Shown: positions 1 to 64,000 of the stretch, piece by piece
Layout: each line of letters begins with the position of its first letter
Position numbering within the stretch: the first letter of the stretch is position 1
Assembly (NCBI RefSeq): GCF_031180975.1
Contig: NZ_JAPSLI010000005.1
Span: 1-64,000 of the forward strand
Source of the DNA: Microbacterium sp.
Lineage (GTDB): Bacteria > Actinomycetota > Actinomycetes > Actinomycetales > Microbacteriaceae
Direction of reading: 5' to 3'
Length of the DNA stretch: 64,000 nucleotides
Made by a program: the position numbers and the translations under genes
The notes under the pieces: model-generated
The model's input: only the letters and a program-made list of their open reading frames with translations
Told to the model about the DNA's origin: nothing
Database searches by the model: none

Positions 1-2
1 AA

Positions 3-89
3 GAGCGCGTCGGGCCCGCACTCTACGACACCGGACTCGACGCCGGCGAGGGCCTCTGGCTCAGAACCGGGTGGGCAGGACGATCATGA
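3..89 (+). CDS. C-terminal fragment of an unidentified protein
   Basis: An open frame enters from the left edge and stops with TGA at 87-89, giving 28 residues that end in LWLRTGWAGRS. The codon pattern resembles the other genes here, and a perfect hairpin follows 55 bp later. The fragment is too short to identify. The other two plus-strand frames also stay open at this point, so the reading frame itself is an inference. Confidence 0.4.
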   Translation, partial: ERVGPALYDTGLDAGEGLWLRTGWAGRS

Positions 90-144
90 CACGCCCGACC
101 CGTCCACACTTTCTTGCCGATAACCCCCGGCCGGGCGCGGAAAC

Positions 145-180
145 GAATCAGGCCCGATCCTTGCGGACCGGGCCTGATTC
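145..180 (-). terminator. Rho-independent terminator after tRNA-fMet
   Basis: Perfect 12-bp inverted repeat (GAATCAGGCCCG at 145-156 against 169-180) with a 12-nt loop. Read leftwards it lies 6 nt beyond the tRNA and is followed by GTTT, a short U-tract. It may also end the unknown gene coming from the left edge. Confidence 0.8.
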
Positions 181-186
181 TCTTTG

Positions 187-260
187 TTGCGGGGACAGGA
201 TTTGAACCTGCGACCTCCGGGTTATGAGCCCGGCGAGCTACCGAACTGCTCCACCCCGCG
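187..260 (-). tRNA. Initiator tRNA-Met (CAT anticodon)
   Basis: The minus strand folds as a 74-nt cloverleaf with anticodon CAT and the T-arm sequence GGTTCAAATCC. Two features mark it as the initiator rather than the elongator tRNA. The acceptor stem opens with a C1-A72 mismatch (CGCGGGG against CCCCGCA), and the anticodon stem ends in three G-C pairs (GGG against CCC). The CCA tail is not encoded. A terminator hairpin follows directly. Confidence 0.95.
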
Positions 261-307
261 GCACGTCTAATAGCCTAACACGGCTCCTGCACAACGTCGA
301 ATCGGGG

Positions 308-319
308 CAGGATGGAGCC
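308..319 (+). promoter_or_regulatory. -10 box CAGGAT for leaderless hydrolase start
   Basis: CAGGAT (308-313) is followed by 6 nt and then ATG at 320. It fits the -10/6-nt/start spacing seen at many genes in this window. No Shine-Dalgarno is evident. Confidence 0.45.
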
Positions 320-1126
320 ATGACCTCCTCGTCTCCGCTCGTCGCCGTCTGCCAGTTCGCGCCCGGCTCCTCCCGCGAGGACAACCGGCGGCGGGTGGCG
401 ACGCTGGTGACGGATGCCGCACGGCGCGGCGCCGTCGTGGTGGTGCTGCCCGAGTACTCCAGCTACTTCGTCGACCCGATGGACGCCACCCTCGCCGAGA
501 ACGCCGAGACGCTGGACGGCGAGTTCGTGCAGGCGTTGAGCGCCGTCGCGGCGCGCAACGGGGTGACCGTCGTCGCCGGACTGGTGGAGAGCGCGGCGGA
601 CGGGCGCGTCTGCAACACGCTCGTCGCCGTGTCGGCGCAGGGCGTGCGCGCCGTGTACCGCAAGCAGCACCTGTACGACGCGTTCGGGCAGCGCGAATCC
701 GACTGGATCGCCCCCGGCGAGCTCGGCCAGGCGTCCGTGTTCGAGACGGCCGGCATCCGGTTCGGCCTGATGACCTGCTACGACCTGCGCTTCCCCGAGG
801 TGGCGCGCACACTCATCGACGCCGGCGCCGACGCCCTGGTGATCCCCGCCGAGTGGGTGCGCGGCCCGCTGAAGGAGCACCACTGGACCACGCTTCTCAC
901 CGCGCGGGCGATCGAGAACACCGCGTACGTGATCGCCGCTGACCACCCGGCGCCGATCGGCGTGGGGCTGTCGCAGGTGATCGACCCGCAAGGCGTGGTC
1001 GTCGCCGGCGTCAGCTCCGGAGAGGGCATTGCCACGGCATCCCTCGACCCGGCGCTGATCGCCCGGGTCCGCGAAGCCAACCCCGCGCTCCGCCTGCGCC
1101 GATACACCGTCGTCCCGGCATCCTGA
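320..1126 (+). CDS. Carbon-nitrogen hydrolase (nitrilase superfamily)
   Basis: A 268-residue cytosolic amidase of the CN-hydrolase family, which cleaves non-peptide C-N bonds of small amides through a Glu-Lys-Cys triad. All three residues are visible: Glu45 in LPEYSS, Lys115 in RKQHLYD and Cys153 in MTCYDLRFPE. The length (usual 260-280) suits a stand-alone member, and the DLRFPE motif after the cysteine is typical of the Nit/omega-amidase-like branch. The substrate cannot be told from sequence. An in-frame upstream start at 224 would run through the tRNA gene, so ATG 320 was chosen; a -10-like box sits 6 nt before it. It is monocistronic and convergent with the next gene. Confidence 0.88.
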   Translation: MTSSSPLVAVCQFAPGSSREDNRRRVATLVTDAARRGAVVVVLPEYSSYFVDPMDATLAENAETLDGEFVQALSAVAARNGVTVVAGLVESAADGRVCNTLVAVSAQGVRAVYRKQHLYDAFGQRESDWIAPGELGQASVFETAGIRFGLMTCYDLRFPEVARTLIDAGADALVIPAEWVRGPLKEHHWTTLLTARAIENTAYVIAADHPAPIGVGLSQVIDPQGVVVAGVSSGEGIATASLDPALIARVREANPALRLRRYTVVPAS

Positions 1127-1157
1127 CCGGCGGCCCTGGCTGGTCGCGCTGGGCGTG

Positions 1158-1244
1158 GATGTGGCGCAGGTGGTCGCATCCGGGCGCGGGAAGCGACCAT
1201 CTGCGACCCATCGAGAGAGGCGTGGCGACCAGGTGCGCCACATC
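1158..1244. repeat. Large imperfect inverted repeat between convergent genes
   Basis: The 20-nt arms GATGTGGCGCAGGTGGTCGC (1158-1177) and 1225-1244 are reverse complements except for two central bases. A second pairing, TGGTCGC (1171-1177) with GCGACCA (1193-1199), lies inside and competes with the outer stem. There is no U-tract. It could act as a bidirectional terminator or be a dispersed palindromic element. The 145-bp gap it occupies has no convincing gene. Confidence 0.65.
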
Positions 1245-1271
1245 CCGCGCCCCGAGGCGCGGACACGGCGC

Positions 1272-2471
1272 TCAGCCCAGCGCGGCGAGGCGGCGCGCGG
1301 CCTCCTCGAGCACCTCCACCCGCTTGCAGGCGGCGAACCGCACCAGTCCGGCGTAGCGGTCGCGGTTCTCCGCCGCGACGAACGCCGAGATCGGGATCGC
1401 GACGACGCCGGCCCTGCCGGGCAGCTCCCGGCAGAAGGATGCCGCATCGGCGCCGCCCAGGGCGGTCGCATCCGCCACGGTGAAGTAGCCGCCCTGCGGC
1501 GGGTGCACCGTGAACCCCGCCTGGCGCAGCGCTGCACCGAGCAGCTCATGCTTGGCGCGCAGCGCCGTGGCGGCATCCGCGAAGAACGCATCAGGCAGGC
1601 GCAGGCCCACAGCGATCGCCGGCTGGAACGCCGAACCGTTCACGTACGTCAGGAACTGCTTCACGGTGAGCACGGCGGTGATCAGGTCAGCCGGGCCGTG
1701 CACCCAGCCGACCTTCCAACCGGTCGTCGAGAACGTCTTGCCGGCCGACGAGATCGTCAGGGTGCGCTCGGCGGCGCCGGGCAGCGTCGCGATCGGCACA
1801 TGCGGGGCGTCGAACGACAGATGCTCGTACACCTCGTCGGTGACGATCACGGCGTCGTGCCGCTCCGCCAGCCGCACCACCCCGGTGCGCACCTCCGGTC
1901 CGAACACGGCACCTGTCGGGTTGTGCGGATCGTTCACCAGGATGATCCGGGTGCGGTCGTTCACGGCAGCCGCGAGCGCGTCGAGGTCGGGCTGGAAGTC
2001 CGCCCGCTGCAGCGGGACGGTCCGCAGCCGGGCGCCCGCGAGGGCGACGACCGCGGCGTACGAGTCGTAGTACGGCTCGAAGACCACCACCTCGTCGTCG
2101 GGGGAGTCGATGAGTGCCAGCAGCGTCGCGGTCAGGGCCTCGGTCGCTCCGGCCGTCACCAGCACCTCGCGTTCGGGGTCGACCGTCAGCCCGTAGAAGC
2201 GCTGCTGGTGCTCGCTGATCGCCAGCAGCAGGTCGGGCACGCCGCGGCCCGGCGGGTACTGGTTCGCGCCGTTCGCGATCGCCGCGCGGGCGGCCTCGAG
2301 CACCTCCGCTGGGCCGTCCTCGTCGGGGAAGCCCTGGCCGAGGTTGATCGCCCCCGTCCTGACCGCCGCGGCCGACATCTCTGCGAAGATGGTCGGCGCC
2401 ACCTCACCATCGGCGGAGAGCAGGCCTGCACCCGCAGCCGTGCGCCGCCACGCACCCGGTACGACATCCAT
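1272..2471 (-). CDS. PLP-dependent aminotransferase, class I/II
   Basis: A 399-residue fold-type I aminotransferase, soluble. Visible family marks are the N-terminal INLGQGFPDEDGP segment, the substrate and cofactor segment NDPHNPTGAVF, the Asp of TDEVYEHL that pairs with the PLP ring nitrogen, and the Schiff-base lysine in SSAGKTFSTTGWK. The GQGFPD and HNPTG pattern is that of the methionine/kynurenine aminotransferase group (YbdL/KAT-like). The amino donor is not certain. An alternative in-frame ATG lies 42 nt upstream at 2513. The start at 2471 is preferred because a TAGCCT -10 box lies 7 nt before it and homology begins soon after. It is convergent with the hydrolase. Confidence 0.88.
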   Translation of the reverse strand: MDVVPGAWRRTAAGAGLLSADGEVAPTIFAEMSAAAVRTGAINLGQGFPDEDGPAEVLEAARAAIANGANQYPPGRGVPDLLLAISEHQQRFYGLTVDPEREVLVTAGATEALTATLLALIDSPDDEVVVFEPYYDSYAAVVALAGARLRTVPLQRADFQPDLDALAAAVNDRTRIILVNDPHNPTGAVFGPEVRTGVVRLAERHDAVIVTDEVYEHLSFDAPHVPIATLPGAAERTLTISSAGKTFSTTGWKVGWVHGPADLITAVLTVKQFLTYVNGSAFQPAIAVGLRLPDAFFADAATALRAKHELLGAALRQAGFTVHPPQGGYFTVADATALGGADAASFCRELPGRAGVVAIPISAFVAAENRDRYAGLVRFAACKRVEVLEEAARRLAALG

Positions 2472-2484
2472 GCAGAACAGGCTA
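2472..2484 (-). promoter_or_regulatory. -10 box TAGCCT for aminotransferase
   Basis: Minus-strand TAGCCT (2484-2479) is 7 nt from ATG 2471. This suggests a leaderless or near-leaderless transcript. Confidence 0.5.
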
Positions 2485-2568
2485 AGACCATAGCGGCCTC
2501 GCAACTTCGCCATACGAAACGCACAGACTCACCCGGCACGCTGATAGGGCGTTGTGAAGGAGCAGATG

Positions 2569-4107
<1,539 letters not shown>

Positions 4108-4120
4108 CCCGATCCGGACA

Positions 4121-4157
4121 GGACGCCACCCCGCGATAGGCTCGCGGGGTGGCGTCC
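4121..4157. terminator. Perfect 15-bp hairpin spanning the next gene's start
   Basis: GGACGCCACCCCGCG (4121-4135) pairs perfectly with 4143-4157 around a 7-nt loop, followed by TTCTCCTTC. It lies 14 nt after the protease stop and probably ends that transcript. Unusually, its loop carries TAGGCT, a -10-like box, and its 3' arm contains the GTG start at 4149 of the next gene. Confidence 0.75.
4137..4148 (+). promoter_or_regulatory. -10 box TAGGCT inside terminator loop
   Basis: TAGGCT (4137-4142) is 6 nt from GTG 4149 and forms most of the hairpin loop. A transcript starting at the GTG would lack the 5' arm, so it would not form the hairpin. Read-through from the protease gene would form it. 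Confidence 0.5.
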
Positions 4158-5399
4158 TTCTCCTTCGGCACCGGCAACGCGGCGAAGCTTCTCCGGCTGC
4201 CGGTCTACGCCGTCGGACGCCTCGGCACCCGGCTGGTGCCCCGCGGCGACACCTGGGTGTTCGGTTCCGCAGCCGGCGTCGGTGATGGCGCGTTGGCACT
4301 CTGGCGGCACGTCACCAGCCAGGGGCATCGCGCGCTCTGGCTGGCCGGATCAGCCCGTGAGGAGGCGGATGCCGCCGCGCTCGGCATCCGCACCGTGCGC
4401 AGGGGCGGGGTGCGCGGCTGGTGGGCGACCGCCCGAGCCGGCGTCGTCGTCGTGACGCACGGCTTCGGCGACGTGAACCGCTACGCGGTCGGCGGCGCGT
4501 TCGTCGTGCAGTTGTGGCACGGCATCCCGTTGAAGCGGATCGGCCTCGATTCGCCGGCGACCGTGCAGGTGCCGGACGTCCCCGGCGCTGCGGTGCTGCG
4601 CCGGCTGGTCGCCGTGCTGTACCGCCGTGCCGCGCAGGCGATCCGGGTCCTGCCCGCGGCGTCGCACCGGTCCCGCGGTCGGCTGGAGTCCGCGTTCGGC
4701 CTGTCGGGCGACCGGGTGGTGGTCACCGGAGAGCCGCGAGTCGACGTGCTGTCCGCCGGCACCGCCGCGCTGCGCCGCGAGACGGCATCCGTTCTGCTGC
4801 TGCGCACCGGACCGCTGCTGCCCGGCCAGCGCGCGCTGCTGTACGCGCCGACCTGGCGTGACGGCGGAGCCGACCCGGCCGTCCCGACCGCCGAGGAGTG
4901 GGTGCGGATCGTGCAGCTGCTCGAGAGGCACGACGCGGTGCTGTTCATCCGCTCGCATCCGCTGGGCGAGGGAGCGTACGCGCCGCCGTGGTCGAGTGGG
5001 CGGGTGCGGATGCTGGGAGCCGGCGTGCTGTCCGACGTGACCCCCGCTCTGCCCCGCATCGACGTGCTCATCACCGACTACTCGTCGATGGCGTACGACG
5101 TGGGGCTGCTCGGCATGCCCGTGGTCTACCTCGCGCCCGACGTCGACGACTACGCACGGGTGCGCGGCTTCTACGGCACGTACCGGGAGGTCGCCGGCGA
5201 CGACTTCGCCCGCGACTGGACGGCCGCGCTCGCGCAGCTGGATGCCGTGCTGGGCGATCCGGCCGAGCACGCCGCCCGCTCCGAGCGGTCCGCCGCGCTC
5301 AGCGCACACATGCACGCGTACCGCGACGGCGAGAACACCCGGCGCGTGTACCAGGCGATCCGCGCGCGGGGGATTCCCGCGCCGAAGGGAGCACGATGA
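4149..5399 (+). CDS. CDP-glycerol glycerophosphotransferase-like protein (TagB/TagF family)
   Basis: A 416-residue peripheral-membrane transferase of the Glyphos_transf family. These enzymes move glycerol-phosphate (or similar polyol-phosphate) from a CDP-activated donor onto a lipid-linked wall-polymer precursor. Seen: WVFGSAAG near residue 37, the catalytic-type LWHGIPLKRIG motif near residue 120, LLYAPTWRD near 235, RSHP near 275 and ITDYSSMAYD near 310, in the usual order for the family. The start codon is GTG within a hairpin arm, and homology begins near the start. The stop overlaps the next start as ATGA, so the pair is co-translated. Donor (CDP-glycerol or CDP-ribitol) is not determinable; no CDP-glycerol synthase lies in the window. 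Confidence 0.85.
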   Translation: MASFSFGTGNAAKLLRLPVYAVGRLGTRLVPRGDTWVFGSAAGVGDGALALWRHVTSQGHRALWLAGSAREEADAAALGIRTVRRGGVRGWWATARAGVVVVTHGFGDVNRYAVGGAFVVQLWHGIPLKRIGLDSPATVQVPDVPGAAVLRRLVAVLYRRAAQAIRVLPAASHRSRGRLESAFGLSGDRVVVTGEPRVDVLSAGTAALRRETASVLLLRTGPLLPGQRALLYAPTWRDGGADPAVPTAEEWVRIVQLLERHDAVLFIRSHPLGEGAYAPPWSSGRVRMLGAGVLSDVTPALPRIDVLITDYSSMAYDVGLLGMPVVYLAPDVDDYARVRGFYGTYREVAGDDFARDWTAALAQLDAVLGDPAEHAARSERSAALSAHMHAYRDGENTRRVYQAIRARGIPAPKGAR

Positions 5400-6829
5400 C
5401 CACTGCCCGCGTGGATGAGCTGACGGAGACGCTCGTGATCGCCGGGAGCGGGGCGCGTCCGGCATCCGCTGTGCTCGAGGGCCGGCGGGCGCGAGTCGCA
5501 GCGCGCGTGACGGGCGGTGGGAAGACGTGGAAGGCGACGTTCCCGTTGCGCGTGTCACGGTGGGGCGGCGCCGCGCTGCCGCTGCCCGCCGGCACGTACG
5601 AGCTGCGGGTGGACGGCGCGGAGATCGACCCGCTCCACCTGGACCCCGTGCTGCTGCCCATCCTGCGGATCGCGGCGAGCGGGACGTCGGTGCTGGTGTC
5701 GCCGCCGATCGACCCGCTGTACGAGACGGCTGAAGGGCAGTCCACCCTCGAGGAGCGGTACGTGTCGCAGATCGGGGGCGGCGAGAACGCGGTGTTCTTC
5801 GAGAGCTTCTACGGCCAGAACGCCGGCTGCAACCCGCGGGCGATCGACCGGGTGCTCGCCGAGCGTGCCCCCGGCGTGACGCGGTACTGGAGCGTGGCCG
5901 ACCTCTCCGTCGAGGTGCCGCAGGGTGCCATCGCCGTGGTGGAGGGGTCGCCGGAATGGTGGCGGGCCCGCGCCGACGCCCGCCTGCTCGTCGTCAATGA
6001 CTGGCTGCGACGCCGGTTCGTGCGCAAGCCGGGTCAGCGCGTGCTGCAGACCTGGCACGGCACCCCGCTGAAGCGGCTCGCCCTGCACCGCCCTGGGTTC
6101 GACCCGCGCCGCATGGCGGCGGTGATCAAGGAATCCCGCCGGTGGGACGTGCTGCTCGCCCAGAACGTGTACGCAGAGCGCGTGCTGCGCAAGGCGTACG
6201 CGTTCTTCGGCAAACCGATCTGGGTCGAGGGCTACCCGCGCAACGACCTGCTCGTCTCCGGCGACGCGGTCGCCGTCCGCGCCGCGCTCGGCATCGGCGC
6301 CGACGAGCGCGTGCTGCTCTACGCGCCCACCTGGCGCGACGACCGCGCCGAGATGGTGGACTTCGTCGACCCGCAGGAGCTGGCCGCGCGGACCGGGTCG
6401 GTCGTGCTCGTGCGCGGACACTCCCGCACCCTGAAGCCCGGCCGGGACTCCGCCGGCGCGCGGGTCATCGACGTCACCGGCTACCCGGAGACGGCCCGGC
6501 TGCTGCTCATCGCCGACGCCCTCATCACCGACTACTCGTCGATCATGTTCGACTTCAGCGTCACGGGCCGGCCGATGTTCTTCCTGGTGCCCGACCTCGA
6601 GCATTTCCGCGGCAAGCTGCGCGGCTTCTATTTCGACCTCGCGCAGCGCGCCCCCGGACCGCTGGTGCGCAGCCAGGAGGAGCTGGTGCAGGCGCTCGCC
6701 GCGGCGGACACCGGCAGGTACGCCGAGCGGTACGACGCCTGGCGTGCGCAGTTCAACCGCCGAGACGACGGTCACGCTGCGGAGCGGGTCGTGGCGCGCA
6801 TCCTCGACCAGGGGTGGCTGACTGCCTGA
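5396..6829 (+). CDS. CDP-glycerol glycerophosphotransferase (TagF-like)
   Basis: A 477-residue second member of the pair, coupled by ATGA overlap and with an AGGGAG ribosome site just before ATG 5396. The C-terminal two thirds hold the full Glyphos_transf signature: TWHGTPLKRL near residue 220, VEGYPRND near 277, LLYAPTWRDD near 308, VRGHS near 340 and ITDYSSIMFDF near 378. The N-terminal 110 residues form a beta-rich extension of unknown role. The HGTPLK and RxDD-type motifs are those of S. epidermidis TagF, so polymerising activity is plausible. It probably acts at the inner face of the membrane on a polyprenyl-diphosphate-linked acceptor. The next gene is convergent. Confidence 0.9.
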   Translation: MTTARVDELTETLVIAGSGARPASAVLEGRRARVAARVTGGGKTWKATFPLRVSRWGGAALPLPAGTYELRVDGAEIDPLHLDPVLLPILRIAASGTSVLVSPPIDPLYETAEGQSTLEERYVSQIGGGENAVFFESFYGQNAGCNPRAIDRVLAERAPGVTRYWSVADLSVEVPQGAIAVVEGSPEWWRARADARLLVVNDWLRRRFVRKPGQRVLQTWHGTPLKRLALHRPGFDPRRMAAVIKESRRWDVLLAQNVYAERVLRKAYAFFGKPIWVEGYPRNDLLVSGDAVAVRAALGIGADERVLLYAPTWRDDRAEMVDFVDPQELAARTGSVVLVRGHSRTLKPGRDSAGARVIDVTGYPETARLLLIADALITDYSSIMFDFSVTGRPMFFLVPDLEHFRGKLRGFYFDLAQRAPGPLVRSQEELVQALAAADTGRYAERYDAWRAQFNRRDDGHAAERVVARILDQGWLTA

Positions 6830-6856
6830 GCCGGGCGCGCGTTGCGTCGACGACCG

Positions 6857-7924
6857 TTACGGCAGAGGTGTGTTCCGGTCGCCGAGTCGCGAGGCGTCCA
6901 CGGTGTCCCGCGCGCCGCGGAACACGCCGGCGAGGAAACCCACCCCCCAGGCGATGTGCATGGTGGGCAGCACCGCCATGGTCCACAGGCGTTCCCTCAG
7001 CCCACGCCGGCCGGGCGCGAGCGACACGGCGACCACGAGCAGGGCGTACGCGATCAGCGGCAGGTAGATCAGCGAGGCGACCACGGCGGCCAATCCGCGC
7101 AGCACGCCGGTCAGCTGGAGGATGCCGATGAGCGCGGCGAGTCCGAGCAGGATCACCAGCGCCGGGGGAGCGAAGTACCGCAGCCCGTTGCGGCGGCCGT
7201 AGCGGCGGACCAGCTCGCCGCGCCAGGCGCCGGTGGCCCGGAACTGTCGGGCCAGCCGCCACCAGCTCTCCCGCGGCCAGTAGGTCACCGACAGCTCGGG
7301 GTCGAACCACACCAGGTGCCCGGCCTGCCGGATCCGCAGGTTCAGCTCCCAGTCCTCGCCGCGGCGGATGCTCTCGTCGAAGTAGCCGACCTGCTCGAGC
7401 ACGTCGCGGCGCATAACGCCCAGGTAGGCGGACTCGGCCTCGCCCTCGCGACTGCCGCCGTGATACGCGCCGCCGCCCAGGCCGACGGGGGAGTTGTACA
7501 GGCGTGCGACCGCGCGCTGGAACGGGGTGCGCCCGTCGGCGCGCATCACCCCGCCGACGTTGGCGGCGCCGGTGCGCCGCAGGGTCTGCAGCGCCCGCAG
7601 CGCGTAGCCGGGGGCGAGCTCGGAGTGCGCGTCGACGCGGATGACCGTGGGGAACCGGCTGGCCCTGATCGCGGCGTTCAGACCGACCGGGATGTGCGCG
7701 GCCGGGTTGTCCACGAGCCGGATCCGGTCGTCCTCCGCGGCGAGGCGCTGCGCGAGGGCGGTGGTGCCGTCGGTGGACGGGCCGAGGGCGAGGACCAGCT
7801 CGGTGGGCCCGTCGACCTGCTGCTCGAGCACGGAGCGGACCGCGTGCTCGAGGTAGGCCCGCTCGTTCAGCACCGGCATCACGAAGGACACGCCCTCCGC
7901 CGGCCTCGTGTCGTTGTCGTGCAC
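6857..7924 (-). CDS. Membrane glycosyltransferase family 2 (ExoA-like)
   Basis: A 355-residue inverting GT-A enzyme with a C-terminal membrane part. The N-terminus carries the classic VSFVMPVLNERAYLEHAV start. It continues with the acidic donor site near RVDAHSELAPGYA, a GGVMRADG segment, and the acceptor region around RRGEDWELNLRIRQAG (ED motif of processive GT2s). Three or four hydrophobic helices follow residue 240. It resembles ExoA of succinoglycan synthesis and its actinobacterial relatives. It sits between the two pairs of glycerophosphotransferases but on the other strand, with 27 bp to the upstream convergent stop. The start is GTG 7924 because no in-frame ATG exists upstream. Confidence 0.88.
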   Translation of the reverse strand: MHDNDTRPAEGVSFVMPVLNERAYLEHAVRSVLEQQVDGPTELVLALGPSTDGTTALAQRLAAEDDRIRLVDNPAAHIPVGLNAAIRASRFPTVIRVDAHSELAPGYALRALQTLRRTGAANVGGVMRADGRTPFQRAVARLYNSPVGLGGGAYHGGSREGEAESAYLGVMRRDVLEQVGYFDESIRRGEDWELNLRIRQAGHLVWFDPELSVTYWPRESWWRLARQFRATGAWRGELVRRYGRRNGLRYFAPPALVILLGLAALIGILQLTGVLRGLAAVVASLIYLPLIAYALLVVAVSLAPGRRGLRERLWTMAVLPTMHIAWGVGFLAGVFRGARDTVDASRLGDRNTPLP

Positions 7925-7987
7925 GTGTCGATCATGTCATGCGGCCCCTGCGAGCTCCGTGCGACGGAGGCTTCCAGGTTGGCTGGT

Positions 7988-7999
7988 TACGGTGGCCGG
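7988..7999 (+). promoter_or_regulatory. -10 box TACGGT, leaderless start at 8000
   Basis: TACGGT (7988-7993), 6-nt gap, ATG 8000. No Shine-Dalgarno. Confidence 0.5.
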
Positions 8000-9235
8000 A
8001 TGGACCTGACGACCGATGCGAAGAAGGCGTACCGGCTGCTGCGCAGGGCCTTCACCGCCCGCACCGCCCATCAGCGCGTCACGGCTCTGCTGGCCCAGCA
8101 GCCCCCGCACCCCGCGGCGCACTACCGGATCGCGGTGTACTTCGCCGACACCGCCGTGAACGTGTACCAGATGCGGCAGTGGTATCGGCCGCTGCAGCAG
8201 CTCGCGGAGCGATGGCCGGTGGTGGTGATCTCGCGCTCGCCCGTGGGAGCGGCGGCGCTCCTCGAGGACGGTGCTCTGCCGGTCGCCTTCACTCCGCAGA
8301 TCGAGGATCTCGAGCGGTTCATCGCCGAGCAGGACATCCGGATCGTGCTGTACGTGAACCAGAACACCCGCAACTTCCAGATGCTCCGCTACGGCCGGCG
8401 GTGGCACGTGTTCATCAGCCACGGCGAGTCCGACAAGATCTACATGGCCAGCAACCAGTACAAGGCGTACGACTACGCCCTCATCGCCGGGCAGGCCGCG
8501 GCGGATCGCCTGCGTGAGGCGCTCTGGGACTACGACGTGGATGCCAGAACGCTGCGGATCGGCCGGCCGCAGGCCGACCACTTCTCCGGCACCCCGCCCT
8601 ACACCGCCGACGATCGCACCGTGGTGCTGTACGCGCCGACGTGGGAGGGCGACCGGCCGTCGATGAGCTACGGCTCGGTGGTCAGTCACGGGGTGACGCT
8701 CGTCGGGCGGCTGGTCGCCACCGGCCGTCACCGGGTGATCTATCGGCCGCACCCACGCACCGGTGTCATGGAGCACCGCTACGCCGCCGCGAGCCGGCGG
8801 ATCGTGGCGATGCTGAAGGCCGCGAACCAGGCCGACCCGTCCGCCCAGCACGTGTTCGACGAGGGGCCGGAGGTCGGCTGGCAGCTGGCAGCCGCGGATG
8901 TCGCGGTCCTCGACGTGTCGGCGATGGTGTACGACCGACTGGCCACCGGCAAGCCGCTCATGGTCACCCGCCCGGTCAGTGCGGAGGCCGAGATCGATCG
9001 CAACGGCTACCTGTCGGCGTGCGAGTGGCTGACCGCGGAAGGCGCGCACGACATCGTCTCGGAGATCGATCGGGTGCGAGTGGACGAGGAGGCCGTGACG
9101 CGGCTGCGGACCTGGTCGGAGAGGTACTTCGGCGACACCTCGCCCGGTGCGGCGACGGCGCGCTTCCACGCCGCGATCGAGCGGCTGATGCAGCTGTGGG
9201 ACGCGCAATACGCCCGCGAAACCAGCCCGACGTGA
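8000..9235 (+). CDS. Glycerophosphotransferase-like protein, HGESDK variant (copy 1)
   Basis: A 411-residue protein whose C-terminal half follows the CDP-glycerol glycerophosphotransferase plan: VLYAPTWEGDRP near residue 210, IYRPHPRTG near 250, and a VLDVSAMVYDRLATGKP segment near 310 in the place of ITDYSS. The usual HGTPLK motif is replaced by ISHGESDKIYM near residue 140, so substrate or mechanism may differ. The N-terminus has AVYFADTAVNVYQMRQWY, conserved with the next gene. These two form a distinct subfamily from the pair at 4149-6829. In-frame reading could be extended far upstream, but that region is antisense to the GT2. A -10 box sits 6 nt before ATG 8000. Confidence 0.78.
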   Translation: MDLTTDAKKAYRLLRRAFTARTAHQRVTALLAQQPPHPAAHYRIAVYFADTAVNVYQMRQWYRPLQQLAERWPVVVISRSPVGAAALLEDGALPVAFTPQIEDLERFIAEQDIRIVLYVNQNTRNFQMLRYGRRWHVFISHGESDKIYMASNQYKAYDYALIAGQAAADRLREALWDYDVDARTLRIGRPQADHFSGTPPYTADDRTVVLYAPTWEGDRPSMSYGSVVSHGVTLVGRLVATGRHRVIYRPHPRTGVMEHRYAAASRRIVAMLKAANQADPSAQHVFDEGPEVGWQLAAADVAVLDVSAMVYDRLATGKPLMVTRPVSAEAEIDRNGYLSACEWLTAEGAHDIVSEIDRVRVDEEAVTRLRTWSERYFGDTSPGAATARFHAAIERLMQLWDAQYARETSPT

Positions 9236-9239
9236 ACGA

Positions 9240-9251
9240 TATCCTGGTCTG
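9240..9251 (+). promoter_or_regulatory. -10 box TATCCT, leaderless start at 9252
   Basis: TATCCT (9240-9245), 6-nt gap, ATG 9252. It gives the second paralogue its own possible promoter only 5 nt after the first one's stop. Confidence 0.45.
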
Positions 9252-10523
9252 ATGGGTGTCGTTTCCGATGGGAAGAAGGCCGTCCGGCTGCTGCACCGCG
9301 CGCTGAAGTCGCGCGCCTCGGTGCAGCGGGTGAGGCGCCGGCTCGCCGAACGCGGTCCGCACCCGCACGAGCATTTCCAGATCGCCGTGTACTTCGCCGA
9401 CGGCGCCGTGAACATGTACCAGATGCGGCAGTGGTACCGGCCGCTCGCGCGACTCGCCGAGCGGTGGCCTGTCGTGGTGCTGTCCCGCAGCGCGAGCGGA
9501 GCCGAGAAGCTGCTCGAGGAGGGCGCGCTGCCGGTCGCGTTCGTCCCCACCGTCCGCAACCTGGAGAAGTTCATCGCGAAGCAGGACATCCGCATCGTGC
9601 TGTACGTGAACCAGAACACCCGCAACTTCCAGATGTTCCGCTACGGCCGGTGCTGGCACGTGTTCATCAACCACGGCGAGTCCGACAAGATGTACATGAC
9701 CACCAACCAGTACAAGGCGTACGACTACGCGCTGATCGCCGGGCAGGCCGCGCGTGAACGTCTGAGCCGCACGCTGTGGGACTACGACCTCGATCGCCGC
9801 GCCATCGAGATCGGCCGTCCGCAGGCCGATCACTACTCCGGCACGCTCCCGTACACGCCGAACGAGCGCATCGTCGTGCTGTACGCGCCCACTTGGGAGG
9901 GCGACCGTCCCTCGGCGCACTACGGCTCGATCGCCAGCCACGGTCAGACGCTGGTCTCGGCGCTGCTCGCCACCGGTCGCCACCGCGTGATCTACCGTCC
10001 GCACCCGCGCAGCGGCGTGGTCGACCCGGGCTACGGCGACGCCCACCGCCGGATCCTCGCGGCGATCGCCGCGGCGAACGCCGCCGACCCGAGCGCGCAG
10101 CACGTGTACGACGACGGTCCTGAACTCGGCTGGCAGCTCGCCGCCGCCGATGTCGCGATCGTCGACATCTCGGCCATGGTCTACGACCGGCTCGCGGCAG
10201 GTAAACCGCTGCTCATCACCCGCCCCGCCGATGAGCGGGCCTCGATCGACACGAACGGCTACCTCTCGGCGTGCGAATGGCTCACCGTGCAGGGCGCGCA
10301 CGACATCGTCGCCGAGGTCGAGCGCGTCCGGGCCGACGAGCAGGCCGTCGCGCGCCTGAGGACGTGGGTGCAGCACTACTTCGGCGACACGACGCCCGGC
10401 GTCGCGACCGAGAAGTTCCACGCGGCGATCGAGCGACTCATGCGCACCTGGGACGAGTGGAACGCGCGGGAGCTTGAGGCGCTGGCCGCCCGCGGGTCGA
10501 ACAGCGACGAGAACGCCGCCTGA
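9252..10523 (+). CDS. Glycerophosphotransferase-like protein, HGESDK variant (copy 2)
   Basis: A 423-residue tandem paralogue of the preceding gene. Long blocks are identical, for example QNTRNFQM, NQYKAYDYALIAGQAA, VLYAPTWEGDRPS and SACEWLT. The variant motif reads INHGESDKMYM. The C-terminus adds a short tail (about 15 residues). A local duplication is the simple explanation, with retention of both copies suggesting different acceptors. The stop (10521-10523) abuts the birA start. The family role, transfer of a polyol-phosphate or related unit to a wall polymer, is inferred from the C-terminal motifs. Confidence 0.78.
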   Translation: MGVVSDGKKAVRLLHRALKSRASVQRVRRRLAERGPHPHEHFQIAVYFADGAVNMYQMRQWYRPLARLAERWPVVVLSRSASGAEKLLEEGALPVAFVPTVRNLEKFIAKQDIRIVLYVNQNTRNFQMFRYGRCWHVFINHGESDKMYMTTNQYKAYDYALIAGQAARERLSRTLWDYDLDRRAIEIGRPQADHYSGTLPYTPNERIVVLYAPTWEGDRPSAHYGSIASHGQTLVSALLATGRHRVIYRPHPRSGVVDPGYGDAHRRILAAIAAANAADPSAQHVYDDGPELGWQLAAADVAIVDISAMVYDRLAAGKPLLITRPADERASIDTNGYLSACEWLTVQGAHDIVAEVERVRADEQAVARLRTWVQHYFGDTTPGVATEKFHAAIERLMRTWDEWNARELEALAARGSNSDENAA

Positions 10524-11309
10524 ATGGAGTTCACAGCCGCGGCATCCGTCGCCTCCCGCCTCGAGCGGGCGAGCAGCAGCCCCTCGACCAACGCGGAGCT
10601 GCGCGAGCGCGCCGCGGATGCCGTCGGCTGGCCGCACCTGTCGGTGCTGCTCACCGACGACCAGACGGCCGGTCGCGGCCGGCTGGACCGGCAGTGGGTG
10701 ACCCCCGCCGGGTCGGCCCTGGCGGTCTCGGTGCTGCTGCGCGACCTGCCGGAGTCAGCGGACGCGCGGGGCTGGATCCCGCTGGCCGCGGGGGTGGCGA
10801 TGGCCGACGCGATCGCGACGCAGCTGCCCGGCCGCCGGGTCGGGGTGAAATGGCCGAACGACGTGCTCGTGGAGGGGCGCAAGATCTGCGGCATCCTCGC
10901 GGAGGCGGCGGGTGACGCCGTGATCGTCGGTTCCGGTGTGAACACCGCCATGACCGCCGAGCAGCTGCCGGTCGAGACGGCCACGTCGTTCGCCGTGCAC
11001 GGCGTGCAGGCCGACCTCGACCGTCTGCTGGCGGACTACCTCGGCCGGCTCGACGCCCTGATCGCGGGTCTGCGCCGGCACGGGGGAGCGATGGCGTCCG
11101 GGTTGCACCGCGACGCCACCGCCCGTTGCGTCACCCTCGGCGAGGAGGTCGTGGTCTGGCTGCCGGGCGGAGAGCGGATGCCGGGCACCGCGACGCGACT
11201 GGAGGCCGACGGCCGGCTCGTGGTCGCGCGCGGCGACGGCGGGGTGCGCACGGTCGCCGCGGGCGACGTCGTCCACGTGCGTCCGGCGGGCTCGGCGCAG
11301 TCGGTCTGA
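10524..11309 (+). CDS. birA: Biotin--[acetyl-CoA-carboxylase] ligase
   Basis: A 261-residue class I biotin protein ligase. It makes biotinyl-5'-AMP and transfers biotin to the carrier lysine of acyl-CoA carboxylases in the cytosol. The adenylate-binding GRGRLDRQWVTPAG motif lies near residue 51, KWPNDVLVEGRKICGILAE near 108-126, and a small SH3-like C-terminal domain covers about 205-255. There is no N-terminal helix-turn-helix, so it is not a BirA-type repressor. ATG begins right after the previous TGA with no spacer. In mycobacteria birA also lies close to purK/purE, which supports the call. Confidence 0.95.
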   Translation: MEFTAAASVASRLERASSSPSTNAELRERAADAVGWPHLSVLLTDDQTAGRGRLDRQWVTPAGSALAVSVLLRDLPESADARGWIPLAAGVAMADAIATQLPGRRVGVKWPNDVLVEGRKICGILAEAAGDAVIVGSGVNTAMTAEQLPVETATSFAVHGVQADLDRLLADYLGRLDALIAGLRRHGGAMASGLHRDATARCVTLGEEVVVWLPGGERMPGTATRLEADGRLVVARGDGGVRTVAAGDVVHVRPAGSAQSV

Positions 11310-11371
11310 GGGCGCCGCGGCCACGGCATCCGCGCCCCGGCGCGCCTGACCGGCGTGTCGGAGGTGCTGGG

Positions 11372-11383
11372 CACAATAGGGGT
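11372..11383 (+). promoter_or_regulatory. -10 box CACAAT, leaderless start at 11384
   Basis: CACAAT (11372-11377), 6-nt gap, GTG 11384. Confidence 0.5.
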
Positions 11384-11938
11384 GTGACCCAGCCCGTGAC
11401 GCTCGGAGGACGGCCGATGATGCCGCCGCCGGGCGCGCCCGTCGAAGAGCTGCTCGTCGCGCGGTTCCGCGGGCACGCGCGCCGGCTGCTGTGGTCGGCG
11501 CTGGTGCTGATCGCGGTGTGCGGTGCCGTCGCGTACTTCTACGGCAACCTGCCCGCCCCGTACGAGGACTGGATGCTGCTGTGCGCGGCGGCCGTGGTCG
11601 TGCTCGGGCTGGTCGTGGTGCCGTTCCTGGTGTGGTTCTCGCGCACCTACACGATCACCACCCGTCGGGTGATCGTGCGCGACGGACTGGGCTCGCGCAA
11701 CCGGCGTGAACTGTCGCACACCCGGGGCTATTCGATCTCGGTGCGCCGTGGCCTGATCCAGCGCATGTGGGGTGCCGGAACCATCACGCTGAGCAACGGG
11801 GTGGACGCCCCGCTGCGGCTCATCAACGTGCCGAATGTGAACCTGGTGCACGAGACGCTCGCCGACCAGATCGAGGTCAACCAGATCCTGGCGCATCGCG
11901 ACGCGCACTCCACCGGCGAGCCGCTCACCAGCCGCTGA
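11384..11938 (+). CDS. Membrane protein with bacterial PH domain
   Basis: A 184-residue protein with two hydrophobic helices (about 34-54 and 62-84) followed by a bPH2/DUF304-type domain. The strand pattern YTITTRRVIVRDGLGSRNR and the WGAGTITLSNG segment are typical. Such proteins are common in Actinobacteria next to birA/purK, but their molecular role is not established. The GTG start at 11384 was chosen over upstream in-frame starts because those overlap birA, and a CACAAT -10 box sits 6 nt before it. The 73-bp gap before it contains only GC-rich sequence. Confidence 0.8.
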   Translation: MTQPVTLGGRPMMPPPGAPVEELLVARFRGHARRLLWSALVLIAVCGAVAYFYGNLPAPYEDWMLLCAAAVVVLGLVVVPFLVWFSRTYTITTRRVIVRDGLGSRNRRELSHTRGYSISVRRGLIQRMWGAGTITLSNGVDAPLRLINVPNVNLVHETLADQIEVNQILAHRDAHSTGEPLTSR

Positions 11939-12018
11939 GCGGCCGCGGGCCGCCGTGACGGGCGGCACAGCGGCGACCGGCGTCATACGGAAGAATGGAC
12001 CCGACGAAAGGGGCCCGG

Positions 12019-13143
12019 ATGACCGTGCGCATCGGCGTGATCGGCGGAGGACAGCTGGCGAGGATGATGATCGCCCCCGCAGTGGAGCTCGGATTGGACC
12101 TGCGGGTCCTCGCCGAGGACGAGGGCATGGCCGCGCAGCTCGCCGCCACCGCGGTCGGCGATTACCGCGACCTGGACACCGTGCGGGCGTTCGCCGCCGA
12201 TGTGGACGTGATCACGTTCGACCACGAGCATGTCCCGCAGGACGTGCTGCGCGCGCTCGTCGCCGACGGCGTGCAGGTGCACCCCGGACCCGACGCACTG
12301 CAGTACGCACAGGACAAGCTCGTCATGCGTGCGCGCCTCGCCGAGCTGGGCGTCCCGCAGCCGGAGTGGGCGGCGGTGTGCGACGCGGCCGAGCTCCAGG
12401 CGTTCATCGACGAGAACGGCGGCGCCGCCGTGGTGAAGACCCCGCGCGGCGGGTACGACGGCAAGGGGGTGCGCGTGGTGCGTGCCGGTTCGGAGGCCGA
12501 GGACTGGTTCTCGACGCTCAGCGACGGCGATGCGCTGCTGGCCGAGGAGCTGGTGTCGTTCACGCGCGAGCTCGCACAGCAGGTGGCACGCCGCCCGAGC
12601 GGCGACATCGTCGCCTACCCGCTGGTGGAGACCGTGCAGCGCGACGGCGTGTGCGCCGAGGTGATCGCACCCGCCCCCGGGACGACCGACCGGCACGTGC
12701 TGGTCGCTGAGCGGATCGGCCGACAGATCGCCGAGGGCCTGGGCGTCACCGGGATGCTGGCCGTGGAGCTGTTCGAGACCGACGACGAGCGCATCCTCGT
12801 CAACGAGCTCGCCATGCGCCCGCACAACAGCGGCCACTGGAGCCAGGAGGGTGCGGTCACCGGGCAGTTCGAGCAGCACCTGCGCGCCGTGGCCGACCTG
12901 CCGCTCGGCAGCACGCGGCCCAGGGCCCCGTGGTCGGTGATGGTGAACATTCTCGGGGGGCCCACCGAGGGGGCGCTCGAGGACCGCTTCACGCAGGCGC
13001 TGGCCGAGCACCCGGAGGCGAAGGTGCACACCTACGGCAAGGCACCGCGCCCCGGGCGCAAGGTGGGGCACGTGAACGTCACCGGCGACGACCTGGACGA
13101 CGTCGTGTACACCGCCCGCGCGGCGGCGGACGAGTTCCTCTGA
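12019..13143 (+). CDS. purK: N5-carboxyaminoimidazole ribonucleotide synthase
   Basis: A 374-residue ATP-grasp enzyme. It converts AIR, bicarbonate and ATP to N5-CAIR in purine synthesis. Seen: N-terminal GVIGGGQLARMM, the ATP-grasp segment VVKTPRGGYDGKGVRV near residue 145, and the C-terminal NELAMRPHNSGHWSQEGA near 262-279, all diagnostic of PurK. ATG 12019 has AAAGGGG 5-11 nt upstream. ATG 11995 is an alternative, 8 residues longer, and would fit a leaderless start after CATACG. The partner purE follows after a 124-bp gap that carries a tandem repeat. Confidence 0.96.
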   Translation: MTVRIGVIGGGQLARMMIAPAVELGLDLRVLAEDEGMAAQLAATAVGDYRDLDTVRAFAADVDVITFDHEHVPQDVLRALVADGVQVHPGPDALQYAQDKLVMRARLAELGVPQPEWAAVCDAAELQAFIDENGGAAVVKTPRGGYDGKGVRVVRAGSEAEDWFSTLSDGDALLAEELVSFTRELAQQVARRPSGDIVAYPLVETVQRDGVCAEVIAPAPGTTDRHVLVAERIGRQIAEGLGVTGMLAVELFETDDERILVNELAMRPHNSGHWSQEGAVTGQFEQHLRAVADLPLGSTRPRAPWSVMVNILGGPTEGALEDRFTQALAEHPEAKVHTYGKAPRPGRKVGHVNVTGDDLDDVVYTARAAADEFL

Positions 13144-13147
13144 GTCG

Positions 13148-13224
13148 CGTATGGCGCTTGGGTCGCTGAGCCTGTCGAAGGGCCCGTATGGTTCTTGGGT
13201 CCCTGAGGTTGTCGAAGGGCCCGT
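13148..13224 (+). repeat. Two tandem 37-bp units between purK and purE
   Basis: The unit CGTATGG-NN-CTTGGGTC-N-CTGAG-NN-TGTCGAAGGGCC occurs at 13148-13184 and again at 13185-13221, with the repeat extending to 13224. In the 31-nt core (13157-13187 against 13194-13224) 28 positions match. The CTGAGCCTGTCGAAGGGCC part resembles a short motif I recall as dispersed in many high-GC genomes. Function is unknown. Confidence 0.8.
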
Positions 13225-13255
13225 GCCGTTGCGTGGATCTCCCAGGCGCGCCGCG

Positions 13256-13267
13256 TAGCCTGTCATG
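13256..13267 (+). promoter_or_regulatory. -10 box TAGCCT before purE
   Basis: TAGCCT (13256-13261), 6-nt gap, GTG 13268. The neighbouring ATG 13265 is only 3 nt from the box, so the GTG fits the local rule better. Confidence 0.5.
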
Positions 13268-13783
13268 GTGACTGAGCCACTGCACTCTTCGAGCGCGCCC
13301 CTGGTCGGCGTCGTGATGGGTTCCGACTCCGACTGGCGAGTGATGAGCGACGCCTCCCAGGCGCTCACCGACTTCGGCATCCCGCACGAGGTCGAGGTGG
13401 TCTCCGCGCACCGCACCCCCGACAAGCTCATGAGCTACGGCCGCGAGGCGCGCGCCCGCGGCATCCGCGCCATCATCGCCGGCGCAGGGGGAGCGGCGCA
13501 CCTCCCCGGCATGCTGGCGTCGGTCACCGCCCTCCCCGTGATCGGGGTGCCGGTCCCGCTGGCGTACCTGGACGGCATGGACTCGTTGCTGTCCATCGTG
13601 CAGATGCCCGCCGGCATCCCCGTCGCCACCGTGTCGATCGGCGGTGCGCGCAACGCCGGCATCCTCGCCGCCCGCATCCTCGGCGCCTCCGATGCAGCCC
13701 TCGCCGACCGCATCGAGGAGTACGCCCGGTCTCTCCAGGCGCAGGTGGAGGAGAAGAACGAGCGGCTGAAGGGCGCGCTGTGA
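13268..13783 (+). CDS. purE: N5-CAIR mutase
   Basis: A 171-residue class I PurE. It moves the carboxyl group of N5-CAIR to carbon 4, giving CAIR for purine synthesis. The P-loop-like VVMGSDSDW, the catalytic-type SAHRTPDKL and [11 protein letters not shown] segments are all present, and the length is normal. The start is either ATG 13265 or GTG 13268; the GTG is preferred because it keeps a 6-nt distance from a -10 box. The GTG of the next gene overlaps the stop. This ties a wall-ligase gene translationally to purE. Confidence 0.96.
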
Positions 13784-15231
13784 CCCTTGCGGCTCCGCGC
13801 ATCCCCGAGCGGGGTGCCCGTCCGCTGATCGAGACCCGTCCGCTGCGCAACCCGGACACGGCCGATCCCGCCTTCATGGGGCGACGCGCCTGGTGGCTGG
13901 TGGTGCTGAACGTGCTCGTACCCGGGTCCGCGCAGGTGCTGGCCGGCAATCGCCGGCTGGGGCGGTTCGGGCTGGGAGCGACGCTCGCCGGCTGGGCGCT
14001 CGTGCTGCTCGGCGCCGGGATCGCGCTCACCGCCCCGCGGGCGATGGTGTGGCTGACCACCGGCTCACTGTCGTGGTTCGTGCTCACGATCGTGCAGGTG
14101 CTGCTGATCGGGTACGCCGTGCTGTGGGTCGTGCTCACGATCGACGCGGTCCGACTGGCGCGGCTCGTCAAGGTGCCGAACCCGACGCGGTGGGCCGCGC
14201 CCATCGCCGCCCTCGTCGCGCTCGCGCTGGCCGCGAGCGGCGCGGTGTACGGATCGACGGTGGTGGCATCCGGTCGCGGCGCGCTCGGCTCGATCTTCGG
14301 CAGCTCCGGTCCGAGCCTTCCCCCCAGCGACGGGTACTACAACATCCTCCTGCTCGGCGCCGACAGTGGCGACGGGCGGGACTCCATGCGGTTCGACAGC
14401 ATCTCGGTGGTGTCGGTGAACGCCGAAACCGGGGCGGTGACGATCACCGGCATCCCGCGCGAACTGCCCAACGCGCCGTTCAGCGAGGGCAGTCCGATGC
14501 GAGAGGAGTACCCGGACGGCTTCGAGGGGCACGACTCGCGCACCTGCGGCTGGAACGGCTGGATGAACCACATCCGCAACGCCGCCGAAGTGTGCCGGGA
14601 GGACGGCGGAAAGGGGCTGTATCCGGACGCGGCAGCGCACGGTTCGGCACCCGGGATCGAGGCGACCAAGGACGCGGCGGAGGGTGTGCTCGGGATCGAG
14701 ATCCCGTACTACGTGTTCCTGGACATGAACGGCTTCGCACAGCTGGTCGACGCGCTCGGCGGCGTGCAGATCGAGGTGACCAAGCGACTGCCCAAGGGTG
14801 GTGGCCCGTCATATCCGGGGGAGCCCGCCAAGGACTGGGCGACCGGCTGGATCGAGCCGGGGGAGCAGCGCATGGATGGCGACACCGCGCAGTGGTACGC
14901 GCGGTCGCGCTACACCACCAACGACTGGGATCGCATGAAGCGGCAGCGCGAGCTGCAGGTGGCGATCCTTGAGCAGTTCACGCCCCAGAACGTGCTCACC
15001 CGCTTCAACCAGATCGCGCACGCCGGCACCGCCCTCGTCGAGACGGACCTGCCGCAGGACAAGCTGCCGGAGTTCTTCGACCTGATGACGAAGGCGAAGA
15101 AGCAGCCCGTCAACCGCATCGAGTTGACGCCGGAGTTCGGAGTGGACGAGCACGAGCCCGATTACGACGCCGTCCACGAGATGGTGCAGCAGACGTTGCA
15201 TCCGCCGAGCCCCGAGCCGACCGAGGGCTGA
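13780..15231 (+). CDS. LytR-CpsA-Psr (LCP) family wall-polymer ligase
   Basis: A 483-residue membrane enzyme that transfers lipid-linked wall polymers onto peptidoglycan outside the cell. The N-terminal 165 residues contain about four hydrophobic helices, more than the single helix of typical LCP proteins. The LCP domain (about 185-430) shows [20 protein letters not shown], with the Asp and Arg residues used for pyrophosphate binding, [11 protein letters not shown], and the C-terminal [19 protein letters not shown] arginine cluster. A short charged tail follows. GTG 13780 overlaps the purE stop. It is the probable attachment step for one or more glycans made in this window. Confidence 0.93.
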
Positions 15232-15289
15232 GCGCGCGTCGGGCGCGAGCCGCGCGGTCGCGCCTCCGGGCGGTCGCGGTCGTCGCGGT

Positions 15290-15301
15290 TAGGCTTGCCT
15301 C
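15290..15301 (+). promoter_or_regulatory. -10 box TAGGCT, leaderless start at 15302
   Basis: TAGGCT (15290-15295), 6-nt gap, ATG 15302. Confidence 0.55.
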
Positions 15302-16375
15302 ATGAGTGTGCAGCTGCGGATCGTGCTCGATCAGGTCGCGCAGGTGGCCGATCGTGATCAGGCGAGCGCGGCGCTCTCGATGGCCGCCGGACTGGTCGCG
15401 ACCGCCCCTCGCGGGTGCGCGGTCGCCGCGCTCGTTCCCGCCGGGGCCGAGTTCGCACTGCCCGGCGTGCAGGAGGTGCGCCAGCTGCCGCTGCAGCGCA
15501 GGGAGCTGGCCGCGTCGTGGCAGCTCGGCATCGTGCCCGGCGTCGGCGGGGGACTCATCCACGCGCCCACCCTGATGGCCCCCCTCGTGCGGCACGATCG
15601 CGTGCACGACAACGACCAGACCACGGTCACGCTGTGGGACCTCACGGCGTGGGAGGCGCCGGAACTGCTGCCGAAGCCGAGCGTCGTCTGGCAGAAGGGC
15701 ATGCTGAAGCGGGCCGTGAAGCACGCGGATGCCGTGGTCGTGCCCGCGCACGCGATGGCGGCACGCCTGGCCGAGGTCGCCCCTCTCGGCGACCGGATCA
15801 GGGTCATCGCCGGTGCCCCGTTCGACGGCTTCGGCGCGGGGCAGGATGCCGCCGAGCGGCGTGCCGCCCTCCAGCTCCCGGCACGGTACGTGGTCGTCGC
15901 CGGGTGCGGCGGATCCTTCGAGGCCGGATTCCGGGCGGCGGCCAAGGTCGACGTCGATGTGGTCGTGCTGGACGCGGCGGACGGCGCGGAGCCGGCGCTC
16001 GCGGAGCTGGCCTCGGCGGCGGGCCTCGCCGAGCACCGTGCGCACATCCGCGGCGCGCTCGAGGATGCCGATCGCGCGGCCGTCCTGCAGGGCGCCGCGG
16101 CCCTGGTGGCGACGTCGGAGCTGTCCGCATGGCCATGGCGCACGGTCGAGGCGATGGCGCTCGGCGTGCCGATCGTCGCCGTCGACACCGGCGTTCACCG
16201 TGACGTCATCGCTGACGGTGGCGCGCTCGTCCCCGCCGAGGAGCTCGACGAAGCCCTGGAGGACGCGCTCGGAGCGGGGGAGCGCCGCCTGCGGGTGCTC
16301 GCGGCCGACCGGGCGAGGGCGTTCTCGTGGATGAGCTCCGCGGAGCGGGTCTGGTCGCTGCACGCCGAACTGTGA
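15302..16375 (+). CDS. Glycosyltransferase family 4-like protein
   Basis: A 357-residue GT-B protein, cytosolic. The C-terminal donor-binding half shows the GT4 pattern WPWRTVEAMALGVPIVAVDTG followed by HRDVIADGGALVP near residue 290. The N-terminus is divergent (RIVLDQVAQVADRDQASAAL) and lacks an obvious glycine-rich loop. Sugar donor and acceptor cannot be named. It starts leaderless after TAGGCT, and follows the LCP ligase with a 70-bp GC-rich gap. It may add sugar to the polymer the ligase attaches, but that is inference from position. Confidence 0.82.
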   Translation: MSVQLRIVLDQVAQVADRDQASAALSMAAGLVATAPRGCAVAALVPAGAEFALPGVQEVRQLPLQRRELAASWQLGIVPGVGGGLIHAPTLMAPLVRHDRVHDNDQTTVTLWDLTAWEAPELLPKPSVVWQKGMLKRAVKHADAVVVPAHAMAARLAEVAPLGDRIRVIAGAPFDGFGAGQDAAERRAALQLPARYVVVAGCGGSFEAGFRAAAKVDVDVVVLDAADGAEPALAELASAAGLAEHRAHIRGALEDADRAAVLQGAAALVATSELSAWPWRTVEAMALGVPIVAVDTGVHRDVIADGGALVPAEELDEALEDALGAGERRLRVLAADRARAFSWMSSAERVWSLHAEL

Positions 16376-16510
16376 GCCGGGGCGCGTCGACGGCGGGCAG
16401 CGCTGACCGGCGGGCGCGGGGAGCGCTTCGAACACGCTGAGAAGTTGCCCGACACGCCGTGTCGAACACCCGAAACTCTCGACGCGGTGGCATCATTCCA
16501 CAACTTCAGT

Positions 16511-16522
16511 CACACTGGTCAC
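16511..16522 (+). promoter_or_regulatory. Possible -10 box CACACT before 16523
   Basis: CACACT (16511-16516), 6-nt gap, ATG 16523. The hexamer is a weak match and no Shine-Dalgarno is seen. The remainder of the 147-bp gap (16376-16510) holds a small CGACAC/GTGTCG hairpin at 16449-16463 and nothing else recognisable. Confidence 0.3.
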
Positions 16523-18589
16523 ATGTCTTCACGTGGCCCCCGCCCCTCACACGTGCGCATCCTCGCCAGGACGGTGACCACGATTGTCGCCGCCGCCGCG
16601 CTCATCGTCGGCCTTGCGACGCCTGTCGCTGCGGCCGCCGCGCTGCCCGCCGCCACCCCCGGCGTCTCCGCCGGGGCGAGCGGTGGACCCGCGGCCACGG
16701 GCCTGGCAGGTGGGCCCGCGAAGACCACGCTGGTCGGATTCAAGCCGGGCAGCATCATCAGCGACGCGGTGTTCACCAACAAGACGACCATGACCGAGGC
16801 GCAGATCCAGGCGTTCTTCGAGTCGAAGGTGAAGACCTGCCGCACCGGCTACACCTGCCTGAAGGACTTCCGCATCACGTCGGTGAACCGGGTGGCCGAC
16901 AAGTACTGCTCCGGATACACCGGCGCCGCCAACGAGTCGGCAGCGCGCATCATCTTCCGGGTGTCGCAGGCCTGCAACATCAACCCGCAGGTGCTGATCG
17001 TGATGCTGCAGAAGGAGCAGGGCCTGATCACCCACACGTGGCCGAGTCAGTGGCGCTACGATGCGGCCCTGGGGCAGGGATGCCCGGACGACGCGCCCTG
17101 CAATCCCGCCTACGTCGGGTTCTTCCACCAGATCTACGGTGCCGCGCGGCAGATGCAGATCTACATGGAGGGCCGCTACTTCACCTGGTACGCGCCTGGG
17201 AAGACCTGGAACATCCTGTATCACCCGAACCGTGCCTGCGGCAGCGCGCCGGTGTACGTGGCGAACAAGGCCACCGCGTCGCTCTACTACTACACCCCGT
17301 ACCAGCCGAACGCCGCAGCGCTGGCCGCCGGCTACGGCACGGGCAACTCGTGCTCGAGCTACGGGAACCGGAACTTCTACAACTACTTCACGGACTGGTT
17401 CGGGCCGACCACGGTCTCGCAGTTCTCGGTCAGCAAGGTCGCGATCAGCGGCTACGTCCTTCCGGGCCAGGCCATCACCGCGAATGCTCTGTTCAGTCCG
17501 GTGCCGGACAGCGTGAGCTATCAGTGGTTCCGCAACGGGACGCCGATCGCTCAGCAGACCGGGCGCAGCTACAGCATTCTCGCCTCCGACGTCGGCGCAA
17601 CACTCCATGTGGTCGTCACCGCGCGCAAGAACGGCCACCAGAACTCCAGCGCCCAGTCGACCCCGTACGTCACCCGAAGCGTGACCGTCGGGCGACTGGC
17701 AGGAGCGGATCGCGAGCAGACGGCCGTGCAGGTCTCCCGTGAGGCATGGCCCACGGGGACGCGCACCGTGTTCATGGCCACCGGACGGGATTTCGCTGAC
17801 GCGCTGACCGCCGCGCCGGCGGCATCTCGCGCGGGGGGAGCGCTCCTGCTGACCGACCCCGATCGTCTGTCCGCAGCTGTCCGAGACGAGCTTCGTCGGC
17901 TCGCGCCGACGAGGGTGGTCCTGATGGGCGGCACGGGCGTTCTTACGCCGGCCGTCCAGACCCAGATCGCCGCCGCGGTTCCCCAGGCGCGGATCGAGCG
18001 CGCCGCCGGGGCGGATCGATACGCAACCTCCCGCGCCGTGGTGGAACAGGGCGGCGCATCGCCCGCGATTCTCGTGGCGACGGGGCGCGACTTCCCCGAC
18101 GCGCTCAGCGCCGCGGCAGCCGGCAGCGCCAGCCGCACGCCGGTGATCTTGGTCAACGGCGAGGCGGCGACACTGGATGCGGCCACCGTCGCCACGATCA
18201 GGAAGACGGGCGCCACCAAGGCCACGATCGTCGGGGGTGACGGGGTGGTGTCCGCGGGTATCTCCGCGCAGCTCGCTTCCCTCGGGTTGTCCGTCGGCCG
18301 CCTCGCCGGGACAGATCGATACGCGACCAATATGGAGGTCAACCGGACGTACTACCCGACCTCTGCGCTCAAGGCTCTCATCGCGCCCGGGTCGGACTTC
18401 CCTGATGCGTTGTCCGCATCATCGCTGGCCGGCCGGTGGAACGTGCCGCTCCTGCTCTCCGAGCCGGACTGCCTGAAGACCGATGTCACCGACTTCTTCG
18501 TCAGCCGCGGCACGAAGACGATCACCCTCGTCGGCGGCCCGGCCGTGCTGTCCGAGGACGGAGCCGCCCAGCTGCGCCGATGCGGTTGA
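16523..18589 (+). CDS. Secreted protein: lysozyme-like module, Ig-like domain, three CWB2 repeats
   Basis: A 688-residue surface protein. A signal peptide (about 1-39, ending AAAAA) is followed by an Ala/Gly linker. The module at about 70-294 has VLIVMLQKEQGLITHTW, with Glu165 placed like the catalytic Glu of lysozyme-fold enzymes, and several cysteines. I know this module from many actinobacterial secreted proteins of unproven function. Next come an Ig-like domain with SYQWFRNG (about 301-387) and three cell-wall-binding repeats type 2, each opening RLAGADR/RAAGADRYAT/RLAGTDRYAT. CWB2 triplets anchor proteins to anionic wall polymers in clostridia. The short start at 16523 places the signal peptide correctly; an earlier in-frame ATG (16445) does not. 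Confidence 0.85.
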   Translation: MSSRGPRPSHVRILARTVTTIVAAAALIVGLATPVAAAAALPAATPGVSAGASGGPAATGLAGGPAKTTLVGFKPGSIISDAVFTNKTTMTEAQIQAFFESKVKTCRTGYTCLKDFRITSVNRVADKYCSGYTGAANESAARIIFRVSQACNINPQVLIVMLQKEQGLITHTWPSQWRYDAALGQGCPDDAPCNPAYVGFFHQIYGAARQMQIYMEGRYFTWYAPGKTWNILYHPNRACGSAPVYVANKATASLYYYTPYQPNAAALAAGYGTGNSCSSYGNRNFYNYFTDWFGPTTVSQFSVSKVAISGYVLPGQAITANALFSPVPDSVSYQWFRNGTPIAQQTGRSYSILASDVGATLHVVVTARKNGHQNSSAQSTPYVTRSVTVGRLAGADREQTAVQVSREAWPTGTRTVFMATGRDFADALTAAPAASRAGGALLLTDPDRLSAAVRDELRRLAPTRVVLMGGTGVLTPAVQTQIAAAVPQARIERAAGADRYATSRAVVEQGGASPAILVATGRDFPDALSAAAAGSASRTPVILVNGEAATLDAATVATIRKTGATKATIVGGDGVVSAGISAQLASLGLSVGRLAGTDRYATNMEVNRTYYPTSALKALIAPGSDFPDALSASSLAGRWNVPLLLSEPDCLKTDVTDFFVSRGTKTITLVGGPAVLSEDGAAQLRRCG

Positions 18590-18618
18590 CGCTTCGCACC
18601 CTTTCAGTCACCGCCCGA

Positions 18619-18624
18619 TAGGAT
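18619..18624 (+). promoter_or_regulatory. -10 box TAGGAT upstream of first Wzm/Wzt operon
   Basis: TAGGAT lies about 30 nt before the first candidate start of the permease gene, giving a short leader. No clear -35 was found. Confidence 0.35.
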
Positions 18625-18654
18625 GTTCTGGCGCGACCGATCGCGTCTCTATGA

Positions 18655-19605
18655 GTGAGTGGGCCTGTGACTGACACCCGAGACCTTTTCGCCACCGTCC
18701 CGCGCTCCGCATTCGACGTCCCGGGCAAGAGCCACGGGCTGATCGACGTGGTGCGCTGGCGGTATCTGCTGCATCTGCTCGTCCGAACCGGCGTCACGAC
18801 GCGCTACCGCAACTCGGTGCTGGGCTGGACGTGGTCCTATGTGCGGCCGGCGGCGCAGTTCCTCGTCTTCTGGATCGTCCTTGGCATCTTCATGGACCTC
18901 GACAAGGGCATCCCGAACTACGCGGTCTACCTCTTCTCGGGAATCGTGGTGATCAACCTCTTCTCGGAGGGGTTCAAGAACGCCACCACGTCGATCGTCG
19001 GCAACGCAGCGCTGGTGCGGAAGGTGTTCCTGCCCCGCCAGTTGTTCGCGGTCTCGGCGATCTTCGTCGCGTTCGTCCACTTCCTTCCGCAGGTCGCCCT
19101 GCTCCTGCTGGTGTGCCTGCTCATGGGTGCCGCCATGCACTTCACGGTGCTGTCGCTGCTGGCGCTGCTCGGCGGGATGCTCATCGTGATGCTGTTCTCA
19201 CTCGGGCTCGGCCTCTTCTTCGGTGCGGTGAACGTGCGATTCCGGGATGCCGAGAACATCGTCGAGCTGATGCTGCTGCTGGCGACCTGGGCGTCGCCGG
19301 TGCTGTACGCCTGGACCATGGTGCAGGATGCCGTCATCGAGCGCCTGCACTGGCCGTCCTGGTTGGTGGAGCTGTACCTTCTGAACCCGATCACGCAGGG
19401 CGTCGAGCTGTTCCACTACGCCTTCTGGCGCCCGGCGACCGAGAGCATGATCGCGGTCGACGGGTACACCGGCACCGATCTCATCGGGTTGCCGCCGATG
19501 CTCGGCTGGAACACCCTCTGGACGCTGCTGATCTCGATCGCGACGCTGCTCGTGGGTCAGCTGGTGTTCCGCCGCCTCGAAGGAAGGTTCGCGCAAGACC
19601 TATGA
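18655..19605 (+). CDS. wzm: ABC-2 type polysaccharide exporter permease (Wzm, system 1)
   Basis: A 316-residue integral membrane protein with six hydrophobic helices. The TRYRNSVLGWTWSYVRPAAQF motif near residue 45 is the hallmark of Wzm/TagG/RfbA permeases, which pass undecaprenyl-linked glycans or teichoic acids across the membrane. VRFRDAENI near residue 193 and YLLNPITQGVELFHYAFW near 240 are also conserved. The ATPase partner overlaps by ATGA. Start may be GTG 18655 or GTG 18667 (MTDTRDLF); neither has a good Shine-Dalgarno. Which polymer it carries is unknown; the nearest genes are a CWB2 protein and a GT-C-like protein. Confidence 0.93.
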   Translation: MSGPVTDTRDLFATVPRSAFDVPGKSHGLIDVVRWRYLLHLLVRTGVTTRYRNSVLGWTWSYVRPAAQFLVFWIVLGIFMDLDKGIPNYAVYLFSGIVVINLFSEGFKNATTSIVGNAALVRKVFLPRQLFAVSAIFVAFVHFLPQVALLLLVCLLMGAAMHFTVLSLLALLGGMLIVMLFSLGLGLFFGAVNVRFRDAENIVELMLLLATWASPVLYAWTMVQDAVIERLHWPSWLVELYLLNPITQGVELFHYAFWRPATESMIAVDGYTGTDLIGLPPMLGWNTLWTLLISIATLLVGQLVFRRLEGRFAQDL

Positions 19606-20339
19606 GTTCCGAGACGGCGATCAGGCCGAGCATCATCATCGACGGCGTGCACAAGAAGTTCACGCTCAACCACGCGTTCTCGCTCAAGGACACGGTCGTC
19701 TCGTGGATCCGTGGTCGCAAGCTGACGAGCAGCTTCGAGGCGCTAAAGGGCATCGATCTCGTGATCGGGGAGGGCGAGTCGGTCGCCATCCTCGGCATGA
19801 ACGGTTCGGGCAAGTCGACGCTCCTCAAGCTGGTCTCCGGGGTGATGGAACCCGATGGCGGGCAGGTGCTGACACGCGGGCGAGTGGCGGGGCTGATCGA
19901 GGTCGGTGCGGGCTTCCACCCCGAGCTTTCGGGCCGGGAGAACGTGTTCCTGAATGCGGCGATCCTCGGGATGAAGCGGCCGGAGATCGAAGCGCGATAT
20001 GACGAGATCGTGGCCTTCAGCGAGATCGAGGAGTTCATCGACCAGGAGGTCAAGCACTACTCGTCCGGCATGTTCATGCGTCTCGCATTCTCCGTCGCGA
20101 TCCACGTCGAACTCGACGTGCTGCTCGTCGACGAGATCCTGTCCGTGGGTGACGCGCCCTTCCGGGAGAAATGTCGGCTCAAGTTCGAGGAGCTGATCGC
20201 GGCAGGGAAGACCCTCGTCGTCGTCAGCCACGACATGGAGATGGTGCGTGAGCTCTGCACCCGAGGTGTGGTGATCAGCAAGGGCGAGGTCGTCTACGAC
20301 GGCGAGATCGAGGGCGCCATCGCGTTGGTGGACGCGTGA
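19602..20339 (+). CDS. wzt: ABC polysaccharide exporter ATPase (Wzt, system 1)
   Basis: A 245-residue nucleotide-binding protein with Walker A GMNGSGKST near residue 68, the LIEVGAGFHPELSGREN segment, the signature HYSSGMFMRLAFS and Walker B VLLVDEILSVGD. It pairs with the preceding permease (ATGA overlap, AAGGAAGG ribosome site). It ends soon after the ATPase fold, so it lacks the extra carbohydrate-binding domain of long Wzt proteins that read the chain end. This matches the TagH-short/Rv3781-like type. Its stop overlaps the start of the next membrane protein, so three genes are coupled. Confidence 0.94.
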   Translation: MSSETAIRPSIIIDGVHKKFTLNHAFSLKDTVVSWIRGRKLTSSFEALKGIDLVIGEGESVAILGMNGSGKSTLLKLVSGVMEPDGGQVLTRGRVAGLIEVGAGFHPELSGRENVFLNAAILGMKRPEIEARYDEIVAFSEIEEFIDQEVKHYSSGMFMRLAFSVAIHVELDVLLVDEILSVGDAPFREKCRLKFEELIAAGKTLVVVSHDMEMVRELCTRGVVISKGEVVYDGEIEGAIALVDA

Positions 20340-22255
20340 TCGAGGACTGGCTTTCGCTTCTCCTCGCCACGAGCGCAGGGCTCGTCCTGACGTTCGGGCC
20401 CGGTCTGCTCGCTCTTCGAGCGGTCGGCTATCGCGGCCTTGCGCTCTTGTCTTTCGCTCCGGTTGCGTCCGTCGCGATGATGGCTTTCGTCGCGATCGCA
20501 CTGGACATCACCGGAGTGGCCTGGTCGCCCGTTTTCGTCTTGGCGGGGCTTGGGCTGCTGGTTCTGGCCGCGTTGGCGATCGGCAAGATGTTCGGCAGAC
20601 CGGCGGGCATCCCTGCCCCGGCAGTGAACGGTTGGCTGCTCCCCGCCGCCATCGCGGTCGGTGTGGCACTCGGTGCGTGGCGACTCGCCGCCTATATCCA
20701 GGATCCGGCGGGAATCTCGCAGACCAACGACGCGGTGTTCCACATGAACGCGGTTCGTTACATTCTGGACAGCGGCGATGCATCATCGTTCCACGTGAGT
20801 TCGATGATTGGCGGAACCGGTTTTTACCCGGCGGCGTGGCATGCGGTGGTCTCCATGATCGTCGCATGCACGGGAGCCGGGATCCCCGTCGCGACCAACG
20901 CGTTCACGCTCGTCATCGGAGCAGTCATCTGGCCGATCGGCATCGCCTGGCTCACTCGCTGCGTCACAGGCTCGACCCGCGCGGCCGCATTGGGCGCCCT
21001 GCTGTCACCCACGTTGCAGTTGTTCCCGCTCCTGTTGTTCCAGTGGGGAGTGCTCTTCCCGAATGCTTTGTCCCTCGCGATGCTCCCCGCGGCAGTGGCG
21101 GCCATCGTGTCGCTGTCGCCGACCGAGCACATCGAGCGGTCTGCGAGTAGCTGGGTGAGGGTGGTGCTGGCGGCGTTGGTCGCAACCGGTGCACTGGCGC
21201 TGGCGCAGCCCGCGACGCTGCCGGTGTGGGGGCTGCTGATCGTGATCTGGTTGACCGGACGCTTGCTCTGGGACGACCAAAGGTTCCGTACGCGGCGACT
21301 CGTCTGGACGTTGGCCGCGTGGGTCGTGGTGGCAGGGGCCTGGTTCGGGCTCTCCCGCGGCACAGGCGGATCCCACTGGCCGCCATTCCGAGGCAAGCTC
21401 GAGGTGGTTGCTGACATCCTCTTGAACGGACAGATGCGAATCCCGTTCGCTTGGCTGGTCAGCGGACTCATGATCGTCGGCCTGATCAGTGCTGCCGCCG
21501 TTCCCCGGTTGAGATGGTTCGTGGTGGCATGGCTCGGTCTGTCGGCGCTCTACGCGCTCGCAGCCTCGGTCGGGATGCCTCAGGTCCGCGACGGCCTGCT
21601 CGGCCCTTGGTATGCGGATCCATACCGCCTCGCGGCATATGCTCCGGTCGCTGTCATCCCGCTCGCGGCGCTCGGTCTGGATCGTATCGTCATGGCGTTG
21701 GAGGCGCGCACTCGTGCGAGGCGCACCTTGTCGAATTGGCTCGTCGCGGCCGGGACCTCGATCGTGGTGCTGCTCATCGTCGTCCTTCGACCCGTGCCCA
21801 TGCCGGCGTTTCTTGAGGGGACGTTCGATAAGGAATCGCGCTATCTCACAACCGGCGAGAGCTACCTGAGCACGCAGGAACGCGCGTTCCTCGAGAACCT
21901 GGACGATCATGTCCAGCCGGGTGAACGAGTGCTGACCAATCCCTCGACGGGGTCCGCGTTCGGTTACATGCTCAGCGGCGTTGACGTGTACCCGCGGACC
22001 TGGTCACCGCCCCGCACCAGCGAATGGGAGCTCGTGGCTGTCGAGCTGCGCGACGTCTCAGAGCGCCCCGAGGTGTGTCAGGCGCTTTCCACCCTCGGTG
22101 AGCCGGAGTACGTGCTCGACTTCGGCGAGGGCGAACGGGCGCCCGGCCGCTACCAGATGCCGGGAATGACGGATTTCGAGGGTCAGTCGGGCTTCGAACT
22201 CGTCGCCCGAGACGGTGATGTTTCGTTGTGGCGGATCACAGCGTGCTCGTACTGA
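20336..22255 (+). CDS. Polytopic GT-C-like membrane protein (DUF6541 type)
   Basis: A 639-residue protein with about twelve hydrophobic helices and a C-terminal extracytoplasmic domain (about 490-639). The first large outer loop contains SQTNDAVFHMNAVRYILDSG near residue 125, an acidic motif placed like the catalytic Asp of GT-C glycosyltransferases that use polyprenyl-phosphate sugars. The family annotation is from memory of actinobacterial proteins found in glycan loci and is not proven. GTG 20336 overlaps the Wzt stop, so it is probably co-expressed with exporter 1. It is convergent with the DUF2304/GT2 pair, only 6 bp apart. That pair could supply its lipid-linked sugar. Confidence 0.72.
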   Translation: MIEDWLSLLLATSAGLVLTFGPGLLALRAVGYRGLALLSFAPVASVAMMAFVAIALDITGVAWSPVFVLAGLGLLVLAALAIGKMFGRPAGIPAPAVNGWLLPAAIAVGVALGAWRLAAYIQDPAGISQTNDAVFHMNAVRYILDSGDASSFHVSSMIGGTGFYPAAWHAVVSMIVACTGAGIPVATNAFTLVIGAVIWPIGIAWLTRCVTGSTRAAALGALLSPTLQLFPLLLFQWGVLFPNALSLAMLPAAVAAIVSLSPTEHIERSASSWVRVVLAALVATGALALAQPATLPVWGLLIVIWLTGRLLWDDQRFRTRRLVWTLAAWVVVAGAWFGLSRGTGGSHWPPFRGKLEVVADILLNGQMRIPFAWLVSGLMIVGLISAAAVPRLRWFVVAWLGLSALYALAASVGMPQVRDGLLGPWYADPYRLAAYAPVAVIPLAALGLDRIVMALEARTRARRTLSNWLVAAGTSIVVLLIVVLRPVPMPAFLEGTFDKESRYLTTGESYLSTQERAFLENLDDHVQPGERVLTNPSTGSAFGYMLSGVDVYPRTWSPPRTSEWELVAVELRDVSERPEVCQALSTLGEPEYVLDFGEGERAPGRYQMPGMTDFEGQSGFELVARDGDVSLWRITACSY

Positions 22256-22261
22256 ACGCCG

Positions 22262-22612
22262 TCAACGCGCGCGGTCACCCTTTTCTTCCTGTGTCGCCTC
22301 CAAGAGGGCGATCTTGCGTGCGAGCAGCGTGAGCTGACGTTGCAGCACGACGTTGCGCCGATACTGCGTGTAGACGAAAGCGAGGAACATCACGATCAGG
22401 CCGTAGAGGACGAGGTCGGTTCCGCGGCCGACACCGACGAGCTGCGCCAGCCACGAAAGCCACTGCGGGAACAGCACCGACAGCACCGCGGCGACGACGA
22501 AAAGCGCCATGAGCAGGCGGCGAATCGCGAGGTGGCTGTCGGCACCGGTCCGCCTCATCATGAAGACGGCGAGCACCACGATCGCCGTGATGAGCAGAAT
22601 CTGGATCCACAT
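22262..22612 (-). CDS. Small DUF2304 membrane protein
   Basis: A 116-residue protein with three hydrophobic helices and a positively charged C-terminal helix (LQRQLTLLARKIALLEATQEEK). This is the DUF2304 pattern. DUF2304 genes regularly follow a soluble GT2 of the dolichyl-phosphate sugar synthase type, and are thought to anchor it or move its product. Here ATG 22612 is 2 nt after the GT2 stop, with GGTGAGG as ribosome site. The downstream gene is convergent and 6 bp away. Confidence 0.8.
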   Translation of the reverse strand: MWIQILLITAIVVLAVFMMRRTGADSHLAIRRLLMALFVVAAVLSVLFPQWLSWLAQLVGVGRGTDLVLYGLIVMFLAFVYTQYRRNVVLQRQLTLLARKIALLEATQEEKGDRAR

Positions 22613-22614
22613 GG

Positions 22615-23313
22615 TCACCTCACCACCAGATCGACGAGGATGTTCACCGAATTGAGCACGCTCTGACCTTTGGCCTTCGAATAGTCGGTGTAGAGCAGCT
22701 CGACCGGATGCTCCTTCCACGGCAGCCCGGTGCGGCCGAGTTCAAGGACGATCTCCGTCGCGTGGGCCATGCGGTCCTGCTTGAGCTCGATCTGCTCCGC
22801 GGCGTCACGGCGGATCACGCGGAGGCCGTTGTGGGCGTCAGTCAGACGCAAGCTCGTCGTGAGGTTCGTGACCCAGACCGCGGTCTTGAGGATCACCTTC
22901 TTGATCCAGCCCGGATTCGTGCGATCGTCGAGGAACCGCGATCCGAAGACGACAGCAAGGTCCTCCGCGCGAGCGAGCTCCAGCATGTCCAGCGCGTCCT
23001 GGACGCGATGCTGCCCATCGGCGTCGAACGTCACGATGTATTCGCATTCCGGGTGGGTGAGGGCGAACGAGATCCCGGTCTGAAGCGCCGCCCCCTGCCC
23101 GAGGTTGACGGGATGCTGGACGAGCTGCGCGCCCGCCCGGGCGGCGATCGCGGCCGACCCATCGCGGGAACCGTCGTCGACACAGACCACGTGCTCGAAG
23201 TGCGGGCGAAGGCCGGCGATCACCTCGGCGATGACATCCGCTTCGTTGTACAGCGGGATCACGACCCACGCGCGGCGGTCGGGCGATCGTTGCGCTGGGA
23301 CGCTCGATGACAT
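22615..23313 (-). CDS. Soluble GT2, polyprenyl-phosphate sugar synthase type
   Basis: A 232-residue GT-A glycosyltransferase without its own membrane helices. Motifs: VVIPLYNEADVIAEVI near residue 18, CVDDGSRDGS near 46, the metal-binding FDADGQH near 97, and a basic segment with DAHNGLRVIRRDAAE. Relatives transfer a sugar from a nucleotide donor to undecaprenyl phosphate at the inner membrane face. The DUF2304 protein immediately downstream likely supplies the membrane link. ATG 23313 is 6 nt from a CACAAT -10 box; the GTG 24 nt upstream is a less likely start. Confidence 0.88.
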   Translation of the reverse strand: MSSSVPAQRSPDRRAWVVIPLYNEADVIAEVIAGLRPHFEHVVCVDDGSRDGSAAIAARAGAQLVQHPVNLGQGAALQTGISFALTHPECEYIVTFDADGQHRVQDALDMLELARAEDLAVVFGSRFLDDRTNPGWIKKVILKTAVWVTNLTTSLRLTDAHNGLRVIRRDAAEQIELKQDRMAHATEIVLELGRTGLPWKEHPVELLYTDYSKAKGQSVLNSVNILVDLVVR

Positions 23314-23325
23314 GGTTCCATTGTG
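23314..23325 (-). promoter_or_regulatory. -10 box CACAAT, leaderless start at 23313
   Basis: Minus-strand CACAAT (23325-23320), 6-nt gap, ATG 23313. The divergent GT4 gene starts 51 bp away. Confidence 0.5.
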
Positions 23326-23364
23326 GCAGGTGTCCACACCAGGGATATGCGAGACAGGGGCGGT

Positions 23365-24546
23365 ATGGCGGACAGACGACGCGTGATCGTGGCTACCAGG
23401 CTGTACACGCCGGAGGTGACTGCCGCGAGCTTCCGGATGGATGCTCTCGCGTCGGCGCTGGCAGACGACATGGACGTCACCGTTCTGACAACGCGCCCGC
23501 CGGCATCCGCCCGCCCGTTCGCCGAACCCGGAGCCGTTCGAGTGAAACGCATGCCGGTTCTACGCGATCGCTCCGGGGCCATCCGCGGCTATCTCCAGTA
23601 CCTCTCTTTCGACGTTCCGTTGTTCCTCCGCCTTCTGGCCCACCGCGGCGACGTCATCGTCGCGGAAGCGCCACCGACGACGGGGCTCGTCAGCGCGCTC
23701 GCCGGAGCACTGACACGCGCACCTCTCGTCTATTACCCCGGCGACGTGTGGTCGGATGCTGTCGCATCGACCAACGCGCCCCGACTGATCGTTTCCGCGA
23801 TGCGGAGGGTGGAACGGTTTGTCCTCCGCCGTGCCCGGTGTGCGCTTGCGGTCTCGCCAGAGGTGGGCGAGCGGCTCGGCGCTCTGGGCGGGCATCCCGA
23901 GCGGGTCGAAGAAGTGGGAAACGGGATCGACACCTCGCAGTTCCATCCTGGTGTCGCCTCGGTTCGCGTGGAGAAGCCCTATTTCGTCTACACCGGCACC
24001 ATGTCGGAGTGGCAGCAACCGGATCTCTTCATCCGCGCTCTGGCGCGACTCGAGGAAGAGGACGTGCAGATCCGCTTCTTCGGACAGGGTTCGAGTGAGA
24101 AGAAGCTGCGTGAACTGGCAGAGGAGTTGGCGCCGGGGAGGGTGCATTTCGGCGGGCTGATCTCACCGTCGGAATCCGCGTCGTGGATCCGTGGAGCGGT
24201 GGGCGCACTGGTGAGCATCGTCCCCGGGATCGGATACGACTTCGCGCGTCCCACGAAGACGTACGCCGCCGCGGCGGTCGGCACGCCCGTTCTGTTCGCC
24301 GGGGCTCCCACCGGCGCCGAGGTGGTGCGCGCGGGCGGGCTCGGAGAGGCAACGGAATTCTCGGTCGATGAGGTGACCGCGGCCATGCACCGGCTTCTGG
24401 TGGACGCACGGGACGGCACCACCGAACGTGAACGTGCACGCCGTGCCGAATGGGCCCGTCGGGAAGTGTCCCTGCAGACCGTCGGATCGAGGGCCGCCGA
24501 CCACGTGCGACGGGCCCTTCGAGGTTCCGGAGACGAGCACCCGTAG
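23365..24546 (+). CDS. Glycosyltransferase family 4 (WbuB-like)
   Basis: A 393-residue GT-B enzyme. The N-terminal TRLYTPEVTAASFRMDALA and LTTRPPASARPF segments, the middle VGNGIDTSQFHPG, and the C-terminal DFARPTKTYAAAAVGTPVLFAG with a downstream acidic residue follow the GT4 plan seen in WbuB-type enzymes. It works in the cytosol on a lipid-linked oligosaccharide. Start ATG 23365 is preceded by AGGGGCGG; earlier in-frame ATGs at 23323 and 23347 lack this. Its stop TAG forms the first half of a TAGAAT -10 box for the following amino-sugar operon. Confidence 0.87.
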   Translation: MADRRRVIVATRLYTPEVTAASFRMDALASALADDMDVTVLTTRPPASARPFAEPGAVRVKRMPVLRDRSGAIRGYLQYLSFDVPLFLRLLAHRGDVIVAEAPPTTGLVSALAGALTRAPLVYYPGDVWSDAVASTNAPRLIVSAMRRVERFVLRRARCALAVSPEVGERLGALGGHPERVEEVGNGIDTSQFHPGVASVRVEKPYFVYTGTMSEWQQPDLFIRALARLEEEDVQIRFFGQGSSEKKLRELAEELAPGRVHFGGLISPSESASWIRGAVGALVSIVPGIGYDFARPTKTYAAAAVGTPVLFAGAPTGAEVVRAGGLGEATEFSVDEVTAAMHRLLVDARDGTTERERARRAEWARREVSLQTVGSRAADHVRRALRGSGDEHP

Positions 24547-24549
24547 AAT
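24544..24549 (+). promoter_or_regulatory. -10 box TAGAAT for the diacetamido-uronate operon
   Basis: TAGAAT overlaps the upstream stop codon. Transcription from about 24556 would leave a leader of about 40 nt carrying GAGGAG (24584-24589) before GTG 24594. Confidence 0.45.
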
Positions 24550-24593
24550 CGATTGCGACGTCGCCTCTTTCCCCGGCGTCGATGAGGAGCACA

Positions 24594-25205
24594 GTGACCC
24601 AGACGCCACACGTGCGGATCGTGGATTCCGCCGATGTCTCGCCCGAAGCATCCATCGGAGCCGGTTCGTCCATCTGGCATCTCGCGCAGGTGCGTGAGGG
24701 GGTGCGGATGGGGGAGAACTGCATCGTCGGCCGCGGGGCCTATATCGGCACCGGCGTGGAGATGGGTGACAACTGCAAGGTCCAGAACTACGCATTGGTG
24801 TACGAGCCCGCGAAGCTCGCTGACGGCGTGTTCATCGGCCCGGCCGTGGTGCTCACCAATGACACTTACCCGCGCGCCATCAACGCCGACGGGACGTTGA
24901 AGAGCGCACACGACTGGGAGCCGGTCGGAGTGACCATCGAGCGCGGCGCCGCCATCGGGGCGCGCGCCACCTGCGTCGCCCCGGTGACGATCGGCGCCTG
25001 GGCGACCGTCGCCGCTGGCGCCGTGGTCGTCAAGGACGTGCCTCCGTACGCGCTGGTCGCAGGCGTTCCTGCGCGACGCCTGGGCTGGGTCGGTGAGGCC
25101 GGCGTGCCGCTGACCGCCGGCGAGGACGACAACACCTGGGTGTGCCCGGCCACCGGTGCGCGCTACATCGAGACTGACGGAACACTGACCAAGGAGATCG
25201 TGTGA
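24594..25205 (+). CDS. Hexapeptide-repeat N-acetyltransferase (WbpD type)
   Basis: A 203-residue left-handed beta-helix acyltransferase. Hexapeptide turns are visible throughout, for example GAGSSIWHLAQVREGVRMGE, GRGAYIGTGVEMGDNCKVQN and APVTIGAWATVAAGAVVVKD. WbpD acetylates the 3-amino group of UDP-2-acetamido-3-amino-glucuronic acid. That role is supported because an aminotransferase and an oxidoreductase of the same pathway follow in coupled order. GTG 24594 is chosen for its GAGGAG site; GTG of the next gene overlaps the stop. The C-terminal YIETDGTL tail is shared with WlbB/WbpD proteins as I recall them. Confidence 0.85.
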   Translation: MTQTPHVRIVDSADVSPEASIGAGSSIWHLAQVREGVRMGENCIVGRGAYIGTGVEMGDNCKVQNYALVYEPAKLADGVFIGPAVVLTNDTYPRAINADGTLKSAHDWEPVGVTIERGAAIGARATCVAPVTIGAWATVAAGAVVVKDVPPYALVAGVPARRLGWVGEAGVPLTAGEDDNTWVCPATGARYIETDGTLTKEIV

Positions 25206-26299
25206 GCGAGTTCATTCCCCCGGCGAGGCCGATCATCGGAGATGAGGAGCGCGAGGCTGTGGACCGGGTGCTGCGCAGCGGCATGGTCGCGCAGGGCCCT
25301 GAGGTGGCTGCGTTCGAGGAGGAGTTCTCGGCGCATTTCGTGCCCGGGCGTGCGTCCGTGGCGGTGAACTCCGGCACGGCGGGTCTGCATCTGGGTCTGC
25401 TGGCTGCGGGTGTGGGTGCGGGGGATGAGGTCATCGTGCCGTCGTTCACGTTCGCCGCGACGGGCAACTCGGTGGCGTTGACGGGTGGGACGCCGGTGTT
25501 CGTGGACATCGAGCCGGAGACGTTCACGCTGGATCCGGAGGCGGTGGCCGCGGCGATCACGCCGAAGACGAAGGGCATCCTGCCGGTGCACCTGTACGGT
25601 CACCCGGCGCGGATGCGGGAGCTCGAGAAGCTGGCCGCCGATCGAGGTGTTGCACTGTACGAGGACGCCGCCCAGGCGCACGGCGCGTCGCTGGATGGGC
25701 GTCCGGTGGGGTCGTTCGGCGAGTTCGCGATGTTCAGCCTGTATCCGACGAAGAACATGACCAGTGGTGAGGGCGGCATGGTCACCACCGCTACGGAGGA
25801 CATCGCCCGTCGGGTGAAGCTGCTGCGCAACCAGGGCATGGAGCGGCAGTATGAGAACGAGGTGGTCGGGTTCAACGCCCGCATGACCGACATCCACGCC
25901 GCGATCGGTCGCGTGCAGTTGACCAAGGTCGACGGGTGGACGAAGACGCGTCAGCAGAACGCGGCGTTCCTCGACCAGAACCTGCAGGGTGTTGTCGTCC
26001 CGCCGGTCGCCGAGGGTGCGGTGCACGTGTATCACCAGTACACGATCCGTGTGGTGGATGACCGGAACGGGTTCGTGAAGGCGCTCAAGGAGGAGCACAA
26101 CGTCGGCTCGGGCGTGTACTACCCGATCCCGAACCACCGCCTGCCGTCGCTGGCCCCGTACGCGCCGGGTCTGGACCTGCCGGAGACGGAGCGCGCCGCC
26201 CGCGAGGTGGTGTCCCTTCCGGTGCACCCCTCGCTGACACAGGCGGACCTGGACCGCATCGTCACCGCGGTGAACGCGGTTGCGAAGGCGGGCGCCTGA
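25202..26299 (+). CDS. DegT/DnrJ/EryC1 sugar aminotransferase (WbpE type)
   Basis: A 365-residue PLP enzyme that places an amino group on a nucleotide-bound keto sugar. Seen: SGTAGLHLGL (PLP phosphate site) near residue 57, PSFTFAATGNS near 80, YEDAAQAHGA near 153, the Schiff-base Lys184 in SLYPTKNMTSGEGG, and FNARMTDIHAAIG near 225. In WbpE-type enzymes the substrate is UDP-3-keto-GlcNAcA. Flanking wbpD- and wbpB-type genes point to that reaction here. It is coupled at both ends (GTGA, then 1-nt overlap). Third codon positions are unusually rich in G and T over much of the gene. Confidence 0.9.
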   Translation: MSEFIPPARPIIGDEEREAVDRVLRSGMVAQGPEVAAFEEEFSAHFVPGRASVAVNSGTAGLHLGLLAAGVGAGDEVIVPSFTFAATGNSVALTGGTPVFVDIEPETFTLDPEAVAAAITPKTKGILPVHLYGHPARMRELEKLAADRGVALYEDAAQAHGASLDGRPVGSFGEFAMFSLYPTKNMTSGEGGMVTTATEDIARRVKLLRNQGMERQYENEVVGFNARMTDIHAAIGRVQLTKVDGWTKTRQQNAAFLDQNLQGVVVPPVAEGAVHVYHQYTIRVVDDRNGFVKALKEEHNVGSGVYYPIPNHRLPSLAPYAPGLDLPETERAAREVVSLPVHPSLTQADLDRIVTAVNAVAKAGA

Positions 26300-27291
26300 T
26301 GGTGCTGCGCGCGGGTCTGCTCGGTGTCGGCATGATGGGCCGGCACCACGCGCGGGTGCTGCGGGAGATCGACGGGGTCGAGCTGGTCGCGATCGCCGAC
26401 CCGGGCGGGGATCCGCACGGGGTGGCTGGGGATCTGGAGATCCTGCCCGACATCGACGCGCTGATCGGTGTGGGGATCGATGTCGCGGTCGTCGCGGTGC
26501 CGACCCGGTTCCACGAGGATGCGGCGCTCAAGCTCGCCGCGGCCGGGGTGCACACCCTGGTGGAGAAGCCGATCGCGCACACCCTGGATGCGGGCCGACG
26601 CATGGTCGACGCGTTCGCCGCTGCCGGGCTGGTGGGTGCGGTGGGGCACATCGAACGGTTCAACCCGGCGTTGCAGGAGCTGCGGCGGCGGATCGAGGCG
26701 GGCGAGCTCGGTGCGGTGTATCAGGTCGTGACCCGCCGGCAGGGCCCGTTCCCGTCGCGGATCGCGGACGTCGGGGTCGCGAAGGACCTCGCCTCGCACG
26801 ACGTGGACCTGACGGCGTGGGTGGTGCAGTCCCCGTATGAGCGGGTGTTCGCGCAGACCGCGTTCAAGTCCGGGCGTGAGCATGAGGACATGATCGTGAT
26901 CACCGGGCGCACCGAGTCCGGGGTGATCGTGAACAACATCGTGAACTGGCTCTCGCCGATGAAGGAGCGCGTGACGGTCGTCACGGGGGAGAAGGGCGCG
27001 TTCGTCGCCGACACCGCCACCGGCGACCTGACCTTCTACGCCAACGGCACCATCCCCTTGGAGTGGGAATCGGTGTCCTCGTTCCGTGGCGTGTCCGAGG
27101 GGGATGTCACCCGGTACGCGTTCGCGAAACGCGAACCGCTGCGCGTGGAGCACGAAGCCTTCCGCGACGCCGTCCTCGGCCACACCACCGACGTCGTCAC
27201 CATGGAACAGGGCCAACGCACCCTCGAAGTCGTCGAAGCAGCACTCCAATCCGCACGAAACGGGGAGTCCGTCGTCCTTCCCGCCTCGTGA
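26299..27291 (+). CDS. Gfo/Idh/MocA oxidoreductase (WbpB type)
   Basis: A 330-residue NAD(P)-dependent dehydrogenase. The Rossmann motif GLLGVGMMGRHHARVL opens the protein, VEKPIAHT near residue 95 is the family lysine motif, and SHDVDLTAWV near 168 holds the His-Asp pair. WbpB oxidises C3 of UDP-N-acetylglucosaminuronate before transamination. The order acetyltransferase, aminotransferase, oxidoreductase in one coupled set supports this. The codon style changes in the last 170 bp from G/T-ending to C-ending. GTG of the next gene overlaps its stop. Confidence 0.87.
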   Translation: MVLRAGLLGVGMMGRHHARVLREIDGVELVAIADPGGDPHGVAGDLEILPDIDALIGVGIDVAVVAVPTRFHEDAALKLAAAGVHTLVEKPIAHTLDAGRRMVDAFAAAGLVGAVGHIERFNPALQELRRRIEAGELGAVYQVVTRRQGPFPSRIADVGVAKDLASHDVDLTAWVVQSPYERVFAQTAFKSGREHEDMIVITGRTESGVIVNNIVNWLSPMKERVTVVTGEKGAFVADTATGDLTFYANGTIPLEWESVSSFRGVSEGDVTRYAFAKREPLRVEHEAFRDAVLGHTTDVVTMEQGQRTLEVVEAALQSARNGESVVLPAS

Positions 27292-28478
27292 CCGACCGAG
27301 GGGGGCACACGGTCAGGGCCCTCATACGGCGCATAGCCGCAGGGCTGCCGGACCCTGTGGCCGAACGAGTCCTTCCCTGGAAACGAGCCGCGTTCAACAC
27401 TGCGGGCGTAGCCACACCACAGGTCGCGCGCACGCGTCTCTTCATCGGTCCGGTGAACTCCGCAGGCCAGGGATTCGCGTGGGCTCGCGCCGCTGAGACA
27501 CTAGGTGACGTCGCCGCGACCAGCTTCATGTACCGCGACCGGCGCGATGTTTTCGGCTATCCCGCTGATCAGGTAGTCGACACGGTCTACTTCCGCACCA
27601 ACTCGCGGTGGCGGGCAGCCCAACGTCGCGCAGTGCGGCGACGGTACTCGCACGTGATCGTGGAGTCGGGCCGCCAATTGTTCGGCGTCGAGGAATCGAC
27701 GGTCGACCAAGTGCGTGAACTCCGCGCCTACGGGGTCAATGTCGCGTTGCTCTGGCACGGGAGCGATATCCGGGTACCGAGCCGCCATGCGCGCCGCGAG
27801 CCTGATTCGCCGTTCGCGCGGGGTTTCGCGGACACTTCTCGGCTTGAAGAGATCGCGCTCCGCAACCAGGAGCTGATGCGGGAGCTGCAGTTACCGACAT
27901 TCGTGTCGACTCCTGACCTGCTCATCGACGTGCCAGGCGCGACGTGGCTACCGGTAGTCGTCGACGCCGATAGCTGGTCAACGGCGGGCAGCGCTGCACC
28001 GATGCAGCGGCCGCGGCCGGTTGTCGTTCACGCGCCGAGCAATGCTGGGCTGAAGGGCAGCGATCGCATCACGACGGTGATGCGGAGACTTCACGATGAT
28101 GGTCTTGTCGAGTACCGAGAAGCTCGCGGGATCCCGGCCTCAGAGATGAAGGCGTTCTATGGAGACGCAGACATCGTGCTGGACCAGTTCTCACTCGGAA
28201 TCTACGGTGTGGCCGCCTGTGAGGCGATGGCCGCGGGACGTGTGGTGATAAGCCATGTGGCCGCCGAAGTGCGCGACGCCGTGCACAGACTCACAGGTGA
28301 CGCTCTGCCGGTGCTGCAAGCTCGTGCCGATGAACTCGAAGCCGTGCTTCGTCGCGTCCTCTCCGAGCCGGCGGCGGCTCGGGCTGCAGCGGACGCTGGA
28401 CGCTCGTTCGTACGGCAGCACCACAACGGTGCACGATCGGCCGAAGCGCTGCGTCCCTTTCTGAGTGCAGCGTCCTGA
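27288..28478 (+). CDS. Glycosyltransferase, GT4-like
   Basis: A 396-residue GT-B-like protein. Features: FIGPVNSAGQGFAWARAAE near residue 45, LLWHGSDIRVPSRH near 150, VVHAPSNAGLKGSDRI near 245 and the C-terminal DQFSLGIYGVAACEAMAAG, which resembles the GT4 nucleotide-binding segment. It lacks the usual EGFG, so it is a divergent member. GTG 27288 overlaps the previous stop, making it the fourth coupled gene of the operon. Sugar specificity is unknown. It could use the diacetamido-uronate made by its neighbours. Confidence 0.75.
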   Translation: MTDRGGHTVRALIRRIAAGLPDPVAERVLPWKRAAFNTAGVATPQVARTRLFIGPVNSAGQGFAWARAAETLGDVAATSFMYRDRRDVFGYPADQVVDTVYFRTNSRWRAAQRRAVRRRYSHVIVESGRQLFGVEESTVDQVRELRAYGVNVALLWHGSDIRVPSRHARREPDSPFARGFADTSRLEEIALRNQELMRELQLPTFVSTPDLLIDVPGATWLPVVVDADSWSTAGSAAPMQRPRPVVVHAPSNAGLKGSDRITTVMRRLHDDGLVEYREARGIPASEMKAFYGDADIVLDQFSLGIYGVAACEAMAAGRVVISHVAAEVRDAVHRLTGDALPVLQARADELEAVLRRVLSEPAAARAAADAGRSFVRQHHNGARSAEALRPFLSAAS

Positions 28479-28545
28479 GCGAGTCCCACAGCGTCGCATG
28501 GGAGACTGACTGTGTGGCAAACGACGTGAAAGCGGAGAAGACTGC

Positions 28546-30330
28546 ATGAAGCTGGTCGGCAGCACCTTCCGCGAGTTGATGACCTGGCTCCCGGCGGACG
28601 CGCGCTCCTACCTCGTCAAGTACGTGGCAGTGTCGTGTCTGCTCGCAGCGCTCGATATCGCGGCGATCATGCTCCTTGCGCTCAGCCTCGCGCCCATGAT
28701 CGCGCGCGCTCCGATCAACCTCCCCGTTGTCGGCGCAATCGGCGCAGACGCGTACGTCTGGCTCATCGGCGCTGTCGCTTTTCTCATCCTGATCAAGTCC
28801 GCACTGGCACTCGCGCAGCAGTGGTTTGCGACGCGGCGGTTCGCGAGTTTCGAGCTGGAGATCGGACGACAGCTGTTCGACAGCTACATCAAGGCGCCCT
28901 GGACCTACCGACTGGGGAGGAACACTGCACAGATCGTGCGCATCGCCGATGTCGGCATCGCCAACACCATCAGCGGATTCCTTCTCCCGATCGTCCAACT
29001 GCCCTCGCTCGTCGTCGGTTTTGTCCTCATCCTCATGGTCCTGGTGATCGCTCAGCCGGTCACGGCGCTGATAACCGTCTTGTATCTCGGCGCCATCATG
29101 GCGCTGTTGTATTGGGTGGTCGCGAGTCGTTCTGTCCAGGCGGGACGCGTCTCCCGGGACTACTCATTCAAGGTCGCAGCGTTGATGACCGAGATGATGC
29201 AGGCGCTGAAGGAAATCACCCTGCGCAACAAGACCGGAGAGGTCGCCGCCGTCGTTCAGTACAACCGGACGTTCAGCACGCGGGCCAGAGCGAACATGAA
29301 CTTCCTCGGCTCGCTTCCCTCGTTCGTGCTCAACTCTGCGCTCGTCGGTGGGTTCGTTCTCGTCGGCGGCCTCGGTTACTTCATCGGCGGGATGGAGCAG
29401 GCGCTCGCCTCTGTAGCGCTCTTCGCCGTAGCTGGTTTCCGACTCGTTCCTTCCCTCACTGGGTTTCAGTCCATCGTCACCACGACCTCTGCCAACGTGC
29501 CGCACGTGCAGGCGGTCATCTTCGACATCAAGTCGTCTCAGCTCTACATCTCTGTGGCCGAGAACCTCGGCAAAGATCCGATCGAAGGCACGCCGCGCGT
29601 TCTCGAATTGCAGGGGGTCTCCTTCGGCTACCCCGGGCACGAGGACACTCCTGCCGTGCACGACATCGACCTGCGGATCCCCATGGGGAGTTCCGTTGCA
29701 CTGGTGGGATCATCCGGCGCCGGGAAGTCGACCCTCGTGGACATCCTCCTCGGACTGCTGGTCCCGCAGCAGGGCACGATCCGCCTGGACGGCCGAGACC
29801 TGACCGACGTACTCGCCGCCTGGCGCACCAGGGTCGGGTATGTGCCGCAGGATGTCTCGCTGTTCGACGGCACAGTTGCGCAGAACGTCGCCCTCGCGTG
29901 GGATGATCACGAGATCGACTTCGACCGTGTGCGTACCTCGCTCGAGCGGGCACAGCTCTGGGATGTCGTGGAGAAGCGCGACGGTCAGATGCGGGGACGG
30001 ATCGGCGAGCGGGGTCTGTCGCTCTCCGGCGGTCAGCGCCAACGCCTGGGAATCGCGCGCGCTCTGTACAGCGATCCCCTGGTCTTGGTGCTGGACGAGG
30101 CAACCAGTGCGCTCGACACCAAGACAGAATCCAAGGTGACCGAGGCGATCCGCAGCCTCAAGGGGCAGGTCACCATCGTGTCCGTGGCACACCGGCTGTC
30201 GACGATCCGCGACAGCGACCTGGTGTGCTTCATGCAGGACGGCACGATCGCCGACCGGGGTACATTCGACGAACTCGTAGCCCGCGTTCCGAACTTCGCG
30301 GAGCAGGCGCAGCTCGCGGGGCTGGCGTGA
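28546..30330 (+). CDS. PglK-like ABC flippase (fused permease and ATPase)
   Basis: A 594-residue half-transporter. The N-terminal 330 residues hold six membrane helices and the C-terminal 250 residues the ATPase: Walker A LVGSSGAGKST near residue 384, Q-loop YVPQDVSLFD near 430, signature LSLSGGQRQRLG near 490, and Walker B LVLVLDEATSALD. The layout and its place among glycosyltransferases suggest a homodimer that flips a lipid-linked oligosaccharide, as PglK does in Campylobacter. A peptide or drug export role is less likely in this setting. GGAGAAG precedes ATG 28546. The 67-bp gap upstream shows no terminator, so it may be read from the preceding operon. Confidence 0.86.
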   Translation: MKLVGSTFRELMTWLPADARSYLVKYVAVSCLLAALDIAAIMLLALSLAPMIARAPINLPVVGAIGADAYVWLIGAVAFLILIKSALALAQQWFATRRFASFELEIGRQLFDSYIKAPWTYRLGRNTAQIVRIADVGIANTISGFLLPIVQLPSLVVGFVLILMVLVIAQPVTALITVLYLGAIMALLYWVVASRSVQAGRVSRDYSFKVAALMTEMMQALKEITLRNKTGEVAAVVQYNRTFSTRARANMNFLGSLPSFVLNSALVGGFVLVGGLGYFIGGMEQALASVALFAVAGFRLVPSLTGFQSIVTTTSANVPHVQAVIFDIKSSQLYISVAENLGKDPIEGTPRVLELQGVSFGYPGHEDTPAVHDIDLRIPMGSSVALVGSSGAGKSTLVDILLGLLVPQQGTIRLDGRDLTDVLAAWRTRVGYVPQDVSLFDGTVAQNVALAWDDHEIDFDRVRTSLERAQLWDVVEKRDGQMRGRIGERGLSLSGGQRQRLGIARALYSDPLVLVLDEATSALDTKTESKVTEAIRSLKGQVTIVSVAHRLSTIRDSDLVCFMQDGTIADRGTFDELVARVPNFAEQAQLAGLA

Positions 30331-31415
30331 CCCGGCCGTTCGCCGAGATCGTCATCGCCTGTCATGACGAGGCGCGACCGCTCGAACGTGCCGTGGCGTC
30401 GCTGCTGCAGGACGCGGACATCAGGGATCGAGTTCGTGTCACCGTCGTGGCGCACGGCATCGATCCTGCGCCCCTGGCGGGGCGGCTCGCGAACATCGAT
30501 GGCGATGTTCGCGTCGTCGGGTTCACGGACGGCATCCGCAGCGCAGCAGGGCCGTTCAATCACGGCCTCGAGCTGGTCGAAGGTGAGTACTGCGGTGTGA
30601 TGGGCTCCGACGACTTCCTGGAACCTGGTGTGATGAGCCGGTGGATCGCCCATGTCGAACGTGAACGGCCGGACGCGGCGATCGCGCAGATACGTCTGCA
30701 GAGCCAGACCGTGATGCCGAACCCACTGGTCAGACTGGGCAGACGCCGGAAGCTCGACGCGGCGAAGGACAGACTCTTCTATCGCACGGCCCCGCTCGGT
30801 CTGCTCCGCACCGCGAGACTGAGGGAACTCGGCCTGCGCATGGTCGAAGGCGTGCGCGTCGGTGAGGACTTCGATTTCGGCATTCGCCTCTGGGCGCACG
30901 CCGGGCGCGTAGATTTTCTCGCTGGCATGGGCAGCTACGTGATCGGCGAGGATGCCGGCGAGCGCACCACCGGGGCCATGCTTACCATGGCCGAGCGGTT
31001 TGCCCCGATCGACCGCCTGTTCGACGACGGCGTGTTCTCGAGTCTCAACGCCGCGCATCGGCAGGCGCTGGTCGTGAAACTGATTCGCGTCAGCATCGTC
31101 GGAACCGCTCAGGCAGTCGCTGAGCAGGCGCCGTCCGACGACGACGTGCGGACCATCGCCGACCTTCTGCGTCGGTTGCTGGCGGAGGCGCCGCGCGCTC
31201 TTCGACCGTTCAATCGCCAGGACCGCCGCGTGCTCGACGGTCTGCTCGACGAACCGACATCGCGACGCATGGTCGCCGACGTACGCCGCTCACGGCAGTC
31301 CGGGCGGCTCGAACGCTGGCTGACACCGGACCTTGTGCACAGCTTTGCGCGTGAGTCCACGCTGAGACGCTACATGCTGTACTTCTGCCGCCGAGACCGA
31401 GGGAGTAACGCGTGA
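30327..31415 (+). CDS. Glycosyltransferase family 2
   Basis: A 362-residue GT-A protein. It opens with EIVIACHDEARPLERAVASL. The acidic donor site is MGSDDFLEPG near residue 92, and a VGEDFDFGIRLWAHAG segment near 183 carries the ED acceptor motif. FTDGIRSAAGPFNHGLEL and DRLFYRTAPLG are shared nearly word for word with the C-terminal half of the fusion protein at 36106, so the two are paralogues. No membrane helix. GTG 30327 overlaps the flippase stop. The C-terminal 120 residues are helical and of unknown role. Confidence 0.82.
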   Translation: MTRPFAEIVIACHDEARPLERAVASLLQDADIRDRVRVTVVAHGIDPAPLAGRLANIDGDVRVVGFTDGIRSAAGPFNHGLELVEGEYCGVMGSDDFLEPGVMSRWIAHVERERPDAAIAQIRLQSQTVMPNPLVRLGRRRKLDAAKDRLFYRTAPLGLLRTARLRELGLRMVEGVRVGEDFDFGIRLWAHAGRVDFLAGMGSYVIGEDAGERTTGAMLTMAERFAPIDRLFDDGVFSSLNAAHRQALVVKLIRVSIVGTAQAVAEQAPSDDDVRTIADLLRRLLAEAPRALRPFNRQDRRVLDGLLDEPTSRRMVADVRRSRQSGRLERWLTPDLVHSFARESTLRRYMLYFCRRDRGSNA

Positions 31416-32548
31416 CCGCCCGCCCGACGATGCTCATCCTGTCGTATTCGCCCATCGTCGGCGATGCGCGAGTTCTGAAGCAGGTGACGCGGTTCGTGAG
31501 GGACTTCGACGTCACGACACTCGGATACGGTGAGCGGCCCGAGGGCGTAGTAGAGCACATCTCCATGCCGCGTGAGATCCGCTATAACGATCTGGACGGC
31601 GGCCTGATTACGCGCAAGCGCTACCGCAAGGTGTACTGGAAGCTGTCTGCCGTGCGCTGGTCACGAGAGGCGCTGAAGCGACGCAAGTTCGACGTGATCA
31701 TCGCGAACGATGTCGAGGCGGTCCCCGTGGCCGTGAAACTACGGCCTCGTCGGGGTGTGCTCGCAGACCTTCACGAGTACAGTCCGCGGCTCCATGACGA
31801 CAACCCGGCATGGTTTGAGCGGATCACGCCCTGGTTCGAATGGGTGGTCCAGCGGTACGTGACCCGCGCTCAGGCTTGGACGACGGTCAGTCGTGGCATC
31901 GTCGACGAGTACGAGCGCAATTTCGGCTTTCGTGCCGAACTGGTGACGAACGCGGCGCCGTTCCACGATCTGCAGCCGAAGCCGACCGCGCGAACCATCC
32001 GGTTCGTTCACAGTGGCGCCTGCCTGCGCAATCGCCAGCTGGACGAGATGGTGACCGCCATCCAGTCCGCAGACGCGGACGTGACCCTTGATCTGTACCT
32101 GACCGCAAACGATCCGGGTTATCTGGAGGAACTGCGCCAACAGGCCGCGGCCGGCGGACGGGTCGTCGTCCATGATCCGGTCCCCTATGCAGCTCTGATC
32201 CCGCTGCTGAACGACTACGACATGGGCATTCATCTCCTGCCGCCCGTCAACTTCAACAACAAGTGGGCGCTTCCCAATAAGCTCTTCGACTTCCTGCAAG
32301 CACGGCTGGGCGTGCTCATCGGACCATCACCCGAGATGGCTTCCTACGTCACGGAGTACGGAACAGGTTCCGTCGCCGACGATTTCACAGCGGACGCCGC
32401 GCGTCGGGCCATCGAAGCGCTGACCTCCGAGATCGTCGACGGATTCAAGCGCAACGCCCACAAGTACGCGCAGGAGCTTGCCGGTGAGCGTCAGGTCGAG
32501 AAGTGGGAGCGCATTGTTCAGCGCATGATGGGGAAGAAGAGTCGATGA
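31412..32548 (+). CDS. GT4-like glycosyltransferase, tandem paralogue 1
   Basis: A 378-residue GT-B protein and first of three tandem relatives. Shared blocks: SPIVGDARVLKQ near the start, DVIIANDVEAVPVA near residue 93, the LHEYSPR motif near 115, LVTNAAP near 185, and LLPPVNFNNKWALPNK followed by FDFLQARLGVLIGPSPEM near 275-310. The HEY and NFNN...PNK segments resemble those of GT4 enzymes that build capsular polymers. GTG 31412 overlaps the GT2 stop. Whether each paralogue adds a separate sugar cannot be seen. Confidence 0.8.
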   Translation: MTARPTMLILSYSPIVGDARVLKQVTRFVRDFDVTTLGYGERPEGVVEHISMPREIRYNDLDGGLITRKRYRKVYWKLSAVRWSREALKRRKFDVIIANDVEAVPVAVKLRPRRGVLADLHEYSPRLHDDNPAWFERITPWFEWVVQRYVTRAQAWTTVSRGIVDEYERNFGFRAELVTNAAPFHDLQPKPTARTIRFVHSGACLRNRQLDEMVTAIQSADADVTLDLYLTANDPGYLEELRQQAAAGGRVVVHDPVPYAALIPLLNDYDMGIHLLPPVNFNNKWALPNKLFDFLQARLGVLIGPSPEMASYVTEYGTGSVADDFTADAARRAIEALTSEIVDGFKRNAHKYAQELAGERQVEKWERIVQRMMGKKSR

Positions 32549-33684
32549 TGCCCGCGCGTCGGACCATGCTGATCCTCTCGTTCTCCCCCATCGCGGGCGA
32601 CGCGAGGGTGCTGAAGCAGATCGCCCGCTTCACCCACGACTTCGACGTCACGACCCTCGGGTACGGCACGGCACCTGATGGAGTCGTCGAGCACATCTCG
32701 ATGCCGGCCCAGGTGAGGTACGACGATCTCGACGGCAGGCTCATAACCCTGCACCTCTATCGCGCGGCGTACTGGGCGATCTCGGCCGTCCGCTGGGCTC
32801 GCGCCGTCCTGGCGGGCCACGAGTTCGACGTCATCATCGCCAACGATGTGGAGACCGTGCCGGTCGCCCTGGGGCTGAAACCTCGTTACGGTGTCTTGGC
32901 CGATCTGCACGAGTACAGCCCGCGACTCCACGACGACAATGCCGCATGGGCGCGAAGGATATCTCCCTGGTTCGCGTGGGTGGTGCGCCGCTACGTGACC
33001 AGGGCCCGGGCGTGGACGACGGTCAGCGAGGGCATCATCAGAGAATACGAGCGGAACTTCGGGTTCCAGGCCGCCCTGGTCACCAACGCGGCGCCATACC
33101 ACGAGCTGGTGCCGACGGCCAACAGTGGCCCCATCCGTCTTGTCCACAGCGGTGCCTGCCTTCGGAACCGGCACCTGGACGTCATGATCGAAGCAGTGCT
33201 GACAGCGGATGCCGACGTCACCCTCGACCTCTACCTCACGCCGAACGACCCGCCGTACCTGGAGGAGTTGCGCAATCAAGCGGAGCGCAGCGACCGGATC
33301 GTCGTGCACGAGCCGGTGCCGTACGCGAACCTGATACCACTGCTCAACCAGTACGATCTCGGCGTTCATCTGCTTCCGCCGGTCAACTTCAACAACACTT
33401 GGGCGCTCCCCAACAAGATCTTCGACTTCCTGCAAGCCCGCCTCGGCGTGCTGATCGGGCCGTCCCCCGAGATGGCCGCATACGTGACGCGGTACGGCTT
33501 CGGCACAGTTATCGACGGATTTACGACTGAGGACGCTCGTGCGGCGATCGAGGGAATCACCCGTGAGAATGTCGACAGTTTCAAGCAGCAGGCGCACGCA
33601 CACGCCTACGAACTCGCCGGCGAGCGTCAGGCCGAGGTGTGGGAGCGGATCGTCGTCGGCATGACGACGGAGGCTCCCCGATGA
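32545..33684 (+). CDS. GT4-like glycosyltransferase, tandem paralogue 2
   Basis: A 379-residue protein, very close to the preceding gene along its whole length (for example DFDVTTLGYG, EHISMP, DLHEYSPRLHDDN, NEARLY identical NFNNTWALPNK). Start: two consecutive ATGs at 32545 and 32548; the first overlaps the previous stop as ATGA, and GAAGAAG lies just upstream. The closeness of paralogues 1 and 2 compared with 3 suggests a recent duplication inside the operon. Same GT-B role inferred. Confidence 0.8.
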   Translation: MMPARRTMLILSFSPIAGDARVLKQIARFTHDFDVTTLGYGTAPDGVVEHISMPAQVRYDDLDGRLITLHLYRAAYWAISAVRWARAVLAGHEFDVIIANDVETVPVALGLKPRYGVLADLHEYSPRLHDDNAAWARRISPWFAWVVRRYVTRARAWTTVSEGIIREYERNFGFQAALVTNAAPYHELVPTANSGPIRLVHSGACLRNRHLDVMIEAVLTADADVTLDLYLTPNDPPYLEELRNQAERSDRIVVHEPVPYANLIPLLNQYDLGVHLLPPVNFNNTWALPNKIFDFLQARLGVLIGPSPEMAAYVTRYGFGTVIDGFTTEDARAAIEGITRENVDSFKQQAHAHAYELAGERQAEVWERIVVGMTTEAPR

Positions 33685-34826
33685 CACGGCCACGCCTGCT
33701 GCTGATCTCCTTCTCGACCATCGAGGCCGACGCCCGAGTGCTGAGGCAAGTACGCCGTCTCAGCAAGGACTTCGAGGTGCACACCGTCGGGTACGGAGCG
33801 GCACCGGCCGGCGCGGCCTCGCACATCCGCGTGCCCGACGAGTTCCCGATCTGGCGGTACGACCGGGCGAAGGTCGTGTTGCGCCGGTATCGCAGTGCCT
33901 ACTGGGGAAACCTCGCGATCGCGTACGCCGCAGAGGCGCTGCGGGACACAGCATGGGACGCTGTCCTGGCAAACGATGTAGACGCCGTCGGTCTCGCCCT
34001 TGCGCTGGATTCCGCGCACGGCGTGCATGCGGACCTGCACGAGTACGCGCCGCGTCAGAAGGAGGACGTCATGCGATGGCGGCTCTTCGTGGCCCCCTTC
34101 ATGCGGTGGATGTGCCGTCGCTTCGTGACGCGCGCCCGGTCCGTCACCACCGTGGGCCAGGGCATCGCCGACGAGTACCTTCGCGAGTACGGCATCCGTG
34201 CAGGGGTGGTCACGAACGCGGCACCGTTCGCCGACCTGGCGCCCGCGCCTGTCGGCGAACCGCTGCGCCTGGTGCACTCCGGTGCCGCGTTGCGAGACCG
34301 GAATATTCTCGCGATCCTGGATGCCGTCTCCGCCACTACCACCGACGTGCGGCTGGATCTCTACCTGACATCCAATGACCCCGCTTTCCTCGAGGAGGTC
34401 CGCGGGCGCGCGGCGGCATCCCCCAACATCGAACTACACCCACCCGTGCCCTATGCCGAGCTGTCGTCGGTGCTCAACGCGCACGACATCGGCATCCACG
34501 TCCTGCCGCCGGTGAACTTCAACAACAGGTGGGCGCTGCCGAACAAGTTCTTCGACTATGTCCAGGCCAGGCTGGCGGTGATCATCGGGCCGTCGCCGGA
34601 AATGGCGCGGGTGCTGAGCGAGCACGGGTTCGGCGTAACCGCCACGGGCTTCGAAGCCGAAGATCTGACCCGGGTGCTCGACGGTCTCACGGCTGAGCGC
34701 GTCGCAGGATGGAAGCGCGCCGCGCACACCGCCGCGGAGGATCTCTCCGGTGAGCACCAGGCAGAGCTGTGGGCGGAGGCGATCCACCGCATGCTCTCCG
34801 ACCGGCGACAGGCGGAAGGGTCATGA
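33681..34826 (+). CDS. GT4-like glycosyltransferase, tandem paralogue 3
   Basis: A 381-residue, more diverged member of the triplet. It keeps EADARVLRQVRRLSKDFEVH, ANDVDAVGLAL, DLHEYAPR, VVTNAAPF and VLPPVNFNNRWALPNKFFD, but differs in the N-terminal acceptor half (EFPIWRYDRAKVVLRRY). This is expected if donor binding is conserved and acceptor choice has shifted. ATG 33681 overlaps the previous stop. The stop overlaps the next ATG, so the coupled chain continues. Confidence 0.8.
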   Translation: MTRPRLLLISFSTIEADARVLRQVRRLSKDFEVHTVGYGAAPAGAASHIRVPDEFPIWRYDRAKVVLRRYRSAYWGNLAIAYAAEALRDTAWDAVLANDVDAVGLALALDSAHGVHADLHEYAPRQKEDVMRWRLFVAPFMRWMCRRFVTRARSVTTVGQGIADEYLREYGIRAGVVTNAAPFADLAPAPVGEPLRLVHSGAALRDRNILAILDAVSATTTDVRLDLYLTSNDPAFLEEVRGRAAASPNIELHPPVPYAELSSVLNAHDIGIHVLPPVNFNNRWALPNKFFDYVQARLAVIIGPSPEMARVLSEHGFGVTATGFEAEDLTRVLDGLTAERVAGWKRAAHTAAEDLSGEHQAELWAEAIHRMLSDRRQAEGS

Positions 34827-36046
34827 CCCGGTTGCTTTTGTTCACCAACGACTATCCGTATCGCACGGGCGATGCGGTGTTCGTAGAGAAGGAGATCGGC
34901 GCCCTCGCAGAGGTCTTCGACGACGTCGTCGTGTTCTGCCACGCGCGCGACACCTCGCCGGGGGTGACGGCCATGCCGGCCGGAGTCCGTCTTGGCGGGA
35001 ACCTGTTCGAGCCGTCGCCAGAGGACGCGCCGCGCCGGTTGCTCGAGTGGTCGTCTGCCGGACTCTTCCTCGCCGCGACCTGGCAGGAACTGATCTCGGG
35101 TCGGCTGCTGCGGCACCCGCGGCTGTTTCTGATGGGGGCGAAGGTGGGCCTGACGCAGGCGCACCGCACGGCAGTGCGCGAAGCCATTTCGGGCGATGAG
35201 GATGTGGTGGCCTACGGCTTCTGGGCGATGGGCGGCGGGCTCGGTCTGCCCTGGCTCCGCGGGGTGCGAGCGAGGGTGGTGCGCGCACACGGCTACGACC
35301 TCTACGAGGAGCGCGCGGCGGAGGGCTATCTGCCGGTGCGCCCGTTCCTCTTCCGTCGCGCTGATCGGATACTCACCATCTCCGAGGACGGCGCTCGCTA
35401 CCTCGGCAGCCGCCACAAACATGTACGCGGCCGCATCGCGGTGAGTCGGCTCGGCGTATTCGGGCCGGATCGCCCACCGCTGCACCCCCCTGGCGACCGG
35501 ATCACGATTGTGTCGTGCTCGGCCGTCAGCGACATCAAGCGAGTAGGGCTGATCCTGGATGCCGTGCGCGCGCTCGCCGATGCTGGAGTTGATCGACCTG
35601 TGCACTGGCTCCATTTCGGCGACGGCCCGCTGATGAGGGAACTGCGCGAGTCGATCATGGACCTGCCCGAGAGCGTGACTGTCGAGTTGCGAGGGCAGGT
35701 CGCCAATGCTGAGGTGCTCGATTTCTATCGTCGCCAACGCGTGGACCTGTTCGTGAACGTCAGCACGACGGAAGGAGTGCCGGTGAGCATCATGGAAGCC
35801 ATCGCGCACGGCATTCCAGTCGTTGCGACCGCGGTCGGTGGCACCCCCGAGATAGTGGGTAGGGAGCTCGGCACCGGCGACGTCGTCGCCTCCTACGCCA
35901 CAGCGCCTGAGATCGCCTCGACAATGAGGTCGGTCATCGAGGCCCCCTCGGGGTCGTTCGCGCCGCGTGAGTTCTGGGAACGGGAGTACGACGCCCGGGT
36001 CACCGGCGCTCGAGCCGCCGAACTCGTGCGTACTGCCGGCCGCTGA
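34823..36046 (+). CDS. Glycosyltransferase family 4
   Basis: A 407-residue canonical GT4 enzyme. N-terminal FTNDYPYRTGDAVFVEKEI; central VSRLGVFG and ITIVSCSAVSDIKRVGLILDA, the SxSDxKR linker typical of WcaK/AmsK-type amylovoran transferases; and C-terminal VNVSTTEGVPVSIMEAIAHGIPVVATAVGGTPE (split by the acidic E of SIMEA), the retaining donor site. Cytosolic. GGAAGGG precedes ATG 34823. It is the last gene of the coupled chain that starts at 24594 or, at least, at 28546. The next gene has its own -10 box 48 nt after the stop. Confidence 0.9.
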   Translation: MTRLLLFTNDYPYRTGDAVFVEKEIGALAEVFDDVVVFCHARDTSPGVTAMPAGVRLGGNLFEPSPEDAPRRLLEWSSAGLFLAATWQELISGRLLRHPRLFLMGAKVGLTQAHRTAVREAISGDEDVVAYGFWAMGGGLGLPWLRGVRARVVRAHGYDLYEERAAEGYLPVRPFLFRRADRILTISEDGARYLGSRHKHVRGRIAVSRLGVFGPDRPPLHPPGDRITIVSCSAVSDIKRVGLILDAVRALADAGVDRPVHWLHFGDGPLMRELRESIMDLPESVTVELRGQVANAEVLDFYRRQRVDLFVNVSTTEGVPVSIMEAIAHGIPVVATAVGGTPEIVGRELGTGDVVASYATAPEIASTMRSVIEAPSGSFAPREFWEREYDARVTGARAAELVRTAGR

Positions 36047-36093
36047 GCACCGCGGGTATCCACCGACGTCGAAGTGCTCTGCGCCGCGGCTGA

Positions 36094-36105
36094 TAGCGTC
36101 GGAGC
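36094..36105 (+). promoter_or_regulatory. -10 box TAGCGT, leaderless start at 36106
   Basis: TAGCGT (36094-36099), 6-nt gap, GTG 36106. Confidence 0.45.
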
Positions 36106-38247
36106 GTGAAGGTGCTCGTGGTGACGACCTGGCTGCCGACCCGTGAACGGCCCGAGGTCGGCTCGTTCGTTCTGCGCGACATCGAGATGCTCGCACGCGA
36201 TCACGAGGTCCATGTGCTGCACCTGTCCGCAGGAGGCACCACCCTCCCCATCGACGCCGAGACCGCATCACTGACCACCCTGTCCATGTCGCCAGCGAAT
36301 CCGTTCAGCATCGCCAGGGCTGCACGGGCCATTTCTGAATACGCCGCCGGCGCCGACCTCGTGCATTCGATGGCAGCGTCGGCGTTGTTGCCCTTTCGAA
36401 TGTTCCGTTCGGAGCGGCCGTGGGTGCACACGGAACACTGGTCCGCGCTGCTCGCCCCGTCCACGGTCGGCCCGATCGCACGCGCGGCGATACCCCTCAC
36501 CGCGCGACTGCTCGACCGTCCCGATATCGTGATCGCTGTTGGGAACGGGCTGGCTTCCGCCATCAAGCAGCGACGCTCGGGCCCCACGGTCGTCATCCCC
36601 AACGCCGTCGACCGTTCGGATGACATACGGGAACGACCGCTCGGGCCGACGATTCGCCTCGTTGCCGTCGGAGGACTCATCGCGCGGAAGGGGCCGGACG
36701 TCGCGATCGGAACCATCGCCGAACTGCGCGCCAGGGGAGTGAACGCCACCCTGGACTGGGTCGGGGAAGGACCGTTGCGCGGAGAGCTCGTCTCACTCGC
36801 CGAGCGCCTCGGCGTTCGCGACCATGTGCGGCTTCGAGGCGCCTGTCCACCGCGCGACATCCCGGCGATCCTCGCCGAGGCGGACGTGTTCCTGTTGCCC
36901 ACCACGATGGAGACCTTCGGCGTCGCCATAGCGGAGGCTCTCGTCGCCGGCCGGCCGGTCGTCGTCGGCGGCGCCGGGGAGCAGGCTTCGTTCGTGACCG
37001 AGCCCGACGGCGTGCTCGTGCATGAGCAGACCCCGGCGGCGTACGCGGACGGCGTGCAGCGAGTCCTCGCGATGAACGCCGGTCGCCCCGCCGCTGAGAT
37101 CGCCGCCCGGGCAGCATCGACGTTCGACCCCGAAGCGCGTCGTGCCGCCTATTCCGACGTGTACCATCGCGCGGCGGCGTTGAGCGCCGGACATCGCAGT
37201 GAGCGGGACGTGGACGTGATCGTAGCCGTTCACGATGCCCGCAGACGGGTCGACAGGGCAGTGCACTCCGCCCTCACGTCCACATCCGTCTCGCGTGTGA
37301 TCGTCGTCTGCCATGATGTCGATCCGCAACGGATCGATGAGTCCCTCGCAGTTGACGACCCACGGGTCGAGCTGGTCGGGTTCCACGACGGCATCCGCAG
37401 CCCCGCAGGGCCGTTCAACCACGGTCTCGACATCGCGACAGGGCGGTTCGTGGCGATTCTCGGCTCCGATGACGAACTGACACCGGGTGCTCTGGACGCT
37501 TGGCGCCGAACCGCCGAGCGTGACGCGGCGGACGTTGTCCTGGCACCTCTTCGTCACGCATCCGGCGCTCGAGTTCCCACTCCACCGACATGGCGACGCC
37601 GTCGGCTGCACGGTGGTCGTGACAGGCTCGCGTACCGCACAGCGCCTCTCGGCATCGTGGCGCGGGAGCGGTTGGGGGGTCTCCGGCTGACCGAGAGGTT
37701 GGCAACCGGCGAAGATCTGGCGTTCACCGCACGGCTCTGGTTCGGCGACTTCCGTCTGAGTAGACACGCCGGGGCAGACGACTATGTGATCCACGACGGC
37801 GAGGGCAGGGTCACTTTCACCACCCGGCCGCTGAATGAGGAACTGAGGGCGGTGGAGCTGCTCATCCGCGATGCCTGGGTAAGGGTGCTGTCGGAGGCGG
37901 ACCGCACGGCGATCGCGACCAAACTATGGCGGGTCAACGTCTTCGGCGCCGTTCACTACCGGGCCGGCGCGTGGACGGACTCGGACCGCGCCTGGCTGGC
38001 GGGTCTTGTCACCGAGTTGCATGATTTCGCGCCGTCGGCGACCGGCCGGCTGTCTCGTGCTGATGCGGCACTCGTGGCTGCACTCCGGGACCGCTCTTTG
38101 CCCGATGCCGAAGTCGATCGTCGTTCCCGGCGACGTCGGCGGTTCGCCTCGACTGCCGCATTGATCCCCGATCGTGCCGCGCTGCTGCTCGCAAGGGATG
38201 CACCGTTGCGGTTCAGCGCAGCGACGTGGTGGGCGGGTCGCCGCTGA
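36106..38247 (+). CDS. GT4-GT2 fusion glycosyltransferase
   Basis: A 713-residue two-domain enzyme. Residues 1-365 form a GT4 with TTWLPTRERPEVGSFVLRD, VAVGGLIARKGPDVAI, VGEGPLRGEL and PTTMETFGVAIAEALVAGRP. Residues about 366-713 form a GT2 beginning DVDVIVAVHDARRRVDRAV, with donor site GSDDELTPG and acceptor motif TGEDLAFTARLWF. The GT2 half is a paralogue of the free-standing enzyme at 30327. The stop is far downstream with no frame break, so the fusion looks genuine. It probably adds two successive sugars, one retaining and one inverting. It is transcribed separately from the coupled operon upstream. Confidence 0.85.
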   Translation: MKVLVVTTWLPTRERPEVGSFVLRDIEMLARDHEVHVLHLSAGGTTLPIDAETASLTTLSMSPANPFSIARAARAISEYAAGADLVHSMAASALLPFRMFRSERPWVHTEHWSALLAPSTVGPIARAAIPLTARLLDRPDIVIAVGNGLASAIKQRRSGPTVVIPNAVDRSDDIRERPLGPTIRLVAVGGLIARKGPDVAIGTIAELRARGVNATLDWVGEGPLRGELVSLAERLGVRDHVRLRGACPPRDIPAILAEADVFLLPTTMETFGVAIAEALVAGRPVVVGGAGEQASFVTEPDGVLVHEQTPAAYADGVQRVLAMNAGRPAAEIAARAASTFDPEARRAAYSDVYHRAAALSAGHRSERDVDVIVAVHDARRRVDRAVHSALTSTSVSRVIVVCHDVDPQRIDESLAVDDPRVELVGFHDGIRSPAGPFNHGLDIATGRFVAILGSDDELTPGALDAWRRTAERDAADVVLAPLRHASGARVPTPPTWRRRRLHGGRDRLAYRTAPLGIVARERLGGLRLTERLATGEDLAFTARLWFGDFRLSRHAGADDYVIHDGEGRVTFTTRPLNEELRAVELLIRDAWVRVLSEADRTAIATKLWRVNVFGAVHYRAGAWTDSDRAWLAGLVTELHDFAPSATGRLSRADAALVAALRDRSLPDAEVDRRSRRRRRFASTAALIPDRAALLLARDAPLRFSAATWWAGRR

Positions 38248-38270
38248 TCCCCGACCGCCTGGTGTGTGAA

Positions 38271-38284
38271 TAGACTGGCTTCTC
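38271..38284 (+). promoter_or_regulatory. -10 box TAGACT before 2-epimerase gene
   Basis: TAGACT (38271-38276), 8-nt gap, GTG 38285. The same hexamer precedes the dehydrogenase gene at 41467. Confidence 0.45.
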
Positions 38285-39352
38285 GTGAAGATCGTCAGCG
38301 TCGTAGGCGCACGCCCGCAGTTCGTGAAACTCGCTCCCATCCACAAGGCTGCGGTCGGAGCGGGCATCGATCATGTGATCGTCCACACGGGCCAGCACTA
38401 CGATCCCATGCTCTCGGACGTCTTCTTCGAGGACCTCGGCATCGGCACCCCTCACGTGCACCTCGGTGTGGGGAGCGGGTCGCATGGTGTTCAGACGGGG
38501 GCGATGCTCGCGGCCTTGGACGGCGTCTTCGACGAGCACCAGCCCGACTGGGTGCTCGTCTACGGTGACACCAACTCCACGGTGGCAGCAGCGCTCAGCG
38601 CCGTGAAGATGCACATCCCCGTGGCTCACCTCGAAGCTGGGCTGCGCAGCTTCAACCGGCGGATGCCGGAGGAGCACAACCGGGTGATGACTGATCACGC
38701 CGCCGATCTGCTGCTCGCGCCGACGCAGGTGGCGGTAGACCACCTGGCTGCGGAAGGGCTCGCAGAGCGCACCGTGCTCGTCGGTGATGTGATGACCGAC
38801 GTGCTCTTCGAAGTGCGTGACCAGGTCGGTTCCGCCCCATCGGTACTGCTTGAGGAGCTCGGCCTTTCCCGGGGCGGGTACTACTTGGCGACGATCCACC
38901 GGGCTGAGAATACTGACGACCCTGCCCGGCTCGCGGATATCGCTGTTGCACTGGCCGAGCTCGACCGACCGGTTGTGCTTCTCGCGCATCCCCGTGTCGT
39001 CGCCAAGGCAGCCGCGCACGGCATTCAGCTGAGTCAGGGATCCCTTATCGCGCACGCTCCGCTGGCATACCCCGATCTCATCAGCGCTGCACTCTCCAGC
39101 GCCGGCGTGGTCACCGACTCGGGTGGCCTTCAGAAGGAGGCTTTCCTGCTACGGGTGCCGTGCACCACGGTGCGAACAGAGACGGAATGGGTCGAGACTG
39201 TCGAGCTCGGATGGAACGTGCTCGCGAACAATGCCGCGGAGATCACTGCTGCTGTCTCCCGCCCCGCGCCTGCGCAGACTGACGCTGCTCCGTATGGGGA
39301 CGGCCACGCCGCCGAGCGCGTCGTTCAGGTACTCTCCGCCCGGCAGCGCTGA
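38285..39352 (+). CDS. wecB: Non-hydrolysing UDP-GlcNAc 2-epimerase (WecB/WbpI family)
   Basis: A 355-residue GT-B-fold epimerase that inverts C2 of a UDP-N-acetyl sugar. Family marks: VGARPQFVKLAP near residue 7, IVHTGQHYDPMLSD near 33, VYGDTNSTVAAAL near 94, VAHLEAGLRSF near 114, ATIHRAENTDD near 200 and DSGGLQKEAF near 279. It could make UDP-ManNAc (WecB role), or act on the diacetamido-glucuronate to give the manno form (WbpI role). Both fit the wbp-type genes and the dehydrogenase nearby. The start is GTG 38285, with homology beginning immediately. Convergent with the CWB2-epimerase gene. Confidence 0.92.
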   Translation: MKIVSVVGARPQFVKLAPIHKAAVGAGIDHVIVHTGQHYDPMLSDVFFEDLGIGTPHVHLGVGSGSHGVQTGAMLAALDGVFDEHQPDWVLVYGDTNSTVAAALSAVKMHIPVAHLEAGLRSFNRRMPEEHNRVMTDHAADLLLAPTQVAVDHLAAEGLAERTVLVGDVMTDVLFEVRDQVGSAPSVLLEELGLSRGGYYLATIHRAENTDDPARLADIAVALAELDRPVVLLAHPRVVAKAAAHGIQLSQGSLIAHAPLAYPDLISAALSSAGVVTDSGGLQKEAFLLRVPCTTVRTETEWVETVELGWNVLANNAAEITAAVSRPAPAQTDAAPYGDGHAAERVVQVLSARQR

Positions 39353-39376
39353 GCGGAGTCGACCTCGCGACCTGCC

Positions 39377-41338
39377 TTACTGAGGCGGGTCGACCACCTG
39401 TTCGTCCGGAGCCGGCGAGGTGGCCCCCGGGGAAGCCATGAATGTGCGCGACTCGGTGGGGGTCCAGTCCTGCCGGAGGATCGTCGCCCAGTCTGTGAAC
39501 CTGCGATCGCCGGTCAGCCGAGCCAGGGTGTCCAGCTGCCAAGAGTGGATCACGTGATACGTCGGATTCTGCCAGACCCGCTGTCGGCAGTCGTCCTGCC
39601 AGCAGTAGTACGAGACGCCGCCGGGCACGCGAATTTTCGGCATGACCTCGAGAACCGTCGTCGCTGCGCCGTCAAGATAAGCGATCGCCTCGGGATCGCC
39701 GGTGAGACGCCAGTAGTCGTACACCCCGAACAGGGCGAACAGGTGACCGTTCAGCACCCTGAGCGGGGGGAGATCGCCGGCGTACTCCTCGAACACGAGC
39801 AGTCCCTGATCGGTCATCGTCGCCCACGGCTCAGACGAACTGCGCGGCTGTTTCAGACTGAGCCAAGTGTGACCCGCGCCGGCCTTCCAGCGCTCGTCAC
39901 CGGTCTCCTCATACAGTCGCACGAACAACGAGAGGGCCTCGCCCTGGGCCATCGCGGACCACCATGGTGCGTGCAGGGTCTTTCCCGTGTAGGTCCAGTC
40001 GAACAGGTACGGAAAGTACCAGGCAGAGTCCCGTTCGGTGTGTATCTGCTCAAGCCGCTCCGCATGGCGGATGGCTCGCTCCAACCAGATCTGGTCGCCG
40101 GTCGATTGATACTCAAGGAGCGCTGAAATGCCGTATTGGGCGTATGCGACCGGATGGTCCACGCGGCTCCCGTTCGGACCCATGTTGAGGATGCGCAGTC
40201 CGGTCGAATCGAGATTCTGAGCCGCGTCGTGCACGTTCACCGGGGCATGGTCGGAGTATGGGGCGTCGACCGTGCTGGAGAAGTCGAGCCCGGACGTCTT
40301 CCACGGAGCGTTCACCGGAACCGGATCTCCGCACCCGACGTTGTTCATGGCGGGAGCGCTCACGACCGCGGTGCCCCCTGTGGCGATCCGCGGAAGGTCG
40401 GCATATTCGGCGATCACCCGCTGCGGGATCGTGGGCACACAACCAGCGCGGGTGAGGTAAAGCGCGCCATCGGACTGAGCGGCCAGCGCCGCCGCGGCTA
40501 ACGCGTCGGGAAAGTTCTCCCCGCTGGCGAGGAATATCCGTGCGGGACGACCGGTGCTCGATGCGTGCATGAGATCAACGGCAGTTTCATAACGCGAAGC
40601 GCCGCCATGTCGGCGAACGTCGTAGCCGCGCGTGCGGAGTTGTTGTTCGATCTGAATGCTGATGGATCCGTGGCCGCCGGCGAGGAGGATCTGGCGCGCT
40701 CCCAGCCGGTCTATAGCAGTCGACGTCGCACCGTCGAGCGCCAGCAGCTTCCCATCGATCAGCAGGGTAGGTGCACGCAGACGCCCCGCTGCTGCCCCGG
40801 CGACGAGCCCGTCAGCGTAGCCTCGTCCCGTAGCCAGGACGACGGCGGAGGATTCAGCGAAGAAGCGGGCGGCGAGCCTGCGCGACGTGTCGTACCGGTC
40901 GACGCCCGCGAGCCGTTCGGTCGCCGGAACAAGCGCCTTGAGCCTACTGACTACGCTCTCCGAGACGACCGAGGGGCCGCCGAGGACGAAAACGCGTTCG
41001 GGCTTGAGGCGGCGGATCTCCATTGCGACCACAGCCGGGAGCGCGTCGCGCGGTGTGAGGAGCACGGGACCCCCGACGACAGCCGCCGAGGAGGTGGCGG
41101 AGAGTGCATCCGGGTAATCCGCCCCGCCTGCGACGAACACCGCAGCCGGAGCTGGGTCGAACTGCTGTGAGACCGCGACGGCGGTCTCATAACGGTCGGA
41201 GCCCCATAGGCGCTCGACGGTGGGGGCCGCCGACGCGACTCTGGACGACGCTACCGCGGGCGAGGCGACAGCCATGCCGAATACGAGGATCAGAGGGGTG
41301 ACCGCGCCGGTCGCGCGGCGGAAGAAGCTTCGCCTCAT
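39377..41338 (-). CDS. Cell-wall-anchored D-glucuronyl C5-epimerase-like protein (CWB2 fusion)
   Basis: A 653-residue secreted protein. Signal peptide about 1-37 (RRSFFRRATG then a hydrophobic core). Three CWB2 repeats fill 40-335, opening RLWGSDRYETA, RLAGVDRYDTS and RHGGASRYETA. Residues about 345-635 match the C-terminal glucuronyl C5-epimerase family (heparosan and alginate type): VAYAQYGISALLEYQSTGD, WYFPYLFDWTYTG, WWSAMAQGEALSLFVRLYE, VLNGHLFALFGVYDYWRLTG, and Tyr594/His598 in NPTYHVIHSWQL. Such enzymes turn GlcA into IdoA within a polymer. Start ATG 41338 has GGAG 8 nt upstream and places the signal peptide properly. It is divergent from a UDP-hexuronate-forming dehydrogenase, which supports a uronic-acid polymer substrate. 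Confidence 0.85.
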   Translation of the reverse strand: MRRSFFRRATGAVTPLILVFGMAVASPAVASSRVASAAPTVERLWGSDRYETAVAVSQQFDPAPAAVFVAGGADYPDALSATSSAAVVGGPVLLTPRDALPAVVAMEIRRLKPERVFVLGGPSVVSESVVSRLKALVPATERLAGVDRYDTSRRLAARFFAESSAVVLATGRGYADGLVAGAAAGRLRAPTLLIDGKLLALDGATSTAIDRLGARQILLAGGHGSISIQIEQQLRTRGYDVRRHGGASRYETAVDLMHASSTGRPARIFLASGENFPDALAAAALAAQSDGALYLTRAGCVPTIPQRVIAEYADLPRIATGGTAVVSAPAMNNVGCGDPVPVNAPWKTSGLDFSSTVDAPYSDHAPVNVHDAAQNLDSTGLRILNMGPNGSRVDHPVAYAQYGISALLEYQSTGDQIWLERAIRHAERLEQIHTERDSAWYFPYLFDWTYTGKTLHAPWWSAMAQGEALSLFVRLYEETGDERWKAGAGHTWLSLKQPRSSSEPWATMTDQGLLVFEEYAGDLPPLRVLNGHLFALFGVYDYWRLTGDPEAIAYLDGAATTVLEVMPKIRVPGGVSYYCWQDDCRQRVWQNPTYHVIHSWQLDTLARLTGDRRFTDWATILRQDWTPTESRTFMASPGATSPAPDEQVVDPPQ

Positions 41339-41454
41339 CGGGAACTCCAGGCTTGTCGTGACGAGCCCGGCGCCCCTCACATCCGCCAGAGTAGCGTGAG
41401 AGAGGTCTGAACCACGCCGGCCGAGTCCGGGCGCTGAGGACGAATGAGCGCGGA

Positions 41455-41466
41455 TAGACTCGTCTC
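41455..41466 (+). promoter_or_regulatory. -10 box TAGACT, leaderless start at 41467
   Basis: TAGACT (41455-41460), 6-nt gap, ATG 41467. The divergent gene has a possible -10, TACTCT, on the minus strand at 41393-41388. Confidence 0.55.
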
Positions 41467-42762
41467 ATGCGTATTGCCGTCGTGGCCCTTGGAAAGATCG
41501 GGCTTCCCCTTGCCGTTCAGTTCGCTTCTTCGGGCCATGAGGTCATCGGTGTTGACGTGAACGAGAAGGCGGTGGACACGATCAATGCGGGTCGTGAGCC
41601 GTTCCCGGGTGAGGCGCATCTGCAGGAGCGTCTGGAAGAACTGGTTCCGGCGGGTCGCTTGCGGGCGACGACGGATTACGCGGACGCGATTCCGGGTGCG
41701 GATGCGGTGGTGCTGGTCGCTCCGGTGTTCGTGAACGATGAGACGTGGGAGCCGGATTTCCAGTACATGGATGCGGCGACGCGGTCGCTGGCGGAGCATC
41801 TGACTCCGGGGACTTTGGTGTCGTATGAGACGACGTTGCCGGTGGGCACGACCCGGACCCGGTGGAAGCCGATGCTGGAGGAGGGTTCCGGTCTGGTCGA
41901 GGGCAGGGACTTCTTCCTGGCGTATTCGCCGGAGCGGGTGCTGACCGGGCGGGTGTTCGAGGATCTGCGGAAGTATCCGAAGCTGATCGGTGCGCTCTCG
42001 GAGGAGGGCAACCGTCGTGCGCGGGAGTTCTACGAAGCCGTGCTGCAGTTCGACGAGCGACCGGACCTGCCCCGCCCGAACGGGGTGTGGGATCTGGGGT
42101 CGACCGAGGCGTCGGAGATGGCGAAGCTCGCCGAGACGACGTATCGGGATGTGAACATCGGGTTGGCGAACCAGTTCGGGTTGTTCGCCGCGTCGCACGG
42201 CATCGACGTGTACAAGGTGATCGAGGCGTGCAACTCGCAGCCGTACAGTCACATCCACCGTCCGGGGATCGCGGTGGGCGGGCACTGCATCCCGGTGTAT
42301 CCGCGGCTGTACCTGTCGACCGATCCGGATGCGGACATCGTTCGGGTGGCGCGGCAGTTGAACGCGTCGATGCCGGAGCGTCTGGTGCAGCAGGCCGAGG
42401 GGATCCTGGGCGACCTGACCGGGAGGCGGGCGGTGGTGCTGGGTGCCGCGTACCGCGGGGGTGTGAAGGAGACGGCGTTCTCCGGGGTGTTCCCCACGGT
42501 TGCGGCGCTGAAAGCGCGTGGCGCGGAGGTCGTCGTGCACGACCCGCTGTACACCGATGAGGAGCTGGGCCGGCTCGGGTTCGAACCCTACGCGGTCGGT
42601 GACGCGGCGGAGCTGGCGATCCTGCAGACCGACCACGCCGACTACAAGACCCTCACCCCGGCCGACATCCCCGGCGTGAAGCTCCTCGTCGACGGCCGCA
42701 ACGCCACCGACCCCACCCTCTGGACCGGCACCCCCCGCATCGTCGTCGGCACCGCCAACTGA
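41467..42762 (+). CDS. UDP-sugar 6-dehydrogenase (WecC/WbpA/Ugd family)
   Basis: A 431-residue NAD-dependent enzyme that oxidises C6 of a UDP-hexose to a uronic acid in two steps. Seen: Rossmann motif VVALGKIGLPLAVQFA at 5-20, AYSPERVLTGR near 152, Lys220 in EASEMAKLAETTYRDVNI, and catalytic Cys274 in VGGHCIPVYP. Substrate may be UDP-GlcNAc (WbpA role, feeding the wbp-type genes at 24594-27291), UDP-ManNAc (WecC role, after the epimerase at 38285) or UDP-Glc. Sequence alone does not settle this. Codons are rich in final G/T for most of the gene and shift to final C over the last 200 bp. Confidence 0.92.
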   Translation: MRIAVVALGKIGLPLAVQFASSGHEVIGVDVNEKAVDTINAGREPFPGEAHLQERLEELVPAGRLRATTDYADAIPGADAVVLVAPVFVNDETWEPDFQYMDAATRSLAEHLTPGTLVSYETTLPVGTTRTRWKPMLEEGSGLVEGRDFFLAYSPERVLTGRVFEDLRKYPKLIGALSEEGNRRAREFYEAVLQFDERPDLPRPNGVWDLGSTEASEMAKLAETTYRDVNIGLANQFGLFAASHGIDVYKVIEACNSQPYSHIHRPGIAVGGHCIPVYPRLYLSTDPDADIVRVARQLNASMPERLVQQAEGILGDLTGRRAVVLGAAYRGGVKETAFSGVFPTVAALKARGAEVVVHDPLYTDEELGRLGFEPYAVGDAAELAILQTDHADYKTLTPADIPGVKLLVDGRNATDPTLWTGTPRIVVGTAN

Positions 42763-42776
42763 CGACGCGCGCCACG

Positions 42777-43796
42777 GTGAGCCGACTCGTGCAGGAACCG
42801 CCACTGAAGTCGATCTCGATCCTCGTGCCGATGTTCAACGAGGAAGCGGTGCTGCCGCTGTTCTATGAGGCCGTGGACGCGGTTCTGACGCAGTTGCCCG
42901 GGTATCGCTTCGAGTACCTGTTCGTGGACGACGGGAGCACCGATGGCTCCGCTGACTTCGTGCGCAGTCTGGCGCAGCGGGACCCCCGGGTCTCGCTGGT
43001 GGTACTCAGCCGCAATTTCGGCAAGGAGAGGGCGATGCTCGCCGGCCTGGATGTCGCCGACACAGACGCGACGATCGTCATCGACGCGGATCTGCAGGAT
43101 CCTCCCTCACTGATCCCGAAGATGATCGAACTCTGGGAAGAGGGCTGGCAGGACGTCTACGCACAACGTCGTTCCCGCGCCGGGGAGAGCTGGCTGAAGC
43201 GGTCGACATCCCGCTGGTACTACCGTGTGCTGCAGTCGGTGAGCAGGGTGAGCATTCAAGCCGACACCGGCGATTTCCGACTGCTCGACCGCGACTGCGT
43301 CATGGCACTGCGGCGCTATCGCGAGTCCGAGCGGAACATGAAAGCGCTCTTCTCGCTCGTGGGATTCCGCAAGATCGCGCTCCCGTTCGACAGGGACCCT
43401 CGCGCTGCCGGGGGGACGAAGTTCAACTATTGGAAGCTCGGCAACCTCGCGGTCGACGGAATCACCTCGTTCACCACGCTTCCACTGCGCCTGTCGTCGA
43501 TCATCGGGGTGATCGTCTCACTGGCTGCGTTCGTGTACCTCGTGATCATCGTCGCCAGGGCGCTTATCCCGGGTGGCGAGTCGGTGGCCGGATACCCGTC
43601 GCTCATGGCGGTCATCCTGTTCCTCGGCGGCGTGCAACTCCTCTCGCTCGGCGTGATAGGGGAGTACATCGCCCGGATCTTCAGCGAGACGAAGGCCCGC
43701 CCCGTGTATCTCACCAGTGAGGTGCGGCTCGGCACGCCCGGTCACGCACCGGGTCGCGGCGACGACGTCCCCGGCGCTGCAGGTCACGATGGGTGA
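42777..43796 (+). CDS. Polyprenyl-phosphate glycosyltransferase (GtrB/DPM1-like)
   Basis: A 339-residue GT2 with two C-terminal membrane helices (about 240-262 and 275-300). Motifs: ISILVPMFNEEAVLPLFYE, FVDDGSTDGS, the metal site VIDADLQDPP near residue 103, and GFRKIALPFDRDPRAAGGTKF near 203. It makes an undecaprenyl-phosphate sugar at the inner face. The GtrA flippase gene overlaps its end by 8 nt, and a GT-C transferase follows, forming a complete three-part side-chain glycosylation set. GTG 42777 is the start, 14 nt after the dehydrogenase stop, so all may share one transcript. Confidence 0.92.
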   Translation: MSRLVQEPPLKSISILVPMFNEEAVLPLFYEAVDAVLTQLPGYRFEYLFVDDGSTDGSADFVRSLAQRDPRVSLVVLSRNFGKERAMLAGLDVADTDATIVIDADLQDPPSLIPKMIELWEEGWQDVYAQRRSRAGESWLKRSTSRWYYRVLQSVSRVSIQADTGDFRLLDRDCVMALRRYRESERNMKALFSLVGFRKIALPFDRDPRAAGGTKFNYWKLGNLAVDGITSFTTLPLRLSSIIGVIVSLAAFVYLVIIVARALIPGGESVAGYPSLMAVILFLGGVQLLSLGVIGEYIARIFSETKARPVYLTSEVRLGTPGHAPGRGDDVPGAAGHDG

Positions 43797-44208
43797 CAGT
43801 CGACCGGTTCGGTTCATCGTGGTCGGCGTGCTCAACACGGCGATCGATTTCGGGATCCTGCTCCTGCTGACATCTCTCGGAATGGGGATGTTCCTCGCGA
43901 ACGTGATCTCGACGAGCACCGCGTTCGGCTTCAGCTTCGTCGCCAACCGGTCGTTCACATTCCGGTCCAGCGGGGACGCCAGAGTGCAGATCGTAAAGTT
44001 CGCGGCGGTCACGCTCGTGGGGCTGTGGCTGCTGCAGCCGCTGGTCATCTGGGGGACGATGCTCCTGGTGAGCGGGGTCGCGTCCCAGTCGCTGGCACTG
44101 CTCCTCGGCAAAGCATGCGCGACGGTCGTCTCGATGCTGTGGAACTACATCCTGTACGCACGGTACGTCTTCGTGCCCGTTGCAGATTCGCGGGAGGTGC
44201 GCGAGTGA
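43789..44208 (+). CDS. GtrA family membrane protein
   Basis: A 139-residue protein with four hydrophobic helices and the GtrA signature RFIVVGVLNTAIDFGIL at the start, TAFGFSFVANRSFTF near residue 50, and a C-terminal LWNYILYARYVF segment. GtrA proteins are thought to flip the polyprenyl-phosphate sugar made by GtrB. ATG 43789 lies inside the end of the gtrB-like gene. Its own stop overlaps the GTG of the GT-C gene, giving tight coupling of all three. Confidence 0.92.
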   Translation: MGDSRPVRFIVVGVLNTAIDFGILLLLTSLGMGMFLANVISTSTAFGFSFVANRSFTFRSSGDARVQIVKFAAVTLVGLWLLQPLVIWGTMLLVSGVASQSLALLLGKACATVVSMLWNYILYARYVFVPVADSREVRE

Positions 44209-45647
44209 GACGCTCGATCACTCACCTCCTGGATTGGGGCCTCTCCGCTGCGATCGCGCTGCTCTTCCTCGTCCTGATGTCGTCGGCGACGAGCTTCGTG
44301 AACACCGTCTACGGCGGAGACGCCGCGATCTTCCGGGTGGTCGGCAGCGCCCTGCGCAACGGGCAGGAATTGTACGTCGACGTGTGGGACCACAAAGGAC
44401 CGATGCTGTTCTTCATCGAGTGGCTCGGCCAGGTCATCCGAGAAGGCAGGGCGGGCATCTTCGCGATCCAGGCGACCGCGTTGACGGCATCCCTCGCTCT
44501 CGTCATGTCGCTGGCACGGCGGTTCGTCCCGGGGGTGGCCACGGCCGCCATCCTGGCCCTCATGCTCGCTGTTCTCTCCTTCACTTTCGAAGGAGGCAAC
44601 CTCTCCGAGGAGTTCTCGCTGCCCTTCATCGTGTTCGTCCTGTACGGGGCACTCCGAGCCCTTGCGGATGAGGAGGATCTCCGAGGGAGACGTGAGCTCG
44701 CGCTGTTTGCCGGTATGGGCGCCGCCTTCGCGTTCACGTTCTTCATCCGCGCGAACAACGCCATGCCCATCGCGGGCATCTTCGCCGGCCTGCTAATCCA
44801 GATGCTTCTGCGTCGCGTGCCGGTGGTGAAGCGCTTCCTGGCAGCTGTGATCGGATTCCTCGTGGTGACCGGCCTGATCGTCGGGTGGTTCGCCCTGCGA
44901 GGCACGCTGGACGACATGATGAACGCGACGTTCTGGTTCAACATGCGGTACATCGGCGATGCGTCTATCCGACCGAAGGCCGCCGCGTATATCGGAACCA
45001 TCGTCTTCGCGACCGCGCTCACCGCTGCCGGCGTGATCGGACAGGTGATGCGCTTCGGCCCGCGACGACCGGCGTGGGCTGTGGGGGCCGGACTCGGCGC
45101 GGCCTCACTCTACGCAGTGCTCTCGCCGACCACGTCGTACGCGCACTACCTGACGCTGATCGTCCCGATGATCGCGCTGGGTGGCCTCATGCTGCTGCAG
45201 GTGCTCACCTCGCGACTCCGGAACCTCCTTGCGGTCGGTCTGCTGGTGGCCTCGTCGGCGGCGATGGGGTACCAGGTTCCCAACGCGATCCGCTACGCCG
45301 CAGCGGTCCACGCCGCCGAAGCGGCCTACGAGAACCAGCTGGAGGATGTTCTGGCGTCCGTCCCGGAGGATCAGCGAGGAGAAGTCTTCCCCTGGTCGCT
45401 TCCTGCGACGTACTACCTGATGACGGACACTCTGCCGACGTACAAGTACTTCATCACCCAGCCGTGGTGGGGCAGCGTGGATCCGCGGGTCACCGCCGAC
45501 ACCGTGGCACACATCGCCGACACCCGGCCGAGTTGGGTGCTTGTTCCCGCGAGCGGCCCGTCGGACGAAGACCTGCAGCGGCTGCTGGATGCCGACTACG
45601 TCAGCGCGCGCGCCAACGACCGGTTCGAGCTCTTCCATCTGAAGTGA
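44205..45647 (+). CDS. GT-C membrane glycosyltransferase (third part of Gtr-like triad)
   Basis: A 480-residue protein with about ten hydrophobic helices. The first outer loop carries the acidic YGGDAAIFRVVGSALRNGQE and YVDVWDHKGPMLFFIEW motifs. GGD and DxWDHKGP are usual in GT-C enzymes using lipid-phosphate sugars. A soluble C-terminal domain (about 390-480) faces outward. It would add to an exported polymer the sugar made by the GtrB-like enzyme and flipped by the GtrA-like protein. GTG 44205 overlaps the GtrA stop. A strong hairpin lies 34 nt after its end. Confidence 0.85.
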   Translation: MRRSITHLLDWGLSAAIALLFLVLMSSATSFVNTVYGGDAAIFRVVGSALRNGQELYVDVWDHKGPMLFFIEWLGQVIREGRAGIFAIQATALTASLALVMSLARRFVPGVATAAILALMLAVLSFTFEGGNLSEEFSLPFIVFVLYGALRALADEEDLRGRRELALFAGMGAAFAFTFFIRANNAMPIAGIFAGLLIQMLLRRVPVVKRFLAAVIGFLVVTGLIVGWFALRGTLDDMMNATFWFNMRYIGDASIRPKAAAYIGTIVFATALTAAGVIGQVMRFGPRRPAWAVGAGLGAASLYAVLSPTTSYAHYLTLIVPMIALGGLMLLQVLTSRLRNLLAVGLLVASSAAMGYQVPNAIRYAAAVHAAEAAYENQLEDVLASVPEDQRGEVFPWSLPATYYLMTDTLPTYKYFITQPWWGSVDPRVTADTVAHIADTRPSWVLVPASGPSDEDLQRLLDADYVSARANDRFELFHLK

Positions 45648-45681
45648 TGCGTCCCGACCGATCGGTTCGGACAGAAAACAA

Positions 45682-45714
45682 AGAGGAGGGTGCGCGTCTC
45701 GCGCACCCTCCTCT
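45682..45714. terminator. Bidirectional terminator, strongest for the minus strand
   Basis: Perfect 15-bp stem AGAGGAGGGTGCGCG (45682-45696) with 45700-45714 and a 3-nt loop. On the minus strand it is followed by TTTGTTTTCTG, a good U-tract for the CWB2 gene ending at 45726. On the plus strand it ends the Gtr-like operon but without a U-run. Confidence 0.92.
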
Positions 45715-45725
45715 GAAGGACGAAC

Positions 45726-47174
45726 TCAGTCGAGCACTTCCGCGATCTGCGCAACCACGGTATCGCTCACCGCGGCCGGCCCACCGAGCACGATGACGCG
45801 AACGGGGTCGAGGCGCTCGATCTCTGCGAGCACGGCCGCGGATGCCGATCCCTGCGCGCTGAGGAGGACGGGTCCACCGCGGTACCCTGCGGCCGCCGCA
45901 CCGGCGAGAGCATCTGCGAAGCCGGCACCGCTGGCGACGTAGATGACGGGCACCCGCGGCGTGGTGAAGGTCGCCTTGGAGATCTCGACGGCGGTCTGGT
46001 AGCGATCCGGCCCGGCGAGGCGCTGAACGGTGGGGTTGGTGCCGGCGGCAGTCTTGGCCTGGTTGGCGACCGTGGCGCTCACGGATCCTGTGCCGCCGAG
46101 GACCACGATGCGGGACGGGGCGTGATACGCGAGCGCGTCCGCCGTCTCCGCGGGAAGAGCGTCTCGGGACGTGAGCAGCACGGGCGACTCATTGAACCCG
46201 GCGGCCGCAGCGCCTGCCAGGGCGTCCGGATAGGTCGTGCCGCTGGCCAGGAAGACCGTGTCCGCGGATTCCCACAGGTCGGAGATCTGCGCGGCGGTGT
46301 CGTAACGGTTGAGGCCGTCGATGCGGAACCCCCCGACGGCCGCGGCGGGCGTGACAGCGTCGAGAACCATGTCGCTCACGGCGCCGGTACCCCCGGGAAC
46401 CACCACGTACTCCGGCTCGAGGGCGAACAGTTCGTCCCGGACCACACCGGGAAGGGCAGCGGGGTGGGTGAGCAGCACGGGCCCCACGAAGGCGCCGCCG
46501 GCGGCTGCCGCGGCGAGGGCGTCGGGGAAGTTCAGGCCGTTCGCGACCAGCCCGACGCCGACGCCAGTGAACGGGAAGGCGTCCTCCGAGACGCGGACCG
46601 ACGTCTCGAAGCGATCCCGACCGTACAGACGGTCGACCGAGGAGTGCGTCGTCGTGAAGGACACGGGCTGCGAGAACTCGCCGGTGCCCACAGCGTTGAT
46701 CGCAGCGAGGCGGAACGCGTAGCCAGTGTCGGGGAGGAGGTCGAAGAACGTCGCGCTCACGATCGGTGCGTCCGTGACGACTTCGTCCAGGAGGTTGCCG
46801 TCGAGCAGCAGCTGCAGGTGATACTTCGTGATCGGCGACCCGCCGTCGCTCGGCGCGCTCCACTCGAAATCGGCCATCGTGGAAGCGACCGCAGCGACGT
46901 TCACCGCCGTCACCTGTGCGGGCGGGGTGGCAGCAGCCTGCGGCGCGACCGACGAGCGGGCGGATCCGCCGACGGGTGCGCTGGCGGGGCCCGGAACGAT
47001 CCGCGGCTTCAGCTGATCAGCCGACTGCGCCGTCGCAGCCTGGTCGTCGAGCGTCGGATGGGTGGCGTCATCCGACGTGCTCGCCTGAGCGGCGAGCGGG
47101 ATCGACAACGCGGTGACGAGCGCGGCGGTCATCGCCACGCAGGCACGCCGGAATGGGCGCACGGACATAGACAT
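45726..47174 (-). CDS. Secreted fibronectin III-CWB2 protein
   Basis: A 482-residue surface protein. Signal peptide about 1-32 (AALVTALSIPLAAQAS), an Ala/Pro/Ser-rich spacer to about 85, a fibronectin type III domain (about 85-176: PPAQVTAVNV, PDTGYAFRLAAINAVG), then three CWB2 repeats (179-482) opening RLYGRDRFETS, RIDGLNRYDTA and RLAGPDRYQTA, each with a VVLGGTG-like strand. No enzyme domain. It may be a structural wall protein or adhesin held by the local polymer. ATG 47174 (or ATG 47168) is chosen; an earlier in-frame start would break up the signal peptide. A TAGGAT -10 box lies at 47243-47238 on this strand. A rho-independent terminator follows. Confidence 0.85.
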   Translation of the reverse strand: MSMSVRPFRRACVAMTAALVTALSIPLAAQASTSDDATHPTLDDQAATAQSADQLKPRIVPGPASAPVGGSARSSVAPQAAATPPAQVTAVNVAAVASTMADFEWSAPSDGGSPITKYHLQLLLDGNLLDEVVTDAPIVSATFFDLLPDTGYAFRLAAINAVGTGEFSQPVSFTTTHSSVDRLYGRDRFETSVRVSEDAFPFTGVGVGLVANGLNFPDALAAAAAGGAFVGPVLLTHPAALPGVVRDELFALEPEYVVVPGGTGAVSDMVLDAVTPAAAVGGFRIDGLNRYDTAAQISDLWESADTVFLASGTTYPDALAGAAAAGFNESPVLLTSRDALPAETADALAYHAPSRIVVLGGTGSVSATVANQAKTAAGTNPTVQRLAGPDRYQTAVEISKATFTTPRVPVIYVASGAGFADALAGAAAAGYRGGPVLLSAQGSASAAVLAEIERLDPVRVIVLGGPAAVSDTVVAQIAEVLD

Positions 47175-47267
47175 ACTCGTTTCTGTGAGCGGCTCGCAGC
47201 AGCGGGAGACTCCCGCGCCAAACACGCCGTTGTTCGGATCCTATAGGCGAGCTGAGCGGACGCGAGC

Positions 47268-49292
47268 TCAAAAGGCGCGCCACCGCAGTCGGCTGTCCCC
47301 GGGCGCAGTCTTGCATTGCATCTTGACGCCGGTGACGGTGTACCCGATCCAGCCGGCGTACTCCTTCGCGCAGAAAGCACCAGGTGTCACGTAGCCCGGA
47401 TAGCGCGGAGGCGCAGGGGGAGGCGGAGGCGGGGAGGAAACAGTCGACGTCACGCCCGAGGTGACAGTCGCCGTCGCGTATCCGGTCAGCGACCCGACCA
47501 CTCTCACCGAGATCCGCTTACCGACCATGGCACTGGTGACGGACAGGGTGGAGCCGGTCGCACCGCTCAGCGAAATGCCGCTCGCGAGCCACTGGTAGCG
47601 GAACGCCGTTCCGGGGGTCCAGTTGCCCGGATACGCCGTCAGCGTCGAGCCGACGACGGGTGACCCACCGATCGTCGGGCGCGAAGCCGTCAGGCAGCCG
47701 AGGTTCGCCGCCGCGTTCGCGCCCACGACCGCAGTGCTGCCGAGAGCGACCGTCGAGGGCGCAGCCAGGTTCTGCATCGAGACGTGCGCAGCCTCGGGAA
47801 CGCACGCCGCTGTGCTGATGTACACCGGGCTCTTCAGACGCCCAGCCAGCGCGGCTCCCGCAAGCGCGTCGGGGAAGTTCTGCCCCGTGGCCAGGAATGC
47901 GGTACTCGTCGCGCCGGGCGCGAAGTACGCGTCATTGATCATCGCCGCGGTGTCGTAGCGGGATCCCCCGCCGAGCCGATCCACGGCGTAACGACTCGCG
48001 AGCTGATTCTCGATGCCGGTGGACACGGCGCCCGCGCTTCCGACGATCGTGACCGATTGCACGCCGAGTCCTGCCAGCAGCGCTTCGGTGCTGGAGGCGA
48101 GCGATGACTGCAGTCCATCCACGAGGACGACCGGGGCGCCGATCGAACCGGCGGCACCCGTCGCGGCAAGCGCGTCCGGGAACGCGCGACCGGTGGCGAT
48201 GAATGCGTGAGACGCGGTCGGGAAGACCGTCGCGACCAGGTTGTTCGCGGTGTCGTACCGGGACAGCCCTCCGAGTCGTTCGATGGGGGCGATTCCGGAC
48301 AGTGCGCTCTCCACGGAGGCGCCGACGGCGCCGGCATCCCCGGCGATGTAGACCTTCTGCGGCTGAAGCCGGACGATCTCGTCGCGCACCGTGGCAGGCA
48401 GGGAGTTCGGCGGTGTGAGCAGCAGAGGACCACCGAGGTAGGCGGCGGCCGCGGCGGCCGACAGCGCGTCGGGGAAGTTCACACCGGTCGCGACGAAGAC
48501 GGCGGGCACGCCGGGGGAGTAGCGACGCGACACTTCGAGCGCGGTGGCGTAACGGTCAGGGCCGGCCAGCCGAGTGACGCCGGCCGGGAAGGCGGCCACC
48601 TCGCCACCTGCCGGCTCAGAGGGGACGGGGGTCGTGGCCTGCACCTCCGGAAGCTCCACCGTCGTCGCTCCGCAGTCTCCGGAGAGGGAGCTCCGCAAGG
48701 CCGCGAGCTCTGACTCGTCGACCGCGAGCGACCAGCGGTACTTCACCAGCGTCCAGCCGACGACGTACTCGCAGGCGTACGAACTGTTGGTCGGCATCCA
48801 CTGTGCGGGGTCTTTGTCAGCCTTCGACTGGTTCGCGGTCCCGGAGGCGGCGGTCAGCGCGTACTCGACGCCCAGGTCGTTCGCGAACGCGCGGCGCTGG
48901 TCGTCCGTCCAGGCCCACGCTCCTGACCGCCACGCCTCCGCGAGTGCGACGACGTGGTCGATCTGAATCCGCGCGGGATCCGTGGTTGCGAAGCCGTCGT
49001 ACGGCGACACCCACGTGCCGCCGGACAGTTCGCAGCCCGCCGCTACGGCGACCTCGGTCGTGCTCTCCGCGATCAGAACCTCAAAGCGGCTGTTGCAACC
49101 ATCGGCGTCCGCGTCGATCCAATGCTCGAACCTGTCGCGATCGTACGGGTGCGCCGTGTCCACGGCCGCAACCCGCAGCAGGCCGGGAAGATCCGCCGCG
49201 GTTACGGTCGAAGCGGATGCGGGTTGTGCGACGACGAGCGTCGACAAGAGGAGAGCGGCGGCGGATGCCGGCGCGAGGGCGCGTCTGAGCAT
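47268..49292 (-). CDS. Secreted HNH nuclease-like domain fused to three CWB2 repeats
   Basis: A 674-residue surface protein. Signal peptide about 1-28. Residues about 40-205 form a DUF1524/GmrSD-type HNH domain: YDRDRFEHWIDADADGCNSR, the metal-site IDHVVALAEAW with His113, and NQSKADKDPAQWMP with Asn154. Free secreted relatives are thought to be extracellular nucleases. Three CWB2 repeats (237 to about 530) open RLAGPDRYATA, RLGGLSRYDTA and RLGGGSRYDTA. They are followed by an Ig-like domain with FRYQWLASG, a Pro8-type linker and a 40-residue C-terminal domain with two cysteines (GAFCAKEYAGW). ATG 49292 puts the signal peptide first. This gene lies 93 bp upstream of the FN3 protein on the same strand. 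Confidence 0.82.
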   Translation of the reverse strand: MLRRALAPASAAALLLSTLVVAQPASASTVTAADLPGLLRVAAVDTAHPYDRDRFEHWIDADADGCNSRFEVLIAESTTEVAVAAGCELSGGTWVSPYDGFATTDPARIQIDHVVALAEAWRSGAWAWTDDQRRAFANDLGVEYALTAASGTANQSKADKDPAQWMPTNSSYACEYVVGWTLVKYRWSLAVDESELAALRSSLSGDCGATTVELPEVQATTPVPSEPAGGEVAAFPAGVTRLAGPDRYATALEVSRRYSPGVPAVFVATGVNFPDALSAAAAAAYLGGPLLLTPPNSLPATVRDEIVRLQPQKVYIAGDAGAVGASVESALSGIAPIERLGGLSRYDTANNLVATVFPTASHAFIATGRAFPDALAATGAAGSIGAPVVLVDGLQSSLASSTEALLAGLGVQSVTIVGSAGAVSTGIENQLASRYAVDRLGGGSRYDTAAMINDAYFAPGATSTAFLATGQNFPDALAGAALAGRLKSPVYISTAACVPEAAHVSMQNLAAPSTVALGSTAVVGANAAANLGCLTASRPTIGGSPVVGSTLTAYPGNWTPGTAFRYQWLASGISLSGATGSTLSVTSAMVGKRISVRVVGSLTGYATATVTSGVTSTVSSPPPPPPAPPRYPGYVTPGAFCAKEYAGWIGYTVTGVKMQCKTAPGDSRLRWRAF

Positions 49293-49376
49293 GGCGAAAT
49301 CGCATCTTCGTATCGGGTACCGCGGCACGGACAGCGCCGCCTGCGCTCACAGTAGCGGAAAAGGTTACCCGCGTAG

Positions 49377-50588
<1,212 letters not shown>

Positions 50589-50596
50589 CCGACGCG

Positions 50597-51388
50597 ATGA
50601 CGACGACCACGGTGGGGGCGCCTGGCACCCCGCGTCGCTACCTGCACTCGCTGTGGATCCTCTCGGCGAGGGACCTGCGCGTGCGGTACGCGACGAGCTT
50701 CCTCGGCTACCTGTGGTCGGTGCTGGACCCGCTCGTGATGAGCGTGATCTACCTGTTCGTGTTCACCTTCTTCTTCAAGAGGGATGTCGGAGCCGACCCC
50801 TACATCGTGTTCCTGATCGCCGGATTGCTGCCGTGGGTGTGGTTCAACGCGTCCATCTCGGACTTCACCCGTGCCTTCCGCAGGGATGCCAAGCTGGTGC
50901 GTTCGACGTCGATCCCGCGCTCCATCTGGATCAACCGCATCGTGTTGAGCAAAGGCATGGAGTTCCTGTTCTCGCTTCCCGTGCTGGTGCTGTTCGTCGT
51001 CATCTTCCATGCGCCGGTCGGGTGGGGGGTGCTGTGGTTCCCGGTCGCCGTGCTGCTGCAGACCGCGCTGCTGGTGGGGCTGGGACTGCTGATCGCTCCG
51101 TTGTGCGTGCTGTTCAGTGACCTCGAGCGCACGACGGCGTTGATCCTGCGCGCCCTCTTCTACGCGTCGCCCGTCATCTACAACGTCGGCGATCTCCCCG
51201 AGCCGTTCCGGACCATCATCACGTTCAACCCGCTCTCCGGAATCTTCTCGCTGTATCGGGCGTCGTTCTTCCCCGACCTGCTCGACCCGTTCGCCGTCGC
51301 CGTCAGCGTGGTCATGAGCGTGCTGCTCCTCGGCCTCGGGCTGTGGGTGTTCCGTACTCTCGAGCGTCCCGTGCTGAAGGAGCTGTGA
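50597..51388 (+). CDS. wzm: ABC-2 polysaccharide exporter permease (Wzm, system 2)
   Basis: A 263-residue membrane protein with six helices. RYATSFLGYLWSVLDPLVMS near residue 31 is the Wzm/TagG signature; RSTSIPRSIWINRIVLSKG near 98 and YNVGDLPEPFRTIITFNPLSG near 195 also fit. It is shorter than the system 1 permease and clearly different from it. With the ATPase (1-nt overlap at ATG 51388) it lies between glf and the galactofuranosyltransferases, as Rv3783 does in the mycobacterial galactan region, so galactan export is the likely job. Confidence 0.93.
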   Translation: MTTTTVGAPGTPRRYLHSLWILSARDLRVRYATSFLGYLWSVLDPLVMSVIYLFVFTFFFKRDVGADPYIVFLIAGLLPWVWFNASISDFTRAFRRDAKLVRSTSIPRSIWINRIVLSKGMEFLFSLPVLVLFVVIFHAPVGWGVLWFPVAVLLQTALLVGLGLLIAPLCVLFSDLERTTALILRALFYASPVIYNVGDLPEPFRTIITFNPLSGIFSLYRASFFPDLLDPFAVAVSVVMSVLLLGLGLWVFRTLERPVLKEL

Positions 51389-52125
51389 TGACCGCCGCGA
51401 TCGAGGTGCAGAATCTCGGCGTCCGTTTCCGCCGCAACCGCCGTGGTCGACGCAGCTTCAAGGACCTCTTCGCGGGGGCCAGCCGACGCTCGCGACCAGG
51501 GGAGTTCTGGGCGCTGCGCGACGTCTCGTTCACAGTGCAGTCCGGCGAGTCGATCGGCGTCGTGGGGCGCAACGGGCAGGGCAAGTCCACGCTGCTCCGG
51601 CTCGTGGCGGGGGTCCTGCTCCCCGACGAGGGCACGGTCGACGTGCACGGGGGAGTCGCGCCGTTGATCGAGTTGACCGGGGGATTCGTCGGCGACCTGA
51701 CGGTGCGTGAGAACGTGCGGCTCACGGCGGGTCTGCACGGCATGTCGCGGGCGGAGGTCGCCCGCCGTTACGACGGCATCATCGCCTTCGCGGAGCTGGC
51801 AGGCTTCGAGGACACGCCCTACAAACACCTCTCCAACGGCATGAAGGTACGGCTGGCATTCGCCGTCGTCTCGCAGCTCGAGGAGCCGATCCTGCTCGTC
51901 GACGAGGTGCTCGCCGTCGGCGACAAGGCGTTCCGCGACAAGTGCTACAAGCGCATCGACGAACTGCTCGCCGAGGGACGGACGTTGTTCTTCGTCAGCC
52001 ACAACGAGCGCGACCTGCGCCGCTTCTGCAGGCGGGGGCTGTACCTCGACAAGGGGCAGCTGGTGCTGGACGCGCCGATCGGAGAGGTTCTCGACCGGTA
52101 CAACGCGGACTACGCGCCCCGCTGA
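51388..52125 (+). CDS. wzt: ABC polysaccharide exporter ATPase (Wzt, system 2)
   Basis: A 245-residue ATPase: Walker A GRNGQGKST near residue 68, APLIELTGGFVGDLTVREN, signature HLSNGMKVRLAFA, Walker B ILLVDEVLAVGD and a switch His in FVSHNERD. Like the system 1 ATPase it lacks a C-terminal glycan-binding domain. AAGGAG lies just upstream of ATG 51388 and overlaps the end of the permease. The next gene is convergent, 17 bp away. Confidence 0.94.
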   Translation: MTAAIEVQNLGVRFRRNRRGRRSFKDLFAGASRRSRPGEFWALRDVSFTVQSGESIGVVGRNGQGKSTLLRLVAGVLLPDEGTVDVHGGVAPLIELTGGFVGDLTVRENVRLTAGLHGMSRAEVARRYDGIIAFAELAGFEDTPYKHLSNGMKVRLAFAVVSQLEEPILLVDEVLAVGDKAFRDKCYKRIDELLAEGRTLFFVSHNERDLRRFCRRGLYLDKGQLVLDAPIGEVLDRYNADYAPR

Positions 52126-52142
52126 ACCGCCGTGGCGCGACG

Positions 52143-52751
52143 TCAGCCGATCAGCGCGTTCAGGTCGGCGAGAGCGGCTCCCGCGCGGTCGATGGCGGTC
52201 TGCGGGCCAGCGCCGCTCTCATACGCCGTGCGCAGCTGCTGCAACGCTTCCGCGTAGGCGTCCACGCCGCGGCTCCACTCATCGGCGAGGGAGCTCGGCG
52301 CCACGGCATCCGCCATGAGGCCCGCGTCACCAATCAACTCGTCGGCGAGTTGTACGCCGTCCTGACCGCGGCTGTCACTGGCGAAGGACAGGCCGGTCTC
52401 CGCGTCACGCAGGAGAGGCGCGACTTTGCCGCGGAAGGCGGGCAGATCAGGATCCGCCGGTGGCGGCGGTGTCGTCGGTGCCGCCGTCGGCAGCGATGTG
52501 GGCGTCACCGTCGGCGTCGCAGACGGCGATGGCGACGCGGTCTCGGTCGGGCTGGGATCGGGCGAGGCGGTGGCCGTGTCTGTGGGACGCGGGTCCGCGA
52601 CCATGCCGGGACGCACGAACAGCCAGAACAGCCCGGCGGCGATGGCGACGGCGACCAGCGCGAGCAGCACGATGAGCCACACCTTGCGGGCGTTGCGCGG
52701 GCGCTCAGGGGGGAACGCCCACACGTACTCCGGCTGGGGTTCGTCGATCAT
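52143..52751 (-). CDS. Single-pass membrane protein with Pro/Thr spacer, unknown function
   Basis: A 202-residue protein I do not recognise. A cytosolic N-terminus (WAFPPERPRNARK) leads to one membrane helix (about 24-46), then a Pro/Thr/Ser/Ala-rich spacer (about 50-100) typical of wall-spanning stalks, and an Ala-rich helical outer domain (about 105-202). Its ATG overlaps the stop of the GlfT1-like gene (ATGA), so it belongs to the galactofuranosyltransferase operon. It might be a periplasmic accessory of galactan assembly, but this is only inferred from position. No cysteines or catalytic motifs stand out. Confidence 0.75.
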   Translation of the reverse strand: MIDEPQPEYVWAFPPERPRNARKVWLIVLLALVAVAIAAGLFWLFVRPGMVADPRPTDTATASPDPSPTETASPSPSATPTVTPTSLPTAAPTTPPPPADPDLPAFRGKVAPLLRDAETGLSFASDSRGQDGVQLADELIGDAGLMADAVAPSSLADEWSRGVDAYAEALQQLRTAYESGAGPQTAIDRAGAALADLNALIG

Positions 52752-53710
52752 GCTCCACCCTCCAGCGCCGGCATGGGCTGCCACGTGCGATCGCGACCGA
52801 TGCGCCCGCCATCACGCAGGCCGCGGAACAGGTTGCTGGTGCCGCGCACCGTACGCTCGACGAAGAACAGCCGGATGAGTTCCTTGGCGAACGTCGCCGC
52901 GGTGCCGAGACCGAACAGCACGGGGTGGTAGACGCGGTGCGTGCGGTAGTAGTGCTTGATGAACGCCCGGTTGCGCATGATGTAGTACCGGTACGCGTTG
53001 CTCGACGCGTTCATGTGCCGGATCCCCATGTCCCACTGCCGGATCTCGCGGGTGCGGCGCAGGACGAACTCGTCGACGATCACCGCAGTGGTCTGGCGGG
53101 AGGCCAACCAGCCGTACATCTGGTCATCCCAGTAGATGAAGAAGCGGGGATCGGGCAGGCCGATGCGCTGCACGATCGACCGGTGGATGAACATGCCCTC
53201 GAAGCATCCGCTGTTCATCTCCTTGAAGCCGGACGCGTCGAACTTCGACGGGGCGAAGGGGATCGGGATGCCCATGCGCTCGGCGATCCGGTACTGCCAG
53301 TAGAACTCGCTGCCGTCGTAGTCGTACCGGCGACCCTGGATGCTCTTGAACCGCGGTGCCCACTTGCCCATCTTCGCCAGACCGTCGGGGAGCACCTCGA
53401 CGTCGTCGTCCATCAGCCAGATCCACTCCGAGCCGAGGTCGTATGCGGTGCGCATGCCCTCGCTGAACCCGCCGGAGCCGCCGGTGTTCGTCTCCAGCCG
53501 TCGGTAGACGATCTCGGTGCCGATGCTGTCGCGGAAGCCGTCGACGACGGCGGTGGTGTCGTCGACCGACGCGTTGTCGATGACGATGACGCGCCCCGGC
53601 TTCGGATCCATCGCGCGGATGCTGGTCAGCAGCCCCGACAGCAGATGCGAGCGGTTGAACGTGACGATGACGATCGACGCGGATGCCGGATCGAAAGCGC
53701 GGGCGTTCAT
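52748..53710 (-). CDS. GlfT1-like galactofuranosyltransferase (GT2)
   Basis: A 320-residue GT-A protein. Motifs: SIVIVTFNRSHLLSGLL, VIDNASVDDT near residue 45, NTGGSGGFSEGM near 75, metal site WLMDDDVEVLP near 98, and FFIYWDDQMYGWLAS near 192 with the WDD acceptor motif of Galf transferases. Length is near mycobacterial GlfT1, which adds the first Galf residues to the linker lipid. A rhamnosyltransferase role is the main alternative, as the families are close. It is coupled to the GlfT2-like gene upstream and to the small membrane protein downstream, both by ATGA overlaps. Confidence 0.85.
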   Translation of the reverse strand: MNARAFDPASASIVIVTFNRSHLLSGLLTSIRAMDPKPGRVIVIDNASVDDTTAVVDGFRDSIGTEIVYRRLETNTGGSGGFSEGMRTAYDLGSEWIWLMDDDVEVLPDGLAKMGKWAPRFKSIQGRRYDYDGSEFYWQYRIAERMGIPIPFAPSKFDASGFKEMNSGCFEGMFIHRSIVQRIGLPDPRFFIYWDDQMYGWLASRQTTAVIVDEFVLRRTREIRQWDMGIRHMNASSNAYRYYIMRNRAFIKHYYRTHRVYHPVLFGLGTAATFAKELIRLFFVERTVRGTSNLFRGLRDGGRIGRDRTWQPMPALEGGA

Positions 53711-55617
53711 CCCTGCGCCTCGAAGATCTCGCGCCAGGAGCTCTCCGACACCAGCTCCGGAAGGGCGTTCCGGTACTGCCGCTGCAGCTCCGGCCAGCGT
53801 CTGCGGAGGCGGCGGTGCAGGCGCCAGGAGTCGACCAGCATGCGACGGTACTGCGCGCGGTCACGGGTGTAGATGTTCTTCCCGGAACCGTCCGCAGAGC
53901 TCACCAGCGCGCTGTCGAAGTAGGGGACCCGCCACCAGTGGGCGTCGCCCTTGCCGAACTCCACCTCGGGCTGCTCGACGTTGGCGGGATCGGGTTCGTG
54001 CAGCCAGTGTGCGACCAGCGTGCGCAGTGTGAACCAGCGCAGCCGGAGGCCGGTCGGGCTGTCGAACTCGTGCGTCTTCTGGCGCTTGTACACCTGACGT
54101 CCGCGCCGGGAGTGCAGCACGCGGCTGGGGTCGCGGTGCACGATCGTCTCGGGAAAGTCCGCGGCCATGGCACGCGCCGCGGGCATCGCGCTGGCGAGGT
54201 TCTGCCGCATGTGGGCGGGACCGGAGAGGACGTCGCGCAGTGCCTGCGCCCGCAGCGCCACCGGGTAGTACTGCATCATCATGAGGTGCTTGAGGTCGAC
54301 GCGCAGACTGTGCCGCAGCAACCGGCCGCCATGCGGGACGCTCGAGTGCAGAAGTCCGGCGACGATCCGGTTGCGGGCGTGGAAGTAGGCCTGCCAATCG
54401 ATCGTGTCGTCCTTGTTGATCCACGACACGTGCCAGAGCGCGACGCCGGGCAAGGATACGGTGGGGAACCCCGCCTCGCCCGCGCGCAGGCAGAACTCGG
54501 CGTCGTCCCATTTGATGAACGCGGGCAGGGCGAGGCCGACCTCTCGGATCGCGGCGAGCGGGATCAGGCACATCCACCAGCCGTTGTAGTCGGCGTCCAT
54601 CCGCATGTGCAGCAGGGGCGACTGGCGCAGATTCGCCACGCCGAAGTCGTGCGGCATCTTCTCCTGGTAGAGATTCCGCCACATGAACGGGTGCTCGTCG
54701 ACGACCTCGGCCCAGCCGTGCAGCTTGGGGCGGTCCAGCAGGTCGAACATATGACCGCCGACGAGGACGGGGCTCGTGGCGTACCGCGCGAACACGATGG
54801 AGCGCCGCAGTGACTCCGGCTCCAGGCGCACGTCATCGTCCAGCAGTTGAACGAACTCGCTCTCCGGGCGCCGCAGTGTCTCGGCCATGGCCCGAGCGAA
54901 CCCGCCCGATCCGCCAAGGTTGGGTTGGCGGATGACCTGCAGCGTCTCGCCCAGGCGCGCCGCGGCGTCCGCGAAACCGTCCTGGTCGGAGACCAGCTGG
55001 GTGCCCTGGTCGACGAGGAAGATGCGGTCGACGTGCTCGAGCGCGTCGGGCGCATCCGCCAGCGCCTGCAGCGTCGACACGCAGTAGTCCGGCTTGTTGT
55101 AGGTGGTGATGCCCAACGATGCCTTGCCAGTGCGGGCCGGCTCCTGCTCGGTCGTCCACTCGGCGCCCTCGAGCGTGGCATTCTTCTCGTCGGCGACGAC
55201 GTCGAACCAGATCCAGCCGCCGTCCGAATATTCGGTGAGGGAGAGATCGAACGACGTCGTCGACTCGCCGGTGACCTCGCGAGTGGCCACACGCTGTCGC
55301 ACCCCCGCGCCGTTCGATCGATACACCAGCACAGTGGCAGGGCCGCTGGTGCGGACCGTGAGCCGGATCTCCCGCACGCTGGTCCAGTGCTGCCAGTACG
55401 ACGCGGGGAATGCGTTGAAGTAGGTGCCGAGCGACACGCGACGGCCGGCGACGATGCGCGCGCGGTTGCGTCCGAGGATGTTCCCGAGGTGCGCGCGGCT
55501 GGAGACCCGGACAGGTTCCTCATCGATGAACGACCACGTCTCCGGATCCGCGTACAGCGGAAGCAGATCGGGGTCTCGGTCGAGCGGGAAGACGACGTTC
55601 TGCAGCACGTGGGTCAC
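53707..55617 (-). CDS. glfT2: GlfT2-like polymerising galactofuranosyltransferase
   Basis: A 636-residue enzyme, essentially the length of mycobacterial GlfT2. It has an N-terminal beta-sandwich (about 1-160), then a GT-A domain: SLGITTYNKPDYCVSTLQAL at 167-186, metal site FVQLLDDDVRLEP near 260, YNGWW near 344-348, the catalytic-type FIKWDDAEFCLR with Asp371/372, and WHVSW with His396, the same places as reported catalytic and metal residues of M. tuberculosis GlfT2 as I recall them. A C-terminal helical region follows. It builds the alternating beta-1,5/1,6 galactan on a polyprenyl lipid. GTG 55617 is preceded by a TAAGCT box 8 nt away. Confidence 0.93.
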   Translation of the reverse strand: MTHVLQNVVFPLDRDPDLLPLYADPETWSFIDEEPVRVSSRAHLGNILGRNRARIVAGRRVSLGTYFNAFPASYWQHWTSVREIRLTVRTSGPATVLVYRSNGAGVRQRVATREVTGESTTSFDLSLTEYSDGGWIWFDVVADEKNATLEGAEWTTEQEPARTGKASLGITTYNKPDYCVSTLQALADAPDALEHVDRIFLVDQGTQLVSDQDGFADAAARLGETLQVIRQPNLGGSGGFARAMAETLRRPESEFVQLLDDDVRLEPESLRRSIVFARYATSPVLVGGHMFDLLDRPKLHGWAEVVDEHPFMWRNLYQEKMPHDFGVANLRQSPLLHMRMDADYNGWWMCLIPLAAIREVGLALPAFIKWDDAEFCLRAGEAGFPTVSLPGVALWHVSWINKDDTIDWQAYFHARNRIVAGLLHSSVPHGGRLLRHSLRVDLKHLMMMQYYPVALRAQALRDVLSGPAHMRQNLASAMPAARAMAADFPETIVHRDPSRVLHSRRGRQVYKRQKTHEFDSPTGLRLRWFTLRTLVAHWLHEPDPANVEQPEVEFGKGDAHWWRVPYFDSALVSSADGSGKNIYTRDRAQYRRMLVDSWRLHRRLRRRWPELQRQYRNALPELVSESSWREIFEAQG

Positions 55618-55631
55618 GGGGCGACAGCTTA
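55618..55631 (-). promoter_or_regulatory. -10 box TAAGCT for the glfT operon
   Basis: Minus-strand TAAGCT (55631-55626), 8-nt gap, GTG 55617. Confidence 0.45.
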
Positions 55632-55679
55632 CCGGCACCGGCTTGCAAACCCCGGTGAGAGCATCACAGCGCACCTCGA

Positions 55680-55691
55680 TACGATGACCGG
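55680..55691 (+). promoter_or_regulatory. -10 box TACGAT, leaderless start of galE
   Basis: TACGAT (55680-55685), 6-nt gap, GTG 55692. Same hexamer and spacing as at glf, which makes joint regulation of Galf supply plausible. Confidence 0.6.
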
Positions 55692-56684
55692 GTGAAGGCT
55701 CTGATCACCGGCGGCGCCGGGTACATCGGTTCGACGGTCGCCAGTGCATGCCTCGACGCCGGCATCCAGGTCGTCATCCTCGACGACCTCTCCACGGGGC
55801 GAGCCGACTTCGGTGAGGGGCGCTCGCTGTATTGCGGCGACATCGCCGACGGTGAGCTCGTCGACCGGATCGTTACGGAGCATCCCGACATCGACGTCGT
55901 CATCCACTGCGCCGCGCGCATCGTCGTGCCGGAGTCGGTCGCCGACCCGCTGGGCTACTACGACGCGAACGTGGCCAAGACCATTGCGCTGCTGCAGCGG
56001 TTGCTGCTCCACGGGATCGACCGTGTCGTGTTCAGCTCATCCGCGTCGGTGTATCTCGGCGAGAGCGGAACCGGCGTCGATGAGGACGCGCCTCTTGCAC
56101 CGGGCAGTCCCTATGCGACCACCAAGTGGATGGTGGAGCGCATCCTGGAGGACACCGCGTCTGCCGGGCGCATGCGTGCGATCTCCCTGCGCTACTTCAA
56201 TCCGATCGGCGCCGACCCGCGGCTTCGAACCGGCCTGCAGAATCCGAAGCCCTCGCACGCGCTCGGCAGGATCATGTCGGCTCACGAAACCGGCACCGCA
56301 TTCACTCTGACCGGCGTGGACTGGCCCACCCGGGACGGATCCGGGCTGCGCGACTACATCCACGTGTGGGATCTCGCCCGGGCGCACGTCGCCGCGGTGC
56401 AGCGGTTCGACGAGGTCGCCACGGCCGAGCAGCCCTACCGTGTGCTGAATCTGGGCACCGGCGAGGGAGTCACGGTGCGTGAACTCATCGCCGCGTTCGA
56501 GAAGGTCACCGGCGAGCCGCTCGCCGTCGTCGAGGCTGGACGGCGGCCAGGCGATCAGGCCGGCGCCTACGCCATCGTGGATCGCGCGCAGCGGACCCTC
56601 GACTGGCGCTCGGAGCGCAGCATCGAGGACGGAGTGCGGGACGCCCTCGCCTGGGCCGAGAAGCTGCGCACGCTGCCCTCCTGA
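55692..56684 (+). CDS. galE: UDP-glucose 4-epimerase
   Basis: A 330-residue short-chain dehydrogenase-type epimerase. It interconverts UDP-Glc and UDP-Gal with bound NAD. Seen: ALITGGAGYIGSTVA at the start, LDDLSTGRADF near residue 31, SSSASVYLGE near 115, catalytic Tyr and Lys in SPYATTKWMVE near 140-150, RYFNPIGADP near 170 and DYIHVWDLARAH near 222. The order of residues is typical of GalE. Placed beside glfT2 and near glf, it supplies UDP-Gal for galactofuranose. GTG 55692 fits the leaderless spacing. Confidence 0.95.
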   Translation: MKALITGGAGYIGSTVASACLDAGIQVVILDDLSTGRADFGEGRSLYCGDIADGELVDRIVTEHPDIDVVIHCAARIVVPESVADPLGYYDANVAKTIALLQRLLLHGIDRVVFSSSASVYLGESGTGVDEDAPLAPGSPYATTKWMVERILEDTASAGRMRAISLRYFNPIGADPRLRTGLQNPKPSHALGRIMSAHETGTAFTLTGVDWPTRDGSGLRDYIHVWDLARAHVAAVQRFDEVATAEQPYRVLNLGTGEGVTVRELIAAFEKVTGEPLAVVEAGRRPGDQAGAYAIVDRAQRTLDWRSERSIEDGVRDALAWAEKLRTLPS

Positions 56685-56687
56685 CCA

Positions 56688-57992
56688 TCACCCGTCGCCC
56701 GAGCGCAGCGTGGTGATCGTGCCGGTCTGCGCGGCGTCGATGGTCTCCCGCCACGACCGGCTCTGACCGGCTCGGAGGGCGCACAGCACGAGCAGCACCC
56801 ATACGGTCCCGGTGAGCGTGAAGCTCTCGAACATCGACTCCACCGCGAGTGTCACGAGCACCAGGGGCGTCCAGGCGTACACCACCGAGCGCCGCACGCT
56901 CGCGACGAGCCAGGAGCGCACCACCGCGACGCCGCCGAGCAGCAGAAACAGCGCCAGCCCCACCCAGCCGAGCTGCAGCAACGTGTCGAAGTAGGCGTTC
57001 AGCGCCGACTGGTGCCGGTCGTTCAGCAGGAAGTTCAGGTAGGTGAACGGGTACTCGCCCCGAGGCCACGGGCCGAACCAGCCCCAGCCGGTGACCGGAC
57101 GCTGCGCCACGAAGTCGAGCAGCTGGTTCCACAGGTCCGCACGGGTGGAGAAGTCGGACCCGGCATCCAGCATCCGGATGATCTGGTGCCGCAGCGCGAA
57201 CGCGAGAGCCAGCGCGATCGCCACCAGCGCCCCCACCATCCATTGCACCGACACTCGGCGCGCCGGCGCGGTGTGGCGGACCACGGTGAGGGCGCCGGTC
57301 GCCACGCCGACACCGGCGGCGAGCACCACCACCGACGGGGACGCGGACAGCAGGGCGAGGAATCCGCCCAGCGCCACGGAGAAGACGCCGACGCCGCGGC
57401 TGACCGACTGGGTGCGCCACTCGATCGCGAAGGTGACCAGACCGATGACGGCCACGAAGCCGAGCATGTTGCGGGTGCCGAAGATCCCCTGGATGGGGCC
57501 CCCGAGAGCGAGGTTCCCGCTGATGCCGAACGCGGTGAACGGAATGTCCAGAAGCACGCCCGACAGGAGTTCGAGCAGCAGCGAGACGCTGAGCAGCCAG
57601 CGCAGCGTGTCGCCGATCGCACGCACGGTCTGCAGGGTGTCGCGCACGTGACCGACAGTGATCGCGATCGCCGCGTACCCGAACAGGGTCGCCCAGCCGG
57701 CGAGGGTGTGCGCACGGTCGGTGGTCCACAGCACGCTGATGAGGGCGAGGGCCAGGAAGGCGAGCAGCGACGACGGCGCGAAGCGCAGCGGCGACAGCTC
57801 CTCGCGCCGCGCGGCGAGCACCGCGAGGCCGGTCACTGCCAGCGCGGCGACGATCGTGGCGAGTGTCACCCGCGAGGTCAGCCGCTCGATGAGGAACGAC
57901 GAGAAGGTCGCCGTGAGCGCCGCCAGAGTGTAGGCACGGGCGAACTCGGCGGACTGCAGGCCGGCAGCGAGCCGTCGGCGCCGTGAGGTCAT
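56688..57992 (-). CDS. O-antigen ligase/polymerase-like membrane protein (copy 1)
   Basis: A 434-residue protein with about eleven hydrophobic helices. The outer loop carries FSTRADLWNQLLDFVAQRPVTGWGWFGP (R and the GxG pattern of the Wzy_C/WaaL family) and then NDRHQSALNAYFDTLLQLGWVG with the expected His. Such proteins join or polymerise lipid-linked glycans outside the membrane. ATG 57992 overlaps the stop of the next gene upstream, so both are co-expressed. It is convergent with galE, 3 bp away. Whether it ligates or polymerises is not visible. Confidence 0.82.
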   Translation of the reverse strand: MTSRRRRLAAGLQSAEFARAYTLAALTATFSSFLIERLTSRVTLATIVAALAVTGLAVLAARREELSPLRFAPSSLLAFLALALISVLWTTDRAHTLAGWATLFGYAAIAITVGHVRDTLQTVRAIGDTLRWLLSVSLLLELLSGVLLDIPFTAFGISGNLALGGPIQGIFGTRNMLGFVAVIGLVTFAIEWRTQSVSRGVGVFSVALGGFLALLSASPSVVVLAAGVGVATGALTVVRHTAPARRVSVQWMVGALVAIALALAFALRHQIIRMLDAGSDFSTRADLWNQLLDFVAQRPVTGWGWFGPWPRGEYPFTYLNFLLNDRHQSALNAYFDTLLQLGWVGLALFLLLGGVAVVRSWLVASVRRSVVYAWTPLVLVTLAVESMFESFTLTGTVWVLLVLCALRAGQSRSWRETIDAAQTGTITTLRSGDG

Positions 57993-59407
57993 GGCACCCG
58001 CCGCGCCCGCGGGCCGTGCGTGATCAGGGGCGTGCGCTCGCCGACGCCGACACCGATCAGGGGGACGGCTTTGATCTTGAAGGACAGCAGCACCAGCAGC
58101 ATCCAGCCCCACAACATCAGCGGAGCGGATTCGGCTAGCCCCTCGACGAGCAGCACCGCGACCAGAAGGAGGGGGAGCAGGGCGAGGGGGGAGTAGGGGC
58201 GGCGGTCGTCGAGGTCCCATCGGGGCCGGTCGACGGCGAAGAACCACGCCCGCCAGGTGAGCGCCAGCCACGCCACTGCCAGCACGACGACACCGATCGT
58301 GCCCAGCTGCAGGAACGCGTCCAACCACATGTTGTGCGCGTGGAACACGCTCAGCCCGTGGTCGACGATCCAGCCGTCGAACGCCGGATCCCACGGGACC
58401 CACGGCGACGAGAAGCCGTTGCCGGCGAACGGGCGCTGGATCGCGCGCTGCCAGACCGCGTCCCAGATCTCGAGACGGCCCGTGAGGTCGGACCCCTTGC
58501 CGAGTAGCGCGAGCAGCCGATCCCGCAGCAGCAGCGCGGTGAGGATGCCGGCGGCGGCGACCGCGCCGAACACCAGGTAGACAGTCCGGCGCTGCGCAGG
58601 GGTCGTGGTGCCGCGCATGATGAGCGCCGCCGCGAGCACCGCCGCCACCACGAGCGCGCTGAGATACACCGTCGCCGAGGCGGCCTTGAACAGCAGCACC
58701 ACCGCGACCAGCGCCCACACGATCAGGGCGCCGCGCCTGCGCACCCCCGCCGCGTAGAGCACGCCGAACACGATCAGCGCGAACAGGCACAGGATCGCCA
58801 GCGTGTGCGCGTTGCCGACGATCCCCTGGATGCGGCCGTCCTCGAACAGGTTGCCGCGCACCCAGTACAGGTGCGGGTCGATCTTCCCCTCCGGCACGTC
58901 GACGAAGTTCGGCAGGACGGGATGCCGGACGATCAGCGCGACCCACAGCTCGATCGCGAGCGACAGGCCGAGGACGACCTTCATGGTGGACGACAGCGCG
59001 CGGGCGATCTCCTGCCACGTCAGCATGGTCGCCACGAACAGCGCGTTGACCGTCACGGTCGCCAGCAGCACCCACGTCAGCATCGTGGCGCCCGGCCAGC
59101 GCGACCACAGCACCGACAGCAGCGCGAGCGCGACGTACGTCATCGCCGCCCAGGGCAGGCGCCGCCACGGGAACCGGGTCGGCCGCTCCTGCGCGATCGC
59201 GGTCACCCAGATCGCCAGCACGCCGAGCGTCAGCACGCCGAGCACCACCGCAGCGCCGGTGACACCGAGCAGGTTGTACACGGCGGTGTGCGCGAACACG
59301 CCGAACATGGTGAGCACGCTGTAGGCGCGCACGAGAAGGTGGCCGGTCGCCTCGCGCGCGGGGGCGACAGGCGGGGCGGCCACCGGATGCTTGGTGTACA
59401 CGGCCAT
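57989..59407 (-). CDS. O-antigen ligase/polymerase-like membrane protein (copy 2)
   Basis: A 472-residue relative of copy 1 with a similar helix pattern. The outer loop reads DLTGRLEIWDAVWQRAIQRPFAGNGFSSP, then VFHAHNMWLDAFLQLGTIG, where Arg, GxG and His match the Wzy_C family. The N-terminus is short and cytosolic (AVYTKHPVAAPPVAP). Two such genes in tandem may serve two different polymers or act together. ATG 59407 is preferred over ATG 59413 because the former lies 7 nt from a TAGCCT -10 box while the latter is only 1 nt from it. Divergent from manA. Confidence 0.82.
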   Translation of the reverse strand: MAVYTKHPVAAPPVAPAREATGHLLVRAYSVLTMFGVFAHTAVYNLLGVTGAAVVLGVLTLGVLAIWVTAIAQERPTRFPWRRLPWAAMTYVALALLSVLWSRWPGATMLTWVLLATVTVNALFVATMLTWQEIARALSSTMKVVLGLSLAIELWVALIVRHPVLPNFVDVPEGKIDPHLYWVRGNLFEDGRIQGIVGNAHTLAILCLFALIVFGVLYAAGVRRRGALIVWALVAVVLLFKAASATVYLSALVVAAVLAAALIMRGTTTPAQRRTVYLVFGAVAAAGILTALLLRDRLLALLGKGSDLTGRLEIWDAVWQRAIQRPFAGNGFSSPWVPWDPAFDGWIVDHGLSVFHAHNMWLDAFLQLGTIGVVVLAVAWLALTWRAWFFAVDRPRWDLDDRRPYSPLALLPLLLVAVLLVEGLAESAPLMLWGWMLLVLLSFKIKAVPLIGVGVGERTPLITHGPRARRVP

Positions 59408-59420
59408 CGGCATCAGGCTA
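59408..59420 (-). promoter_or_regulatory. -10 box TAGCCT for ligase-like operon
   Basis: Minus-strand TAGCCT (59420-59415), 7-nt gap, ATG 59407. Confidence 0.5.
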
Positions 59421-59478
59421 CCGTGATCGGGCTCGCCGCCGGCGGTGTCATGCACGCTCGCCGCCCCGGGGGCGGCTC

Positions 59479-59490
59479 TAGGCTGAGGGC
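59479..59490 (+). promoter_or_regulatory. -10 box TAGGCT, leaderless start of manA
   Basis: TAGGCT (59479-59484), 6-nt gap, ATG 59491. Confidence 0.55.
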
Positions 59491-60606
59491 ATGCTGCTCG
59501 CTCTCTCGAACACGCCCCGCGACTACGCCTGGGGGTCGACCACGCTGCTCGCCGAGCTCGAGGGCCGCGCACCGTCCGGCGCCCCCGAAGCTGAGGTCTG
59601 GTTCGGCGATCACCCGGGCGACCCCGCCGACGTGGCGGGCTCCGGAACGCTCGACGCCATCACCGGCGGCACCCTGCCGTACCTGCTCAAGCTGCTCGCG
59701 GCGACATCACCGCTCTCCATCCAGGTGCACCCCACCCGCGAGCAGGCCGCCGCCGGCTTCGCCAGGGAGACCGGCCTCGACCCCGCCGACCCCAGCCGCA
59801 ACTACCGCGACGACAACCACAAGCCCGAGCTGATCGTCGCGCTGAGCGAGCGCTTCGAAGCACTCAGCGGCCTCCGCCCGGTGGCGGACACACTGCGCCT
59901 TCTCGACGCGCTCCCCGCGACTTCCGGCGTGCGCGCACTGCGCGAGCGACTCACCGGCGACGGCGACGTGCTGCGCGACACGATCGGCTGGGCGCTGTCG
60001 GGCGAGGCGCCGGTGGACGACATCGTCGCCGCGCTCGCCGCGGCGGAATCCGACGAGTTCGCCGACACGCTGAACGGGGTGCGCGGCATCGCGGAGCGGT
60101 ACCCCGGCGACGGCGGTGTCGTGGTCGCGCTGCTGATGAACTTCCTCGTGCTGCGCCGCGGCGAGGGCGTGTTCCTCCGCGCCGGTCTGCTGCACGCCTA
60201 CGTCTCCGGGCTCGGGGTGGAGATCATGGCGGCGAGCGACAACGTGCTGCGCGGCGGTCTGACCCCCAAGCACATCGACGTCGCCGAGCTGCTCGCCGTG
60301 CTCGACACCACGCCGGGGCCGGTGCCGGTGCTGCGCCCCGCCGCCGAGGGACCCGTCACGACCTACGACGTCCCGATCCCGGACTTCGCCCTGCGTCGCG
60401 TGCAGCTGGACGGGCGCGTCGAGGTGCGCGTCAACGGCCCCGCGATGGTGCTCGCCACCGTCGGTGACGTCACGGTCTCCAGCGCGGACGCCGACCTGCG
60501 CGTTCCGGTGGGGACCGCCGCCTTCGCGAGTGCCGACGAGACCCTCCTCACGCTGGACGGCAGGGGAGAGGCGTTCGTCGCGGAGCCGGGTGCGCAACGC
60601 GACTGA
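59491..60606 (+). CDS. manA: Mannose-6-phosphate isomerase, class I
   Basis: A 371-residue zinc enzyme that interconverts fructose-6-phosphate and mannose-6-phosphate, the entry to GDP-mannose. Zinc-site motifs: LSIQVHPTREQA with Gln78 and His80, DDNHKPEL with Glu113, and the GLLHAYVSGLGVEIMAASDN region near residue 230, all in PMI type I order. The N-terminal YAWGSTTLL and the VWFGDHPGDP segment also fit. In mycobacteria manA lies near whiB2 as it does here. It feeds mannosylation in the cell envelope, and perhaps GDP-sugars for the glycans of this locus. Confidence 0.95.
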   Translation: MLLALSNTPRDYAWGSTTLLAELEGRAPSGAPEAEVWFGDHPGDPADVAGSGTLDAITGGTLPYLLKLLAATSPLSIQVHPTREQAAAGFARETGLDPADPSRNYRDDNHKPELIVALSERFEALSGLRPVADTLRLLDALPATSGVRALRERLTGDGDVLRDTIGWALSGEAPVDDIVAALAAAESDEFADTLNGVRGIAERYPGDGGVVVALLMNFLVLRRGEGVFLRAGLLHAYVSGLGVEIMAASDNVLRGGLTPKHIDVAELLAVLDTTPGPVPVLRPAAEGPVTTYDVPIPDFALRRVQLDGRVEVRVNGPAMVLATVGDVTVSSADADLRVPVGTAAFASADETLLTLDGRGEAFVAEPGAQRD

Positions 60607-60674
60607 GCGGCGCGACACGCCGGAGTGACCCCAAGAACCTTAAACGGCCTCTTGAGGGTTTACGATCTCGCGAC

Positions 60675-60703
60675 TTGACCCCAGCGAATGACACGGGTGT
60701 AAT
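60675..60703 (+). promoter_or_regulatory. Consensus-like promoter for whiB2
   Basis: TTGACC (60675-60680), 17-bp spacer, TGTAAT (60698-60703). This is the best -35/-10 pair in the window. Transcription from about 60710 gives a 40-nt leader with GGGAG before ATG 60751. A second box TTTACGAT at 60659-60666 could be another promoter. Confidence 0.7.
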
Positions 60704-60750
60704 TAGTCAAGCGCAGCCCGAGGGGGGCAAGGCGGGGTAGGGAGTTTGAG

Positions 60751-61065
60751 ATGACGGGTTACCGTTCAGACGTTCCCGAGAACTGGTTCGTCGATCCGGT
60801 CAATCTCGGCGTGCCGGGCGTACGCCGAGCCGACGCCGACGAGGACAACGCACTCGCATGGCAGGCCGACGCGCTGTGCGCGCAGACCGACCCCGAGGCG
60901 TTCTTCCCCGAGAAGGGCGGTTCGACGCGCGACGCGAAGCGGATCTGCACGTCGTGCGATGTCCGCGGCGAATGCCTCGAGTACGCACTGGCGAACGACG
61001 AGCGCTTCGGCATCTGGGGCGGCCTCAGCGAGCGCGAGCGTCGCAAGCTCAAGCGTCGCGCCTGA
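60751..61065 (+). CDS. whiB2: WhiB-family regulator (WhiB2/WhmD type)
   Basis: A 104-residue iron-sulfur transcription factor. Four cluster cysteines: Cys43 in ALCAQTDPEAFFPEKGG, Cys66, Cys69 and Cys75 in RICTSCDVRGECLEYAL. The turn GIWGGLSERERRKLKRR near 87-103 gives the DNA-binding tail. The CAQTDPEAFFPEKGGSTRDAK stretch and NDERFG are those of Streptomyces WhiB and mycobacterial WhiB2, which control division and septation with sigma factor A-type partners. The neighbour manA supports orthology. Strong promoter and GGGAG ribosome site upstream. Confidence 0.95.
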   Translation: MTGYRSDVPENWFVDPVNLGVPGVRRADADEDNALAWQADALCAQTDPEAFFPEKGGSTRDAKRICTSCDVRGECLEYALANDERFGIWGGLSERERRKLKRRA

Positions 61066-61138
61066 GGGCTCGGCTTCGCGGGCGCGCCGGTCGCGCTGAC
61101 CCGGGCATCGCCACGGCCTGCATAGGCTGACTGTCGTC

Positions 61139-64000
61139 ATGCCAGCTCGAGTCCATGCCGTCGTCGTCGCGCGATCCGGCCACACCGCCACCGCTCAGCT
61201 CACCCGCACGCTCGAGGCTCTGCGCGCGCAGACCCTGCCGCCCGCCGCGGTGACCGTGGTCGTCGCCGGCAACGCGGCCTCGGTGCGCGGACTGCCCGGC
61301 ATCGGCCGCATCGTCGAGGGCATCATCGAGGCCCGCACCAGCACCACCTTCGCCGAAGCGGTCGCCCTCGCCCAGCCGCGGGTGTCACCGGGCAGCGCCG
61401 TCTGGCTGCTCGCGCAGGACACCGTCCCTGAGCCGGAGGCCCTGCAACTGCTCGCCGGCGCGCTGGAGCGCTCCCCCTCCGCCGCGATCTCCGCGCCGAA
61501 ACTCGTCCGCGACGACGACGAGCGGGAGATCGTGTCGCTCGGCGTGAGCATGAGCACGCTCGGTCGCACCGTCGAGCTCGCCGCCCACGAGCTGGACCAG
61601 GGGCAGCACGATGCCACCGAGGACGCTCTCGGCGCCGACGTGCGCGGAATGCTCGTCCGCGGTGAGGCGCCGACAGTGCTGCGGCCCGACCCGGCCCTCG
61701 GCGGCGCCGATGAAGGACTCGACCTGGGCGTCCGTGCCCGGTTGGGCGGCGCCCGCGTGGTGCTCGTCCCACAGGCCAGGATCGCCGTGACATCCGATGG
61801 CCCCGCGGCGCTGCCGAAGCGCGTCGCGGCGAGGGCGTGGGTCACTCGACGGGCGCAGCTGCACCGTCGACTCGCGTACGCCCCCGCGGCGCTCGTGCCG
61901 CTGCACTGGCTGAGCCTGCTGCCCTTGGCACTGTGGCGGTCGATCACCCATCTGGTCGGCAAGCGCCCCGCCGAGGTCGCCCCGGAATGGGGTGCTGCGA
62001 TCGCCGCGATGCTGAACATCGGCGGGCTGGTGCGTGCCCGCCGCGCCATCCGTGAGTTCCACACCGCCTCCTGGTCGAGCATCGCGCCGTTGCGCGTCTC
62101 CCGCACTCAGCTGCGACAGCGGCTCGACGACGGCCACGGCAGCGAGCGCGGCGCGGTCAGCGAACTGCACTTCTTCGGCGGGGGTGGGGCGTGGGCCGTG
62201 CTGGCCGCTCTGGTGGTGAGCATCGCCTGCTTCACGAAGCTGCTCGCCTGGCCGGCGCTCGGTGGTGGCGCGCTCCTGCCTATGCGGCAGACGATCGGCG
62301 CGCTGTGGGCGGACGCCACCTGGGGACTCCGAGGGCTCGGCGAGGATCTCGTCGGACCCGCGGACCCCTTCGCGGCGGTCCTCGCCGTGCTCGGCACCCT
62401 GTGGCCCGGCGCCCCGTCGTTCGCGCTGATCCTGCTGTGGCTCGGTGCGCTCCCGCTCGCAGTGCTCGGCGGCTGGTTCGCCGCCACCCGCGTCACTGAT
62501 CGCGCCGGTCTGCGGATCCTCGGCGGTGTGCTGTGGGCGCTCGCGCCGACATTCCTCACCGCGCTCGTACAGGGCCGGCCGGCCGCGGTGATCCTGCACC
62601 TGCTGCTGCCGTGGGTGTTCCACACCGCCGCGGTAGCACACCGCTCCTGGGGCGCCGCGGGCGCGGCATCCGTGCTCACCGCCGGCGCACTCGCCTGCGC
62701 TCCCTCCCTCGCCCCGGCGTTCGTGCTGCTGTGTGCGGTGGCGCTCGTCATCGCCCTGGTCAGCGGCCGGGTGCGCGGTGCGGTCCGGGTGATCTGGCTG
62801 CTCATCCCGAGCGTCGCGCTGTTCGCTCCGCTGATCTGGTGGCAGCTCCGACACGGTGAGCCGTGGGCCCTGCTCGCCGACCCCGGCGCGATCCGGCCGC
62901 TCGGGCAGGCGGGAGCGGATGCCGCGGGGCGCACCCTCCTCGCCACCGGCTTCCCGTCGCCCGACCGGGCCGGCTGGGAGTGGTTCGCGGCCGCGTTCTC
63001 GCCGTGGACGCCGCTGCTGGTCGCGCCGGTGGCGGTCCTCGCCCTGGCGGCTGCGCTGTCCCCGCGCTGGCGGGCCGGGTACGCCCTGCTGCTGGTCGCG
63101 TTCAGCGGTCTGGCCACCTCGGTGCTCGCGGTGGGCGTCGTCGTCTCCTTCTGGCAGGGCGCAGGTGTGCCGCTGTGGCCGGGTACCGGGCTCAGCCTGG
63201 CGTGGCTCGGCGTGGTCGGCGCGGCGCTGGTGACCCTCGACACGATCGTCGCCGTGCCGCGCGTGCGGACCGTGGCGGCGGCCACCGCCGGTCTGGCGCT
63301 CGCCGTGGTCGCGCTGCCCTCCTTCCTCGCCGTGCACACCGCGCACACCGCGTTGGGGAACGGTCCGGAGAGCACCCTGCCCGCTCTGGTGGCCGCTCAG
63401 GCCGACGGTGATGCCGACCGAGGCACGCTCGTCGTCACTCCGCTCAACGACGGCTCCCTCGCCGTCGAGCTGGTGTGGGGGCCGAGCGCCACGCTCGGGG
63501 CTCAGACCACGATGCTGAGCACCGCCACCCGGCATCCGGACGACGGCCTCGCGGAGAACGCCGTCGACCTCATCTCGGCGCGGGACTTCGACGCGTCCGC
63601 CGCGCTCGCCGAGCGCGGCGTCGGCTTCGTGCTGCTCGCCCGCACCGTCGGCGAACAGGACAGGGCCCGCAGCATGCGGGAGGCAGCGATCACCGCCGTC
63701 GATCAGCGCACCGGCTTCGTCAAAGCGGGCGAGACCGAGCGCGGCATGCTGTGGCGCATCGAGGGCGACGTCGCACCGCGCGGTGAGCTGACCGCCGCGC
63801 AGGAGGCGACCAGCCGGTTGGTCAGCACCCTGCAGATCATCGTGGTGCTGGCCGCCGTCCTGCTCTCCATCCCCACCCGCGCCTCACGTCGCGCCGCCCG
63901 GTCGCGCTCCCGGATCGTGGGACGCGCCGCCGAGGAGCCGATGGTGCTGCCGCGGCGGCGCGACCGCGCCGGTCTCGGGGAGGAACACGAGGAGCTCGTT
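61139..64000 (+). CDS. Large GT2-like/membrane protein, incomplete at right edge
   Basis: An open frame of 954 codons runs to the last base without a stop. Residues about 1-260 resemble a degenerate GT-A domain: HAVVVARSGHTATAQLTRTL at the start, WLLAQDTVPEPEAL near residue 100 in the donor-site position, and DEGLDLGVRARLGGARVV near 200. From about residue 340 there are ten or more hydrophobic helices with an outer domain (about 740-880) and a basic tail after a last helix (about 890-915). Similar proteins follow whiB2 in related actinobacteria as I recall. Their role is probably envelope glycan synthesis. TAGGCT (61123-61128) lies 10 nt before ATG 61139. Confidence 0.8.
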   Translation, partial: MPARVHAVVVARSGHTATAQLTRTLEALRAQTLPPAAVTVVVAGNAASVRGLPGIGRIVEGIIEARTSTTFAEAVALAQPRVSPGSAVWLLAQDTVPEPEALQLLAGALERSPSAAISAPKLVRDDDEREIVSLGVSMSTLGRTVELAAHELDQGQHDATEDALGADVRGMLVRGEAPTVLRPDPALGGADEGLDLGVRARLGGARVVLVPQARIAVTSDGPAALPKRVAARAWVTRRAQLHRRLAYAPAALVPLHWLSLLPLALWRSITHLVGKRPAEVAPEWGAAIAAMLNIGGLVRARRAIREFHTASWSSIAPLRVSRTQLRQRLDDGHGSERGAVSELHFFGGGGAWAVLAALVVSIACFTKLLAWPALGGGALLPMRQTIGALWADATWGLRGLGEDLVGPADPFAAVLAVLGTLWPGAPSFALILLWLGALPLAVLGGWFAATRVTDRAGLRILGGVLWALAPTFLTALVQGRPAAVILHLLLPWVFHTAAVAHRSWGAAGAASVLTAGALACAPSLAPAFVLLCAVALVIALVSGRVRGAVRVIWLLIPSVALFAPLIWWQLRHGEPWALLADPGAIRPLGQAGADAAGRTLLATGFPSPDRAGWEWFAAAFSPWTPLLVAPVAVLALAAALSPRWRAGYALLLVAFSGLATSVLAVGVVVSFWQGAGVPLWPGTGLSLAWLGVVGAALVTLDTIVAVPRVRTVAAATAGLALAVVALPSFLAVHTAHTALGNGPESTLPALVAAQADGDADRGTLVVTPLNDGSLAVELVWGPSATLGAQTTMLSTATRHPDDGLAENAVDLISARDFDASAALAERGVGFVLLARTVGEQDRARSMREAAITAVDQRTGFVKAGETERGMLWRIEGDVAPRGELTAAQEATSRLVSTLQIIVVLAAVLLSIPTRASRRAARSRSRIVGRAAEEPMVLPRRRDRAGLGEEHEELV

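Follow-up and report, generated by a model that had tools for sequence, protein, structure and literature searches.

A scattered actinobacterial gene set predicted to make UDP-2,3-diacetamido-uronic acids, with a linked C5-epimerase

Genes at the locus

The window is the whole 64,000-nucleotide stretch of a Microbacterium sp. contig that was analysed. All five reading frames assigned by the first-pass annotation to a UDP-2,3-diacetamido-uronic acid pathway are present at the positions noted, each with a clear family match (Table 1). They are spread over 18 kb, other glycosyltransferase genes lie among them, and a C5-epimerase gene sits between the 2-epimerase and 6-dehydrogenase genes. The acetyltransferase frame is open from 24450; since this falls within the upstream glycosyltransferase gene (23323-24546), the start at 24594 is preferred. 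Consecutive genes of the stretch 24594-27291 overlap by 4 bases (acetyltransferase/aminotransferase) and 1 base (aminotransferase/oxidoreductase), so its description as a coupled trio was right.

Table 1. Pathway genes and C5-epimerase gene in the window
Feature	Coordinates	Strand	Basis
Hexapeptide acetyltransferase, WbpD/WlbB-type UDP-GlcNAc3NA 3-N-acetyltransferase	24594..25205	+	family match, PDB 3mqg
DegT PLP aminotransferase, WbpE-type	25202..26299	+	Pfam PF01041, E 1.8e-120
Gfo/Idh/MocA UDP-sugar 3-dehydrogenase, WbpB-like in role, non-orthologous	26299..27291	+	nearest model NF040723
Epimerase_2 protein, WbpI-type UDP-GlcNAc3NAcA 2-epimerase	38285..39352	+	PDB 8sxv/8sxy, specificity residues
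Glucuronyl-type C5-epimerase with CWB2 wall-binding repeats	39377..41380	-	Pfam C5-epim_C, E 2.2e-26, and CWB2
UDP-HexNAc(-derivative) 6-dehydrogenase, WbpA functional counterpart	41467..42762	+	Pfam PF03721/PF00984/PF03720

Affiliation of the five enzymes

The trio had been labelled WbpD, WbpE and WbpB. The first label held at the level of enzyme type, the second less clearly. The acetyltransferase is 38.5-44% identical to WbpD of three B-D-E-I clusters (L084, L085, L086), and its best PDB match is 3mqg (E 2.3e-38), which we take to be WlbB; the canonical wbpABDEI pathway has an acetyltransferase of this WbpD/WlbB type. The aminotransferase is 37-39% identical to WbpE of the reference clusters and 44% to the enzyme of a haloarchaeal E-B-DH cluster, and in the PDB the DegT enzymes 7b0d, 2oga, 3bn1 and 3frk scored above WbpE. 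Homologues of the E-B pair also turn up on a Streptomyces plasmid, in a cluster that has no such dehydrogenase close by, so that B and E alone are no proof of a uronate.

The third label did not stand. By BLASTP, the oxidoreductase had no significant similarity to WbpB of L084, L086 and L085 (E 0.48, 0.01 and 0.004, over short stretches), and these three canonical WbpB proteins reached profile scores of 0.6-11.4 bits, so it is no orthologue of WbpB. Its nearest model is NCBIfam NF040723 (UDP-GlcNAc 3-dehydrogenase, archaeal), at 206.9 bits, under the cut-off of 450; canonical WbpB of L084 and L086 matched no model at 1e-10 in the equivalog model search. In two PDB rankings, 7bvj, which we take to be GnnA, came first, and 3q2k, presumably WlbA, a UDP-GlcNAcA 3-dehydrogenase, came second. 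Judged from its sequence, the protein resembles UDP-GlcNAc 3-dehydrogenases and would be WbpB-like in role only. This likeness suggests that C3 may be oxidised before C6.

The enzyme at 41467, previously called WbpA/WecC-type, is a UDP-sugar 6-dehydrogenase. Its identities (34% to WecC, 30% to annotated WbpA, 39% to a Priestia enzyme) do not by themselves point to one substrate. In a tree with very long reference branches, its nearest references were the Priestia and haloarchaeal enzymes, followed by WbpA/TviB, and WecC and Ugd stood apart. With 30% identity and a clade of its own apart from WbpA/TviB, subject to those long branches, the label of WbpA orthologue was dropped. The top NCBIfam and PDB scores went to UDP-ManNAc dehydrogenase models and structures. 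However, a canonical WbpA is also scored best by these equivalog models, which therefore do not discriminate. A grouping with UDP-Glc enzymes, named in advance as the contrary outcome, was not seen: Ugd lies apart in the tree, and the other clear UDP-sugar dehydrogenase of the organism's own genome is a separate, Ugd-like gene on contig C13. The other 2-epimerase of this genome belongs to an FnlA/WbcJ/CapG-like cluster.

For the 2-epimerase, the top solved structure was the Thermus thermophilus UDP-GlcNAc3NAcA 2-epimerase (8sxv/8sxy, 366 bits), ahead of 4neq (248) and WecB 1f6d (111). In UDP-GlcNAc3NAcA 2-epimerase, Trp, Tyr and Ala replace Arg, His/Gln and Leu/Met; the conserved Arg of the UDP-GlcNAc enzymes marks the C3-hydroxyl position, the site of Trp302 in the window enzyme, and Trp and Tyr of the Thermus enzyme make room for the bulkier substrate (PMC10622841). 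In the alignment, Gln12, Tyr93 and Trp302 agree with four WbpI-type references; at the Trp302, Tyr93 and Gln12 sites, E. coli WecB and the FnlC-like enzyme of the own genome have R, H/L and E. Two of the three residues named in that paper are thus found (W302, Y93), and the third deviates, Leu16 being of the UDP-GlcNAc kind where the WbpI-type references and Thermus have Ala. All four residues (Q12, L16, Y93, W302) recur without exception in the 46 orthologues of the fetched loci. An NCBIfam model names the protein wecB, with a score above its cut-off. We rejected a WecB identity, as Trp302 stands where E. coli WecB has Arg and the WecB structure scores so low. Of the earlier designation "WbpI/WecB-type", structure match and residues favour the first half, and on these comparisons the protein is a WbpI-type epimerase.

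Distribution of the set and linkage to the C5-epimerase

Two overlapping samples were used, one of 149 genomes from the order of the window's organism and one of 296 actinomycete genomes (class sample). In the order sample the distribution was nested: all 43 genomes with the epimerase have the 6-dehydrogenase (51 genomes), and all 51 of these have the WbpB-like gene (55 genomes). In the class sample, 57 genomes, about a fifth, have the dehydrogenase, all with the WbpB-like gene, so the set is common among actinomycetes rather than unusual. Eight of the 51 dehydrogenase genomes have no epimerase orthologue, so the dehydrogenase can do without the product of that epimerase; G063 and G133, two of these eight, carry a 37-44% epimerase relative. 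In 28 of 77 related loci the dehydrogenase gene has the epimerase gene or one of the D, E and B genes as its immediate neighbour; in 14 of the 77 it shares its strand with a D, E or B gene at most 250 bp away. Gene order was D-E-B in all 20 loci with the three genes. Three genomes (G030, G069, G081) have the trio without a dehydrogenase orthologue and hold other UDP-sugar dehydrogenases.

PMC13274773 describes a Streptomyces griseus polymer that contains ManNAc3NAcA and GlcNAc3NAcA by NMR. The utr locus, placed near ribosomal L21/L27, provides a 6-dehydrogenase, aminotransferase, 3-oxidase, N-acetyltransferase and 2-epimerase (UtrA, B, D, H, J), and its product is a teichuronic-acid-like polymer on wall teichoic acid; S. 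antibioticus makes a GlcNAc3NAcA oligomer, and other epimerases in such loci vary. Three large genomes were checked for L21/L27. In one of 8 Mb (G238), each of the five window proteins has an orthologue (59-67%) no more than about 24 kb from Obg-L27-L21, these three being confirmed by Pfam. The second (G366) has all five genes, and its 40 kb of fetched sequence show no L21-like motif; the third (G163) has an L21-like motif and no epimerase. Nested co-occurrence, operon-like adjacency, the epimerase and acetyltransferase matches and the set near L21/L27 in G238 all support the original proposal that the five scattered genes form one pathway.

In the C5-epimerase, the GlcE catalytic residues E499, Y500, N510, Y560 and Y578 are apparently kept. 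E532, Y533 and N544 correspond to the first three by alignment and spacing, and Y592 (or Y591) and Y608 to the last two by spacing only; the match to GlcE 4pw2 is only 34 bits over 97 residues. Some homologues differ: in L040 Y533 is replaced by Phe, and in the alignment L102 and L068 are without the last two Tyr. The pathway is present in 11 of 12 C5-positive genomes of the order sample and in 14 of 17 of the class sample. Of the 78 loci retrieved through the dehydrogenase, 5 contain a C5 gene, against 0.03-0.25 expected. Four family codes have it close to the set, and relatives in pathway-positive genomes span nine across both samples. The distance in the 23 genomes with both is at most 12 kb in five, 23-28 kb in one, and larger or across contigs in 17. 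The ten fetched loci in which C5 is close to the set had no Ugd-type gene (at least 45% identity), versus four of the 78 dehydrogenase loci with one. Two genomes (G037 and G066, 96 and 92% complete) have no Ugd match at E 1e-10 besides the pathway's own dehydrogenase; in G257, some 19 kb separate a Ugd gene from the C5 gene.

Proposed pathway, alternatives and known systems

Very probably, the five enzymes make UDP-GlcNAc3NAcA and then UDP-ManNAc3NAcA, which is built into an anionic wall glycopolymer. C6 oxidation, C3 oxidation, transamination and N-acetylation would convert UDP-GlcNAc to UDP-2,3-diacetamido-2,3-dideoxy-D-glucuronic acid, the WbpI-type epimerase would turn UDP-GlcNAc3NAcA into UDP-ManNAc3NAcA, and nearby glycosyltransferases and ABC exporters would incorporate the sugar into a polymer of the teichuronic-acid kind. 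Gene content, enzyme families, epimerase residues, co-occurrence, adjacency and the L21/L27 neighbourhood in G238 are observations; these reactions, the oxidation order, the polymer with its mode of attachment, an orthologous relation to utr of S. griseus and a 2,3-diacetamido uronate in the wall of this organism are inferred.

As the 3- and 6-dehydrogenases are not orthologous to WbpB and WbpA, the oxidation order may differ. The chances come close to even that C3 oxidation, amination and acetylation take place on UDP-GlcNAc and that the 41467 enzyme then oxidises UDP-GlcNAc3NAc at C6 (GnnA/archaeal-type), with the same end product. The NF040723 and 7bvj matches, the two WbpB proteins without a model match, the haloarchaeal cluster of related enzymes and the trios without a dehydrogenase orthologue point this way; the sub-cut-off score, the second rank of 3q2k and the other UDP-sugar dehydrogenases of the trio-only genomes do not. 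Quite improbable is a division into two pathways, in which a WecB/WecC pair would give UDP-ManNAcA and the D-E-B trio neutral UDP-GlcNAc3NAc or another 3-acetamido sugar. The UDP-ManNAc dehydrogenase scores, the wecB name and the three trio-only genomes would fit it, as would the teichuronic acid of Micrococcus luteus, a polymer of ManNAcA and Glc for which PMC3005890 reports the ManNAcA. However, those scores extend to a canonical WbpA, most of the epimerase specificity residues are those of WbpI-type enzymes, and among the 149 genomes the epimerase never occurs without the dehydrogenase and WbpB-like gene, whereas the dehydrogenase occurs without the epimerase in eight, the reverse of WecB-then-WecC.

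The C5-epimerase most likely acts on polymer outside the cell. The diacetamido uronate, which had been suggested as its substrate, is a good candidate, somewhat short of an even chance; association and nearness are circumstantial support, and a diacetamido-uronate C5-epimerase is a plausible predicted role. It is about as likely as not that the enzyme is unrelated to this sugar, acts on GlcA in another polymer, and is near because glycan genes pile up in islands. The Ugd-like gene of the own genome should make UDP-GlcA available, GlcE-type members of known activity use GlcA (PMC13308652), three of the 17 C5-positive class-sample genomes are without the pathway, 17 of the 23 genomes have the C5 gene more distant from the set or on another contig, and G257 has Ugd in the neighbourhood. 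Against this stand the pathway's presence in most C5-positive genomes, the excess of C5 genes at dehydrogenase loci, the absence of Ugd-type genes from the ten loci, and the two genomes without another Ugd match. More tentatively still, CWB2-type C5-epimerases of pathway-positive genomes might epimerise D-ManNAc3NAcA (or D-GlcNAc3NAcA) residues of the polymer to L-GulNAc3NAcA (or L-IdoNAc3NAcA), in the manner of alginate and heparosan epimerases acting on plain uronates, on a precursor oxidised at C3 before C6 by a GnnA-like, not WbpB-type, enzyme.

Gram-negative O antigens are the best-known source of diacetamido uronates. The wide actinomycete spread of the set, in one genome (G238) apparently at the site where Streptomyces makes the umbrella-toxin receptor, leads one to expect charged walls, and possibly receptors for lectins or phages, in a large group. 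The assignments also put right how wbpA, wbpB and wecB are commonly transferred as names, and the linked C5-epimerase may act on a substrate new to its family, in which only one bacterial member has been identified by activity, according to PMC13308652.

With GlcE (4pw2, 6hzz) the window C5-epimerase shares the C5-epim_C domain and, apparently, the catalytic residues; unlike GlcE, it is fused to CWB2 wall-binding repeats. The 2-epimerase shares the counterparts of Trp, Tyr and Gln14 with the Thermus enzyme (8sxv, PMC10622841), which has Ala where it and all 46 orthologues have Leu16. The archaeal NF040723 is the nearest model of the 3-dehydrogenase, though under the equivalog cut-off, and a Halorientalis litorea plasmid carries a related aminotransferase, 3-dehydrogenase and 6-dehydrogenase in one cluster (33-44% identity). 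All five enzyme roles of S. griseus utr recur in the window; compared by role and position, the window genes may be orthologues of utr. Sets without the epimerase parallel the S. antibioticus GlcNAc3NAcA oligomer; the window has a CWB2-type C5-epimerase among its genes, and none of five C5-epimerase-related terms occurs in the main text of PMC13274773. Pseudomonas wbpA-B-D-E-I, which gives UDP-ManNAc3NAcA for O antigen, has the same five steps and product as proposed here. Compared with the annotated wbpA cluster of P. frederiksbergensis, the WbpI-, WbpD- and WbpE-type proteins are 49%, 42% and 38% identical and the 6-dehydrogenase 30%, and the 3-dehydrogenase has no significant pairwise similarity; unlike the Pseudomonas set, that of the window is scattered and actinobacterial. 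The locus appears to carry every enzyme needed for a rare acidic sugar discovered in Pseudomonas, here with different enzymes for both oxidation steps and a linked C5-epimerase that may flip the sugar in the polymer.

Gene set and layout

The window is part of contig C11 in an actinobacterial genome of 3.23 Mb and 17 contigs. All five genes that the first-pass annotation had assigned to a UDP-2,3-diacetamido-uronic acid pathway are present, as reading frames with family matches (see table). Three of them had been called a coupled trio, and they are indeed tightly packed: the first two genes share 4 bases, and the third begins at the final base of the second. The 2-epimerase gene lies 11 kb and the 6-dehydrogenase gene 14 kb downstream of this D-E-B trio, with mainly glycosyltransferase genes in between. 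A minus-strand gene encoding CWB2 and C5-epimerase domains sits between the epimerase and 6-dehydrogenase genes. The 6-dehydrogenase is up to 93% identical to counterparts in named Microbacterium genomes, which makes Microbacterium the very probable genus.

Features of the window considered in this analysis
Feature	Coordinates	Strand	Remark
CDP-glycerol glycerophosphotransferase family, three consecutive genes	4898-10523		strong match for one gene, weak for the other two; as found in teichoic acid polymerases
LytR-CpsA-Psr gene	13780-15231		family match
CWB2 protein	16445-18589
DUF6541 protein	20336-22255		uncharacterised family, E 1.4e-147; flanked by exporter and glycosyltransferase genes
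D-E-B trio	24594-27291
Acetyltransferase (D)	24594-25205
Aminotransferase (E)	25202-26299
WbpB-like 3-dehydrogenase (B)	26299-27291
2-epimerase	38285-39352		residue 16 at 38330-38332
CWB2 and C5-epimerase protein	39377-41380	-
6-dehydrogenase	41467-42762
CWB2 protein	45726-47225
CWB2 protein	47268-49328
Galactofuran-type module	49398-55674		UDP-galactopyranose mutase, ABC-2 exporter pair, GlfT2-like galactofuranosyltransferase; separate, beside the uronate set

The glycerophosphotransferase-family genes and the LytR-CpsA-Psr gene would be compatible with anchoring on a teichoic-acid-like polymer. Elsewhere in the genome, a second WecB/WecC pair was considered and rejected, as the other 2-epimerase is CapG-like and the other clear dehydrogenase Ugd/TuaD-like; a third PF03721 match, on contig C16, is weak (22.8 bits, below cut-off). 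The CapG-like gene is on contig C13, in a cluster with genes for an FnlA-like dehydratase and a WbcJ-like reductase, both scoring below the NCBIfam cut-offs. With a LegC-like aminotransferase, a NeuD-type acetyltransferase and a sugar-phosphate transferase, they make up a second amino-sugar locus (L083, 6295-15079).

Distribution and adjacency of the five genes

Orthologues were counted in two overlapping samples, 149 genomes of the order and 296 of the class, with cut-offs placed by eye at the identity gap. Per genome, at most 14, 13 and 11 candidates (order sample) or 7 and 5 (class sample) were scored, which is not all first-look candidates. The WbpB-like gene had an orthologue in 55/149 order genomes (at least 52% identity), the 6-dehydrogenase in 51/149 (at least 61%; next best 41%) and the epimerase in 43/149 (at least 60%, with one gene split into a 71% and a 56% piece; next best 47%). 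These sets were nested without exception: all 43 epimerase genomes had the 6-dehydrogenase, and all 51 6-dehydrogenase genomes the WbpB-like gene. Similarly, the class sample held 57 genomes with the 6-dehydrogenase (at least 47%), every one of which had the WbpB-like gene (60 orthologues at 47% or more, plus three weaker matches at 32-41%), and 41 of which had the epimerase.

The 6-dehydrogenase thus occurred without an epimerase orthologue in 8/51 order and 16/57 class genomes, a remoter epimerase relative (37-44%) being found in two of those eight and two of those 16. This argues against a pathway that needs UDP-ManNAc made by that epimerase. Within Microbacterium the set is patchy: the 6-dehydrogenase was present in three of the eight genomes sampled (G000, G036 and G093), and absent from G065, G079, G107, G348 and G370.

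Adjacency says the same. We fetched 78 loci via the 6-dehydrogenase (at least 60% identity in 77; L081 held no orthologue), reaching at most about 10 kb either side, so that absence from a locus is not genome-wide absence. A D, E or B gene lay within 250 bp of the 6-dehydrogenase on the same strand in 14 loci, and the epimerase within 250 bp in another 14 (nine on the opposite strand, five on the same). The order was D-E-B in all 20 loci carrying the three, and seven fetched stretches held all five genes; M. aerolatum NBRC 103071 (L057) is an example of a Microbacterium with the whole set at one locus. Neither trio nor epimerase was in reach in ten of the 78 loci, including L081 and the short L056 and L060, which indicates that scattering is common. 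Both lines of evidence point to one pathway, rather than a WecB/WecC pair beside an unrelated trio.

A single glycan island in the window encodes four wall-binding CWB2 proteins; one of them includes a C5-epimerase domain, another fn3 and a third GmrSD_C. Of six same-genus genomes in the order sample, CWB2 occurs in G000 and G079 only. Because several such proteins occur in the window, the polymer was considered as a CWB2 ligand. PF04122 does not track the pathway (WbpB-like gene in 9/25 CWB2-positive versus 46/124 other genomes, Fisher p = 1), which leaves this idea unsupported.

The two oxidation steps and the 2-epimerase

The oxidoreductase of the trio had been taken for a WbpB-type enzyme. 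This was not borne out: its similarity to WbpB was marginal for all three clusters compared (the wbpA cluster annotated in Pseudomonas frederiksbergensis, one of Sulfitobacter that has TviB, and a B-D-E-I cluster of Deinococcus), both by BLASTP (E 0.48, 0.01 and 0.004) and by profile (0.6, 10.5 and 11.4 bits). Its nearest model was UDP-GlcNAc 3-dehydrogenase NF040723 (206.9 bits, cut-off 450). One Streptomyces (181 bits) and one haloarchaeal (226 bits) relative matched this model, and at 1e-10 the Pseudomonas and Sulfitobacter WbpB did not. The first PDB match was 7bvj, which we take to be GnnA, and the second 3q2k, presumably WlbA. The Pseudomonas wbpB gene found no match in the E. coli genomes searched.

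Among the references compared, the 6-dehydrogenase was closest to a Priestia plasmid enzyme (39%), which adjoins a DegT aminotransferase, and to a haloarchaeal enzyme (37%) standing in an E-B-dehydrogenase cluster, followed by WecC (34%), WbpA (30%) and the genome's own Ugd (29%). Assigning its substrate by model scores was dropped, since among equivalogs canonical WbpA also scores best with UDP-ManNAc dehydrogenase models. The references stand on long branches in the dehydrogenase tree, which is not our main evidence. The route proposed by the first-pass annotation therefore stands as one that would work like Wbp, but not as a set of Wbp orthologues, because both oxidation steps fall to different proteins. 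Oxidation at C3 may come before that at C6.

In the order sample, G030, G069, G081 and G135 have the WbpB-like gene but lack this 6-dehydrogenase. The full trio remains in the first three, and only E-B in 20 kb of G135; all four carry other UDP-sugar dehydrogenases. On contig C82 of G030 (L092, 2287-8948) the trio lies 2.6 kb from a Ugd-type dehydrogenase, 63% identical to the window genome's own Ugd. A B-D-E-I cluster on a Sulfitobacter plasmid (NZ_CP049347.1; L086, 2556-11068) has a 6-dehydrogenase of the TviB family; the enzyme for oxidation at C6 may have been acquired on more than one occasion. On a Streptomyces plasmid (NZ_CP108257.1; L089, 8886-11008), close aminotransferase and 3-dehydrogenase homologues (54-55%) lie by genes for a dioxygenase, an FAD oxidase and a carrier protein, and the 21 kb inspected contain no 6-dehydrogenase. 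These two enzymes may have a use beyond wall polymers as well.

The closest structural match of the acetyltransferase was 3mqg, which we assume to be WlbB. The aminotransferase was 37-39% identical to WbpE of the reference clusters, and WbpE was not specifically its closest PDB match.

Of the two types proposed for the epimerase, WbpI or WecB, the first is favoured. Its best PDB match was the T. thermophilus UDP-GlcNAc3NAcA 2-epimerase (366 bits), ahead of the M. jannaschii UDP-GlcNAc 2-epimerase (248) and E. coli WecB (111). According to PMC10622841, the bulkier substrate is accommodated by Trp307 for Arg, Tyr96 for His/Gln and Ala18 for Leu/Met. The window enzyme has Trp302 and Tyr93 at two of these places and Leu16 at the third; Gln12 matches too. 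All four residues are invariant in the 46 actinobacterial orthologues of the fetched loci. Four WbpI-type references, of which L084 and L086 come from full B-D-E-I clusters with a 6-dehydrogenase, read Q, A, Y, W at these places; WecB and the genome's FnlC-like enzyme read E, M/L, H/L, R. Judged from these residues, Leu16 speaks against a perfect WbpI match: all 46 actinobacterial epimerases combine it with the WbpI-type Tyr93, and movement of that Tyr is said, in the same paper, to require the smaller residue at the Ala place. In the 2-epimerase tree, also not main evidence, WecB joins FnlC on branches longer than 6 (support 67/73).

The C5-epimerase and the predicted wall polymer

The protein at 39377-41380 combines CWB2 repeats with a C5-epim_C domain. 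The catalytic residues of GlcE are listed as E499, Y500, N510, Y560 and Y578 in PMC13308652. Both the spacing and an alignment with 4pw2 and 6hzz place E532, Y533 and N544 of the window protein at the first three; Y592 or Y591, and Y608, would correspond to the last two by spacing only. An alignment of seven proteins shows no variation at E532, N544, Y592 and Y608, and has Phe in place of Y533 in L040. Among three further rows, the last two Tyr are absent from L102 and L068 in the alignment made, and L104 is cut.

The C5 domain keeps company with the pathway. Eleven of the 12 C5-positive order genomes have the 6-dehydrogenase, the WbpB-like gene and the epimerase, and 14/17 C5-positive class genomes (14/16 above the family cut-off) have the 6-dehydrogenase; the Fisher values for the latter gene (3e-5, and 1e-8 and 2e-9, respectively) ignore common descent, and at genus level the association is 8/11 versus 21/94 (p = 0.0013). 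A tie to the 2-epimerase rather than to the whole pathway was not retained (12/14 C5-positive versus 29/43 C5-negative 6-dehydrogenase genomes of the class, p = 0.31). C5 domains were found in five of the 78 fetched loci (L021 and L026, Microbacterium; L038, Gleimia; L040, an Actinomycetaceae MAG; L068, Tessaracoccus), against 0.03-0.25 expected from per-genome rates. Of the 23 sampled genomes positive for both C5 and the pathway, five have C5 no more than 12 kb from the set (the window genome, G066, G108, G238 and G257, of families f1, f19, f34 and f35). G012 has it at 23-28 kb, and the other 17 have it farther off or on a different contig. It adjoins WbpD in G238 and G257.

That the C5-epimerase is unrelated to the diacetamido uronate has, in our view, an even chance of being right. 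The window organism is expected to make UDP-GlcA, GlcA is what GlcE acts on, and glycan genes form clusters anyway. On the other side, all ten fetched loci in which C5 is close to the set lack a Ugd-type gene, which 4/78 loci have (in G257 a Ugd lies about 19 kb from C5, just beyond the fetched stretch). At 1e-10, the pathway 6-dehydrogenase was the sole match to Ugd in G037 (96% complete) and in G066 (92%; its C5 gene is cut by a contig end). The diacetamido uronate is a candidate substrate of the C5-epimerase that we put forward tentatively, at somewhat under even chances. The full reading, in which the C5-epimerase acts on this uronate and the order of the oxidations is also altered, is more doubtful still.

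No work joining a C5-epimerase with diacetamido or guluronic, or with teichuronic or heparosan, was among the literature matches listed, which is not proof of absence; among the matches listed for Microbacterium wall uronates, none was seen to deal with them. An excerpt on M. albopurpureum names glucose, galactose, fucose and rhamnose, the word "uronic" being absent from it, and a Planobispora paper models a GlcA teichuronic acid.

Precedent comes from Streptomyces. PMC13274773 shows by NMR that the wall teichoic acid of S. griseus bears →3)GalNAc-α(1→4)-ManNAc3NAcA-β(1→, whose reducing end has GlcNAc3NAcA, and that of S. antibioticus a GlcNAc3NAcA oligomer. Roles given for the S. griseus utr locus are dehydrogenase (utrD), aminotransferase/oxidase (utrA/utrB), acetyltransferase (utrJ) and 2-epimerase (utrH), and the nearby ribosomal L21 and L27 served as anchors (PMC13274773). 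In G238, an 8 Mb genome of the same class, orthologues of the five window genes (59-67%) lie no more than about 24 kb from Obg, L27 and L21, whose identities Pfam confirms. G163 has the set without the epimerase beside an L21-like motif; G366 has all five genes, with no L21-like motif found in 40 kb. From the placement in G238 we infer that the window and utr sets are probably orthologous. This kind of gene set is already known from utr of S. griseus.
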